A DNA stretch of 64,000 nucleotides, from positions 3,777,604 through 3,841,603 of the forward strand of contig KL647288.1 in the NCBI GenBank assembly GCA_000727475.1, in the 5' to 3' direction. This stretch comes from Sarcocystis neurona (taxonomy: Eukaryota > Apicomplexa > Conoidasida > Eucoccidiorida > Sarcocystidae). Below, piece after piece: positions 1 to 64,000 of this stretch (the stretch's first letter is position 1; the number at the start of each line of letters is the position of its first letter). Below the pieces are notes generated by a model. That model was not told the origin of the DNA. It did no database searches and saw only the letters and a list, made by a program, of their open reading frames with translations. Both the position numbers and the translations under genes were made by a program.

Positions 1-1460
1 CCCGCTTGAGGGACACATAATACACTCCTGAATACATAGAAACATAGAATTCGGAATTAGTATGTAGATCCTTATCGTTGAAACGCTGCACGACAATCGT
101 ACGGGTGTACGATGTGTGCCTGCACCTGTGTCTAACTTCAAGCGTGAGTATGTTTCGCGCGAGCGCGCCTGCGCACAGCTTGTTGTGTTGCACGTGGTGT
201 GCCTTTGCGAATGGCGCTTGGTCGCTCGCGAGCTTGTATGTATGCAAGAGGTACGCAAGCTGTCGAGTACATGCCCAGGGTACTACTGTGTATGTGTACG
301 AGTATACATGTGTGAACGCGAATGCGCACACCAAGACACGCGTGTTCGTATTTATATGTAAGAAGTACTTGTGTGCGCCACATACGTGTATGCCTGCATC
401 TCTTTCATTCTGTTCTGCGCTGCGCTACGAGAAGGGCTGCGCCCGCGTGTACCCTCTGAAGAAAGAAGGCACCCGTGTTTCGTAGTATCGCGCAGCGTCT
501 CTGTTCACTAGGCGACTCTGACGTATCTGCATGCCTTCCAGAAGAGCATACTCTGACTTGCGTAGTTGAAGTAGCCAGTTGCCCTCACTGTCACTTTGAA
601 ACGTTCACCGGTAACCATTAGAATCAGAACCACCAGCTGTTGCAAGCAGGTCTCAGTCAGCTACGACAGAGGCGTGTTTCATTTCGCGAATGTGTCTTGC
701 TTGAGCATTCTGATTTGTACTCTACAGTGGATGTGTGTCGTGTATATTATAGTGAGCTTGTCGGGAAAACTCCGTCGTCGTCTGCGTTGTGCGCTATGGA
801 GTTGTGTTCGCTAAGCCCGTCTGCACGTACATATAAATATTTGTAACATAGGGTACCTGAAATATACATGTACATGAGTATCTACATATACGTGACACTG
901 CAGAGTTGTCACTACCCACCTGTTGCCCCCAGTTAGCATCTGTGGTAGAGGACGCGCGTTAAACACGTGTATGTGGTATTTACAGAAGAGATTTCATGTG
1001 AGCCGCGGGGGCGCCTGGAGGGTCTAGTAATGTGGCCACCACAGCAGTCACGTTCGCTTTTGTAGACGTTCAGCTTACTACTCATCTCTTCATTCATACT
1101 AGAAGACGCTGTGCGACCCATCTATTTCCAAACGTTTCTGAAAATATTCCAGTAGGTACGCTCGCCGTAAAGTATACCACGGTCCTGTGACGGTGCTGCA
1201 CGGTTGCGTGGTTGCATATTGTACCGCTCTCTATCCAACTATGTGCACGAAACCGCAACATCGATTGGTCAGTCACTTGCTGTGTGCTGCGGTAATCGTC
1301 TCTAGAGCTGCATCTGTATGCAGCCGTACTGTATTCGCGTGCTGTGTACTGTGGTAATTGTCATTAGAGCCGTTCCTGTTACCAGTCGTATTGATTTCAA
1401 GAGCGGTGTACGGTTTCCCTTCAGTTTGATGGCTGTCAGAACAGCTGCAACATATTTCAG
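1..1460. other. no confident gene; upstream flank of RCC1 gene
   Basis: I see no reading frame here with convincing protein character. Short open frames on both strands are what chance would give. The stretch could hold the promoter, 5' UTR or first exons of the RCC1-repeat gene, because the first supported exon (from about 1461) has no start codon and must be spliced to something upstream. A degenerate 62-bp duplication lies at 1278-1402. Confidence 0.5.
1278..1402. repeat. degenerate 62-bp tandem duplication
   Basis: Two adjacent copies with a period of 62 bases start at about 1278 and 1340. Both begin TGCTGTGT and share the blocks GGTAAT, GTC, TAGAGC and GTACTGTATT/GTCGTATTGATT, with many substitutions between them. 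It looks like an old local duplication in non-coding DNA. Confidence 0.6.
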
Positions 1461-1820
1461 GCGAAGACACAATTCTTCGTAGTCCAGTTGTTACTACAAC
1501 AGAAGTTCCCACGTGTACGACAGCGTGCAGAGCACCTGCCATTGCTACACTTGCTGGTTGTTCACTCGCGTTTTTGCCCTACGTATAGACGCAGGGAACG
1601 AGGAGCTCCAGAGTCGACAGAGGATAGCGGCGGTCACACGGAGTTATTGCACTTTGTGAGCAGTAAAACTCCCAAATATGACGGCTTTGCTTTCCGTCTG
1701 CCAGTAACACTGGTTTCTGCCCGGGGCACCGTGCTGCTCTCCTTTGGCAGTAACATAAACCTCCAGCTTGCCCAGGAATGCTCGAAGAACAACAGAACAT
1801 TTGTGACGAAACCGAAAAGC
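1461..1820 (+). CDS. RCC1 gene, probable exon with first divergent blade
   Basis: The open frame runs from an AG at 1459-1460 to a GTAAGC donor at 1821 and is phase 0 at both ends. It encodes 'VSARGTVLLSFGSNINLQLA', which has the spacing of the RCC1 core (G-x-V-x-x-F/W-G-S/D-N) but lacks the usual G-Q-L-G. Joining 1820 to 2699 keeps frame and gives the expected distance to the next blade. No ATG is in frame, so this is an internal exon or its start is misplaced. Confidence 0.5.
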
Positions 1821-4800
1821 GTAAGCAGACTGCAGCAGCTACTGTGCACCGATCGAACACGCAGCAGAAAGTTTGGTACAGTCGTATTTCCGAACCTGCC
1901 TCACTCAGTAGGCCGCCGTACGTTCCCGGCCACTTGCCGCTGTCTGGGGACAACACTTTTCAATTGCACTCAGCTTATTGGTAACAGGCACTAGTCTTTC
2001 TTCACTGAATTAAACAAGGCCGGTCTACCCGAACTGAAGTTACTAGCCACGTGACAAGCACGTAAAAACATTCGACCCGTGTAACCAAGCGCACCGATAG
2101 ACGTAGTTGCCACGCACGCCGCTACAGCTCCCCGATGGCGAAGGCAAAACCTGCAAATATTTTACAGTCCTGCAGGTGCCAGAGTAACAGATGGTTACGA
2201 CTGTACACAGCTGCCGCCGCTGTGCGTGCAGTTACTAAAGCACCCTGGCTCTCCGCGACGTTTCTGTTCAATCTCTTTTCCGTATCATCGTCACACCTGC
2301 ATCTTTCTCTGCCTCCCTGGGATGTGGAGGATACTTCTGTGACACTGCCCCCATTAATCGTTGTTTCAGTCTGCTGTGGCGAATGCTGATCTGCGTCCTT
2401 CGTAGCCCCCTGTATGAATCTGTATCCTGTTAGTTGAAATGGTGATCTTGCATGTACGTTACAGTCGGTTGACTTCCGTCCTTGCTGCGGCTTCAACAAG
2501 CCACCTACCCCGGTAGACGCTTTCACAGGCGACTCTGCGCTACGGTTGCTTTCCGCGACTAACGGGGTTGCTCCTGCATCTGCTCGCTGTGTCTTTGACA
2601 CTGCCGCTACTGTCGCTGCTGCATGTAAGCCTTTCCATGTTACTTTTCATGTCGTAGTTGCCTTGCTTCTTCGCGCTGCGCTGTCGCCGTTTGTCCAGCT
2701 GCTCGGGCTTCCAGCTAAAACCGTAGTGCCGCATCTCTCTACTGGAAGGAAGCATACCTGCGCAGTGCTTCAGGATGGAACACTGTACGGCTGGGGCGAT
2801 GGCAGTGAGGGACAGCTTGCCGTTCCACTGCCTACTCCAAGAGGCCGCCGCCGCGCAAGTCTCAAAAGGACAGACGGATTCTCCGTTCACGCCGCTGATG
2901 CACCGAACAGTGGTATTGCTCATGCAACTCACGCAGGAGCACCAACTGCTGAGTGTAATGCGCGTGGTGTTGCTGCTGTTGTGCGGAAAGGGACAGAGGA
3001 CTTGAAAGCCAGGAACACGTTGAAAAGTTCCAGCCTGTGCCGGTGGCGTGGTGGTGCTGTGGCAGCAGAAAAGCGACTGACTCTCTGTGCCCCAACTCCC
3101 AAACTGGGTGGAAACCTTGAAGCAATAGCAGCGCACGCGAGAAAAAAGGCCTTGCCATGTGAACAAACGACGACTTATTCTGATAGTGACGGTGACAGTG
3201 TTTCGTTTGGAGACAGAAGAACCGGAGCCGCAAAACCATTAGTTCTTGTGCCACGCCCTCGAATAATTTCAGCACTTGAGAAAGTGTTCGTAGTACAGGT
3301 AAAACGACAACGACAAAGGTGTGGAGGTCTCTTGAGCTGCGGTTCCGTCCACCCCTTTGCGGCAGTAACACCCAGACAAAAGTGTACGAACGTGTACGAC
3401 TGTTGATCACATAGTAGCTGAACTGGATGAAAGGTCTTACGGCGTTTTTGCTTGCGTCGCCTCACGAGTGCACTAAAAGCGCCTTTTGCACGCCTCAATG
3501 CGTATATATATATATGCAGGTGTATATATTTATACACACACGGTCGTGTATGTACACATCTGTGCAATATGTGGATTGAACACCTCTGCTAGCATCAGTC
3601 ACGTACTTAGTTGGTCGAAAGACAATCACCAAAGGAGAGTAAGGACGCCCTGGACAAGTGTCACACTTCAGATGTAGATGTTGACCCCTATTGTGTTGAA
3701 GTAGTAAAACTTCAATAGCTGGACAGAGAGCAAATACTTACGTCCACGCGCTTGACGTCAACCAGAGCAGCAGTGTGCGAGCACTCCTCGGTACCGAAAT
3801 GTATCCGCGCGTTTGTGCAGAGTCGTTCATTTTGCTGGACTTTCGTGTTCATTGTCGTACTTCTGCTAATTCACAGCAACTCGCTGGCCACGCTTCCACT
3901 GTGCCGAAGGGACACTTTCTCTAAAACTCTTCCACATTCTGTGGCCGCAAAAGTCACACGGTAAACGCTTCAAGAGGCGAAACAAGCATTCCACATGTCG
4001 CGTACCATGCGTAGGTGGCTTGCGGCGACGCGCACACGCTGATCCTGACCCTCCAAGGAATGATGTATTCCTTCGGTTGTGCAAGTAAGTAATTCATGTG
4101 GAATATAACGTGGCCCAGCGAAACACTTTTGGGTCACTAAGTCGACACTTACGCGTACAGACCCAGCGATCGAGCTTTCAGTTGGACGTGCCATGAAAAA
4201 GTGTTTTGCTTGTGTCGAGTGATGCACTCTTTTGCACGTTATAATGTCAGCAGGTGTGTGTGCCGTGCAGAGATGCGAAACGCTGACTCAAAAAAACGTG
4301 TACAACGCACTGCACAATACAGTGTTGGAGGAGGTGAACGTGGCTGGTAAAATCCTGCATCAAAGCGCTAGCCTTTAATACGCGAAAACTCCTGAGACTT
4401 GCAGATTTCGCAAAAGCCTTCAGGTCTAAAATTGCACAAAAAGTTGGCACTGCATAGACAGATACAGAAACGTCGTTACGAATTCACACGTGTGTGCTTC
4501 TTGCTTGCGTTTTGGCGCGCTCAACTCTGTAGGAACACATTTCGTTAGGTAGCAAAAAGTAGCTGTTCCGTACGGGTAAGGAAGGTCATCCGTAGATGTC
4601 TTATTGATGGATGCGCTGCCTTTTCACATCTCTGTGGTACCTCCGTCGCAGCACACCGAGCTGCAAATGCATAGGCGTAAAACATGGACGTTGTGGTTAA
4701 TTTTCCTTGATCGTCCTTCACGAAAAATTTCTGGAGAACATCCACTCTGGATAAAGTAACAGACCATGCTTTTATCGTGTCACCTACTTGACCCACCCAG

Positions 4801-7800
4801 CCTGTCGGCAAGCGAAGACCAGTAATCTTTTCCTCTGAAGAGGTTTTATACAGATTGCTGTCCGCATACGATAAAATCAGTTGTGTCGCGTACCGCTGTG
4901 CACACAGACACACGCGAGGACATATATATATATATATATATATATGTATATGTGTACACACGAATGCATACTCGTGCCCTCAATAATCACAAAACAGCAA
5001 AACACTGTAGACATTCAAGTTGTTGTGCTCTGGGCATAGCACATATTCATCAAGAGTTTGCATGTTGCACTTCCTCTACGAATCTTCCGCTTGAGATTCC
5101 CGGCCCAGACCCCAATGACGCGACTGTTGCTACAGAAAACGGGCGTTTGGGCGTGCCCCAAAACGGGTATGCTGGTGGTACGGCCGCGTATTCCGAAGGA
5201 GCATTGCTGAACAACCTTGCGCGGCAGCATCTTCCGCCGAACAGCAGCGTTTGGAAGCCCCAGCTCATTGAAGCTCCAACGAAGGTCCGTGAAATTGGAG
5301 CTGGAGGAGCCTTTAGCGCGTGCATCGGTAAGAAGGAATACATCGCGGTGTATCTGTAGCTGTGGCCATGCTTATCTTACAAGTGGTGGTAGATCGAAGA
5401 AGCAGTTGGGTTTTTCAGGACAACACCTCGCGCCGTGCGTATTTCAGGAACTTGTTCACGGCCACGTTCCTCAGAGCAGCCCCATGGATGATAGAAAAGA
5501 ACTCTAGACATTCGTCGACGCCAGTAGTGACTGCGATAACGCGACAACGCAGCCGGAAAATAAAAGTGAGCCACGCCTCGACCAGGCCCCACGATCACGC
5601 GAAATGCTGCGCTTTCAAGCAGAACGCCTGCGAAGCATGACAAAGCTGCTGTCGGAGCGGCGGAAGCAGCGCACGATGGAGAGCGGCAGGAGTCAGTGCG
5701 ACAGGGATTTTGAACCGAACACACGAAGGAGCAGCAACACTGCAGAGAGCAGCAGCTGCAGCCCTAGTACAAGACTGGAACGCAGGATTATCATTTGAGG
5801 CAGTACGGAAAAGGGCTGGCGCAGCAGCAGACACGCCGACTCGGCTCTTCATTAGAGCAGCAGGGTAGCTTGAGCGTTCGCATCATTCCTTTGGTCGGAC
5901 CAAATTTTCAGCAGTATAGAGAACGTAGACCGCGAGACATATACTCCGCAGCACCACAGGAGTCGCATGAGCTTGTTGCACGCTTTAAAGCTACAAACGT
6001 ACTCCAACACCGTTTAAGCCTGCAGAAGAAGTTGTCCTCATTGAATTGACGAAACAGGTGAGGAGGGGGAAAGGCGAGGAACCGTCAATTGACACTGAAT
6101 CTGCTATGCGGAGCGAAGCGGATTGTCGTGCACGCTATCCTGGAGCTATGCTGCCGCGACTTGTGGATTAGTCGGTTTTCTATTATCGCTTACGCTGTCA
6201 GAATGAGCGAGATATTAGGAATAGCCCCAGCAGCAGCAGGCGAAGAGGAGGCCTAGCGAAGCTGCAGATTCGAGAGCGTGAGCAGCGCAGCAGTGCACAG
6301 CCACCCTGAGATCGCCCAGGAATGGCTGCGGTGAGAGAGAAAAATGGTGTGGCAATGTCTTCTGCTGACGCAGTTGTACGATCGCAGCTGACGGCGTAAA
6401 GCAGCAGGGAGTGGAGCCGCCAGAGCACTCGCCGCCGACGACGTACCAGGGAACCTTCAGAATACTCTCACAATTAGCACGCGCTGCAGCATTAATGTGC
6501 GCAACAAACAGATGCAGTTACCGCGGGGTGATGGCACGAGCATTAGAGCAACCTCCGCGATCGTTAGCAAGTGACCTTACGACAACGGCGACAGAAAAAC
6601 TAAGATCACAACTGCAGGAACATGAGTTCGTTTGTCTTTCTTGAAACCGCGGTGTTCAGATGACGGCGACGCCTTGTACACATGGGGGTCCAATGCTACG
6701 GGGCAACTTGGACTGGGTCACGCCGACGACGTTTGGCAACCGCAGAAGGTTGAAGTCATAAAAGCGCCTGTGCTACAGGTAGGGCGCGCCACATTATTGT
6801 TGTCAGGTAAAGGGAGAGTTCTTTCGTGTACAGGTTGCATCTGGGTAGAATTATTATGTGCGCAGCAACTCCGTGCTACTACACATGTGAACGCGCGTAC
6901 GCAGCTACTTGTACGGGGCTTTCATTGTATTTGCGTCCCATGTTTTTCCCACAGTATGGTTGAGACCTGCTTCTATATAAATCTGTTTAGGTAACTCCAC
7001 GTACTTCTGGCGCTTTCTGGGCTGGCGCCGGAGTGAAGCTTCAACGCTAGAAGAATCTTGTCCGCATCCTCTGTACACAGCTCCAGACTTGTGCACAAGC
7101 TACGTCTGGCGCTGCGTACCGGTGTAGAACAACTGACGCGCCCGGATGCGTGCGACAGTCATATGCAAATATCCTTCCATGCAGTCTTATGCTCATTTAC
7201 AGAGTCACGCATGCACACTTTCAAAACTGCATCCTCGAGGATCCGTAAAATGAGCAATTATGTTGAGTCTACAATTTCTGACGTAATCCGTAGACTCAGC
7301 CTTGCAGCAATCTGCATAGAGGTCGCAGGCCCCTCTCTGATTAGTTGGAAATACACGGGTTCGGATTCATACACTTCATACGAAGACACACACCGTTCTA
7401 CACTGATAGCGTCTCTCTCGATAGGTGTGTGTCGGGCTTCACTTTGCCAAGAGAGTCAAGAGTCGTCCCTGAAGCAAAGTTTACCCCAAGAGTTGGCAAC
7501 CTGTACATGCTCACGAGCTTCCATCGCCTCAAAGTAGGATGACTAATCCCGCCCTACATTAAACACGTGAACAGGTGCACCAAGAGATGATTTCTGCACG
7601 TCATATGTGCGCAGGTTAATCTGCGGGGGTACTGCTGAAATACCCTTTAGCGACACTGACAGCGGTGGTTTGCTCCAGGACAATTTACGTCGCACTTGTG
7701 CGCAGCAGCGAAACAGGTACACGCTCTTCTCGCGCTCCGCCCTCCGTGTCGTTCCACGCTCAAGCACTCGTCTTCCCCCCTTGTACACCGGTGTCCGACA

Positions 7801-10800
7801 TTTCTGTCTCGAATATCTGCAGCTAAGCTGCGGGAAAAACCACACGGCAGTGCTAACGTTTGAAGGACAGGTTTTCACTACTGGCCAGGGAGAAGACGGA
7901 CGTCTTGGACATGGCGACACCCACAGTCGCTATGTATTTGAGAGGTGACAACCTCGAGGCTTTCTGCAGACCCGCATGCGCGTCTATACTGCGTAACTAT
8001 GCAGGTTCACATATACAGACATACACGTATATATGTCGAAGCCTGTCTGTAAGTTACTACATTACATTTCTTTCTCCGTGTAGAAACCCTGAATTAGTGC
8101 TCTCACCATGACCCTCGAATATATGCATCTGTACAATCAGAGTAGTCACGCATTTGAAGCTGCACAGATGTAGACACCTCTCTCTGGAGATGTGGGGTTG
8201 AATACTGTCAGTGTGTGACTTTCATTCCTTCTCGAAGAGGCCGGGAAAATAATGTCGGCCTTGTACGAAGGCACCGGCAGAAGGAGGACAGAGTCCAGTA
8301 GATTCAAAGCGCATGCGTAGAGGATTTTGCTTACGATAAGAACGTCCCATACGTCAGTGTGGTCTTGAGTGAGCACTCGCTTCTTCTTTAATGCGCCACG
8401 TGCTACGAGGTAATGTGTATCTTTTTTGCCTAAACCAGCACGCCGGGCTACGTCCCCTGCACTTCCCGTCGCTAAAAGGCACATCCTCCAGCAGATACCT
8501 AATAAGCTGCGCTATCAAAACGAAAAATGATAAGTGATTACAATACGCCACAGTGACAACTCCGTCCAGGATCGTGGGTCTCTGGATCTCGGTGCTTGCG
8601 TCACGTATGCGAACGTCTACTATTTTGCCCTCCATGATAATCGGACGATGTGGGCCTTGGTACCACACGCGAGCACTGGCTTGAAATACCTTCAGTGTAG
8701 AACAGCGGCGTACGCCCTTACACGTACGCCCTTACGGAAGGACGGGTTTGGATTTCTGAACCAGTGGGGGGGTATTTGTTGCAGTCAATACCTTTATCTG
8801 TTGCATGTGCTCAAAAGCGTATGCACTCGTTTGACAATCTAACTGCACCTCCAATACATCACTCAACTTCTGTGTATTCTCCAGGTTAAGAACTCTCCCT
8901 TACGTCCGCTTTGTATGCGCTGGTGGCACGCATTCAGCAGCTCTGGACTCCTCGCTTCGACTTTGGATGTGGGGAAATAACTGCTGTGGGCAGCTAGGTT
9001 TATCACACTGGCACCCTTTTCCCATCGCGCTACCAGCCGCACAGTCTAATAAGCAGTATAATTCTGAAGATGTCTTAAAACCGTCAGTCGCGGCAGAAGC
9101 AGCTGCTGTTACAAGACCGGCTACTGTGGAGCAAGCGGGAACGGTAGAAGGCCAGGAGACGGCAGCATCAGGAGAGGCAGCTGCACCTGCAGCAGGAGTA
9201 AAACCGATAGACAATGTCGACAGTGGAGAATACGGCAGAGGCAGCAACAAGGTGTCGGAGCGCAGCGGGGAAGTAAAGGAGAATAAATTGGCTGTTCAGG
9301 GAGGAAGCGAGACTCCTGCAAAGAACCTTTCAACCACTTACTTAGGCACTGAAGGATACGAGAGCATTTGTGCCAAGCCTCAGGTGAGAGACAGTAGTGC
9401 CATTACCTGTTTTTGCGCTCCAAAAGGAAAATCTGTCAGTGTTAATTATCACCTTTTGTGCTGGAAACCGTACGAGCTCAACTGCTCCAAAAGGAAAATC
9501 TGTCAGTGTTAATTATCACCTTTTGTGCTGGAAACCGTACGAGCTCAACTGCTTCTTGAGCTCTGGGTCCTTTTGTGTCACGGCTGAAAAATAGTATTTT
9601 GCTGGTCGAATCTATGTACGTAAAACGCTAATAAACATGCATCATATGTGGTTGCTCGTAGATATGTATACATATATAAATCTGTACCTGTATAAATGTA
9701 TACGTACAACTACATAGAAGCATACATCCGTCAGGTGTGAACACTTCAGTATCTTCGCGTGCACCCACTGGGACAAAGACGCACGTACATGGTGCAGGAG
9801 GCTCTACACGTGAGCTCTTGGACGCGTACTTAAAGTTCTCCTACGCTTCTATCATAAACTAGCTGCACGCAACTTCACCCGCCGTACAATTTTCCACGCC
9901 TACACGCAGCAGTCTTTGGTTATACGTGCATACGTATAAAACCTCCGACACTTCGTATCAGCTAGTCTGCAGGTTTAAGTCTCTACTTAGTCATGCAGCC
10001 TCTACCGGTTTGACTACTCTGTTTGACAGGTTGTGGAGTTCCTGCGAGATAAGCAGGTAGTGAGAGTAGCGCTCGGCGAGCTGTACTCGTTGGCTGTCAC
10101 CAGACGGGGCATCTTGTACGCTTGGGGCAGTCACGACCTAGGGCAGCTGGGAGTTCCAGATCGACTGGATAACCAGGTGAGTTGCCATTATCTGTGACTA
10201 CCTTGGTAGCCACACGTTATCTTTTTGCCTGTTTGTCCGATGACTAATCTTTCTGCAGTGTAAGTGCAAAATACCTTGGTGCCCTTGGTTGCGTTTGTTA
10301 CTGCAGCCTCTTCCGGTGATGGTACCCACATTCCTTTCCTCTCCAGCTGTTCAAGTATTCGCAGGGCCCTGCAGCAGCTGCACGTATGTAACGTGTCGAG
10401 GAGATGTCTTTGATCCCTCTCTTCCTCCGCCTTCTTACATTTCAAACGACCTGTTCTTGACTTTCGCACGAAGTGGCTTCGCGCCCTACACTTTGGGGAG
10501 AGCTTTTGAAACCGACCGCAGCAGCGGCCCACCGGCCGCTGGGCCGGCCACATCACTTCAGTTTAGTTACAGAGACTCAAATCTTCTGCCTCGGCGCCGC
10601 GCAGCTACCCCTGTGGAGTCACGATTGGGTGCGGCAGCAACAGCGTATGATGCTGCTACGGCGGATGGCCTCAGGAGAGACACGGCTAGGAGTCGGTCCA
10701 TGACGCCGCGGTTGGTGACTAGAAACGAGATACAAAGGGAGATAAAAAAGCAACAAGAGAGGGAAAGGCGGAAAGAAGACCGCCAAGCTATGTTGCAGCA

Positions 10801-13800
10801 GCTGCAGAAAGAGCGACACACCCATCAGCAGCCGCAGCCGCAGCGCAGCAGCAGTACCCTGCCCAGTAGTAGGAGATCTACGACACTAGGCAAGGCATGC
10901 ACGAGCGCACCTGCTGAAACCAGGTGCAGCAAGTCGTCCGTGAGGAAGGCTTCTAAAGTTTTTCCTGATTCACAAGGAGAAGGAAAGGTAGAGACTGGTG
11001 AGTTTGTTGACGTTGCCGACCTCGTGGAGAATCGGCATCGCCGTGGCGCCATCAATGGACCCGAACATCTTCGGGGAACCAGCGATAGAACGCCTACGAG
11101 CAGAAGTGGTAAACGGCAAGGAGCTCGAGATTTAAATGTCAAAGAGGAAAGAAGTTCTGGCGCGGGAAAAACCAATTTAACGTTTTCACCGAGTTGGGCG
11201 GGAGAAAGGACACTTGCGGCGGCCAACAGAAACGACGTAGCTTCCTCTTCAGTGGCTGTTAGGGGTAGATTGGCGCCGGTTGTTGTTGGACCTCTGTGTG
11301 GTGGCGCAACGACGCATCCCCGTGATGGCGTTTCAGAAGGATTTGGAGCACGTCGAGCTGGTGGAGGTGAAAACATCTCTTGCAGGTCGCCGAGCCTTCA
11401 GTTTGCTTCAGACACCTTTCCTGGGAATGCGGAAGGGGGAACGGTCACGGAGCCTCTCAACGTACCTGCCGAAGGAGGAATTAACGGATGCGCCGCTGCC
11501 AACCTCCCCACGCTGTAAGCAGGTGTTCCCGGTCGGATGGTTGCTTTACAACTAATCTCTGTTGTCTTCTCTTCTTCGTGGCTCCCCCGTGTACAAGATG
11601 CACGAGTAGCGAGGAGGACTGCAAGGAAGATCCTACAGAGCAAGACTTGTAGAGCCGTCAAGAGCAGCATTCATCCACTGCTGCATCCCTCACAAGGAAC
11701 TCTGTGTAAAGACACTCTTTCACGTTATGAAGAGTGAATACCTGTGTGACTCCTTCAAAAGAAAGATTTCGCACTCAAATGTAATTGCGCAGCATCCACG
11801 AATCGTAGGGGTGGCTGTCACGTTACTTGGGATGTCCACAGCAAAAATGCCGACACGAGTCTTTCCCCTGCGCCTGAGGTGCACTTGTTTTCGCGCACAC
11901 GAGCGCGTCTAGCGGCTTATAGTGTTTCAAGCGCGAAAAGGTGTAAAGACTTGCACTTGCCAGCACCAAACGTGCGGATCAGACAGCCGGCAGTATGCTG
12001 TTTTTTTGGCAGACTGATCCGTGTACTTACGGAGGCCATCAGCGACCTTGTAGCCAGTCCGTCTCGATACACACGTTTGTATACAAATACTCACATAGGA
12101 ACAAAAGTACGTGTGCGTGAATCTAAATGAAAGCCGTACATAGCCACTGGTTTCAGGAAGTGTGTGGTATCTGCTCGCACGGTCCAGTAGGCCTCGTGTT
12201 GGATCCCGTGGTCAGAGTTCGTCTTACGGTTTTGGGTTGCAGGTGGATCAACACATTCATTACACCACCTGGCAAAACGAATCCTAATGCTGCCAACGCA
12301 TCCCTCCTTGACACGACGGCACACCTGTCCAAGTCGAACTCGTAGATAGGCTGCCGGAAGGGTGTACGGCAACCGTGATTTTCTTCCGTCCTCTACACGT
12401 AAATATAACCTAACAGCCTCTTCGTTCATTAAAAGTAAAACTGTCTTCTTCGTGAACACTTTTCAATATGCACGAAAAAGTCGCATTTTTTGTGAACTCT
12501 CCAGAAAGCTCAGTTCACAAATAGCTGCCTCACTGAGGCACGAACCCCGCAGGTGCTTCCGTGTGCGTCTGCTGTTGTCGGTTTTCTCTACACCTCGTCG
12601 GTGTGTCACTGGTTTCTTTTTCAGCCATTTGCGAGGGCCGAACTGCGCTTGGTCACCCCTTACATTATCATGTGCGTTATGGGGTTAGTATTATGTACCT
12701 GAATAGGACGCAGACTTCTGTTTTCCAGACTACTGTGCTGCAGCCGCAGTACGTACCTGCGCGCTCACATTTAAAAGCGCACCAGCTCTATGGTCCTCGT
12801 GTCCCTCTCCAGTTGCGTAACTCTCTCTATAATGGCGCTTCCGCGGTTTCCAATCGCACTTACCCAACCACTTTGCGCCAAGGTACGCGCTTCCTTGCGT
12901 CAAAAACTACGTCAGACTCCCCTTTCGACAACTTGGCCCAATATTCTTGTGGAACAGTAGAATAAACGCCTCCAAACCTTTACATATTTATAGGCACACA
13001 CGCAGAGATCATATATACAACGCGTATTCAGCTGCTTATGTTTACGCCTCCTGCAGGTGTATATACACATGTAATTATTTATTCAGTACTTCCCGACGTT
13101 TGCCTGTTTCGCGCGACCACCGCCGAGCTGTGATCATAGGTATGAACGATGGTATACAAAGCTGCAGACCAAGGACGAAGAGGAACGGCGGGCTGCGGAT
13201 GCCCGTTACAGACTTCGGCGTGGACAAGAGCGTATGGAGATTTTGAAGAAGCCGGCATTCTGTCAGAAACCTGTTCAGGAGAAACAGGCTCGCGGCTTGA
13301 CTGACGGAGGACGAACGGGCGAGACACCTGCCAGCACACTGCGTCAGTACGAAAAAAACACACCGTATTATTTTACCTCATCCTCTCGTGTCCCTGAACG
13401 AAGTACATGCCAGGTTCAGCATTTTATTTACCTTCAAAAGCTGCCCTTGCCTACAGGGCATACAAGTTAACACTAGGGAGTTTGCAAACATTAGTATGCA
13501 CCTCTTTAAAGCCGCTCTTCTGCCTTTAAGAGTCAATATGCTAGCACAATAACAACGACCATACCGGCACTTGACAACCTGTGAAAGAAAGGCGGCTAAA
13601 CGTTGAACAGATCCTCTTTTTGCTGAACTCATAGAACTGAAGGAAGCAAAGCTGGCGGGTAGAACGAGAAGCATCGCGTTTGCAGTCCTACAGCTCCTTC
13701 TTACATAAAGACCGACTACGGTAGGCAGACAGAGAGGACCGGCCACCTACATGCAGAAGCACGTGTAAACACGCGCATCACACTGTCACAATAATTTCAG

Positions 13801-16800
13801 TTTAACGCGAAAAAGCACCTTTGCGCAATGTGGTGTCTATCCTTAGCAACGTGGGTGTGTCTCCGGCCTCCTCAACCCGGGGCTACACAGATGCAGTCGA
13901 CGACCGTGTTGCTGGACAGATACGGAGACAACATTACCTGCGCTGCAAAAGAGCCCAGTGATGTTGCAGAGCATTACTATATGTCGCTGCTGTCGCTGCT
14001 GCTACACTCAGAAGGCGCCTTCAGCTTGGTGGCTCATGCGAACGGGCTTCCTCTGCGTGCACTCCGCGTTGTCCTACAGAGGAAACGTGCGACGAAAGTG
14101 AGCCGTTTCAAAGGCAACACCACGCGTGTCTGCGTAGACTTGTACCCAGAAGTATGCGACTAAAGTGTGTACTCCCCACGCGTGTTCCTCTGGTGTAGCC
14201 CTACACGCCTACGATTGTGGGCCGCGCACGCTGGCAGTTTTGTGTAATAGACGCATAATGAATCTGGCGGCTTCTCTCCCTTTTTCCTGTATATTTGTCT
14301 CCAACGAAGCGTCTACTTTCTCCTCCTTCCACAACATGCTTGTGATCCCTATTTCTCTCCACACAGAGTCTGCTACGCCATTCAGTTGGCTCAACAGCTG
14401 TTATGCGGCGGACGTGGACGGTAGCACTTCCGTTGCTTCGGGTGCCGCTCCCTAAAATCACCTACATGGAGTGATGTGTGTCACAATTGTAGGTTCTTTT
14501 GTGGCCGCTCCCCCCCACCAAGTAGCACGTGTAAAAAGCAACAGACGGGCAAAAGCAGTCAAGTAGTCATATCTCTCTCCTTAAGTGTAGGCAGCAGCGA
14601 ACGAAACCTGCAGAAGCCTGCTCCTTCCAGCTAACCCACCAATGATGCCGACACAGCAGCTGCAACAGTGTGTTTTGCTAAGTACCATTCTGAACTTCGT
14701 GGTGCAGCAGCAACGGCACGTTCGCCTGCGGGGAGGGCCCACTCAATTGGGCTTCCTCAGAACACGCGAAGCGGCGCAAGCCAGGCTGAAACAAGCGTGA
14801 CTTCTTCCCCAGAGATACGACAGCGGCCGCATCCACGAAGGGTGCGGCATGTTGCTACACTCTTTTCAGCAGAGGCACGGCGCCGACCGGTCGACGTACC
14901 CTTCGTCGGCAGCAGCCTTGGCTCAGAGACGGCTGCCCCCTCGAACTTCCTTGCTCAACAGAAGTCGCAGGAGAATCTTCCCAAAGAAAGCAGAGCTGTA
15001 GCCGAAGCTTTAAAATGCATGCCACTCATGTTACAAGTTCCTTCCTGCTGGCCGGTGAGACACTCGTTGTAGTAGCGTTCTTGAAAAAAGTGGGAAGACG
15101 CGTGAAGTGGGGGGAACTACGAACCCATCAAACCTACTACTTTCCATGATCCTGTAAAATGTTGCCAGTGTACTTAAAGCGGACCATTGTACGCAGCGGT
15201 CCTCCTGTGTAGCGAAACAAATGGACACATAGATAACACGAATGTAGAAGTGTTAATGTGGACTTGCTTCAGCAGCGCAAGTCACACACAGCAGATTCAT
15301 ACGCGTCTACATTCCGCCATTGCAGTAGAGTTTAAACAGGCGGATTCTGTTTCAAAACGAGGCAAATCCGCGTAAGCGCCAGGGTCGTGCTGCGGTACTG
15401 TGTGCTCAGCATATAGAAATTATTTTCTGAAGAGCGGCCCGACTAGGACGAACGTGCACCTAGACTATTATGCCTCCTGATAGGCGCTCTCTCTGTTAGA
15501 ACCTGACATCTTTTTATTAGGCATTCTCTGTTTCGGAACTTAGTATCCTTTTTTCACGCCTTGACATCGCTTAATAACAAACACATAGAAATGTATATAC
15601 ATATATATATGTAATGGAAGCTTTGAAGTTTAAGCAGACATGATGGCATGCGTGTAGGCACGACCAGCCTCTTGCACACGCGCTCGCAAGGAGGTACATG
15701 AGTCTGACTCTAGTGCAAAGAATAACGTGAAATACCACAACCCTACGTCTTTGCATATGCACTGGAAAATTCATGCAGGAGGCGCCTGAAGCAACGGCTG
15801 CTGCGAGTTGTTTAGGAGTGTGCGCGTCAACAGCAGCAGATGCAACGTACGACACTAGAACGCTGCTTACACCTTGCCAGGAGAGGGGAACGCATTCCAG
15901 GTTCTTCATTCCGTGGAAGTACTCTGATCCAGTGAGCCAGCAGGTAACGCTTTTTTTACAAGCAAAAGTACCACTCTGTCAGTAGCTGGGAATTCGACTA
16001 GCAGTCAGTAGGTTTAAAGATCAAGTAAACAGATCCAGCTTTTTCTTGAGTCCCACCAGTGGGTGTGGTTTTGCCTCTTTGTGAGAATCTGTGTTCGAAA
16101 AGTAGGAGGACGGGAATGTTTGACCAGCATCTTGTGTGTGCTGTACAATGCGGCAGTTCATACGTTTTACATATGTCTATATATGTATATACACTATTTT
16201 ATACACAGACACATGCGCGCAAAGCCGCACGTCTGCATTTGGAATTATTTTTCTCGGAGAATGCTGTGAAGACCTTTTCAGTTGCAGAAGCGGAATACCG
16301 GGCTATTGTTCACTTGCGTGCCCCTTCTGAATAGTTAGCGAGAAATCGGGGCGTGTGTCTTCTACTTCTTTAGCACCCCCCGCGTTACGAATGGCCAGCC
16401 ATGGTTACACAAGGAGATCTAGTACACACTGTAGAAAAAGTGTCTTTCGACCTATTTAAAAGCATGTCCGCAACTGTCACTCATTTCCGCCGTCCCGGGG
16501 AACAGTCTGCGACAATGCGCCTTCAAATACATAAATGCTTCATATATATATATGTATATATAGATACACCTATATCTATCTATCTATCTACCTATCTATC
16601 TATCTATCTCTCTCTATATATAGGTCTACACGCACACGCGTGCGTCTCAGAAACGTCTGTGCAACGTCCACATGTGCTCGTGCATCATACCTGCATATAT
16701 AAATCCGTTTTACATACACAAGGGAGTTGCGTTCCTGTCAAGCGCTACTGTTTGTGCGCATTTGCTAGTTTGTCTCGCTCAGGAGTGACGTCTTGCGAAA

Positions 16801-19057
16801 ATGTGAATGCCGAGTTTGTCCTGCTGCTGGCATTCTCCCGTGCGAGTGAATGCGTATTCCGTTTCCCTCAGGCTATCCCTCTGTATTCCAATGCGTCTGC
16901 CTTACGCTGCACTTTTATTCCAACGGAAACGTCCGCGCGACTCTACTCCGCCGGCTGAGGAGAGGGCAGCTTTCAGTGGATTCGTTCACTGGCCAGGCAG
17001 AGATTAGACATATTTATAGCACAATGGCACACAGAGATGGAGACTACGTAGTGCACGCTGTCGCTGACCTCCGGAGTTCTGTCTGCCTACTGACTGACGA
17101 ATGGCAGCTGCGTAAAATCAGTGGAGGGAAGCACAGTAGGTATCACTGTTATAAATATGGACATGGAAGTGATCCCATCCTGCCTATGCAAGAGCCATCA
17201 AGACTCCTCTTCCGTATGGGGCACCAACCACAAGTGTCCAAGGATTAAAAAAGTTGGACATATATGTGTATATATATATATATATATATACGTATAGACC
17301 TACAGGCGGCATATGCGCGCTGGATCCTGCATGCGCGAGCTTCGTGTGCGTTGTGAGGGATGAGAAGCTTGCATGTGAGGTGTTGCATCTGCGTTATACA
17401 CGAACGCTTCAGCAACGCATGCAGGGTGCCAACCTATGCCTTCTGCTGAGTAGATCCTTCTGTGAATGCGAGTATACGGTAACATTGTCGCAGCCGGCCA
17501 ACAGGACATCAGCTGAGTACACCTGTCGTAAGAGTATCCACGTGCAACGATGTGGCTTACGCTTTTTTCTTGGCATGCACGACCTACAACTTCATAGATG
17601 CGGGCCTACGTCGTGACCGAGCAAGTCTCCCCTGGCAAAACACGCATAAAATGGTACTTGCGTGAACCCCACGCTAGGTCTGCACAACTCGGTGTACCCT
17701 TTCAAAAACAGGTGCTCTGATGTTGACACACGTTTGCCTGCACACGTGTGCACACACTGCCGGGTTTGCAAAGGATATAGTTTCCCCCAATGTGGCGGAT
17801 CGGTACGTCGTTAAACACAAGCGTATACCTGGGAAGATCTAAACGCCGTCCTCTGTGACTCTCGGCACGCCTGAACGTAACAGCTTACTTCCTAGTGTGG
17901 CTTACTATATTTCCGTAACTCGTGTACGAGCGGATGACCACAGAGAAGGACCCGCATAGTAGTGGGCTGTCGGGGCGATCCTCGTGGTCGAGGGTTCCAC
18001 AAGCCAACGGAGAATGGGCGTATCAGCGATTGCTAACCTGCAGTGAAACCGTCTAGTATTCCCTCAGACTGCAACCACTTCCTCCTGTCCAGACAGCATT
18101 TGAGTTGTTACCAGCACGAGCGTGAATCGTCGAACAAACACTGCACAGTTATACATATATATATGTATATATATTCTAGTTAGCATACGTGTGCGTAGCG
18201 GCACACACACAAATTTGCTATCTGGATGCAGACTCGTGCCCTCCTGCGTATGTCCTGGTTCTGTGGAATAAAGAGAGTGTCACCGATGCCTTTAACAGGT
18301 TGCGACACACCAGCGCAAACTCGCACCACGCGGAGATTATACACGCGTTCTACGCAGAACTGCCCTACGCGTCCGAACTGGGCTCTCCGACTCCTCCAAG
18401 TACACACATGTCTATGCACTCGGACAAAAACATACCCGCTAAGCTGTATATCTGTTCTTCACAGAGAGAGGTGTACATAAGCCTGTACGTCCGTGTATAT
18501 ACTTACGGCCTGCGTTTAAAAAGACCTGCACTATTAAGAAATCTCTAGAGACGTCCCTGCTCAGTTGCATGGCTGTCCACTTGCGAAGCTGTGTAAAATG
18601 CATTCTCCCCTTTGAGCTGGGAAATCCTAAATTGCCGTATCCACAAGTGCACGCACAGCCGCTTGTAGCGTGGCTCCCCAGACAGACGTTGATATGAGTG
18701 TCAACTGCTTGTTTTTCAACACCATTTTGGAAAGTCCACCACGCCAAGAACTTCTGCAGCGCAGAAACACAACTGAAAGATTCGCGCCCGCGTGGCGTTT
18801 CCGACGTCGAACGTACAGGTAAGTACATACACATTTACTTATATGTGTGTGTATGTAGATATACACGTGAACACGCATGCAAAACCACAGCACTGGACAC
18901 GCGTACACATGCGTACATGCCCTTGCTTCACCGTGTACTGCGATGGAAATGTCAACAAAAGAGAGTAGAGGAACAGGTTCACAGTACCCTCCGGTGCGTC
19001 GCTGAGCGTGCTCTAGGGGCAGCCAACACACGAGCAAACTTCCGTCTCATCACTTGA
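1461..19057 (+). CDS. RCC1-repeat protein, multi-exon gene (overall span)
   Basis: This span covers a many-exon gene for a protein with RCC1 (regulator of chromosome condensation 1) repeats, which fold as seven-bladed beta-propellers. RCC1 itself is the nuclear guanine-nucleotide exchange factor for Ran, but many RCC1-repeat proteins are scaffolds or belong to other pathways. The hallmarks are seen repeatedly: a 'G..H..AL..DG.LY.WG....GQLG' core occurs in exons at 2699, 4015/5109, 5327/6660, 7823, 8885, 10030 and 10307. Eight exons from 2699 to 11514 join with matching phase at GT-AG borders. Downstream exons give a Lys/Arg/Glu-rich region and short helical segments, and phase agreement continues to about 15943. 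The last part (16.0-19.06 kb) is weakly defined, so the gene could end earlier or the region could hold a second gene. The 5' end is not found. I cannot say whether it is a Ran exchange factor. The repeats are divergent and the long C-terminal extension is unlike RCC1 itself. Confidence 0.75.
2699..3298 (+). CDS. RCC1 gene exon with a clear blade
   Basis: There are exactly 200 codons between a pyrimidine-rich acceptor (TTTGTCCAG) and a GTAAAA donor. The core 'TCAVLQDGTLYGWGDGSEGQ' is a textbook RCC1 blade. It is followed by an insertion of about 150 residues rich in Arg, Ala and Thr, and then by 'PRPRIISALEKVFVVQ', the strand that opens the next blade. Phase 0 at the 3' end fits the exon at 4015. 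Confidence 0.85.
4015..4084 (+). CDS. RCC1 gene short exon
   Basis: This 70-bp exon lies between an AG at 4013-4014 and GTAAGT at 4085. It encodes 'VACGDAHTLILTLQGMMYSF', a complete RCC1 'V-A-C-G-x-x-H-T' strand followed by G-x-x-Y-x-F-G. It is too short to be found by open-frame length. It leaves phase 1, which matches the acceptor at 5108. Confidence 0.87.
4922..4945. repeat. (TA)n microsatellite
   Basis: About 12 TA units lie in the RCC1-gene intron 4085-5108. Similar shorter tracts occur in many introns of this window. Confidence 0.92.
5109..5327 (+). CDS. RCC1 gene exon
   Basis: The exon lies between CCCAG (5104-5108) and GTAAGA (5328), enters in phase 1 and leaves in phase 1. It completes the blade begun at 4015 ('ENGRLGVPQNG' in place of G-Q-L-G) and ends in 'VREIGAGGAFSACI'. 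The single left-over base plus two bases at 6660 make the Asp codon of 'DDGDALYTWGSN', so the blade core is restored only when the 1.3-kb intron 5328-6659 is removed. Confidence 0.87.
6660..6778 (+). CDS. RCC1 gene exon, canonical blade
   Basis: The exon encodes 'DGDALYTWGSNATGQLGLGH' followed by 'PQKVEVIKAPVLQ', the best RCC1 match in the window. The acceptor is TTCAG and the donor GTAGGG at 6779. It leaves in phase 0, in step with the exon at 7823. Confidence 0.92.
7823..7944 (+). CDS. RCC1 gene exon
   Basis: The exon begins after CTGCAG and encodes 'LSCGKNHTAVLTFEGQVFTT' and 'GQGEDGRLGHGD', an RCC1 blade with G-R-L-G in place of G-Q-L-G. The donor is GTGACA at 7945 and the exit is phase 2. 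Joined to 8885 the frame reads '...VFERLRTLPYVRFVCAGG'. Confidence 0.92.
8885..9383 (+). CDS. RCC1 gene exon with Ala/Glu-rich insertion
   Basis: The exon starts after TCTCCAG and encodes 'VCAGGTHSAALDSSLRLWMW' and 'GNNCCGQLGLSHW', a full blade. About 110 residues of Ala-, Glu- and Gly-rich low-complexity sequence follow, a typical coccidian insertion in a loop between blades. The donor is CAG/GTGAGA at 9384, with phase 0 exit. Confidence 0.9.
9417..9553. repeat. perfect 67-bp tandem duplication in an intron
   Basis: Bases 9417-9483 and 9484-9550 appear identical, beginning GCTCCAAAAGGAAAATCTG and ending GTACGAGCTCAACT, and three more bases match after the second copy. The copies sit just inside the intron 9384-10029. 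Perfect identity points to a recent duplication or an assembly artefact. Confidence 0.9.
10030..10176 (+). CDS. RCC1 gene exon
   Basis: The exon has 49 codons, phase 0 at both ends, with acceptor TTTGACAG and donor CAG/GTGAGT. It encodes 'VALGELYSLAVTRRGILYAW' followed by 'GSHDLGQLGVPDRLDNQ', a canonical RCC1 blade with intact G-Q-L-G. Confidence 0.92.
10307..11514 (+). CDS. RCC1 gene exon: last blade plus basic low-complexity region
   Basis: The exon starts after a strong acceptor (TTTGTTACTGCAG). The first 35 codons contain 'VFAGPCSSCTYVTCRGDVFD', the opening strands of a blade that is not followed by a W-G/G-Q-L-G core, so the propeller probably closes here. Residues of about 130-200 form a Lys/Arg/Glu/Gln stretch ('EIQREIKKQQERERRKEDRQ') likely to be a coiled coil. 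The rest is Ser/Arg/Gly-rich and probably disordered. The exon ends at CT/GTAAGC (11515) in phase 2, which fits the exon at 13140. Confidence 0.75.
11515..13139 (+). other. long intron (proposed) of the RCC1 gene
   Basis: No frame in this 1.6-kb stretch has clear protein character. An open frame around 12561-12965 and another at 11280-11555 are not supported by phase. A direct join of 11514 to 13140 keeps frame. Confidence 0.5.
13140..13413 (+). CDS. RCC1 gene exon, coiled-coil segment
   Basis: The exon follows CATAG and encodes 'YERWYTKLQTKDEEERRAAD' and then 'ARYRLRRGQERMEILKK', a highly charged helix of coiled-coil type. It enters in phase 2, matching the exon that ends at 11514. The 3' end is less sure. 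CCAG/GTTCAG at 13414 gives phase 0 and fits the next exon, though the donor is not canonical beyond GT. Confidence 0.58.
13891..14097 (+). CDS. RCC1 gene probable exon
   Basis: There are 69 codons from CTACACAG to a GTGAGC donor at 14098, including 'LLDRYGDNITCAAKEPSDVA' and a leucine-rich helix. The balanced composition, with no homopolymer runs, makes it a good coding candidate. The product of this segment is not recognised. Confidence 0.5.
14369..14420 (+). CDS. RCC1 gene possible micro-exon
   Basis: This 52-bp segment after CACAGAG encodes 'SATPFSWLNSCYAADVD' and ends at a GTAGCA donor. Its only special support is phase: it converts the phase-0 exit of the exon at 14097 to the phase-1 entry of the exon at 14657. 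Confidence 0.33.
14657..15054 (+). CDS. RCC1 gene probable exon
   Basis: An open frame runs to a GTGAGA donor at 15055. It encodes Ser/Arg/Ala-rich sequence and ends 'ALKCMPLMLQVPSCWP'. It leaves in phase 0, in step with the exon at 15779. The entry point (CACAG at 14652-14656) is a guess, because a stop codon lies in frame just upstream. Confidence 0.42.
15779..15943 (+). CDS. RCC1 gene probable exon
   Basis: There are 55 codons between CATGCAG and CAG/GTAACG, phase 0 at both ends. The exon ends with 'THSRFFIPWKYSDPVSQQ', which looks like real protein. The family is not recognised. Confidence 0.45.
16572..16608. repeat. (TATC)n tetranucleotide microsatellite
   Basis: A run of TATC units with one CCTATC interruption is flanked by (TA)n on the left and (CT)n then (TA)n on the right. 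It lies in presumed intron. Confidence 0.9.
17269..17290. repeat. (TA)n microsatellite
   Basis: This is a pure TA dinucleotide tract in presumed intron. Confidence 0.9.
18206..18818 (+). CDS. possible 3' exons of the RCC1 gene (coding islands)
   Basis: There are two islands. At 18206-18400 one frame reads 'LVLWNKESVTDAFNRLRHTS', with good protein character. At 18694-18818 a frame from an ATG reads 'NCLFFNTILESPPRQELLQR' and ends at a strong ACAG/GTAAGT donor (18819), but a second frame over the same bases is almost as plausible. The introns between them are not resolved. Confidence 0.33.
18976..19057 (+). CDS. proposed terminal exon of the RCC1 gene
   Basis: The frame encodes 'RVEEQVHSTLRCVAERALGA' and ends at TGA 19055-19057. 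The upstream border is approximate: AG sites exist at 18982-19000, including one that fits the phase-2 donor at 18818. The stop codon overlaps the PRP38 stop on the opposite strand (19050-19052). Confidence 0.4.
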
Positions 19058-21968
19058 GAGGCTTCAATCCGAGTTCTGCCCGCAAGGCGTCCCACTCCTG
19101 CACAGAGAGTTCTTTGTCTTTTCCTTTTCCTCCTCCTCCGGCACCCCCTTTTTTGCTGCTACTGCTGAAAGGGTGCTCGAACATTTTCTTTGCGGGCTGC
19201 TGGTGCTCCGCTGTTTTTTTGTCGTCAGCGCCTCCCTCCGCCGCTGTTCTTCGAATGTTTCGCCCTGCATCCTTCGTCCTGTGTAATGGAGACGGCGAGA
19301 CAGAGTGTCGGCGTCTCTTGTCTGATCTTCTGTTGTCTTTAACCGCCTCTTCTCTGTCGTCGTTTTTCCGGTTGCTTCGCTTCTCCGCCTCCTTCCCTTG
19401 GTCCCGTCGTTCCTGGTGCCGTCGCGTCTCCCTCTCCTCCGAACGGCAGAACGATCTCCGCCGTCTCGCTTTCTCAGCCTCGCTACTGCTGACGCTGTCG
19501 CGTCTTCGACAACCCTCTTCTCCTACTCTCCTTCGTCCACCCCTCTCCTCGTCATCCTCCTTCTCTACCCCTCCCCGTCGACGCCGTGTGTCTCTGTTTT
19601 CTCCGTCCGCTAGTTTGTCTGAACCTCCCCTCTCTGCCAGTCTTGACAGTACACGTGACTTCTCATCGGTATGCCGAGACGTTTCCATCTTTTCTCCTTC
19701 TGCTTCGTACTTATTGTAGCCATGTGTTGTTCTTCTCCGTTCCTCTGATGCCTCTGCTGTTGCGCCTTCATTTCGCCGGTGTCGCCTGCCTTCTGCATCT
19801 CCCTCCTTTTCAAAAGTCCTGTCTCTGAACGTTCGATCTCCTGTCTCGTTCGGATGTGTCTGCGTCTCTGGTCTCTTCCTTCGTTTCTCCGTATCTGCAG
19901 TTTCTCTCTCGTCTGTGCCCTTCTGCTTCTCCCCTTCGTCTTCTTTCTCCTCCTCCCCTCTTCTCGGTCTCTTTCCTCCCCCGCGTGCTTCTTCCCCGCG
20001 TAAATATCTCCCGTACCGTCGGTCGCTCCTTTTGTCCTTCGCTCTCTCCACCTCCTCCTCCCCCCCTCCCTCTCGTCGTCGCTCCTCTTCGTCCTCTTGC
20101 TGCTCGTGCTGCTGCTGCCGCTCCTTCTGCGGCTGCCGTCGGTCCCTCTCCTGCTGCTGGGCCTCTCCGTCATCTTGCGACATCGCTGCTGCTGCTTCTT
20201 CTCCTCCATCGCGGTGGCGGCTAGTGGAGCTGCGACGCTGCTTTGTCTTATGGCTGCGATAACCTTTGTCTTCCCTGCGATCTATTATTTCTTCTTTAGC
20301 AACTCCGTTCGTCTCTGCTGCATCATAATCACTGCCGTGACTTCTCCTCCTCTTCCTCTTCACATCTCCGTGATCTCCCTCTGCCTCTTCTTCCTCCGTT
20401 GCCGACTCTCCTTCGTGCCCACGTCGCCAACGGCTGCGTCTTCGGTCCTGCTGTCGCTGCCGCTGCCCACGTTCTTCCCTTTCTTCTTTAACTGCTCCAT
20501 ACCTGCCGGATCCCCTCTCTCTGTACTCTCTGTTTCCTCCGCGCTCTTCTTCCTCTTCGTCTTCTTGATCCTCACGCTGCTCCTGCGCCTCTTCCTTCGC
20601 CCTCCTTCTGTCGCCCCCAGTCCGCCGGGTGCCTCGTCCGCTTCTGTATCGGTGGCCATCGGCGGCGCCTTCTCGCCCTGCCGCAGCACCGGCGGAACGT
20701 CCCTCGTACTCTCCTTCGTCTTCTGCAACAGCATTTCGCTGGTAGTCACCATGCTGTCTGTAGCTCTTGTCTCCTCCCACTGCATCGTGATGGCGTGTGC
20801 CCCGTTGGCTGCTGCGGTAGCTGCTGACAGCCGCACCTTCCGCCGCTTCTGCCGTCGTGCGATGCATAATCGGTGTGGGGCTTCGGCTGCTAACCTTTGC
20901 CGCTCGCCCCTCCGTCGTTACACGGCTTCCTCCGTGATAGTAGTGTCTCGACGAGGCGTGACTTGCTGTTGTACCGCTGGTGGCTGCATCCCCTCCGCCT
21001 GCAGGGGCCTGTTGTCGATAGCGATGATGTGGACGAGTACCTTCTCTCCACCAGCCTTCGCCTTCCCCTTCGATTTTCGGCCGCTGCATCTTGCCACCAC
21101 TAGCAGCGGCTTCGTTCTTATTTTTTCCTTCTGTCGTTGCCTGTGTGGCGTCGTTGTAGTCATTTTCGAGCTCCAGCTCTCGCACCTGTTCTAGAAGCTG
21201 TTGTTCCTGCTGCTGCTGCAACAGTCGCATCCGTTGCTGCTGAACGTGTCGCTGCAGCGTCTTCTGCTGCTGCTGGAGCTGCTGCTTCTGCAGCAGCCAC
21301 AGCTGCTGCTCGCGTTCGCTCGCGAAGACAACAACTCTCTTCCCCCCATCTCCCGCCCCTCCTCCTGCCGCAGCGGCCGCGGCGTTCCCTGCGTAAACCT
21401 CTACGTCGTGTTCAAGTGCACTGAGACGGGTGGGTGGGAGCAGTCCCTCTTCCTCTAGTGTTTCTCTCTTCGGCAATACAGGCAAATCAACGTCTAACAT
21501 AGCCGTTTTCTTTAACATGTCATCAATGAATTCGTCCATGCAGACGATCTTAAACTTCCCGTCTGCAAGCCGAAGTCGCAGTTTGCGGTAGTCAGCCAGC
21601 AGAGGCTCCAGGTGTACATACACCTCACGCGCCTGCCCCACAAGACGAAAGTAGAACGCCCCCACGGCACGCAAGTACTTGAACCGTTCCTGCTTTATAA
21701 ACTCCAAAATCACTTCCTCCTCCGGCTGCAGCTGCAGCAGCTTCAACACCACACATAAGAAAGGGGCCGGCTGCCGCTTCCCTCCATATGTTCCCCCAAC
21801 ATACGACAACCCCACGCACGGCTCTATTACTGACTCCGCAGACACAGCAAAGCAGTGTTCTTTCCAGAAATTACACCCGTACACTTTTCGACGAATGATG
21901 CGAGACATCAGGCCCTGCGGATTGAGCCCGTGCACCTGCTTCGCGAGGGGATCCGTGCGATTCGCCAT
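19050..21968 (-). CDS. PRPF38A: pre-mRNA splicing factor PRP38 with long RS/RE-like tail
   Basis: PRP38 is a U4/U6.U5 tri-snRNP/B-complex protein needed for spliceosome activation in the nucleus. The intronless frame gives 972 residues from ATG at 21966-21968. Residues 1-185 form the PRP38 domain: 'IRRKVYGCNFWKEHCF' near 25-40, 'YVGGTYGGKRQPAPFLC' near 56-72, 'FIKQERFKYLRAVGAFYFRL' at 90-109, 'LEPLLADYRKLR' near 120 and 'CMDEFIDDML' near 143. The human protein is about 310 residues, so two thirds here is extension. It has a Gly/Ala patch near 195-210, a Gln/Leu-rich coiled coil near 220-265, then some 650 residues rich in Arg, Glu, Asp, Ser and Lys resembling an RS/RE domain. The last 17 residues, 'VQEWDALRAELGLKPLK', resemble the Hub1-interacting element (HIND) known from Snu66 and some PRP38 proteins. 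The neighbour is convergent and overlaps by 8 bases. Confidence 0.95.
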   Translation of the reverse strand: MANRTDPLAKQVHGLNPQGLMSRIIRRKVYGCNFWKEHCFAVSAESVIEPCVGLSYVGGTYGGKRQPAPFLCVVLKLLQLQPEEEVILEFIKQERFKYLRAVGAFYFRLVGQAREVYVHLEPLLADYRKLRLRLADGKFKIVCMDEFIDDMLKKTAMLDVDLPVLPKRETLEEEGLLPPTRLSALEHDVEVYAGNAAAAAAGGGAGDGGKRVVVFASEREQQLWLLQKQQLQQQQKTLQRHVQQQRMRLLQQQQEQQLLEQVRELELENDYNDATQATTEGKNKNEAAASGGKMQRPKIEGEGEGWWREGTRPHHRYRQQAPAGGGDAATSGTTASHASSRHYYHGGSRVTTEGRAAKVSSRSPTPIMHRTTAEAAEGAAVSSYRSSQRGTRHHDAVGGDKSYRQHGDYQRNAVAEDEGEYEGRSAGAAAGREGAADGHRYRSGRGTRRTGGDRRRAKEEAQEQREDQEDEEEEERGGNREYRERGSGRYGAVKEEREERGQRQRQQDRRRSRWRRGHEGESATEEEEAEGDHGDVKRKRRRSHGSDYDAAETNGVAKEEIIDRREDKGYRSHKTKQRRSSTSRHRDGGEEAAAAMSQDDGEAQQQERDRRQPQKERQQQHEQQEDEEERRREGGGEEEVERAKDKRSDRRYGRYLRGEEARGGGKRPRRGEEEKEDEGEKQKGTDERETADTEKRRKRPETQTHPNETGDRTFRDRTFEKEGDAEGRRHRRNEGATAEASEERRRTTHGYNKYEAEGEKMETSRHTDEKSRVLSRLAERGGSDKLADGENRDTRRRRGGVEKEDDEERGGRRRVGEEGCRRRDSVSSSEAEKARRRRSFCRSEERETRRHQERRDQGKEAEKRSNRKNDDREEAVKDNRRSDKRRRHSVSPSPLHRTKDAGRNIRRTAAEGGADDKKTAEHQQPAKKMFEHPFSSSSKKGGAGGGGKGKDKELSVQEWDALRAELGLKPLK

Positions 21969-24900
21969 GGTGTAGCCAAAAGGGACAACATAGCAAGACG
22001 ACTACCAGCACGGAAGCACTTGCAGCAACGGCAACTCCACGCAGACTTGCTGCAGCAGACATCCGGCAGGCAAGTCCACTTGAAACAAAAGCAGCAGCAC
22101 CGCCCGTGCAGAGCGAGAGGCGGCAGCAGCACGAGTAACGGCACCAACACTCTCCGTAGGACTAAAAAACGTCCCTGTGGCAACTTTCTTCCACCAGGTA
22201 CACCAGCAGCGGATGCAGCAGCAACTGCACCGTGACGCCCTACACCGAACTACCGCCAACGCGCAGGCGCGCACGTCCGGTAGTCACACACGTCGACTGA
22301 GTCAGAAGAACGCAGATATCCAGCAGACCACAGGTATCAATATACATATTTAACCATGTGTGTTCCGCTACACGTGCGTGCGTGGTTGTCTGGCGCTGCC
22401 TCCGCGTCCTGCACATGCAGAGGAGGACGTGGAATGCAGCAACAGCCGCCGGATGAGCGCCGGCTGCTTAGAATGCTTCGTGCCGCCCAGGTGCAGCAGA
22501 GAGAAGCACCGTGCCGCGCCAGTACCTGGCGGGCCACGCTCCTGCAACGGTGGCAGATATGGAAGAGGCTATATGCAGTCGCTGCAGAGAAGGTGCTTCT
22601 CCAGCAGGCACTCCTCCTGATCCCATTCCCACAGACTAGCAGGAGAGGTGGAAATAGCACTGCTACCAGTAGGTGAACAAAATCTCCACGGAAAACAAAA
22701 GCAGCAGCAGATCCAGCAGTCACGGCTGCGGCGAATGAACTCGCCCTGTACATGCAGCTGTTGTGATATGCTGCAGGAGTGCTTCAGGCGCGACCCACCC
22801 TCGGGGCAGGGACACCGGCAGCAGCGGAGCAGCACTGGCCAGGAGCAGCAGCAGAGACACATACGAACTGATCCATGCAGCGGTGCTAACAGGACCGTAC
22901 TCAGCCCACCGCGTCGCGGCCCGACCTCTCCTATGGTAGTTCCACCCTACAACCGCGTGAACACAACACAGAGGCCGTTCACTTGCGAGTAGGAAAGACA
23001 CACTGCCACAGCTGCAGCTGCTGCTTCCGATTGTTCACAAGGCGGCGAAAGACGCCAGACCCGCGCATCGACTCCCGCGAGAGCAACCCCGTAGACGACC
23101 TTGCTTCTCTTGCTGAGCGTTGTGCACGTGACTAATGCGCGGCTTCTATCAGCAGCCAAAGCTGCTGCAGAATAATCCAGCAGCGGTGCGGCGATTAACA
23201 GCTGCAACGGCCTGAGGACCACCGGACGCAGGAGGTGATCAGCAGCAACCGAGCTGCGCACACAGCAGCTGGGCCCTCGGACTTCACACAGATGCAGGAA
23301 ACGAGTCACAATATACGCAGCAGACTGCAAGTGTCAGCCTGCCTGCAATGCAGCAACTCTGAAGAAAATAATTTCGAATGCTGGGCGTTCCACTCCACCT
23401 TCATACACTCGAGTGAACATCCGCAACAGCGTGGGGTGAGCCGCAGCAGCAGGAGACGCACCCAGGGCAAAACCAAAAACACACTAAAGCAGACGCACGT
23501 GCCTCTTTCAACAAGCGCCGCTGTCGCGCTGTGCTGTGCTGTTGCCCCTCCTCTTCCTGTTTGTGTCGTTACTGCCTTAGCTGTTGCTCCTGTCCGCGAT
23601 GTTTCGTCGCTGCTGTTGTCGCCCGCGCTCGCGCTACTGCTGTTCTTGCTGGAGCTGTTTCTGTCGTTGCTGCTGCCGTCGCTCTCGCCGGAGCTGCTGC
23701 TGCTGTGCGGCTGCCGCCGTCGAACTGACTGCCGCCGCTGTCAGGGCGGCTACGTAGCGCGCAGATTGTTAACCACGCAGCACAGCAAGTTCTGCGCCAC
23801 GTCATTCACGCGCAAGGACTGCTGAAGCGCTTGGAGCGGAAAATTCACTGCATCACCTGCAGGCGTCTACACGAGCAGGGCGAAGCTCGTCAAAACGATA
23901 CACGGACGCAGATACTTGTAGATTTATACTATCTGGTAGGCGCCGTACTGGGTGTACACATCAGGGACACCAATGCTGCACTATGCGGGGATACGTGTAT
24001 GCGGTCCTACGCAGCCGCCTCGGAGGGTACTATACCGCGAGTGACCGAGCGTGCCAAGTTGTACAAACATGCATTGCATTTGTCAAGCGCCGGTCAGCAG
24101 GTCTTGTGGCCCACCTCTACCGCGAAGTACTTAACTGTAAGCAGCCCCCGTCGCAGAAATCGCCTGGTGGACGACTTGGACTACATAGGGAGTGGTGCAT
24201 AGCAATGGATTATATATTACCTAGATATATGCGGTAAGACACGGCTCCGCATTCGCAGGAGGGCAGTAGCACGTGCTGAATCCGGGAAACACGAATAAAT
24301 CCTGGTCTACCCAACAAAGACGCGCGTAGAAGCTCTTCGGCGTCCGCGCATCCGCGGAGTAGAACTTGTGAGTACAGAAGACAATTTCGACGGCAACATC
24401 CTGCGGACCATTACCTACGCAGCAGCACCCGCAAATGCGACTGAGTTGCCTGTGCGGCTGCAGGAGGAGGAAGAGCGGGAGCGGCAGCTAACAAGCGGGT
24501 CTAGTAGATGGCATGTAGCTCCGAGGGCAGCAGCACAAGAAAGGTCGTTGCCCTGTTGGAGTGGATAAAGTGCGCCGGTGCAGCGGGCCAGGAAGTGCAG
24601 CGCGGAGCGACGTGCTGCTCTAGAAAGAGTAAAGCTGCTGCTGCAGCTTGCCGAACAACACGCATCTGCAACTGCCAAAAGAGCACCTACTGCTGGAGAT
24701 AAAATGCCGTGCTGCAGTAGGCGGGCCCGAAAGGATAGCCACCTACGCCACCTCGAATCAACGTGGAAACTACTGCACTCCTGCCTGTCGAGGCGGGAAA
24801 TAACGTCAGCGCAATCCAAGTTCTTTGAAAAAAGGACGAGTAAATTATTCTTTATGATGCCGTCGCTACTGCAGCTGCTGCTGCTGCCTCTCCTGGTGGT

Positions 24901-25450
24901 GGCCTGGGCGTCCACTACCGCATGCGCCCCGCCTGCAGCGGGCGTCTTCTGGTGCCGCCGTGGCTCGGCACCAGGACCCCTCGGTTATACCACAAGAGAC
25001 GAAGGTAGAAAGTCTCACACACAGTTGTTGAGAAAAGTCGTTGTGGAAACATATCACCGCTGGTGCGTTCTCAACGGCCACAGGAAGAACAAAAACACTT
25101 GTTTTGTGTCAAAGGGCAGTCCGGAGCAGCCGCTTTGCCGAATAGCACTGCACAGCTTCCGCATTGCAGCGGAAGCGGCAGTGGCTCGGCAGCAGCGAAG
25201 CCCCTGTGCGAGATCTGCACCAGTACAAATACTGCGCGTGTCATGCTCATGCTCGTGCTGCATGCCTGCTCTGCTTTCCGCGCGGCTTGCCAGCTGACGG
25301 TCTCAGAACGTGCAGCTGCTGCAGCAGCAGCCTCAGGCCGTGAAGGCGTTTTGTCGCCACGAGCCGCTTTGCGGCTAGCTCTTTTCCTGCGTGTGGGCAT
25401 GCAACTGAGGCCTTCGGAAGTGCATAGATCTGTCCAGGACTAATCTGTCG
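21969..25450 (+). CDS. unidentified multi-exon gene, structure unresolved
   Basis: I do not recognise the product. Several islands on the + strand look like real protein and end at donors. At 22440-22675 there is 'PPDERRLLRMLRAAQVQQRE' and 'WRATLLQRWQIWKRLY'. At about 23753-23936 there is 'NHAAQQVLRHVIHAQGLLKR', ending 'QILVDLYYL' before GTAGGC. At about 24019-24131 there is 'YYTASDRACQVVQTCIAFVK', ending before GTAAGC. At about 24345-24530 there is 'STEDNFDGNILRTITYAAA', leading into a Glu/Arg-rich helix. At 24590-24690 there is 'AERRAALERVKLLLQLAEQH'. The helical, coiled-coil character would suit a structural or axoneme-type protein, but that is only an impression. Exon borders could not be chained by phase, and in-frame stops lie between islands. 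The 5' end abuts the PRP38 start, so a shared divergent promoter is possible. It could also be two genes. Confidence 0.5.
22080..22315 (+). CDS. possible 5' exon of the unidentified gene
   Basis: The frame reads 'VGLKNVPVATFFHQVHQQRM' and then 'QQQLHRDALHRTTANAQARTS', ending at ACAG/GTATCA. The composition is good for a coding exon. A different frame immediately upstream (from about 22010, Ala-rich) is also open, which suggests a splice or a base error between them. The start codon is unknown. Confidence 0.4.
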
Positions 25451-26919
25451 AGTCCAGCTGCTGCAGCTCCATCCCTACCGTTCTTTGACAACGGGATCGT
25501 GGAGCAGATGTCTGTCGCAGTTCACCGAGAGCTGCGCGCCGCTTAAACGCCGTCCGTTAACGCGCGCGCACACCCCACAACTTCCACTGCTGCTGAATTG
25601 CCGCGGGCGTTGCAGTGTACGTACACCCGAATAAATCGCATGACATCGTCTTTGCGAAGGCTCCAGGCCTACGTGCCGGCCCCGGGTCTACCACTTGCTG
25701 CTGGAGAGCGGCTTCTGCGGCACGGGGGCAGCTTCTGGAGCAGCAGCAGCAGCAGGTCATCCGACACCAGCAGCAGCAGTTTCCGCTGATGCGTGCCCCT
25801 CCTTGAGGCAAGAGCGGGCAACGCACGCAGTCATCTAACCCCACGTCCCGTCCTACGTGCTCGCAACGTGCTTCCGCGCCGCAAATCTGCATATGCCCAC
25901 GTATAGACAAGTGTACTCACATATACGTAGCTGGATGTACCTGTGCGTAGTGCGTATATAATGCCTCTGGATACTTAACTTATGTCTACATGTTGTCTCT
26001 GTGTGTGTAAGTACTAGCCATCTTCATGTAAGCGAAAGCGTATAATCTGCAACTGCGGCTTGTATGCCTGCTGTCTGCTTCTGCGCGCCTTCGCAGGCAC
26101 GCCCAGAGTCACCGTTCTTTGCTGGGTCCTCTCTTATTCTACTTCTGTGACTGCGGTCCACGCAGCGCAGCAGCGAAAGGATATTAGTGTTCAGCTGCCT
26201 GAGCGTGTACGCATCTCCTCCTGGCCCTGGCCAGAGTGATGCACCTTTGCACCTTTTCTTGCCGAGAATTTTAGTGGACACACGGGAGTGCGTAGCTCGC
26301 AACACACCGATGTTTGAATCCTCCACGAAATGCAGGCCTACTTGTAAATCCAGATCAAGGTATAGATGGTGTGCGTGCGGGCATATACACGCACGTAATT
26401 ATTTCTGCAGTAATCATCAACGCAGTAAAGCAGCAACAGTAGTCACAGCAGCAGCAGCCGGTACGTCAAGAGCAGCAGCAGCAGCAAAATCAGTCGCCGT
26501 GTCCCGCCCGCAGCAGCAGGACGACAGAACAGCCGGTGGCGGTCGCGCAGTCAACAAGAAAACGAGCAAGTGCTGCAGCGACAGTAACGGCAGGAGCACA
26601 ACTGTAGTAGCCGACAGAGCGCAGTAACCACCATCCTGCATGCAGAGCAACACGCGGTAAAGCAATTTTCGAAAACGAGGCGCCACCAGCCGGTGCGCAT
26701 CAACAGGGCAGCAGCGCATGCGCCTCATTAACACCAACAGCGCAAGCGTGTTAACTGCGAGAATCCCCTAGATACTTTGACAACATCAGCAGCAGCACCT
26801 GCAGGTGGGCGGATCCGCTGAGGCGTACCTGCTGCGCAGCTGCTGCTGCATCGTAGATGCTACCCACCGGCACCCGCGTCCAGGGGACTGCATGCGGTTC
26901 CCAGTGTAGCTCTTGTCTG
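25451..26919. other. presumed intergenic region upstream of the DNA-PKcs-like gene
   Basis: No frame here has convincing protein character. Open frames are short and rich in CAG-derived Ala, Gln or Ser. The stretch 26410-26600 is dense in CAG/GCA units. It may hold the promoter and 5' UTR of the large gene to the right and the 3' end of the unidentified gene to the left. Confidence 0.5.
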
Positions 26920-27140
26920 ATGAACGTCGCATCTGCACAACAAAGAATTTCGACAGCGAGTCGGTCTACGCTGCTTCAGCTGGAGATCAAAATATACTGC
27001 CGGTGCAGCGCCAGGAAAGGAACACCTGCTGCCACATTTATTTTCGAGGAATTGTCGGCTCTGCTGAGAGGAATAGCAATAGACAGACCCCCTGTCCTCC
27101 AGCTACCCCGCTGCTGCTGCTGTTGCTGCAACACCTGACG
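26920..27140 (+). CDS. DNA-PKcs-like gene, proposed first exon
   Basis: ATG at 26920 opens 'MNVASAQQRISTASRSTLLQ', then 'FIFEELSALLRGIAID', which lines up with the 'S-L-L-x-L-Q...L-I-R-G-L' start of vertebrate DNA-PKcs. In this frame a stop comes at about 27135. A shift of one base at the C-run near 27089-27093 would instead give a poly-Leu end and a GTACCA donor at 27141. The true 3' border is therefore unresolved. Confidence 0.5.
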
Positions 27141-30100
27141 AGGTACCAGAGAGCTTCTCCTTCTTTTCCTCTTCTTCGTCTTGTCCCTTCTCCTCTTTTC
27201 CGTCGTCTTCCTATTCTTGTTGATCTTCGTCTTCCTGCTCTTCCTCGTCTGCGCCTTCTGTCAACCGGCTCGAGGTTGTGTCTGAGCTGCAACGCACAAG
27301 CCGCGGCGACGCAAATGTGAGTGTCGCGAGGAACAGCACGAACTTCTCGCTGATGCTGGAAGAGTCACCGTTCCCTGCTGTGGTCGAAGAGGCGCGGCAG
27401 CGGCTGCTGCTGGTGCTGCAGCAGGCAGGCACAAGTGTAAGCGTGCAGGAGCAGGAGAAGCAGCTGCAGCAAGTGCAGCAGGACGCTGCAGCGTGCGCTC
27501 GTCTCTTGGAAGAGGAAGGACGAAGCGCAGCTCCGGCTGAGTCCGTTAGAGAAGCGCTTTTTGCTTCTCTTTTCGGCGTGCCGCTGCGACAGCAGCAGCA
27601 CAGATGCCCGTACAAGGCAAAGGGGTCCACCTCATACACGGAGCACCAGCACGTGCCGCAGCGCGAACAGAAGTGCGAGCACCCGGAGCAGAACACTGGC
27701 GCCTTGGGAGCAGCTGCGGCTGCTGCTGCGCTGCAGCAGCCCTCTGCGTTTCGAGAAGCTCGCCGTACCGTTTTGGAGCTCTGCACTGTTGCCGTCAAGA
27801 CGTTTGGTGGGGTGTACATACAGCCCAGTGTGCAGCCAACTACCGTGGTAAGGGCTGCTGGCCACATGCAAACGTGTGTGTATGGACGCACCAGAAACTC
27901 GCGTATCCTCGAGGGAGAATGTAGATATGGCGGAGAAGGCAGAACTGCTCTCGGTTTGCCAGAACTTCAGCAGACTAAATGTGGGAGAAAGCTCATGTCT
28001 TCACGGGCTAAGTTCAGTCGACTCTTTTCTGCTTCCTGATGAACAGCGTCCCTGGTCACGTGGCGTTGCCCCCGGTACCTGGTACTGCGCTGATTACCCA
28101 GAAGCGATGAGCGCTTCAGTGTGCTTCACGTAATAAACAACTTTTTCGTTGTTGGGTGAGCGTAGAGACATGGAGGTGTTTGGTGTAAAACACGTGGACA
28201 CGGTTTTAGCTGTCTGCGTGTATTAAATGGGAGACAAGGGCACCCATCTCGGAGCCCTGCGATGTTAGAGACTGCATGCACTCATTCTATGCAGATAGAG
28301 CAGCCCCCGTGGCTCGTTGATGTGACGAATGCAGACGGTGTGTATGCATAGTTATACATCTGTGGCATAGACCGAGAGTCGTGGACACCGCGTTTGCATC
28401 CTATTTCGGCTCGATCGATTCGAGGGTGTGGGGAGAGAATTGCGTCAGATTTCCGCTGCTTCGATTGCTTGAGGTGTACATACAGGTCAAGTCTGCAGAG
28501 AGCTCCCTACCCGGCTGCTGCACGCGAAGCCAACCTTTCGCATATTCTTTCACGACTGACGGAGAGGGTGGAGGGAGGAAGTGGCCGCTTCGTGCGTTTT
28601 TCGTTCACGGCGGCTTTTCTGCGTCCGCTTGTTGTCTGTCTCCTTCACGAGTGCCTTAAAACTCTAGACTTCTCAGTTGTTGTGGGGTGCTGCTGTTGCA
28701 GCAGGCGTGTTTGAAACTGTTCCGCGTTGATTCGTCGTACCAGGTGAAGCGGGTGGCACTGGTGTTGCTGAAGGAAGTGGCGCTTGCTGTTGTTGCTGCC
28801 CGGCGGAGTGTACAACAGGATGTCGGAACGGCAGCAGCGGCAGCAACATCGTTAAACACAGCAACTGAAGTGGGCCTGACGGCACCCTTCGCTTCGCGGG
28901 CAGTGACAGCAGGCGACGAGGAACTCGAAAAGCGGCTGCTGCTACCCCTGCTGCTTCGTACCGTTGTGGGAGACTTTCTTGCCCGACCGAAGGCTTTAGG
29001 ATCTACAGTACGGGCGGCTGCTCTTCTGCTCTTGGGTGAGCAGCGCAAAGCTGCAGGAGTTGCAGCAGTTGAGCAGGCTCAGCACTGACTCTGTAGAAGC
29101 GGGGGCAGGGCGGAGCATACACTGCAGTAGAGCAACCACTAGCAGCGAGAGCGCGTGAAGAATCACTGGTGTAGAAAGCCATCTGAGTGAGCAGCAACTG
29201 CAGCGATGAGCAACAACAGCAACAGAAAGACAAGCGTGTAAGCCCTGCAAATGACCAGCGGCGGCTTCTCTAGCGTGTGTCACTTTGAGCGATTTGCCGG
29301 TCTGTCGGGTAGCTGACCCCACAAGAGGTCGTGCTGCTGGTGTTGCAAGACGGTGGACGATCTGCGAACTGCCTGCCGCCGGGACCGTGCTGCTGCTGCT
29401 GCAGACACTTGCTGTGACTCTCCCTTGATCACGCAGCAAAACAGCAATGCTGGCAGTCGTTTCTCTAAGTGTTCTGATGCTGCTGTACCAGAGTGGGATG
29501 CTGCTGCTGTTGCCGTCCGGTAAGCAGTGACTGGTGCTGCCTTTCGTGTTGTGCAGTTTGTCGCATCAGTTGCCGCTATTTATGAAGAAACCCTGCTCGA
29601 CTATGGAGTAGTGAGTCTACCACCAACAAAACTGCGTACGGCACAGCTGCGCGTGTTGCTCCTCTTTTTACTGCTGCTGGAGTTGCTGCATGTGTTACGT
29701 GGTGTCCAGTCGCAGCTGCACGAGCGCTGTCTAGCTCGCGTGACCGCATTCTCTGTTACTGCTGCTGCGGCGCGCGCCTGCTCTCTGTGTTGGCGTGGTA
29801 AACTGCTGCATAGCTTGTAGCAACGCTCTCGTCTGGCGTGCTTCTGCGCCGCCGATGAAATTCACTTCTCCTCCTGTCAACACTGGGAGGAGCGCGGCTC
29901 TATTGGTGCGGCTGTTGTCGCTACGGTCTCGCATGGCTTCTCGTGATGCAGGCAGATCATCTCTGCAGTTCTGGAGGTGCTGGTGCTGATGCGTGCAGCC
30001 ACTCTTTCGCGACTGTTTTTTCCCTTCTTCCGGCGCCAGCCGCAATGGCGCGAGCAAGTGCTTCATCTCCTCCTGCAGCAGCTGCAGCACCAGCAGCGGC

Positions 30101-33100
30101 AGACCACTGGCGCTGCTCGTGTGGAAGAGGGGGTGCTGCTTGCATGCCTGGAGGGCTTTCGATACTTCTTGGACCGACACAGGGAAGCGTTTACTGCACT
30201 TCCGCAAGAAAGCCAGTCGGCTCTGTATGCTTCAGCAGCAGTGCTAGCCGCGCCGCTTCCCAATGAAGTATCAGCACCGGCGCCACTCGATAGCGATGGT
30301 GAGAATTCTGAAGACGGTTCCGCTGCTGCTGTACCCATTAGCGGCAGTAGAACACACGCTTCACTAACTCTTAGACTGGCAGCGCTACGACTGCTGCAGC
30401 AGCATGCCCCGACGTTTGCTCCCTGCCTCGCTCAGGACGTTGTTGCAGCAGGCGTTGCTGCTGATGCAGCAGGCGAAGGGGCAGCAACACACAAGCGACT
30501 AAAAAAGAGTACAGAGATCTTCCCGGCTACTTCCGCCGCCGAGAATGGTGCAGCTGCAGGCGAAGGCAGCAGCGACGAGGAAGTGCCAAGCGACGGGCGG
30601 GGGGGGGCAGGAGTAAACAAGACGAAGGGTAGACTCGGCGGCATTAGTTTGGGATGCTGGAAAGGCAGCCTCATTGATTCACTTGTCTTTCTTGCAGTGA
30701 AAGGCTCGCCTCCTTTGCTCGCTGCAGCAGCAGCAGACACCCTCACGGCAGCAGTTGAACAGCTGTTGCTGGTGGTTCTAGTACCACCCTCTGCCACGAG
30801 GAACCCTCAGCAGGAGTCGTCTTCTGCAGATGGCACTGATTTTGCGGCTGCTGCTCCTTCACATGCAGAGACTGCTAAGGAACAACCTGCTGCTGAGAGT
30901 AAAGCTGCTGAGAGTAAAGCTTCTGAGACCCTGGAGAAGCACGAAGCGTGGAGAATAAGGTGGTATTGCTTGCGGCGGCTGCAGCAGCTAGTGCAGCAGC
31001 TGCAGCGGGGTCTGCAGCGTACTAGCCAGGAGGTGCAGCAGGTGTTGCTGCGGCAGCGAGCAGAGGTGACCGATAAGGTTGCGGTGCTGCTTCACGAGTG
31101 CGGTGTGTACAGTCGGCTGCTGGCCCTGCTGCTTGGCCCGACTCGTCTACAAGCACTTTTTTCTCCGCTACTGTTCGACAGAAATCTACCCGCAGCACTT
31201 GTGGCTGCTCTGGCAGCTGCTGAAGAGCTGCTGCATCTTGCAGCTGCCGTCGTTAGCATCGCGCCGGTGCCCACCCCAGAGAGTCTCAAACAGACAGAAA
31301 AAAAAGTGGCACCTGCTCCAGCTGTTCACTCAACCCGTGGCGTGCACCTACTCGTTAAAACGTTCCCGGTATATGTTCACGCCGCGGCACAACTCTTTCG
31401 AGGTGCTATTGGTGTCGCCACGAATCCTGGAACTGGTGGCCGCGCTGCACTGGCTCCCGCTGCCAATGCTGCTTCCGTTTCTTCTGCTAAGGACGAGAGG
31501 CTTGAAGGTCGCGCAGCCGACAGCGTTGCTTCTTCCCGAACAGAGAGCGAGAAGTTGTTGGCAACTGTGGCCGCTGGTACTGCTGCTGGGAATATGTGTG
31601 AGCAGCTCGCAGCTGCGGCAACTCGTCTTGTACCGCTGATGCAGCAGACAGCGCATCAGAAGGAGCGTGTGCGGACTGGAGCTGCCTTTGGGGCTGCCTG
31701 CGCTGCGCTCCTGCAGGCGCGAAGGCTGCAAGAGAGCGTAGCGGCGGCAGCCGCAGCAGAGTCAACTGCTGCCGTTGTGGCGGCTACAGGAGTGGCCGCT
31801 GCCGCTGGAGAGGAAGTTGCACTGCAGGGGGCAGCACTAAATACAAATGAAAAACGAGCAGGAGCAGCGGCAAGTGACGTGCGACACGCGGACGCGCACC
31901 AGGGAAGAGCCGCAACAGGTCGAAAAGCAGGAGGCACACCGGCGGCAGCAGGGGAAAGCGATGCAACTGAAGCCCGGCATGTCAAAGAGGGATCAGGGAG
32001 ATCTTCAGATGTGCCCGCAGCAGAAACAGCAGCAAAAGAAAGGACCGCGGAGCCGTCGGTTTTCGCAGCACAGTTGTTCGGAGCCTACTGCACCCGTAGT
32101 GCCGGCAGCAGTTTCAACAGCAGCAGGCTTTCAGCGAGCGAGCTGCTTGAAGTGGTGGTGCAAACTAGTGTTCTGTGGGGTGTAACGAGTGAAGAGCAGC
32201 GAGATCAGCAACAGGGAAACGCGTTGTACGCGGGCAGAGGCGGTAAGGAGACGCAGCCACGCTTGCATCCTCTGCTGCCTGCAGCACGTCATTGAACTGG
32301 ACAGCACCGTTAGGGAATCACGGCGGGGGGAACCATGTGCGCCAGCACCTAAATATATGTGTCTCAGTGGACTCATTCGTGGACAGACGCGTAATCCAAC
32401 GTATCGTTGAGTAGATGCAAATTTAGCTCTCGCTGAGATGTACGCGCAGTACGTATATATATATATGTATATAAGTATATATATACGTATCCTGTTGGGT
32501 CTAGAGGCACGTCTGTGAGCTTGTGCATATGTGTATAAATTACAGGCGCACACACGCACATATTGACACATTACACACACCTGTTAGTGCATGTTTACAC
32601 ACATACACACGCACCTATACATATATATATACATACATACATACATACATACAAATATCTACCCTTCTATGTACGTATATATATGTGTGCCTTCTTATGC
32701 ATGTAATCTCGACTGTCTGCGGGTATAGGCAATGTGGATAGGTCAGTTCAGTCGAGCACCTCACATGCGTAGGCATGTGGACCTAATGAGGTCGGCATGT
32801 GCAGGCAAGCGCTGAAGTGTACACAAACGTACACAGCAAGACGTGCTCTTACGGTTACGTTTTTGTAGACAAAGACGCGTGATCGTCTGCACATGCGTAT
32901 ATATATAAGTCGGAGCATGGGGTACTGAATAAACGCCGCGTCGCGGTGTTGCGCTGGAATTTCTTCGGTCGCCCTTCTGCGCGTTCGACTTAGAACTCTG
33001 CTGGCCGTGGTCGTGCTCTGCTGACTTTGCTGCTAGCTCGTTTGTCGATACTGAAAGCCGTGCTCGGGCGGGGTGTACGGCGCGGTGTGTGTCCGTGGCG

Positions 33101-36100
33101 CTTCATAGAGCACGCGCAGCTGACAATGCGGCATGCGCTTCATGCCGCCTGCCTGTCGCTTATCCGTTCGCTTCGCAGCTGTTACTTTCCATTTGCCTAT
33201 GCAGCAGTCCTGGCCCCCTCACTCTCTTTTCGTGCCGAATGTCTACCTTTCCTGGTACTCGGTGCGCTGTTGCCACAGCGACGCTGCTGCAGCCGGGGAG
33301 CGCTTCCTGTGCTCGGGGAGTGAGCACCCACGTCGGTGCTGTTACCCAGGCAGTTGCTTCTCTGTTGTATATATGTGTAATTATATTCGCGGACAGGTCG
33401 ATGCACATGTGTGGGCGGCTGCTGCTTCTCATTCGCATGCTTGCATGCGTGTGTGTACACTTGTGACTCGATCGATACGTATTCAAATGTAGACGTGTGT
33501 TTAGATACTGTGTGAAGGAGCGGTGGGTACCGAGTAATATCAAGGTTGCCTTTGGGTAGCGTTTATAAATGGGAGTCTATCGCTTTGCTGCACTGCAGGT
33601 TGTCTGACCATGTCTCTTCTTGTGATTGCAGCTGCAGGTCCAGGACTAGCAACAGATGTTGAACCTTCTACCGGAGCAGGTTTAGACGACGAGGATGGAG
33701 TAGGGGGGAGTGACGAGGCAGTGGGTATTGCACAGAGCAGCAGCAAAACAGCAGGAGCACTTTGGCGATACGCACTCGAAGCAGTGGTGCGTCCTGCTGT
33801 TGCCGTTGCTCGCGACCCGGCGCCGATGAACGCCGAGACAGCAGCCGAAGCTGCAGAGGCGTCTTCGTCTGGGTATTATTTTACGTCTTTCGCGCTGGAG
33901 GAGGAGCACGTCCAGCCGCGGGAACAAATTCATCTACTGCAGCAGCAGCAGCACCGCAGGTTTGCTCCGTCGAAGGAGCGGGAACAAGATAACTCCGTGT
34001 TGCAGCAGCAGCTAGCAGATCTGCTGCTGCGCTGCATATTGGGATTTTTGCGTCTCACGCTTGCTGCGAATGCCCGCACACAGCAGCAACAGCGCCAGGT
34101 GGTACAACAAGTAAGACTAGCTGTTCTGCTTTCGGGAGAGCTTGAAGAAGCAAAGTCAACAGCCGCAGCGGTACCGGCTGTGTCGTCCTCTTCGGCCGGT
34201 GCTGATGCGCCCTATGCAGTTGCTGCGGAAGGTAGTTTCGCTGCTACTGCACTCTACCCGTCTTCCGGTATCGAAAGCGCCCACGACCGCTGGGTGCCTG
34301 ACAGTAGCATAGCATCCCCGCAAGCTCTAGAAACGGGTGCTGCAGGGGCTGCAGCTCGAGCGATGTACGAGGTTGCTGTTCTGCAGCACGAAGATACATT
34401 TCATAGTCGGCTGCTGCGGCGGCTGGCAGAACTGATTGAAGAAGTCTTTCCAGGACCATGGCTTGCAGGAACACCCGCTGCAGCGCGCCAACCACCCTCG
34501 CCACTGCTGCTGCTCCTGCTCCCCTGGTGAGCTGCGTGTGTATGCTGGCAGGAAGCGGACGAACTTTGATACTGTTTCCCTTGTTGGAGAGGCTCTGCGC
34601 CGCGCACCAGACGCACGCGAACACACTCGCTTCTCTCTTTATATATATATATATATATATGTACACGTATACATATATGCACGTGTGTGCATGCGTGTGT
34701 GCGCGTTTTTTTACGACGAGTGAGAGAGGAGCGCGGCAGAGAGGGACAGAGGAAGAACAAGAAAGGAAGGTAGGTTTTGCACGCGTTTCCTACTATGGCG
34801 ACCCCCAAGGCACCGTACAGACTCCGTCGTTAGCGAACACTGTCGGCGAGGTGCCACTGCCTCCCATTCACTCCCGAGGTAATGTTCTTGCGTATTCTGC
34901 TGTCGTCTGCCTCGACACGTTGTTGGAGCAGGCCCCGTTTTTGTTCCTATTCTCCTGGAGAGGTCACCGGCGCTCTACTGACTCGCCTTTGACGGCATTG
35001 GTGTTTCCTGCAAAACTGGGGGTTTTACTGCAGCAGCCGGCCACGTTTTATCAAGGCGTACAATGGCAAACGCTATTGCTAGTTCAAAACCAGAACTATA
35101 TATGAAAAAAAAAGAATGTGTATGCTTCGCTCTTGGTGCTACGTCTTCTGCAGTCGTTGCTGCTAGTATCCGACGTCCTTTCCTTGGTGGCGCTGCCGGG
35201 GGTCGACTGGTGCACGTGGTGCTGTCTTACTGCTGCAGATACGTGCCGGCGGGCACGTCCATTAGTCCACATGTGTGCGTGGGGTGCGGACGGGTGCGTT
35301 CGCTTCATCGCTTTTTCTCGTTGTTGTGTCTGCGTTTAGTATTGCTCGTCCTTTTGTGTTGTTCTTGACAGGGCGCTGCTGGTCCCATCTCTGTGGGTGT
35401 ACGTCCAGCGACGATATCACTATATGCGTATGCACTGGTGCTCCTTTCCTCCCTTCCCATTCTGGATGGACTGTATACGTCCGCTGCTTTTCTTGCTACC
35501 GAGACAGTTATACATGCGTTCATAATGGGGGGGGTAGTAAGTGTACTGGTGCACGCTACCAGACTGCAGTACGCGGGATGGTGCCTGTGCGGTTGAATTG
35601 TAGGTCCACTTGCGTTCTACGTGGGCGTTTGTGCATGCGTGGTGGCACGTGTGTGTGCGCTTCCCATTCACTTGAGACGGGCTGCGCTGTAGGTCTTTGC
35701 TGTACTCCTCTTTCCCTGTACAAGCTTGTGTGCCAGTTCTGCTGCTGCGTGCTACTGCTGTTGCCGTAGGGTGGAAGGATTTCTACGCCTGAGCAGCGAG
35801 GCCCTGGCGACAGGAGCAGCACTAACACGGGAAGAGACAGTCGCTCCAGGGATCCTGTTGGTGATGCGGCCTTTCCTGGCCGCCTGGATATCAACTGTTG
35901 GGGAGAGCAGCAGCCGCTGCTGCGACGACGGCAGTCACGGCGACGGCAGCAGCTACGGCAAGAACACCCGGCACATTGACAGCGACGGTGAGTGCGGTAG
36001 CAGCGGAAGGGATGCAGCGGGGAGCGACGCAGGAGGCAGGCGCAGCTCTGACACAAGAAGGAGCAGTGCAGGCAGCACCAGCACGACGGACCGGAGAAGC

Positions 36101-39100
36101 AGCGGTACTTCTAGCGGCAGCAATAGCAGCAACAGTAGCGGCTGCGACGAGTTCTGCAGCCCCTCTGGCTACAGCGTACGCGACAGACACTCTTTCTGTG
36201 GAGCTGGCAGCATCGACAGGAGCAGGAACTGCGCGAGGAACAGGACGGATGATATTGCCGCCGAGTCTGTCGCCCGAAGAGACGGCACATGTCGACAGCT
36301 GGAGAAATTCTGGGTGGAACTGACTGCACAGTGCAGCAGTGGTGCATTGCTACGGGAGGAAAATACCGTCCAGGCGGCGCTGCGTCTTGTCCTTGCATGT
36401 GCCGGAGCAGCAGCTGGCAGGGACGGGAGCGACTTCTTCTTCTTCTTACACATGCAGCAGCATACCCCTCTGCTGCTGCAGTTGCTGCAACGAGGACTTG
36501 TGCTCGGCGTAGGGCGTCTGTCGCTTGCCGAGACTGCTCTCACGCTCTTAGAGGTTCTCTTCGTGCGATCTCCAGTGGCTAGTTCGCCACGTTTCCCGCC
36601 CTTTGCTCGGGCTGCTTCTGCTGACTTTTTCCCTGCTGTTGCTCCTGCCTCCTTGTATCGGCATGCTCCTGCCGTTTTCCCGGCGGCCGCTGCAGCTGAC
36701 TTCCCGCCTGGAGCCTCCTTCGGCAGCTACCGCAGCACTTACAGTCACTCGCTGCAGCACGTAGAGCAACGACGGCAGCAACAACAGGAGAAGCATCACA
36801 CACGCGCGCAACAACACCAGCTCTCCCCGCACCAGCAGGAGCAGCAGCACTCTGCGGCAGCACAGCAACAACCTTCTGCAGAGGCACAGCCAAACGCCAC
36901 TGCAGAGGAGCAGCAACAGCAGCAGTCGACAGCGCAGCAGCCACCGAGAGTGCGGCAGCCACCTAACTTAGATGCTGTACTTCAGGAAGCCGCAGCTCGA
37001 ACAGTCGTCACGTGGCGACTGGACATACTGCAGCAGGTGGTGCCGCTGCTCCGGCTGCATTTGGCGGCGGTGACATCAAGCAGCAACCCAGCAGGGGGGA
37101 CCGCGGCGGACCAGATTCTCAGCTCTTCGTATTTGGCGGTGCGGCAGGCTCGCCAGCAGGTGCGAGTAGAGCAGCAGGAGGTCCTTTGCACCAGCGGCAG
37201 AGGCCCAGCAGCTGGTACAGCAGAAGCGGTGCTCTCGTTCAACGAGAAAGATGCTTTTCGTTTCAGAGTGCTGCGGTTCCTCGCAACCCTAGGCGATGCC
37301 GCCCACTTCCTGGTGCACCGGCCTGTAGCCACCGACCAGGCAGAGAGCGCTGGTGCTGCTGGTGCAGCACTTCCGCTCGTCAGACAGGAGCTCCGTCTGC
37401 GCGGAGCCGCAGCACGCGTGGTTGTTGACAGCTGCTGTGCGAATGCTGCAGCAGCACTGGAGCCGGATGGACAACACATACGATTTGGTGGAAAGGTGCT
37501 GCTAATACCGCTGAGGCCGTTCGACGAAACAGCGGCAGCCAGTAGCAGCAACAGCGGCGCGGTTGCAAGTGCACAGCGCCACCCTTACGTGGAGCTGCTT
37601 GGCATCGCAGAAGTGGCAGCAGCAGCAGCTGCTTCACCCAGGAGCCAGCAGCACCGAGCGACAGCTTGTGAGGTTCTGTACGCCATCATCTGCTACGTGC
37701 GACGGAGTGCCGCTGAAGTACTACGCGAGTGTTGGACAGCGAGTGCTGCTGCAGCCGCCGGCGTGGGAAGCTACGGCACCGCGGGGGGGCAGCAGCTGCT
37801 ACTGAAGCAGCAGCGGCTGCACACGGAGCAACGCAGTTGCAAGCAACTCGTTGCTGCAGTGTACAGACAGCTGTTGCCGGTGGTGATGCGGGTCTGCGGC
37901 AGCAGCAGCGGCCACGACGAGGTGCTGCGGCAGATGCTGCAGCCTCTGTTGCTGCAGATAGCCCGCGAGACCGGCTTCGATAGCTGCTGCAGCGGCCCAG
38001 GCAGCTGGACTCACGTAGAAGATGCTGGGGGAGAGCCGAAAGCGGAAGGCCTAGACGAGCGGGTGAGTATGACGCCTCACGAGTGATTCACAACTGCAGC
38101 AACAGCACCGACGCAGAGAGTGTCAGCATCAAGTGAGCAGACTGCAAAACACGTGCAATCGCAGAGAGCGCGCGCAGCAGACGGCCGCTGCTCCCCGCTG
38201 TAGCAGAACCAGCTGCTGACATCGCAGCGTCAGCAGCAGCGTGGCGCTGACAACGTAGGCAGTCTCAAGAACGCAGAAAGAGGAGCTGGCGCATGTATGC
38301 CTACACATGGGCGTGCACACAAACGTATATTCTTCAGTAAAACGCGTGCATAGCCATCGTGCTGCTGTTGCACGTCGCACACCCATGCCCACGGAGGGTG
38401 TGCAGCGAGGCTAATAAGGACGAACCGAGGGCTGCCCGCTATGGATGAACGGTGAGCGGCAGGTTCTTTCTCTGTCCCTGCGCAGACATTCCTTTTTGAA
38501 GACATACCCGTGGCCGTACACACACTCATGCATACGTATATAAATGTAGAAGTGCACGCTTTCATAGGGAGATGCAGGCCTGCGTGCTTCGCTGAAGCAG
38601 TGCGACAATACAGTCGAAGACAGAATGGGAAGGCAGCAGCGCCAACACTGCCGTCTACCGTAGACGCACGCGGTCCCACGTATTTACGTGTTTCCGCATG
38701 CAAAGACGAACAATTTTGGGGGGTTGAAGTATGTTGCCGCATCACGGGTGCTGCTCGCCTGCAGCTCTTTTTCCTCGTGGCGGCGCCAACGTGATATCGG
38801 AAGCACCGGCGCATATACGACTCCCCGAGCGTGCTGCTGCTGCTGTCTGTGTTACGCCGCCTCGTTTTTTTTGCCTCTCTCTCACTCTCGCGTCAGCCAG
38901 TGCCCGGTGCAGTTCTCCGTGTGTTCGTTCGCCTGCACGTGACTTGCTCACCAGCCGAAAAGAATCACACAGGTCGAGGCGTGTGAACATCAGCGTGCTT
39001 CTTCCTACGCATATATATATATATATATATGTATATGTGTGTGTACATCTGCTTCTTTCCGCTTGCTCGCTCGTGTGTGGCTTCAGGCAGAGACAGGTGC

Positions 39101-42100
39101 GTGACACATCTTCCACGTGTTTGCACGTTGTAGGTGTGTTTTCTTCCATGCCCCGCTCCTCCTCATATGTCCCGTGGCTTGGAGGTGTACGCCAGTCCCT
39201 TTTTGTGCGTCTTCTTTCGTTTGTGTCCCTACAGTGATGTACAGCTGCATGCAGGTGCAACCTCGAGCAGCTGTCCACTTGCTTTCAAACTGATGTCCAT
39301 CAGGATTGTTTGACGTACATGGCCTACTTCCTCGAGGTGTACACCCGTATATGTGCTACATACATGTGTACGTAGAGAGAGATAGAAAAGGCTGTCTGGA
39401 TGTCTCTTTCTCTCCACAGTTGTAGCTATGTATATGTGTGTATAAACAGAAATACATACATATATATATACATGTGTGTTTGCTTGTGTACTCATTCTTG
39501 CGGGTGAGCCTAGAGTTGCACATTCATATATATATATATATGTATATCTACGGAGATCTGCAGATATACATGTATATGTATATTCTGTGTAAGTGGATAC
39601 AAGTGCAATCAGGCATGTGTTTATATATTTAGGAGGAGCGCTCGTTTCTGTGTTTGCACTATGCGCGGCAAGACATCGGCGTAAAAGTCTATTTCACCTA
39701 TCCAGCAAAGACAGACCGATGAACCTGACGTCGCCTGAACCGGCAGCACCACCTGCACTACCTCCAGCGTGTGGACTGCCGCTGCTGTTGTTGCTGCTGG
39801 TGTCGCTGCGGATGCTGCTGCTGTTGCTGCTGCAGCTGCTTGCACTAGAGGATGTGCTGGTCGAGGCTATCGCGAGCCCTACTTCGTCTGCTGCGCTGCG
39901 CTCTCTGGCAGCAACATGTTTTGCTGCTCTGCTGCTGCAGGTACTTCGATGCTGCTGTCTGCTGCAACAGCAACAGGCTTTCTCGCCACAGGAGCTGCGC
40001 GGAACTCTTTTCCACCAGGAATGCAAGAGGTTGCTCAGCGAAGAGAACCGATCGGTAAATGTCACTCCTGGTGCTATCGACGACCGACGTTGTTTCAGAG
40101 AAGAATCAGCAGAAGCAGCAGGAGGAAGAGTCGAAGCGTCAGCACACACGCATGGTCTGCAAGGTAAAGCCGCTTTAACGGCCGCAGTGGACGCTGCTGC
40201 GCGGGCTGCTGCTGCGTGCGACGCAGCAGTGGTTGCTGCTCGTGCTGCTGCTGCGGTAGGTGTAGCTGATCACTTACTGTTGACGCTGCATTTGCTGCTG
40301 CTGCGACGCCCGTGGTATGTTAGTGCAGGCGCTGCTGAGATCCTGCAGCAACTGTTGCCGCTTCTGCAGCACAGCAGCGAGGCGCCTGGTTTGCAACAGC
40401 TGTTGCTGCGCCGGCTGCCGCAGCTGCTGTCTGCTATGCTGCGTTGCCTGTCGTGGACGCCCAGCAGCAGCGGCAACTGCGCTGCAACAGAAACAACTCC
40501 TGCAACACTCACTTCTGTCCAAGCTGATGTCCTTCTGCGAGAAGCGAAAATGCTTCACAACAAAAAGGTAGAAGTGGTCCTTCCTGCAGCAGAAGGCGTA
40601 GCACTCGCTCTTGTGCTCCCGCGAAATTTGCATGCGCTGCTGGGCAGCAGCACCAGCAGCAACGACAGCGACAACGGGGGGACCTCCAACAGCGCCCCGG
40701 GTTCCCCCAAGACGACCTTTGTATCAAGCAAATGGGGCGAAGCAGACAGGACTGCAACACAGCAGCCGCAGCAAGATGCACACAGGCTCACCGCTTTCGG
40801 CAGCGAGTCTGCAGAAGCAGCGGTGGCAGGACGAGGAGCAGCAGCGAGGGGAGCAGCAACATTGAGACGAACAGAAGCATCCGCCGCAGCAGTTTCAAGA
40901 ATAGGGACAGCAGGGGGAACAGCGCGAGGGGCGGCTGGGAAGGAGGAAGCACTGGGAGAAGAAGCAAAGGGACACCATGCCATACGGACACTTTCCCCGA
41001 TGTCTCGCTGCAGCTGCGGTGCAGCAGGCCTTCGACGCTTCGCCTTGTCCCTCTGGCCCCTCGCACTGTACGTCCTGTTTTCCTCCTTCTGTTGACTGCT
41101 GCAGCTGGGGCTGCCTACTAACACGGCCTTCCTCGCCTGTTCACCGCCGCAGGCAGAGCAGCGCCAGTCGACCAGCGGCTGCACGAAGACGTCCTGCAGC
41201 AGCACGGCGCCGCACGACGTACAGAACCCCAACACCCAGGCGCGGTGCAGCAGGTGGTGATGCGGCGGCAGCTGCTCAGGGAAGGCTGTCCCTGCATTGC
41301 AGCAAACTGCATAGCCGCAGCACCACCACAGGGTACCAGCAGCTGCTATTGCAGCGGGCGACAGGGGGGCGCCGCATCAAGAGCAGTCAAGAGCACTGCA
41401 GCATGTAATATAGGCAGAGAAGGTCATAGTAACAAGCTATCAACGTCCGGTCTTCCCAGCACCCGCAGCAAGTGCCCGAGAGACGGTAGGGGAACGAACT
41501 GGCGTGGCCACGTGCTTTTTTGGTGGTAGCTACCGGCTGCCACCAGAGCCGTCGCAACATCCAGCCGTAGCAGACAGCCCGGCGCGAGCAACTGCAGCAG
41601 GGAGAAGTTGAGAGTAGCGACCCGAAGCGCGGCAGGCGACTCACGTGGTAGCGGGCAGCTCGTAGCACCACAAGGCCTTCTAGCGTCCAGACATCCCGCA
41701 AGCACCAGCAGTCTGCCCGTCGCCGCCACAGCCCCGTTAGGCGCGGACAATTCCTCCACGTCACGGCAGGAGAGACAGCAGGCTTGGCTCTTATAAGTAA
41801 TATAGCACTAGCTTAGACTGAGCTTTGTGAAGTGCGCTGGTTCGTGGTTGACTTGGTAGCAGTCCAGATACAGACAATTGAATGTAGTTGCACGCGCAAT
41901 AGGTGCACTGGGGAAGCTTCTTGCTCTCTACTGCAGATAGCCTCAGCACACACATGCAGCAATACAGGCGCAGACGTGCATTGTTACAGAGGAATATCTA
42001 CACCTCGCGAGCAGTGTGTGGTTCTCTCGGGGCTGTCTACAGCCTGCCGCTTTTTCGCGTGTCCGTGCTGCGGCTGCTGCGTTGTGTACGTCGGCGTTGG

Positions 42101-45100
42101 TGCCTGCTGCGACATGCGGGGTTTTCGTCGGTCCTGAATTCCCCTCTGTGCGCGCTGCTGTGCAGGACTGACTTGTCTGCGAGCTGCAGGGGGCTCGCGC
42201 GTCGTCTGTTGCTGCAGCTGTACGCCTTCGTGGAGGAAGCGAAGCAACACCATCAGGCAGAGCAGCAGAAGCAGCCGATACACTTACAAGGGCAACAGCA
42301 GAAACAGCAGAAACAGCATACGCAACAGGAACAGCAGGAGGAGGAACGGCCTCAGCAACGTCGGCAGGACCACGCTCAACAGCACAAGCGTATGCAGCAG
42401 CCAGCGCAGCGCCCCGAGGACAGTGAACTGCAACTGCGGCAGCAGCGGAGGTGGGTACCCTGTTCCTCGTGCTTGTCGTCATGGAGCCTCTTCGAGGAAG
42501 ACGCACTACGCACGTGGAAGGCAGCCGCCATCTGCTGCTGTGCAGCAACAGCGGCAGCATGTGAAAGGCGTCGTCCGTCTGCAGCACGTGCTGCTGAGGC
42601 TATATCCGGCTGCACTCACCCGTTCTTTCCACTCCGAGGGGAACCTGCGTTTGCCTCAACAGCACGTCGTTTTGTCAATGCTCCTGCGTCGACTCTTCCC
42701 TTCAGTGCGGCGCCCGTCCGAGTTGCCGCCGCATCATCACCTGCGTCTCCGTCGACCTGCTCCGCTGCCAGCTTTTCCACTGCGCATGCGGTTGCTGGTG
42801 ACTCGAGTGGCCGCTCTCACCTTGCAGGTACACCTGCCAGTGACAGCAGCGAAGGCGATGAATCTTCTGCCAGTCTCTGCAGTGTGACTGCGTTCGACGC
42901 TGCGCTTGCCGCGGTTTTCCACGCCGTGGCTGCACCCCGTGGGAGTACTGATGCAGGTAGACAGCTGCTAGCAGTGTGCCGGGCACTTGAGGTGCTGGAA
43001 ACACACCTCAACGGCTGCACCTGGCTGCTGCAGCACATCACCTCCCGGCGAGCCGCACGGAGCAGCGCTGCTATTGCTGCTTTTCCGGTTGCTGCTTCTG
43101 CTGAGACTGCTCCTCCTGTGGTCGGAGCTTCCCCCGTCGCTGATCTGTACGTGCATGGTGCAGCACTAGCTCGGGCTTGCTTGCTTGGCGCCATCTGCTC
43201 ACCAGCCATGCAGGGGCTTGCTGCTTTGGCAGCAGCGAAAAATGTAGCCGCGGCGAAAGCGGAAGCGGCTCCAGTCGCAGCAGCTACTCTGACTAATCTA
43301 CTGAAGGCGGATGCGCCTGGTAAAGCAGCAACTCCAGGACAGTGGCTGACAGCACTCAGTGCAGCAAGTGAAGCAGACGGAGCAGCAGCAGCAGCAAGCA
43401 GCTCCGTAGCAGAAGGATGCGAGCTTGCCGAAGCATCGCTTCAACCTTCAGCCGCACAGCTTACGCCAGCGGCAGCAGGGGCCGCAGTTGAAGACGCCCG
43501 TCGAACAGACGAAGGAAGGGCGGCAGCGGGAGAAGGAGGAAAGGAAAGAACGGTGGAAGGATTTATGGAATACTGGGGCTGCTTTGATTTGATGAATGCA
43601 GCCGGGCGTCTGTGGTGGGCAGCGCAGGCAAGAGGGAGCCCCACAGAAACTGCTCTTTTGCTGCAGCGAAGAGGCGCTGTCGTACTTGCGGCAATGCGCG
43701 TTCTGCTGCTGCCGTCACTACCAGAGAAGGAGCAGCAACAGCAGCAGGTCGACACTGATGAAGACGCCGTTGCAGGTGTCTTTGCCAGCAGGAGCGTGCG
43801 CAGCTGCAGGGGACCCAGCGGCGACAGCAGGCGCAGCGACCCAGGCTGTAGCAAAGTTAGCAGCAACAGGAGCAACAGAGAATACGTATCTGTGCTTCTG
43901 GACGAGCTGCTTTCCATATGTCTCGCTCCGCGCCTGCATCTAGCGCTGCCTCAAGAAGGGCAGCTGCGGAAGCCGCTGCTCGCGGCAGCAGCCGCTTTGT
44001 TGCTTAAGCTAATAAGAGAGCAGGAAGACCAACCCGACCAAGATGACGCACAGCAAGAAGGAGCGGAGCAGGGAGGTGATGGCGAGGCACGGGATACCAG
44101 AGACTCTGCTACGTCTCTGAAAGAGAGAGATGGCGTACAAAGGAGCAGCAGGAGCAGCAGCAGAGCCCAGCACAGAGATCCTTGTTTGTCGGCAAAATTA
44201 CCAAAGACAAGGGAAGCGGCGGACCAGCAGCGTTCGTCCAAGCAGCAAGCAGATCAGCGAAAAGTCTACCAGCAAGAGCGACCGCAGCCGCACCCTAGGA
44301 AAAAGTGGCAAGAAGAAATTGTAGTCGTCCGCGAAGTGGCCAGCCGGTGGCTCCTGCGCCATCCTGAATATAATCTACATCTTCTAATAAACCTCTGCAG
44401 CAACATCAGCAAAGGCAACGCCAGCTCTAGAAGCAGTGGCTCGACTCTGCTTGCATGCTGCAACGGTTTGCTGCGAGTAGATGCGGGGTATAATGCGGGC
44501 CGGACTGCAGCGGCCGGTCCGACAGCTTCAGCACCTGCAGCAGAGTGTGTCTCTCCGTCACCTTCCGAAGTTACGCAGCATATGTTAGGCAGAGCCGAGA
44601 AAGTGACCAGTCCGAGAGCTGCTGCTGCACAGCCGCCGCTATTTTCGCTCTTTGCTACTGCTCTGCAGGAGATGTTCCGTAGCACGATGCTTTTGTGGGC
44701 AGGTACAGGAGGAGCAGCGACAGCAGCAAGGGGTGCAGAAGCAGCAGCAGAGCAGAGGGATACTGCGTGGGACGCAGGAGCTTTTGCGTCTGGGAGTAGT
44801 GCAGCCATGAGCGATTTGGAAGTGGAAGCAGTGATACAGACTTGGGTAGAGGGACTTGAATGCCTTGCACATGAAGGTATCATACTCTACGGCTGGGGAG
44901 CATGTGATGCTGCAGTTGGATCTGGTGCTGCAGCGCGTCTTCTTGTTGTTGGCTGGCGTGGCGCTGCTGCGGATGCTGCACCCACAGCGGCATCTGCAAG
45001 TGTAAGTAACGAGAAGAGAGGGAACGATGCTAGACAAGAGAGTGACCGGCTTTTGTCAGATCGCGACAGACAGAAGCAGCAGCAGGACAGCCACGAACGT

Positions 45101-48100
45101 CTGTTTGACGTTGTACGCCTGGCAGCTGCCACGGCAGAGAATTTGTGGACCCAACAGCAACGCGGGGAGAGAATGCAGCAGCTCGGCTGGAATCAGGCTG
45201 CCCAGCAGCCGGCGAGAAGGACAAAACAGGGAACTTTGGGGCGTTCTCCGAAAAAACAACAGCAAGAAGTCTCACGCGCAGGTGAGGCAGCAGGGCAGCA
45301 AGTCACCACCTCGCGACTTGGACAACAGCAGCTACGCGGTTTCTCGACTATCCTTTCCTTGTGTCCAGATGCTTCGCCCGTTACCAGCGTCAGCAGCGAT
45401 GCTGTGGTATGGCGATTTCTCCTGCTGCTGCTGGCGTGTTCTCCAGCGCGGTGCTCTGTGGAGCGCTTCGGCGGTGTATGGAGAGACGTCAACCGCAGCA
45501 ACCCGGCCGTCAGCGCCGGGGACCAAAGTACAGGCAGCAACAGCGCGTGCAGCAGCGGCGGCCGTCTAAACAACGGCAGTGGCCAGTCCAGCAGGAGCAC
45601 TCTAGGCGGCTGCAGCCGCGTGGAAAGCAGCAGTAGCGAGGGGCAGAGCGCAAGCACGAGCCATCAGAGTGCCGGAGGAGGCGCAGCAAAAGAGTCAGTG
45701 GTCTCTCCAGGACTGCCCGAAAAACACGGGGGCGCTCAGGAGGGTACGCAAGAGCCTCTATTCCAGGAGGCAGAATATACAGCAGGAGCAGCTGAGGAAG
45801 CACTGGGGCGTCTGCTGTTCTGCAGCGTAGCGGCGCTGCAGACGAGCGGCGGCGCCGCTGGTGTAGCTGCGCGAGCTGGCGGCAGTGCTGCGCTGCGTTT
45901 GCTGGCAGCAGTAGCTTCTCACGCAGACGCTGTCTTCGCCTGCTGCTGCTCAGTCTTCCGTTCTTCTGCATCCCCCACTAGCCCTGCCGCTAGCGAAAGC
46001 GACCCTGCCAGCAACGGCAGCGGCCCTTCCAGCAGGGACGGCAGCCCCACCAGCAGCGACAACAGCAGCAGCGGCATGGCCGAGAGTCTCACATGCCGGA
46101 GCAGTGGCAGCAGCCTTGAAGAGTGCTTGGGCGAGGGGGCGAGCTTCGACCGCAGCAAAAGCAGCGTTTCGGGCAGCAAGGAGAGTAGTGCCAACTGCAG
46201 GAGCGGCGCCACAATTACACGTGGAATCATACGGATGAGCGACACCGAGGGCAGCAGAAACAGCAGCAGATCCTACGTGGCGTGCACGGCATTTGTAGCG
46301 TCACCTTCCCTGGTGCAGTCTTTTCTGCGTGCGTTAAGCCGCCTCATAGAGATGCTTGGTGACACGAGTGGCAGCGGCTGTCACCCGCCCAGCAGCAGCA
46401 CCAGCGGCTTCGACTGGGGCGGCTGCAGCGACGACATGGGCAGCGGTAGCATGCACGCCCCTAGCTGCAAGGGTATCAGCAGCAGCAGCGATAGCAAAAG
46501 CGCTACAAGCAGCTGGGTGAGCACCGGTGCATCTGACGATAGCCTGCGCACACGACGGGCCCCTACGCTGCTTTCGCAGCTACAGCGACCGAGAACCGCG
46601 GAAGCGGTGCTGCTGAGCATAGTTCTCCGGGGTGTCCTGCTGTTGTGCCGGGGTGCTGCCGATTCGGTACGCTGCTACGCAGAGAATATTTTCGGCCGCA
46701 GCACGAACGAGACCAATAGCAGCAGCAGAAGCAGCACCCGTGGCAGCGGCAGCAGCAGCAGCAACAACAGCAACCACGGCAGCACGCACCTGCGCGGCGA
46801 TGCACAGTCTTTCGCAGGCGACCGAACGGGGAGTATCTCTTCTTCCTTTGCTGCTACTGCTGCTTCCGGTTCAGTTCTTCCGAACTCTGTAGAACTGCTT
46901 GCGGTGGCGGAGCTGCTGCGGAAGGTGAGCGGCTGGCCTTTGTTTCTACTTCATTTGCAGCACAACCAGCCGACGCTCCACGCGGTTGCCGCCATGACTG
47001 CAGCGGTCATCTCCTCACCGTATGTGTCCCCCGTTGTGCGAGCTGCAGCTCTTTCAGGAGGCGCTGGCCTGTTGATGCGCACACAGGTCTTCCATGACTT
47101 TGGCTGCAACAGCTTGTGGGGCGTTAGGAAAAGTGAAACGCTTACTGCTGCTTTTTCTCTTCCGGGCAATTCTGCCTGCTCTCCTGCCGACCCAGTGCAG
47201 GCCCGCGGTGGCACTGTGGCACCCGCCGCTTCACCCCCTGCGACCGCCGCTGTACAAGGTGTGGCAGATTTACCGGCGGCTGCGACTCATGACAGTGCTC
47301 CTGCCGCGCTTGGAGTCGCCGCAGCAGCTGCGGAGGAAGCTGTTTTGCACGCACAGACGTGCGACGAAGAGAGGGAGACCACTGCTTCTTGGGATGCAAC
47401 AACAGCCGCGTCTGGAACAGCGTCAGCTGTGGGACATTGTCTGAAGGCTGTGGACGAGTTGATGGCGCTTCACTTTCCTCTCGATTCCCACGAACTTGCT
47501 GCAGGCGCAGCAGCGATTGCAGCCGCTGGAGAGACTACCGCAGCAGCAACGTGTGTGGCGACAGCAGCGGCATCAGGCAAACAGAGGACGAAGCGCAGGC
47601 GAGAAGGGGGACCCGTGGAGGAGGAGGGCACTGCTGTTGCTGCAGCGGCGGATGCAGCGGCAGCAGCAGAGTTCTGCAGTTACAGACTGCTGCTGCGGGC
47701 ACTCTTTGATATTATTTTGCACGTCTTTAGCATTCCTGCGTCCTGGTTCCGCTGCACCTATTTTTGCAGCGGCCCCACCAACAATTGCGGCTGCTGGGGC
47801 AGCAGCTGTGATACCAGCAGCAGTAGGGTAGACAGCACGGTCACTTCCACCTGCGTGAAGGACCTCGTGCTGGGAAAGGCAAGCAGACTGGGTTTCCTAT
47901 TACTGTTCGAGCGCCTGCAGGCTTCGTTTGGTGAAGAGCACCCGCTGCTGGAGTCGCTGCTCCTGACTTTCCTTCACGCGCTGGTGGAATCTGCTGCAGT
48001 TGCCGCTGCTCCCCTGCGCTGCCTGCTGCTTGTACATTGTTGCAGCGCTGTTGGTCTTTTGTCGCCAACCTCCTCGCACTCCGCTGCAGGCGCGGCACCA

Positions 48101-51100
48101 CCAGAAGCAGCCGCAGGTGCAACAGCAGCTGGGGCAGTGTTGACACGTGTGTGGGTCGAACAGATTGTACTGCCGCTGCTTATGCGAGAGCAAGACATGC
48201 ACCTCCTACTGCACTTGTGGATCCTTTGGTGGCCTTCACTGCATGCGCTGCTGCAGCAAGCGACCCGAGCAGAACTGGCTGCTGAGGTGCAGCAGACACT
48301 TGCAGTCGCAGCAGCCGCAGCAGGGGGGGAAGCAAGGGCCTGGCCTGCGGCACGGGCTCATGTAGAAGCGGAGTCTGCGGAGCAGAGCACTACAGACGCT
48401 TGGGGTGCTAAGGGACGAGGTTCAGCGGCAACATCAGGCAGACCGTCCGCAGCAGCAACGCCAGCATATCAACAAGAGAGCAAGACCCCTCTGATGCTTC
48501 GCGTGCGACTGCAACAGCTGATCGCAGCTCTGGGTATTACAGAAGTCCTCTTATGTGTCACGCCGTCGAATTTCTTCCGTCTCCACGTCGCCCGGCTGAT
48601 AGCCCCGCATGCTTCCGCGACAGCCGCCGGGTCGAGTGGTGCTGCCGGGGCTGCTGGTGCTGCTGTGACTGCCTTCGCTGCTGCTGCTCCCTACCATTCT
48701 CGTGCACCTGATGCTGTTGATGCAGCAGGTCGATCCTCTGCAGGGGCGCACGCAGCAGCAGCTGCAGCAGCAGCGGGACCAGCCGTGAGTCGTTCGATTA
48801 TTACGGCAGCGAATGCGCTGAAGAATTTTATGCCTGCAGTTGCTGTGCCGCTGCTGAGTGCTGAGCCTGACACAGCCAAAATGCGTCTCGCAGGTAGCAG
48901 AAGCTGCTGCTGCTGCAGTAGCACTACGACGTATCTGGGAAGCTTGATATGGGAGCTGCGGATGCGAGGCTTTGGCTGCCTCAGCGCAGCGATATGCAGC
49001 ACGCAAAGCCGCGAGCGTCTGTACGCTTCTTTCCTGCTGCAGCCGTCGCACTGGCTGCCACTGCTAATGCCTACACTCTTCTGTGCAGTACAAGCAGCCA
49101 GCATTTCCCGGACGCTGACGCTGCAGCAGCAGGCAGCGCAACAGAAACGCTCTTTACCTCTGCTGCGACGCAGCCCCTATTCCCTCGCTGTGCCAAGCCA
49201 CCTACAGGAGCAGCAGCAGCCTGAGCCGGTCGCTGCTGTTGGAGCAGAAAGCAGCAGCAAGACAGGCGGGAGCTCATATCATTGGCAGGAGATCCACAAT
49301 AGCGAGAATCTTAGGCTGTCGAGCAGCCTGAGAGCTGCTGCAGCTTCAGCAGCTACGACTCTTAACGCTGCGGATCCATCTTCGCTGCTTGTCGAGACAG
49401 GTGTGACACCTTACTCTAATTTCGCAACAGCGAAGGAGCCTGAGAAGCAGCAAGCTGAGCGGCAGCAGCCACAAGGACGGCAGCAACAAGGTGGGCTTCT
49501 TCCTTCCTCTGCTGCAGAGGACTCTTCGGAGCTGCTGCCGTCGGCTGCTGCCGACCCACTTCGTCCCCTGCACGCGTGGGGCGCGTCGCTGTGGGGTAGT
49601 GGTATCAAAGTTGCAACAACAACAGGGCCTCTCCCAGCAGCAGCAGGAAGTACAGCCACGGGCCTGGGTCTGAATACCAACGCGATAGAAGAGTGCGCCC
49701 GCCGTGTAGCTGGGCAGGCGGTCCTTGCGTCGCTTTCCCAGACGTTTTCTTTGCTGCAGGAGCAGCGCGGCTGGGCCATCGGCGGTGTCGTGTCGGCGAC
49801 CCCCGTGCTGCAGCGTCAAACTCACGCCGGGCCCGCAGCAGCGGCGAGACACCCCATGCCAGTCGACAGCCGAGTCTCTGCAACAACACCTTGGGAGCAG
49901 ACAGCAGCTGCAGACCTCCTCCCTCCCTGGCTGTCCGCTGCACTGCACTTCTCCTTGCAATCAGCTGCCGCACCAGCAGCTGTGATACAGCCCGCGAGGA
50001 CGCATAAAGCCGTCAGACAGCCGCTTCTCTGGGGTCGGCACGCGGCAGCAAAGGACGGCGACGTACCTTGGCGAGAAGAAAGTGACGAGCAATTCACCCG
50101 TTCCTCAGGAGCGGAAGGAGAGACGCAGGGTACTCCTACGAGACACCCTACAGGGTTCACGGCCGAAGGGGCCTTCTGCGCGGGGACACGTCGGGCCGCT
50201 TCGATTGCAGGATCTGAGGCAGCAGCAGAACGCATTTCACAAGAGGAAATGCTGCAGCAGCTAAAACTGTATGCAGTCATGCGCGGCTTCCGCGTGGAGC
50301 CGCTGGTCGACGACTCCTTGCAACCGTGGGACAAATTCCAGGAAAAAGAGGTCAAACCGTACACAGCAGTCGTTTCACACTCGTAAACACTCACTACGTT
50401 CACGCACACACACATATACATATATATATGCACATACATATGTACGAATGTACATATATTCGTGTATGCGAGAGTGTATTCATATAGAGAGAAACAGACG
50501 GTGAGAGAGAGGAGGCTGGCCCACTAGGCGTTCAGACACTAATCTGAGTCTACATATATTCGTCGACCCCGTCGTCGGCACCTCTCAGTGCTTGGCGTTT
50601 AACAGCATCCTCGTGTCTGCAGCGTCATCGTGTCTACTAGACACGCCTTTGCGCAGTGCACGCGTGCCTATCCATCTATGAGGGACCACGGGAGAAAAAG
50701 ACGGCCTCACCCATCACGGCTACTTGTCGCATGCGCCCCCGTCTACGTACACGTGCTACACGTGTTTTCGACGCAGAAGCGCTTTTCTGGGGACGTCTCT
50801 CCTCGTTTCTCGAGATGGGCCCCCTCAGCATTTGCTTCTTGTCTAGGCAGCGGCGTCCTGGCAAGTCTACCATCAGAGACACATAGAGACGTGGAACGCC
50901 TGTATCCTCCTCATCTTTCTACGTTGTATCACTCTTTTGTCGTCGGCGGAATGAGCATTCAACTTAATGAGGTGTCTAATACCAGAGAAGGGCTTAGTTC
51001 GTCTTCACTTAGAGTCGCCGCTGCGAGACAAGGCTCTCACACATCGTTTCTTGGTCAACAGGGGCAGTGGCATGATGAGCAGCAGGTTTGCATCGCCCTC

Positions 51101-54100
51101 GACTCGCGCGCGGCAGTATTCGTGTACATAGTCTGCAAATACACGCGAATGCGTGTAGACACACGTAGACATTAAATATGAAGAGACGTCGAAGAGTCTC
51201 TGCACTGGTACAAGGCTTCCCAACTTCTACGCCCTCACGTAGCCGTCTGCAATTAACTGAGAGCTCCAGATCGCGAGGGATCGCTAGGCGCAGTTTTCAC
51301 TTTTCTGTGCTGCCTGTTGAGAAGTCCTCACGGACGCGAGCGTACGTCACTGACTACACAAGTAAATGTGGACACGGGCGTCCCTGCTCAGCTACGCAAA
51401 CAACTAAATGAACCAGCGGTGGTGAGGACGTTCGGTATTTTACGTGAGGAGAAAGGCAGTGCGACTTCGAAAGAAAATGTCTCACGTTTAACGACTCCAC
51501 TGTGCATCGCTGCTTGCGTGTACAGCCTCGGTGTAGCCTCTGTTCAATGCATCTGTGGGTGCGCCTCCTCCTTTACTTGCGCAGTTCCGCACTCCCGTAC
51601 ACGCTCCTGCTGCTGCTGTGGCCGCTGCTGCTGTCATTCTGCTTCTGTTGGGGGTCCTGCGGCTGCTGCCTCTCCTGCTGGTGCTTGCTGCAGGAGATTT
51701 TTCGTGCTGACTTTATCAGCAGGTGCCCGCTGCTGCCACTGCTCCTGCGCATCGTCGACGTGCTGCTGCTCCGCTTCGGCGCTGCAACTGCCGACGAGGA
51801 AGAGCAGCAGCAGCAGCAGGGCCGCGCCGCGCGTCGACGTCCCACCTCAAAGCAGCAACAGCTGCCCGCAAATCGGCAGCAACAGACCAGAGGGGACCAC
51901 GTTTTCACGAAACCTCTGATTGAAGCGCTCAGGTTGTGGATTGAAACGCCTGCAGACGCGACATCGAGCTTCGCGGCGGTGGCCTCTTCCCATGGTGCTG
52001 GTGGATTTGGAGCTGCGACTGTCTCTCGGGGCGCGTGGGCTGTGCGTCTGCTGCTGCTGCGCGTGCTACAGCTGCGAGCGGCAGAATTTGCTGCCACAGC
52101 TCGCGACCCGTCTTCCCATCTGCTGATGTTCGTAGTGCGCTGCTGCCTTGATGAGCGCCTTGCTGGAGGATCTTCTCTTCACTATCTGCTGCGGTACGTG
52201 TGCATATGCTGCATCTACTGCTGCAGCACTCCGCACCTCCCTGTGCTCCACAAGCAGTCTCTTTTCGTAGCTTCAAAGGACGTTGCCGAATGTTCCTGTT
52301 TTTATCTTTGTGTCCTAGTGCTGCTGTCGACACCAACTGCAGTAGTGCAGCCCCACAAGCGGTTGCACCACGAACACCAGGCGGCCGTTCACAAGGAAGC
52401 GCCACCACCAGGGCACCAAGTAGCGAAACGTTGAAGAGGAATCGGCAGCAGGCAGACCCAGGACTCCGCGGTGAACTAGCGAAGCCGGTGCACGAAGCGT
52501 CAAGCAGGCTTGGCAGCAGTCCGCCGACAGAGAATCACCAGCAGCTGAGGACCTTGCCTTTCAAACCTAGGACACAACATAGGAGGCAGAGCGTGCTGCA
52601 GGGCCCGCAGCACATACAGCAGCAGCAGCCGTACCAAAGAAGAACAGCATCAAAGAGCAGCAGCCCGATAAGAGTTGCACGACCGCACAATGGAGTTGCT
52701 GCGCACGTGACAGAGAAAGGTGGAGGCAGTGAACGCATGCAGTTGCTGAACCTGGAGAGTGTGGAGCGGCGGCGCACGAGCAGAGTCACTGGAAACAATA
52801 AACACAGAGGCACTACACAGGGATACGACAGGCACACGCAATGCAGCAGAAGCAGAACATGGAGGAAGGGAGATAGAAGAGCAGCAGTAGCGCGGTGTAC
52901 ACAGAACTCGTAGGGACGTAATAAGGATGTGCTTGTTTGCGTCGTTGTCGCAGGGATGCATGCGTGCTGCTGCTTACGTGGCTGCCTCCGCCACCGGCGG
53001 AACCGTCTTCCGCCGCAGCTGCTGCAGCTTCTGCTGTCGCGCGGAGTACGTACAGCGAGGCTGTGGGGCGGCTTGCTGCGCAGCTAACTGCAGCTGACGG
53101 CGCTGCGGTTGCCACTTTTCTACAGCGCCTGATGCAGAGGGCGACGCATCCTGACCCAGAGATCCACAGGTACGCGAGCGGCAACAAAGACAGGGGCGCT
53201 CCGCCAAAAGCAGCAGCAGCCTACGTCAGAATGGCGGAAGCTGCGGAGGCAGGGACAGCAGATGCGGCAGGAGCAACAGCAGTGGACGCGCCAGCAACGA
53301 AGCAGCACATTTGGTAACGACTGACAGCAGCCGCAACACTAACGACGACGCCAAAGAATACCGAGGAACCTTTGTATGCCTCAGTAACAGGAGCGACAGC
53401 AAGACCTGCAGGAGCTGCATTTGACAAGGCAGATACACATGTCTATATATGTATATATGTGGGCACCTACGCACGTCTTGACGTCTACTTACGTCCTCCC
53501 AGGTTGAAAAAGAGAAGCAAGAGGTAACTGACTCAGAATTAAGTCATTACTTAAAAGTAAACGTGTCCCTCCCTGTATTACCGTCTGCTTTATCTGAAAG
53601 TCGACTCATGTGCAGGCCAGGCGTCGTGTTTCCTCTGCTGCTCCTGACTCGCGTGTGTGTACGTATGGATACATACACTAGTCAAGTGGGTGGCCCTGTC
53701 TCGGGTTAACTATGCGGCCCGTTTCGTGTATTTGGTGGTGACTGTGATGATCTACCGTGTACAGGTGAATATACGTATATAGACGTATGTGTGTGTGCGG
53801 GTGTGAACATGAGTCAAGTGTGACGCGATGTCAGGTTCAACACGCAGCAGCTGTTCCTGCCGCTCTTTTCCGGCGTCTACGTATGTAGTGTGTGTACACA
53901 CTTGTCAGATGTGGCTATGATTCAGGTTAAATATGCAGCTCTTCGTGCTGCTGTTTACCCGCTTCGCCGGACTTTTCTCTCTGCGACAAGACGGTGCTCT
54001 CTGCGGCACGCCCGGCGTAACCATCGCCGGTGCTACCGCTTCTGCAGGGACTGGTGTGGCGGTTCCTGAGTGGCTCGGTAGAACTCAGCCTCATCCTCCG

Positions 54101-57100
54101 TTAGAAAAGCAGAAGCCGGAGGAAAGAAGACGAGGATCTGCTGCGGTGCCGGTGCTGCTTCCGTCTTTCCGCCTGTCGCGTTTTTTGGTGTTCGTACACC
54201 CGAAAGAGGTCGCCTACACCGCAGCTGCCCGACGCACCGGTTTGACTATAGCTGCAGCCCTCCTCGAATCGTCGCAAGCCTCTCTGTATGGAAGCCGATT
54301 TCTGAGGTAAAAGGCGTGCACGGCGTCAGTGTGTAGAGCCAGCTGGCACTGTGTCTACTGCTGCCGCGGCAGCCCGGCACGGCGCCTGCTGCTGTCGTCC
54401 CCGCTGCGAATTCTCTTCCGACCCGAGTTTTGTTGCTGTAGCTGGTAGCATCCGCAGGGCTGCTAAGGCACCCGCTGCGCGCTGCGTTAACTGGTACTGC
54501 TGCTGTTGCTGTATCTCATGTTCTTCCGAGCCGTCTACTCGTGGCGCATACTGTTGGCGGTCCTCAGACAGCCCTGCGTCTTTGGGGCATCCATCTTTTC
54601 CTCGTGCTGCTTGTGCTGCCGCGTTTGTGCCACTGCGAGTGCTACCGCCGAGACTTTGTGCAAGCGGTGTTGGTATGCACGTGCCGCCTATCACCGCATC
54701 TGATTTGTCCTGCTGTCCTTACTATGGCGGGGGCGGATTGACAGCCCACTTTGCTGCTGTTAATACGCTGTCTGTGCGACAGCTGCTGCTGGACTGGGCT
54801 GTGTTGATACACTGCGGACGTTTCTGTCCGATGCGAGACGCTGCTCCTGCAAATGTCCAGCATACGCTTGGCTACTCGTTGTGTGCGTTGCTGTTGCTGT
54901 TTTGCCTGCAGTGACCGTCGGCTGCCTACGTTACTGACGAGCTGCCTTGACTTTCCACTGCTTCCGGTCGCACTGCAGGCGGTGTTATTCGCTGCAGGGC
55001 TGCTGCAGCAGAAGCAGCTCTTCACGCAACACCAACTGCTGCAGCAGGGAGAGCAGCAACGCCAGCAGCAACAGCCGCAGGACCTGGCGTCCTCCACCGT
55101 ACACGAGGCGGACATTCCAAGCGCCCCTGTGGGGGGCCTGCCAGCTGGACAGCAGAAGCAGCAGTCCCAGCAATATCCACAGCTGCAGAAACACCATCTG
55201 CGAAGGCCGCAGGAGCAACAGGCGCAGCAGGAGCAGCCATCCCAACACCGGTGGCTTCTGCAGACTGGGCTTCAACAGCGACAGCATCAGCAGCTGGTTG
55301 AGCTGATTACTGCTTTGCACGGAAAGTATTTTGAAATGGTCGTCCGTGAGAAGCGCCTGCTGCTTCAGAGTGAACGCGTCCCCGTACTAGGTCTGCCGCA
55401 TTCACAGCTGCTAGGATCAGTAGCTGCTAGTGGTCTTGCTGCCGCTGCTGGGGCGTCCTCAGCGCGACTATCTGGCGCCGCGGCTTTGTCGTCGACTGCT
55501 GCAGCCTCCTTGACAAGTGCAGCAGAGGACTTCCCCGACCTGGCCGCCGACACCAGTGAAGGAACCGGAGCAGCGGAGGAGGAGCAGCAGAACTATCCTA
55601 GACATGCTGCAGCTGCTGCCAGTGCTGCTTCTGCTGCGGGAAGGCCCTCCACGCTTGAGCAACTGTACACGTACACGTATGACGGACGCATGATGCGGTG
55701 TCTGCTGCCGCTGGTAGAGGCCTTTCCTCTGCTGCTACTCGGTCCAGTCGCTGCTGGTGGACTGCCATCCGCTGCTGCGACAGAAAAGGGTCCTCCTTCT
55801 GCTGCAACGGGACGGGTGGGCGGCCGGCGAATTTTCACGCTGCTGCTACAGCTGCTGCGGTTGCGACAGCAGCAGGAACAACGAGAAGAGCAGCGGCTGT
55901 TGCTACAGGCTCCGTCAAACCGCAAGACCCGACCCGTTCTACCTACGAGCAGTGGCGTGTTCCGAACGGCACTGCAGCAGCAGCAGGGCGTGCTACGCTT
56001 GCTGCTGCTCACCTGTTGCTCCCCTGTTGAAGAAGCACTCATTTCGCAGGGACTGCAGAGAAACGCTTCTGCTGTTGATGCAGAGGCATCTGGCCCAGTG
56101 GACATCCTCGACGCTGCAGGCAGTTCTACTCCGCCGGCTGCTGGTCGTAGAGTCTCAGCGGCTTGTGTCGCTGCTGCCGTAGATGCAGCTCTCCAGGTGC
56201 AGCAGCGGCGCAGCAGCAGGCGAGGCGAAGTTCGTGCGTCAGAAGCAGCAGAGACAGCAGCAGGCGAAGACGAGCCCCAGGACGAAGAACACGGTCGACT
56301 GGGTCAGGATCAGGGCCAAGAAAAAAGAAACAGCGACAGCTGGAGAGACCCTCTTGAAGCAGAAGCGCTGCTGTTGCAGTGGCAGCAACAGCAGCGACAG
56401 GAATCTCTCATTGAGCTAAGGGACATGTGGCAGTATTTTTTTGCTGGACTTGCGTCAGCGGCATCCCCTCTTAATGACGGTGTTGCTCGGCAAGGAACAG
56501 CAGGAGACGGACTCGCACAGGAGTAGGGCGGAACGACACAGGGAGCCGCGCATCTGCTGCTGCAGCCACTTCCACGAACCGCAACACCACCGGCAGAGCA
56601 GTGAGAGCAGATTGTCGCCTGCTGCAGCTCCTTCCACTAACCGCAGGAGCTTCCCGTCAACGTAGATCCTCGCAGGTTTATGTACGCTGTATAGACATAC
56701 GCCAGAGGGGGCTGCGTGTGCCTCTGAGTGTGAATGCCTTCCTGCAAGTCCGTGCACGCATGAGCAGACATGTGTATATCTCCTCACACACGTAGTGCGA
56801 GAGAGAGAGCCCGCCCGCAGCATAGACAGATATGTGCACGTACAGGCGTGGAAGTGTCTGAGGTGCAGCTAATGATCAGCGGCTGCTGCGCAGGGTTGTC
56901 TGCCTCGCCTGCGCATGTGCGTACCCTCCTCGAGTTGCTGGCGCCTCGTTTTTCGGATACAAGCCAATGTCTACACGTGTATGTGCATCGGATAGTTAGT
57001 TCAACGGAAGCATAGATTTCTAATGTGTCTGCTGCCTGCTAATATGCTAATATGTTTCTATAATAGGGCGAGTTTTTGACTGAGGAGGATCTCGCTACGC

Positions 57101-60100
57101 AAGTAGCTACTGTTCTGCAGTGCTGTTCTGCTGCAGAGTGGCGAGTGAAAAGGCAGGACTTCAAGCAGCTGCGGCCGCCTTGGTTCTGGCGCTGTTGCCA
57201 CTGATGACAGATGAAGAGCAGCTGGCACAGTGCCTTGGGCCGCTGGCGTCCAGTGCCGCAGCAGCTGCGACCGCTTTTTCTCCCGATGCGACAAACGCTC
57301 CAAGAAGCTCCAGCACTGCGACCAGCAGTAACAGTCTGCGCTTCCTGCAGCTCACGTTTTGCATCTGCGCCTGGCTCTACGATTACCGAGAGGTACGTCG
57401 CAGCAAGTCTTGTCGCACCAGCCCTCCCGCACCAGCGTTCACAGCTGTCGAACACCAGCAGCTGCAGCAGTCTCTGCGCAAGCAACAGCAGCAGCCTGTC
57501 GTCCGTCAGCAGCGTCAGTGTGGAGGCTGCACGTGCACCCCAGCAGACTCCGTGGCAGTAGTAAACAGCACAATAAGGCCGGAACTGGTATATTGGCATC
57601 AGGTTCTCTCCCAGAGATAGCCCCTTTTTTTCTGCTCACAGCTGCGTCTCTGTCGAGTAGAGGTGCCGTCTGTGGTTGACTCTTCCCACGAACAACCGAG
57701 GCGCGTGACCAGCAGCACAGCACCCTTTGCGTCGCTGCCAGCAGCGAGGTTTACACGAACAGCGGCACGAGCGCCTCTTCCAGCAGAAGCGTCATCGCGC
57801 GCAGTAGTATAACCAGTAGCGTTTCAGTCTGCAGCTGTATTTCTACCAGCAGGAGAGCTACGAGGTCTTCCTGCGGAGACACCGACTTGCCGGCGACAGG
57901 ACGTCCTCGCAGCTGTAGTTCATTACCAGGAGCCGTAAAAGCACCAGCGCTAGTTTTTCTGCGGAGGTAGAGTGTCGCTCCATTCCACCAAGTCTGCCGC
58001 ACAGCAGCGCCCACCAGCCACACCCATACACAGGCAGGAGGGTCCTGGCAAAAACAGCAACACAGAAATCAACTGTATCTTCCCGACAACCAGGTACAGC
58101 CGCTAGCGCAAGCAAGCGAACAGCAACGGATTTTGAAGACCCCTGGAGGCCAAGCAACAGCAACCGCGCAGGATTTGCAGCTTCTGGTGAACTGCTGTGG
58201 GAGGTGACAGAAGTGTGGTCGAGCGGCGACATCTGGCTTATGCAGCTGCCTCAGCAGCAGCGGCTATGAAGGGTCGATCAGTGAGCAGTTTTCCCGTATC
58301 GCAGCAGCTGACTGACGTGGGCAGTGGCGCTACTGCGAGACTGCCTTTGTGGATTACAGAGACATTCGTGCACGCTTGTACGTACATCTATGTGTACATA
58401 TATATTACTCTGGTATACATATATATATATATATACACTTGTAAACGTATGCCTATCTGTACACTTTTACATACGTATATGAAGATGTTGGTACGTCTGC
58501 GGGTGCTACGGTGTGGACACGTGTATGTGCCAACGTATTTCTAACTGTACATCCGAACGGCGTCGTAAGCGCGTGCAGCAAATCTGCATGCAGCCTTGTG
58601 ACTCTCCCTACCTGTTGCACGTCTGCCCCAAGGCACGCGAGCTCTCCTCGCGGCAACACCAGTCTTTTGTAGAAGCGTAGATCCCAGTACCGGAGAAGCC
58701 GGCGAAGACCGCAACCGAAGACTTGGCTCAGCGGCAGGTGACTGACACACAGTAGGAAGAGGCGGTGAATTGGGGAAGAACTGAAGAAAGAAACGGCTGC
58801 GGGGGGCCGTCTACCGTCGAGTGGACCGTGCCTGAAGACAGAAGAAAGAAAAGTGGTCGAGCGGTAGTACACGTAGTGCATATGCGTACGGGAGTAAGAA
58901 GACAGAGGGACAGAGAGGACGAAGAACAGAGGGACAGAAAAAATGAAGAGCAGAGAGAAAAAATGGTGGGCCGACGTCTCGTGACAGCTACACGCACATA
59001 GGTGATCGTGCCTTCCTATACAGGTGTGTATCCATCTGTTTGCTCACCTACTTCCACCAGCAAATCACATACGCGCGTGCGTGTCTGCGGAGTGTCCTCT
59101 GCCCTCTGCTGCTCACTCGTGTACGTTTATGTGGACTTCTGCTTTTGGGTGGAAGCAACTGTGTGCGCGCGTGTCAGTATGTGTACCTGGTGTGAGTACC
59201 AGCTGCGTGGCTTACGCGTGGTGAGCTGCACTAGAATATTCGCCCCACGCTGTCTCTCTGAGTTTCCGCATCGACCTGTTTTTGGTGTACGCAGGGATAC
59301 GACGAGAACCAGTTTGTGTGCTCCTTCCTGTTGCGTCGCTTCTCCGCGGGGCCCTTGCAGCAGCAACAGCAGAAGTTTTGGCTGCACGCTACACCCCGCC
59401 GTCGTCTCCCGCGGGCCCCTGCTCTACGTATATCTGCACTTCTCTCTCTGTGTGCTAACCACCCGAAGGCCGCGGCGCTGCTTGACCTGGTTGCTGCTGC
59501 TCTTGTACCCGAAGGCACCTCTGGTGCTGGTCCTGCCAGCGGCCTGCCCCCGACTGCGGCCGCTAGCCCCCGCGTGTCTGCTCAGCGCGCCAGAGCAGCA
59601 GACGGTGCGGCAGACGCAACAACAATTGCAGCGGCGACGGCGGCAGCAGCAGCAACAGCAGCAGCAGCAGCTAGGGCTTCGGCGAGTGGGTTCGAAGGCA
59701 AGTTAGCACGCCTTGCTGCTGCTTCTCTTGAGGCTCTGGACGTCGTGGACACACTTTGTCGGGCCAGTGCTGCTGCAGCAGCAGAGAGCGGCAGCAGCAG
59801 CGGCCGCGTGCAACAGAAGAGCAACAGCAATACGGTGTTAAGCTGTCGCATGGTGTTGCAGGCTGTAGCCACGCTACCGGTGCTGAAAGGGCTTTCAGGT
59901 ATGAGACAGGCCGACGGGCTGCGCAGCAGCAGCATCAGAAGCGCCTACGGGCAAGGGTTCCAGCAGCAACTCCGTGAGGCTGCATCTTCTGTATATCCTC
60001 TCCAACGACCAAACGCCGCTGCAAGTGGCCTACGGTCTGCCACTGACAACTCTACTGCACCCGCTGTGCCAGCTGCTGGTGTTCCTGCAGACGCACGGCC

Positions 60101-63100
60101 AGCAGGTGATGCCTTGCAGGAGTTGCTGCAGACGTCGTTGGTCCCAAGTCGCGGTCCTCTCTCTATCTATTTCACGCAGCAGCGGCGGCTTACACAGCAG
60201 CAACAGCTGTTTGCACATCGGCAGCAGCTCTTGCGGCAGCAGGAGGAGCACGTGCCTCACCGTCGCTTCCGGGTGGAGCACCAGCAGCAGCAGACGCAGC
60301 TCGTAAAGCAGCTAGTGCAGCAGCAACGTCTTAATCAGCAGCAGCTGTACTTAGTCAGTCCGCCCTCCTCGCTACTTGCGCCTGCTACAGGTGCTGCCGC
60401 TTCTGTCGGTGCACTGACGGAAGGGCCGCATCACCAGCCGTATTATTCCCGGAGGGAAAGAGCAGCAGCAGCACGTGAAGCAGCAATAGCGAAGAGCAGA
60501 AGGAAAAAACAGCAGCTGCAACGAGCGCTGCGGCTGCGCGTTGCAGCACAGCGTGGAGATCAGGCCCCAATAAAATTTTCGCTCTTTCCTCCCGGGGGAA
60601 TGCAGCAGGAAGTACCCGCGGCAATTGCTTTGTGTTCCTGGCAACCCCAGCAGCTGCCGTGGCCGCAGCCGGGTGCCTCTTTCTCGTTGATGTACTCCAA
60701 CGTAGCCGACGTATCCTCTGCGGGTGGCCCTTTTACGACCGCTGCTGCTGCTGTCTCACTCCCTACTTTGGCTGCCGCCGCGAGTTCACCCGTTTCCGCT
60801 ATTCCTCCGGTAGGTGCTGCTGCTTCAAGTGCACCAGCAGCAAGCTCCGCTGCACAGCTGCTTGTAGGCAGTTGCAGCACCACAGCAGCAGCTGCAGACG
60901 TGCTGCACTGCCTCGTAGCAGCTAGCCACGTCGACGCGCGCATGGCAGCAGTGTTTATTTGTGGTGCTGTTTACGGCCTTTACAGGGCTGCAGTGCTTCT
61001 TCCTGCTGCTGCAGAGGGCGACAACACCACTGCAGCGGGCGCAGCGTCGCGGTTTGGAGCCTCGTTAACAATCCGAGAGAGCGACCAGGAGGAAGAGGAA
61101 GACGCGGCTGCTCCTGACGCAGGTGAACATGCTTTACCGGTGGAAGTAGCAGAACGCCTCCGCAACAGCGTAGAGGTTGCCTTAGAAGGCTGGGCGGCTG
61201 CCTTGTCGTCGACTCGCAGCAGGGGCGGGGGAGGAGAAGAGGAAGAAGAAATCTTGATGCTGCTTCGACTTGGTCTGCTACTGCAGGCCCTCCGGCCTCA
61301 ACAGCTCTCTTTGCCTGTTGCCCAGCTGAAGCAAATAGCCCGCATGCGCCTTGCAGACGCCAGCAGGAGCAGTCGTTGCGCCGCCGCTGCTGCGCTGCTG
61401 CTTGAAGACGTGCTGCACTGCCAACAGCAGCAGCAGCTGCTGCTCGCGTGCTGTGGCAGCGGCCCTGGAGGACGTCAAATGACAGCGCTGCCGCTCTTCC
61501 AGTCGCCCCGAGAACTGAGTCGGTCTGCCCACCAGGTGCTGCTGCAGCGACGCAGCGTCTCTGAAGGACAGCAAGTGCTGTTGCTGCTGTACCACCTGGT
61601 CAGATGCTGGACTGCAGGCGGACAAGAGACTGCGTACGACGTAAGTGCGACAACGGACAGCGAAGGCAGTTTTTTCGGTGCACAGCAGCTGCAGCAGCAG
61701 GGGATGCTCAAGCTTCTTGCAGAAGCTGGGTTTCTCTCTCCCACAGCCGCCGAAGCCCTGCAGCTCGTGCAGACGGGCCACCAGCAGCAGCGCGCCGCTG
61801 CGCTGCTCCGAACGCTGCTGCAGTTGCACGCACGTGCCATTCCGCCTCGAGGAAGAGGAACACTAGCCGCAGGTGCTGCAGGAAGAGTGGCAGCAGCGGA
61901 AGGAGACGAGGCTGCCTGGCTGCTTCAAGAGGCTCACGTAACGGCGCTGCAACGAATGGGAAGGTCAGAACCAGCAACTCAGCGGCGTCCACCCAAAAAA
62001 TTGTCCCCGTAGTTCTCAAGCGCGAAGCTTCACGTGGGGCCGTGGCGTTTCATTGCACACGCAGACGTGCACTTGTGTGTGTATTTCCACACATATACGG
62101 CAGCACACTTACACTTACATATATATATATATATACACGTTTGAACAGGTGTAGAGATAAAGGGAGGTATGTCTGAATGCCGATGCAAATACGTGTACCC
62201 TAGCGTGTGCCCATGTGATTCTGGTCAAGCGTGGGCATACAAGCGTGTGGTGGTCTCCGCTGGGTTTGCGCAGCAGAGCGGGAGAGATCGACGCAGCTGA
62301 AAAAACGTTTAAAGAGAGCGTGTGGTATTCCTGGTGTCTGTAACGTTCTGCGTATCTGCAGATCGTCTGCCGCGTCACTTCGCCCTTTGTATATACGTGT
62401 CCACACGTCTGCGAATGCGTTGAGACGCCTGCACCGTTGCAGATTTTTTGCTGGCGCGCGTGCATGCCTTTTTCTGTCGTGACGGAGCTGCCTGCGTCCG
62501 TCTGCAAAAAGCAGAGAGGGCTGCGCCCAGGTAGCTGCTGTGGACCTCGCCACACGAGGCGATCCTATCTGGAGGAGTGGTCAAGAACATCTGCACCAGC
62601 CGGGGACACGTGACACTTGCTGAAGGTTGCTGCACGGCCGAAATAGAGCCACATGGAATGTAGTAATAATGACGGCTTCGAGCACGCACTTGTATGTTAA
62701 AGCGGCGAGACACAGACACGTGTACACACCAAAGGTGAAGAAGTTTGCGACTGTCTCCAGAACCTACCCTGTTCCACTAGACAAGTGTCTGAGAGACGAG
62801 AGCACCATCCGCGAGAAGCTGCAGTCCACCCAGGCCGGCGCAACGGCTGGAGCAGCAGCGAGCGGGCGACAGCAGCACAGTCAACCTGGGGGCGGCGGCA
62901 CGGTAGAACGCAGTCCTTCTTGAAGGTGCCCCTGCAGCAGCTGCACACACACGTTCGTAGGTTAACGTATTTTACGTGTTAACGCGAGACAGTTTAAAGA
63001 GAAAACAGAGGACAGGAGGTCGCAGTCACCTGCAGGAGAGAGCGGTGGGAAAACAGCTGCACTGTCGGGGAAGGTGAGTCGTTTGGACTTGGTGACTCGG

Positions 63101-64000
63101 GTGATGCCGAAGACTTCACGAATTATCCGAGAAGCACATGCACGTAGGTTTTGAATCCGTGAGGAGGTGTAACTTGCAGAGTCGCTCACTTCCGATGTCT
63201 GCGGCAGTGACAGAGGCAGCGGCAGCAGAAGTGAGACGGGCCCCTCACGAGGAGCTGTACGTCCCGTCGACCGCACTGGCACATCCGCGCGTGTGCCTAC
63301 CGGTACAGTATCTGACCTGGCTGTCTGAAGGCTTCTGCTTCGGCAGCAGCGGGCAGTGCAGATGACGAGAATCACGTCGCTTCGAAAAGCGCGTTTGCAG
63401 CTGGACCGCGCGCCAGACCCACAGGAGCGACAGCGCAGCGCCGCTTCTATTTTGAACAGACGTCTACCGGCCGGGGTTTGGACGGGTAGCGACGGAAGAA
63501 GCGTGTCGCCATCGCATGTGTGTGGTGCCCATCTCGTAACTGTTGCTCTCGCTGCTGCGACGACTGTTGCATCCGCGTCTGCTGCTGCTGCAGCTACTAC
63601 TGCCGCGACGCGGACGGACACAAGTGGTGGCAGATGTTATAGTACTTCTGTTTTCCTTCGTTCACGCCTGCAACTGTTGCAGCTGCAGTGCTGCTGTCAA
63701 TCAATTTCAACCGCTGCTGTCTTCGTTTTGGGCTGATTTTTGTTGCAGGGGCGGCTGGTCCGTCTCGGCGAGCAGCGATACGCAGTTGCCGGTGCTAGTG
63801 ATGTGCTTCCTCTGCATGCAGGTGGGAAGAGATTTTTACCACCTACGCGCCGGTGGCGTGGGAGGAGGTGGAGGAAGCAGCTGCTGCAGCAGAGGAGCAG
63901 AGCAGGAGCAGCTTCTGTGACGCGGAAGGCAGTGCGGAGAGTTCGCTGCTGCTATTTGCCGGCGACGCAGCAATTGTGCGTGCTGCTGCGTGGGTGGAGA
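26920..64000 (+). CDS. DNA-PKcs-like giant PI3K-related kinase gene (overall span, 3' partial)
   Basis: This span appears to be one gene for the DNA-dependent protein kinase catalytic subunit, the nuclear kinase that joins Ku70/Ku80 at double-strand breaks in non-homologous end joining. At least 17 exons, in order, carry segments that I can align from memory with vertebrate DNA-PKcs. They cover the N-terminal HEAT region (27.3-34.5 kb), the 'R-x-L-x-F-L-x-x-L-G' and 'ACE-L-L/VLYAI' region (37.2-38.0 kb), the region before and including NUC194 (39.8-50.4 kb), the post-NUC194 HEAT repeats (51.6-59.4 kb) and the basic linker ending 'APIKFSLF' (60.4-60.6 kb). Most intron phases agree, as listed under the exons. 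About 7,400 codons cover what is roughly 2,800 residues in human; the excess is poly-Ala, poly-Gln and poly-Ser insertion. The FAT, kinase and FATC domains are not in the window, so kinase identity is inferred. Alternatives are another HEAT-rich PIKK (ATM, ATR, TOR, TRRAP) or an unrelated HEAT scaffold. Confidence 0.72.
27145..27262 (+). promoter_or_regulatory. exceptionally long polypyrimidine tract before an acceptor
   Basis: For nearly 120 bases the sequence is almost all C and T (TTCTCCTTCTTTTCCTC type) with very few AG dinucleotides, ending a few bases before the acceptor CTCGAG at 27274. This is the expected architecture of a strong 3' splice site, far longer than usual. Confidence 0.7.
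27275..27847 (+). CDS. DNA-PKcs-like exon, N-terminal HEAT
   Basis: 191 codons end at GTG/GTAAGG (27848) in phase 0. A long helix ('AVVEEARQRLLLVLQQAGTS') is followed by Gln/Ala-rich sequence and then 'FREARRTVLELCTVAVKTFG'. That last block aligns with the 'F-R-E-C-R-E-E-I-L-K-F-L' block near residue 80 of vertebrate DNA-PKcs. The 5' border could be 27275 or 27301 (AAG), depending on how exon 1 ends. Confidence 0.72.
28702..29035 (+). CDS. DNA-PKcs-like exon, HEAT repeat
   Basis: After TGTTGCAG the exon encodes 'QACLKLFRVDSSYQVKRVAL', a classic HEAT helix pair continuing directly from the previous exon, then 'LEKRLLLPLLLRTVVGDFLA'. The donor is TTGG/GTGAGC. Entry is phase 0 (matching 27847) and exit phase 1. 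Confidence 0.78.
29570..29610 (+). CDS. DNA-PKcs-like micro-exon
   Basis: This 41-bp exon encodes 'VAAIYEETLLDYGV' between GCATCAG and GTGAGT. The alternative acceptor at 29555-29556 would break the frame. This one takes phase 1 from 29035 and leaves phase 0 for 29956. Confidence 0.7.
29956..32179 (+). CDS. DNA-PKcs-like exon, HEAT repeats 4-8 region
   Basis: The long exon begins 'IISAVLEVLVLMRAATLSRL'. It contains 'RVEEGVLLACLEGFRYFLDR' (aligning with 'L-A-G-C-L-K-G-L-S-S-L-L' of human), 'LTLRLAALRLLQQHAPTF' (aligning with 'A-G-L-R-L-F-A-L-H-A-S-Q-F') and 'SPPLLAAAAADTLTAAVEQL' (aligning with 'K-K-A-A-L-S-A-L-E-S-F-L'). Acidic and Ala-rich insertions lie between them. The proposed donor is TGGG/GTGTAA (phase 1), which fits the next exon. 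The frame stays open to 32295. Confidence 0.8.
32180..33631 (+). other. intron of the DNA-PKcs-like gene
   Basis: 1.45 kb rich in (TA)n and (ATAC)n tracts with no supported exon. It contains several short open frames of low protein character. It ends in TGTGATTGCAG. Confidence 0.65.
32631..32652. repeat. (ATAC)n microsatellite
   Basis: Tandem ACAT/ATAC units are preceded by a (TA)n tract and lie in the intron 32180-33631. Confidence 0.9.
33632..34526 (+). CDS. DNA-PKcs-like exon
   Basis: The exon enters in phase 1 and leaves in phase 2 at CCTG/GTGAGC. Helical blocks include 'LADLLLRCILGFLRLTLAAN' and 'FHSRLLRRLAELIEEVFPGP', separated by Ala/Ser-rich and Gln-rich stretches. The position matches the M-HEAT start of DNA-PKcs, but residue-level similarity is weak here. 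Confidence 0.68.
34766..35080 (+). CDS. DNA-PKcs-like probable exon
   Basis: After AAGAAAG the frame reads 'VSYYGDPQGTVQTPSLANTV' and 'NVLAYSAVVCLDTLLEQAPF', which fits the 'Y-Q-M-P-S-F-L-Q-S-V-A-S-V-L-L-Y-L-D' stretch of human DNA-PKcs. Entry is phase 2, matching 34526. The 3' end is uncertain (a phase-0 donor such as GTACAA near 35060 is likely), and the frame stops at 35105. Confidence 0.55.
35372..35536 (+). CDS. DNA-PKcs-like exon
   Basis: 55 codons, phase 0 at both ends, from TTCTTGACAG to GTA/GTAAGT. The exon encodes 'AYALVLLSSLPILDGLYTSA', which resembles 'Y-E-L-I-L-Q-S-T-R-L-P-L-I-S-G-F-Y-K-L' of vertebrate DNA-PKcs. Confidence 0.7.
35770..38062 (+). CDS. DNA-PKcs-like exon with diagnostic block
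   Basis: The exon ends at GCGG/GTGAGT in phase 0. It begins 'VEGFLRLSSEALATGAALTR'. A Ser/Gly/Arg-rich stretch (AGC-frame repeat) and a Gln-rich stretch separate folded parts. Folded blocks are 'LGVGRLSLAETALTLLEVLF', 'DAFRFRVLRFLATLGDAAHF', 'RFGGKVLLIPLRPFDE', 'RATACEVLYAIICYVRRSA' and 'VYRQLLPVVMRVCGSSSG', followed by 'LRQMLQPLLLQIARETGF'. In order and spacing these match vertebrate DNA-PKcs 'R-I-R-V-V-Q-M-L-G-S-L-G-G', 'F-A-V-P-F-R-E-M-K-P', 'V-A-A-C-E-L-L-H-S-M-V' and 'R-Q-L-Y-E-P-L-V-M-Q-L-I'. This is the strongest evidence for the family. The first border is approximate, because the previous exon leaves in a different phase. Confidence 0.82.
38063..39835 (+). other. intron of the DNA-PKcs-like gene
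   Basis: 1.8 kb with (TA)n tracts at about 39008-39030, 39457-39472 and 39524-39543. I see no supported exon. The frame at 39593-39835 is open upstream of the acceptor but is not needed for phase or homology. Confidence 0.6.
39836..41067 (+). CDS. DNA-PKcs-like exon
   Basis: The exon starts after a CTG-rich acceptor (GCTGCTGCAG) in phase 0 and ends at ACT/GTACGT in phase 2. It opens 'LLALEDVLVEAIASPTSSAA', aligning with 'V-A-L-L-E-A-I-L-D-G-I-V-D-P' directly after the preceding exon's last block. It closes 'RRFALSLWPLAL'. The middle is Ala/Leu/Gln-rich. Confidence 0.75.
41068..42165 (+). other. intron of the DNA-PKcs-like gene
   Basis: It begins GTACGTCC and ends GCTGTGCAG. Several open frames with Ala/Ser/Arg-rich translation exist, but a direct join of 41067 to 42166 keeps frame and gives a continuous match to the family. 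Confidence 0.65.
42166..50382 (+). CDS. DNA-PKcs-like giant exon including NUC194 region
   Basis: This is an 8.2-kb exon of about 2,740 codons. It starts 'TDLSASCRGLARRLLLQLYA', matching 'E-C-R-H-K-S-I-E-L-F-Y-K-F-V' of DNA-PKcs. Further blocks include 'FMEYWGCFDLMNAAGRLWWA', 'KAVDELMALHFPLDSHEL' (aligning with 'I-V-A-H-F-P-M-Q-S-R-E-F') and 'LIWELRMRGFGCLSAAICST' followed by 'ERLYASFLLQPSHWLPLL'. The last pair aligns with '[20 protein letters not shown]...F-L-F-S-E-K' at the end of the NUC194 domain (PF08163). Poly-Ala dominates, but 45.5-46.8 kb is Ser/Gly/Asn-rich because the same CAG repeats are read in the AGC frame. Entry is phase 2, and exit phase 2 is at CACTC/GTAAAC. Confidence 0.8.
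50383..51584 (+). other. intron of the DNA-PKcs-like gene
   Basis: 1.2 kb with (TA)n and CA-rich tracts. A frame at about 51360-51480 ('DTGVPAQLRKQLNEPAVVRT') has some protein character and could be a small exon, but no phase evidence was found for it. Confidence 0.5.
51585..52193 (+). CDS. DNA-PKcs-like exon, post-NUC194 HEAT
   Basis: Entry is phase 2 after TTGCGCAG, and exit phase 2 is at TGCG/GTACGT. The exon encodes 'LLQEIFRADFISRCPLLPLL', aligning with 'N-T-E-E-V-F-R-P-Y-A-K-H-W-L-S-P-L-L', and ends 'DERLAGGSSLHYLLR', aligning with 'G-G-E-G-I-H-Y-M-V-V'. The first 35 codons are unusually Cys/Trp/Leu-rich because CTG/TGC repeats are read in the TGC frame. An alternative acceptor at 51694 would remove them but break phase. 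Confidence 0.72.
52194..52953 (+). other. intron of the DNA-PKcs-like gene
   Basis: The intron is bounded by GTACGT and CGTTGTCGCAG. It holds a 238-codon open frame (52200-52913) that is not coding by phase and homology. Confidence 0.7.
52954..53169 (+). CDS. DNA-PKcs-like exon
   Basis: The exon continues the previous one in phase 2: 'HYLLR' plus 'DACVLLLTWLPPPPAEP' aligns with '[21 protein letters not shown]', and 'VATFLQRLMQRATHPDPEIH' aligns with 'L-L-N-F-L-M-K-H-V-F-H-P-K-R-A-V-F-R-H'. The donor is ACAG/GTACGC, exit phase 2. Confidence 0.8.
53170..53925 (+). other. intron of the DNA-PKcs-like gene
   Basis: 756 bases with no supported exon, containing short (TA)n and (GT)n tracts. Confidence 0.65.
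53926..54306 (+). CDS. DNA-PKcs-like exon
   Basis: Entry is phase 2 after GATTCAG. The start 'RLNMQLFVLLFTRFAGLFSL' follows the preceding 'EIH' as in the family. After a Pro/Glu/Arg-rich insert comes 'FVHPKEVAYTAAARRTGLTI', aligning with 'F-V-R-Y-K-E-V-Y-A-A-A-A-E-V-L-G-L-I-L'. The donor is TGAG/GTAAAA, exit phase 2. Confidence 0.78.
54912..56520 (+). CDS. DNA-PKcs-like exon, Gln- and Ala-rich
   Basis: Entry is phase 2 after TTGCCTGCAG. It opens 'DRRLPTLLTSCLDFPLLPVA', then a long Gln-rich stretch, then 'LVELITALHGKYFEMVVREK'. 'YDGRMMRCLLPLVEAFPLLL' aligns with 'M-E-D-K-F-I-V-C-L-N-K-V-T-K-S-F-P-P-L'. The frame closes at 56526, and the 3' border lies somewhere in 56430-56520 (for example CAGGA/GTAGGG). 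No donor there has the phase 0 needed by the next exon, so a small exon may be missing. Confidence 0.65.
57067..57392 (+). CDS. DNA-PKcs-like exon with apparent frameshift
   Basis: The first frame gives 'FLTEEDLATQVATVLQCC' and 'SAAEWRVK'. The second, one base out of step, gives 'AGLQAAAAALVLALLPLM' and 'FLQLTFCICAWLYDYRE'. Together they align continuously with 'K-D-F-V-Q-V-M...D-E-R-Q-K-V-C-L-D-I-I-Y-K-M-M-P-K-L...M-Y-N-I-L-M-W-I-H-D-N-Y-R-D'. The switch falls at the A-run 57148-57151, as if one A were missing. The donor is GAG/GTACGT, phase 0. Confidence 0.68.
57393..58017 (+). other. intron of the DNA-PKcs-like gene
   Basis: 625 bases with no supported exon. CAG-rich frames continue past the donor but contain stops. 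Confidence 0.5.
58018..58203 (+). CDS. DNA-PKcs-like probable exon
   Basis: The frame reads 'FEDPWRPSN' then 'AGFAASGELLWE' and stops at GAG/GTGACA in phase 0, compatible with the exon at 59295. The frame stays open a little further ('VTEVWSSGDIWLMQL') to a stop, so the donor choice is not certain. The 5' border (CACCAG at 58017) is chosen for phase 0. Confidence 0.5.
58204..59294 (+). other. intron of the DNA-PKcs-like gene
   Basis: The intron contains a (TA)n tract (58416-58436) and a purine-rich stretch of GACAGAGG-type units (58903-58965). It ends GGTGTACGCAG. Confidence 0.6.
58903..58965. repeat. purine-rich GACAGAG/GAAGAAC imperfect repeat
   Basis: Imperfect repeats of GACAGAGGGACAGA and GAAGAACAGAGGGACAG give almost pure A/G on the + strand. 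The tract is intronic. Confidence 0.7.
59295..61963 (+). CDS. DNA-PKcs-like exon: last HEAT, basic linker, start of FAT-like helices
   Basis: Entry is phase 0 after GTGTACGCAG. 'GYDENQFVCSFLLRRF' and 'KFWLHATPRRRLPRAPALRI' align with '[22 protein letters not shown]', and 'SALLSLCANHPKAAALLDLV' with 'L-L-A-L-N-S-L-Y-S-P-K'. After Ala/Gln-rich sequence (where the ABCDE phosphorylation cluster lies in vertebrates) comes 'YYSRRERAAAAREAAIAKSR', then 'QRGDQAPIKFSLFPPG'. The pair aligns with 'M-Y-A-R-K-G-V-A-E-Q-K-R-E-K-E' and 'R-H-G-D-L-P-D-I-Q-I-K-H-S-S-L-I'. The helical remainder ('LKQIARMRLADASRS', 'LRTLLQLHARAIPP') fits the TPR-like entry to FAT. The proposed donor is GGAAG/GTCAGA, and the frame closes at 62012. 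Confidence 0.78.
61964..63821 (+). other. intron(s) with possible small exons
   Basis: Mostly non-coding, with a (TA)n tract at 62118-62136. Two frames have protein character: about 62715-62830 ('VSRTYPVPLDKCLRDESTIR') and about 63190-63350 ('HEELYVPSTALAHPRVCLPV' then 'QYLTWLSEGFCFGSS'). They may be exons of the same gene, but phases could not be checked. Confidence 0.4.
63822..64000 (+). CDS. DNA-PKcs-like probable exon, cut by window end
   Basis: After CTGCATGCAG the frame is open to the last base: 'WEEIFTTYAPVAWEEVEEAA' and 'LLLFAGDAAIVRAAAWVE'. The closing residues resemble 'P-P-D-V-L-R-W-V-E-L' just before the vertebrate FAT repeats, but the match is short. An alternative frame without this splice is also open. 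Confidence 0.5.

Follow-up and report, generated by a model that had tools for sequence, protein, structure and literature searches.

The closest described system is the T. gondii protein TGME49_266010, which the passages on it in PMC6381018 list as a DNA-PK by BLASTP, with a mass of 964 kDa, a FATC domain and a phenotype score of -3.15, and which the corresponding passages of PMC7325978 name together with Ku70 and Ku80 and give a phenotype score of -3.21; both scores are fitness-conferring. The passages in PMC7325978 also report Toxoplasma Ku70 as apparently essential and T. gondii as having no XRCC4 orthologue, the latter in conflict with the statement in PMC6635534 that all C-NHEJ components are retained. 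The original prediction for the locus described here, that a full DNA-PKcs would not be routinely annotated in coccidia, is contradicted by the listing of TGME49_266010 as DNA-PK (PMC6381018); the giant size of a coccidian DNA-PK was already known from that listing, and the Sarcocystis neurona gene is a further member. The two proteins are alike in being coccidian and giant and in having a FATC domain, and no FAT domain is given for the T. gondii protein by motif scan in these sources (PMC6381018, PMC7325978). Their orthology would follow from family and size, 964 kDa as against a rough exon chain of 8128 residues here, a length that comes from permissive exon chaining which is wrong in places. 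In a limited literature search, the only papers on this gene concerned Toxoplasma and Neospora. Human DNA-PKcs (PRKDC; PDB 7k17, 5w1r), with 4128 residues in PDB, shares LEVPGQY-, KGGEDLR- and LPVP..PFRL-like stretches and a DPN.LGR FATC with the S. neurona protein, whereas the coccidian protein is interrupted by long low-complexity inserts, the kinase domain included, and has a solenoid that is missed by plain sequence search.

The window, i.e., the whole stretch of 64,000 nucleotides that was analyzed, corresponds to positions 3777604-3841603 of contig C1 (KL647288.1), plus strand, in a genome of 123 Mb and 74 contigs, all of which was searched. We think it probable that the window holds the N-terminal part of one giant plus-strand DNA-PKcs gene running from ~27 kb to 86038, a judgment that covers the single gene from 27 kb as well as the DNA-PKcs identity; that the kinase, taken alone, is of DNA-PKcs type we hold to be nearly certain. 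The identity is argued from the C-terminal part of the gene, which lies beyond the window, and from collinear weak blocks in a giant exon. The protein would have the DNA-PKcs order of HEAT solenoid, FAT, PI3K-like kinase and FATC, swollen by Ala, Gln and Ser runs.

Kinase and FATC domains beyond the window

The next 40 kb of the contig were examined, with the window numbering continued. A genome-wide search gave seven matches to PF00454 and three to FATC, one each being on C1 and on the same strand: the PF00454 match, to the catalytic loop, at C1:3858447 (plus strand, 16.8 kb past the window end) and the FATC match at C1:3863546 (plus strand, 21.9 kb past it). Elsewhere in the genome there is a second FATC end at C10:3575745 (8.1e-12), and a TRRAP-like pseudokinase frame was seen by eye at C20:48465, where the PF00454 match is weak and below the cut-off. 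The original prediction had placed a kinase within 15 kb of the window end, and the domain does start 11.5 kb past it, on the same contig and strand. Four plus-strand kinase exons are linked by three standard GT/AG splice junctions: 75511-75669 with LEVPGQY (start approximate, donor GTGAGC), 77861-78007 with KGGEDLR (donor GTAAGT), 79911-81041 with the catalytic loop GDRHLEN (donor GTACGG), and 82244-82711 with IDYGYSF and LPVPDVLPFRL. These are followed on the same strand by a stretch at 84813-84950 and by the FATC and stop at 85877-86038 (TGA at 86036-86038). Three catalytic stretches, FLCKGGEDLR, GDRHLEN and IDYG, align with DNA-PKcs and include the Lys, the Asp/Asn pair and the Asp expected of a kinase; we take these to be the ATP-site Lys, the Asp and Asn of the GDRHxxN loop, and the DFG-type Asp, respectively. 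TRRAP, a pseudokinase, was rejected because these catalytic stretches are present, and no TRRAP was among the 54 distinct sequences listed when the kinase-FATC protein was compared with PDB.

For comparison with the PIKK family (phosphatidylinositol 3-kinase-related kinases) the kinase exons and FATC were spliced by hand. Against PDB the best match of this protein was DNA-PKcs (E 2.8e-40, 142 bits), the other PIKKs scoring at best 90.6 (an mTOR chain), 71.6 (SMG1), 65.6 (Tel1), 64.7 (ATR) and 52.4 bits (ATM); the DNA-PKcs-like reading, as opposed to ATM, ATR, TOR or SMG1, is thus borne out for the kinase-FATC part. Another PIKK, above all TOR, was weighed because the exon frame 79872-81053 taken singly scored higher against mTOR (35.2 bits) than against DNA-PKcs (32.7 bits); however, a single kinase exon cannot tell the two apart, and therefore the whole domain is needed, and once the remaining kinase exons and the FATC are included, DNA-PKcs is ahead of mTOR by 51 bits. 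A public search over 5.8 billion proteins, with scoring applied to the 7976 candidates that had the most words in common with the query, returned ten proteins passing E 0.001, the first four being P0002, P0003 (a EukProt transcript protein of 3967 aa), P0004 (Symbiochloris irregularis) and P0005 (Pleodorina starrii), followed by five TOR-like proteins and one ATR-like protein. By their precomputed domains P0002, P0003 and P0004 carry PF19704, presumably the DNA-PKcs CC5 domain, and P0002 and P0004 carry PF08163; we call these three DNA-PKcs type on account of those domains, and P0005, which has kinase and FATC domains only, on account of its place in the tree, where it adjoins P0004. The kinase of P0003 is 34% identical to that of S. 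neurona over 410 columns; all four proteins fall far short of the rough S. neurona chain in length, and their solenoid similarity to the window is weak. In a kinase tree of 11 rows the S. neurona gene, on a long branch, groups with the four DNA-PKcs rows P0002-P0005 with 99/99 support, a value that covers the group of four and not the order inside it.

A HMMER profile built from the four DNA-PKcs-type proteins and run against every frame of 40 aa or more agreed with this placement: four C-terminal exon frames matched in order at a full E of 9e-11 or less and a fifth (75451) at 0.046, and kinase and FATC frames were the only ones below E 0.01. The FATC was matched by this profile and was absent from the best 25 rows of the TOR and ATR profiles. 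By sequence comparison, then, the FATC is of DNA-PKcs type and the kinase resembles DNA-PKcs more than it does the other PIKKs, and TOR was rejected on the PDB scores and the tree; we consider it very improbable that the gene is TOR or a further PIKK. A search for the FRB domain was silent in the S. neurona genome and in controls alike and hence uninformative.

The FAT domain of the DNA-PKcs gene would lie ahead of the kinase. The original prediction had proposed extending rightwards to look for FAT, kinase and FATC; the kinase and FATC were found, while for FAT there is one block, 67538-67711, which matches P0003 3305-3356 with a single-frame score of 29.9. Exon chaining gives a probable FAT exon at 63822-64169, which crosses the window end (63822-64000 in the window, plus strand), and a putative FAT-region exon at 64921-67708 (plus strand); the FAT exon had no PDB match and no significant Pfam match.

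The giant exon and its solenoid similarity

The largest open frame in the window, 41903-50383 (plus strand, 2827 aa), contains a giant exon at 42166-50383 with an acceptor before 42166 and an approximate 3' end. A relative of it, P0001, a protein of 2131 aa from assembled public reads (longest contig 11.3 kb), aligns with 31% identity across 87% of the stretch used as query (E 3e-25). P0001 matched neither a protein family nor a PDB entry, and a search from it for further relatives of the giant exon returned nothing beyond P0001 itself. A decayed non-coding relic could account for a very divergent solenoid with many low-complexity runs, but the open frame extends over 8.5 kb with this relative conserved in the same frame, the kinase residues and splice sites are intact, and the genome holds a Ku80 partner with a binding region (see below); on these grounds a relic was rejected, and we regard it as the least probable of the readings considered.

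From the conserved part of the giant exon (46820-49252, plus strand) and P0001 we made a two-row profile and compared it with the DNA-PKcs profile. Four collinear plus-strand blocks were found by HHalign, at ~47723-47845, 48146-48244, 48506-48601 and 48938-49048, matching P0003 872-912, 1542-1575, 1596-1627 and 1656-1692. The E-values for the four solenoid blocks were 0.025, 0.11, 0.27 and 0.63, with probabilities of at most 1.9%, each weak alone. Chained, they scored 100.5, and none of 100 column shuffles reached as high (mean 21.8, maximum 70.1); the reversed query gave 21.9 and the TOR profile 25.2. The last three blocks alone sum to 81.4. Among the ten frames submitted to Pfam, the conserved part of the giant exon gave PF20502 (DNAPKcs_CC1-2) at E 0.034, below the cut-off, and these frames gave nothing else. 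No window frame matched the HMMER DNA-PKcs profile at E < 0.1, and PDB searches returned no PIKK for the giant exon or P0001, for the two alignments between them, for the frame 59262-62009 or for the FAT exon. PF08163 (NUC194/CC3) had no match over the S. neurona genome, and 14 control genomes were equally silent, making this search uninformative. An AlphaFold2 model of the conserved part reached a pLDDT of only 32.

A scan of 754 single frames on both strands, in which the kinase frames gave no result, had its best four matches at 84.8, 48.9, 67.5 and 52.0 kb, all on the plus strand and collinear. Longer in-window chains of weak single-frame matches were rejected as evidence, since control profiles give similar chains: at a cut-off of 22 DNA-PKcs scored 110, the reversed profile 115 and TOR 119, and at a cut-off of 20 the scores were 237, 196 and 119. 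The match at 52.0 kb is a DNA-PKcs-like stretch at 52030-52194 (P0003 1946-2000) in the frame 51448-52193 (plus strand), with donor GTACGT after 52193. The DNA-PKcs blocks proposed along the gene in the original prediction are therefore found in part, at ~47.7-49.0 kb and 52.0-52.2 kb, and the N-terminal blocks are not, there being no HMMER or PDB match to them. The region 47.7-52.2 kb is thus placed in DNA-PKcs by statistics, and 42.2-47.7 kb by the continuous frame.

Downstream, all on the plus strand, lie probable exons at 52954-53169 (acceptor and donor present), at 53926-54306 (start by acceptor, end by exon chaining) and within 54808-56523, a frame of 572 aa that ranks 4 of 115 by summed codon score and in which a block at 55675-55845 (P0003 2200-2258) scored 21.0, within noise. 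The frame 57084-57617 (plus strand) has a weak block by the DNA-PKcs profile (HMMER E 0.12), with a single-frame score of 20.9, again within noise. The pre-FAT frame 59262-62009 (plus strand, 916 aa), with no significant Pfam or PDB match, resembles the DNA-PKcs linker by eye.

The exons before 41 kb and the extent of the gene

Between 22 and 59 kb seven plus-strand frames run without a stop for more than 320 aa (29947-32292, 33538-34527, 35693-38083, 39593-41092, 41903-50383, 51448-52431 and 54808-56523), the longest on the minus strand being 273 aa, and eight of the eight splice positions quoted in the original prediction obey GT/AG. These frames and splice sites bear out the ordered series of probable coding exons. 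When a codon score trained on the exons past 59 kb was summed over each frame, six plus-strand frames stood at the top of 115 frames of both strands; however, this ranking follows frame length, and per residue several minus-strand frames are equally high (0.27 and 0.30, compared to 0.20-0.28), and therefore the codon score adds little beyond frame length.

Five plus-strand exons before 41 kb would belong to the DNA-PKcs gene. A possible first coding exon, obtained by exon chaining, is 27353-27847 in the frame 27224-28036 (donor GTAAGG after 27847, summed coding rank 9 of 115). It is followed by frames that each hold a probable exon: 29947-32292, presumably N-terminal, 782 aa (rank 2) with no homology or significant family; 33538-34527, 330 aa (rank 6); 35693-38083, 797 aa with Ser and Gln runs and no significant family (rank 3); and 39593-41067, with donor GTACGT after 41067 (rank 5). 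Pfam, the HMMER profile and the single-frame scan revealed no homology in the exons before 41 kb, and PF20500, an N-terminal solenoid domain, had no match either in the Pfam search with five frames upstream of 41.1 kb or by the DNA-PKcs profile. The link of the 27-41 kb region to the gene consists only of the shared strand, the long open frames and the splice sites. It is conceivable, if rather unlikely, that there are two genes, an unknown plus-strand gene at ~27-41 kb and a DNA-PKcs gene starting at ~42 kb or later, as the frames of the first region are those for which no homology was found. Set against this, the supported profile positions of the giant exon start at 1542 of 3967, so that N-terminal sequence is still owed upstream, while positions 872 and 840-1040 are weakly supported for the giant exon; furthermore, the frames are long, open and on the same strand, and the join 41067/42166 obeys GT/AG. 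We favor a single DNA-PKcs gene, which would be read as one transcript.

Upstream of this gene, a 983-residue frame at window positions 19050-22001 (minus strand) has a PRP38 family domain with a long remainder after it, and RCC1-repeat matches occur in the frames 2438-3406 and 8835-9512 (plus strand). As for the source organism, the assignment to the apicomplexans is supported by the SRS/SAG domain (PF04092), which is matched 20 times in this genome and whose family points to Sarcocystidae; five of the 20 matches share a single open frame, 7628 residues long (C4:15764-22528, minus strand). A genome search for the Eimeria-type SAG (PF11054) was silent, as were its controls.

Ku partners and end joining

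The S. neurona genome encodes what its domain matches identify as a Ku80 with a DNA-PKcs-binding region. The frame (L020:5917-8247, on C2 at about 7149416-7151746, minus strand) matches both PF02735 and PF08785 (Ku_PK_bind), the latter at 5.6e-11 and 43.1 bits against a cut-off of 25; PF02735 scored 24.7 bits against a cut-off of 25, and 27.2 bits in the genome search. The frame had no match in PDB at E 1. Its C-terminal end is AEEQELLDLIE, and in animal Ku80 an acidic tail of this kind binds DNA-PKcs. A Ku_C match at C5:2390161, with what looks by eye like a SAP stretch in a later frame, is probably Ku70, and one locus for an ATP-dependent DNA ligase was found in the genome. Genome searches for Ku_N (PF03731) were silent, and so were the controls; for XRCC4 the best E was 1.36, below the cut-off, with control genomes silent too, so that this search is uninformative on absence.

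Because of the anatomy of the gene and its partner proteins we favor an animal-type mechanism, and most likely DNA-PK acts here as in animals. Ku70/Ku80 would be loaded onto the end of the broken DNA, the Ku80 tail would recruit and hold the DNA-PKcs solenoid, and the kinase would phosphorylate repair proteins, allowing end joining; a DNA repair role is what the kinase would be expected to have. More tentatively, and with considerable doubt, we speculate that coccidia have a complete, swollen DNA-PK holoenzyme, with Ku70, a Ku80 tail and a DNA-PKcs about twice the human length, lacking a detectable XRCC4, in which the kinase is essential apart from end joining. The suggestion of such an essential role comes from the combination of a Toxoplasma Ku80 that is dispensable with a DNA-PK that is fitness-conferring and a Ku70 that is apparently essential.

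What the sequence evidence establishes is a kinase and FATC of DNA-PKcs type, the catalytic residues, and a Ku80 with a recognizable DNA-PKcs-binding region from the same genome as the giant kinase. To the known size of the coccidian protein our analysis adds the layout of the kinase exons, the collinear blocks in the solenoid and the tail of Ku80, and a likely identity is given to a gene of ~60 kb of a kind that automatic annotation may well split. The DNA-PK pathway in the S. neurona lineage is now testable, which may help drug work on coccidia.
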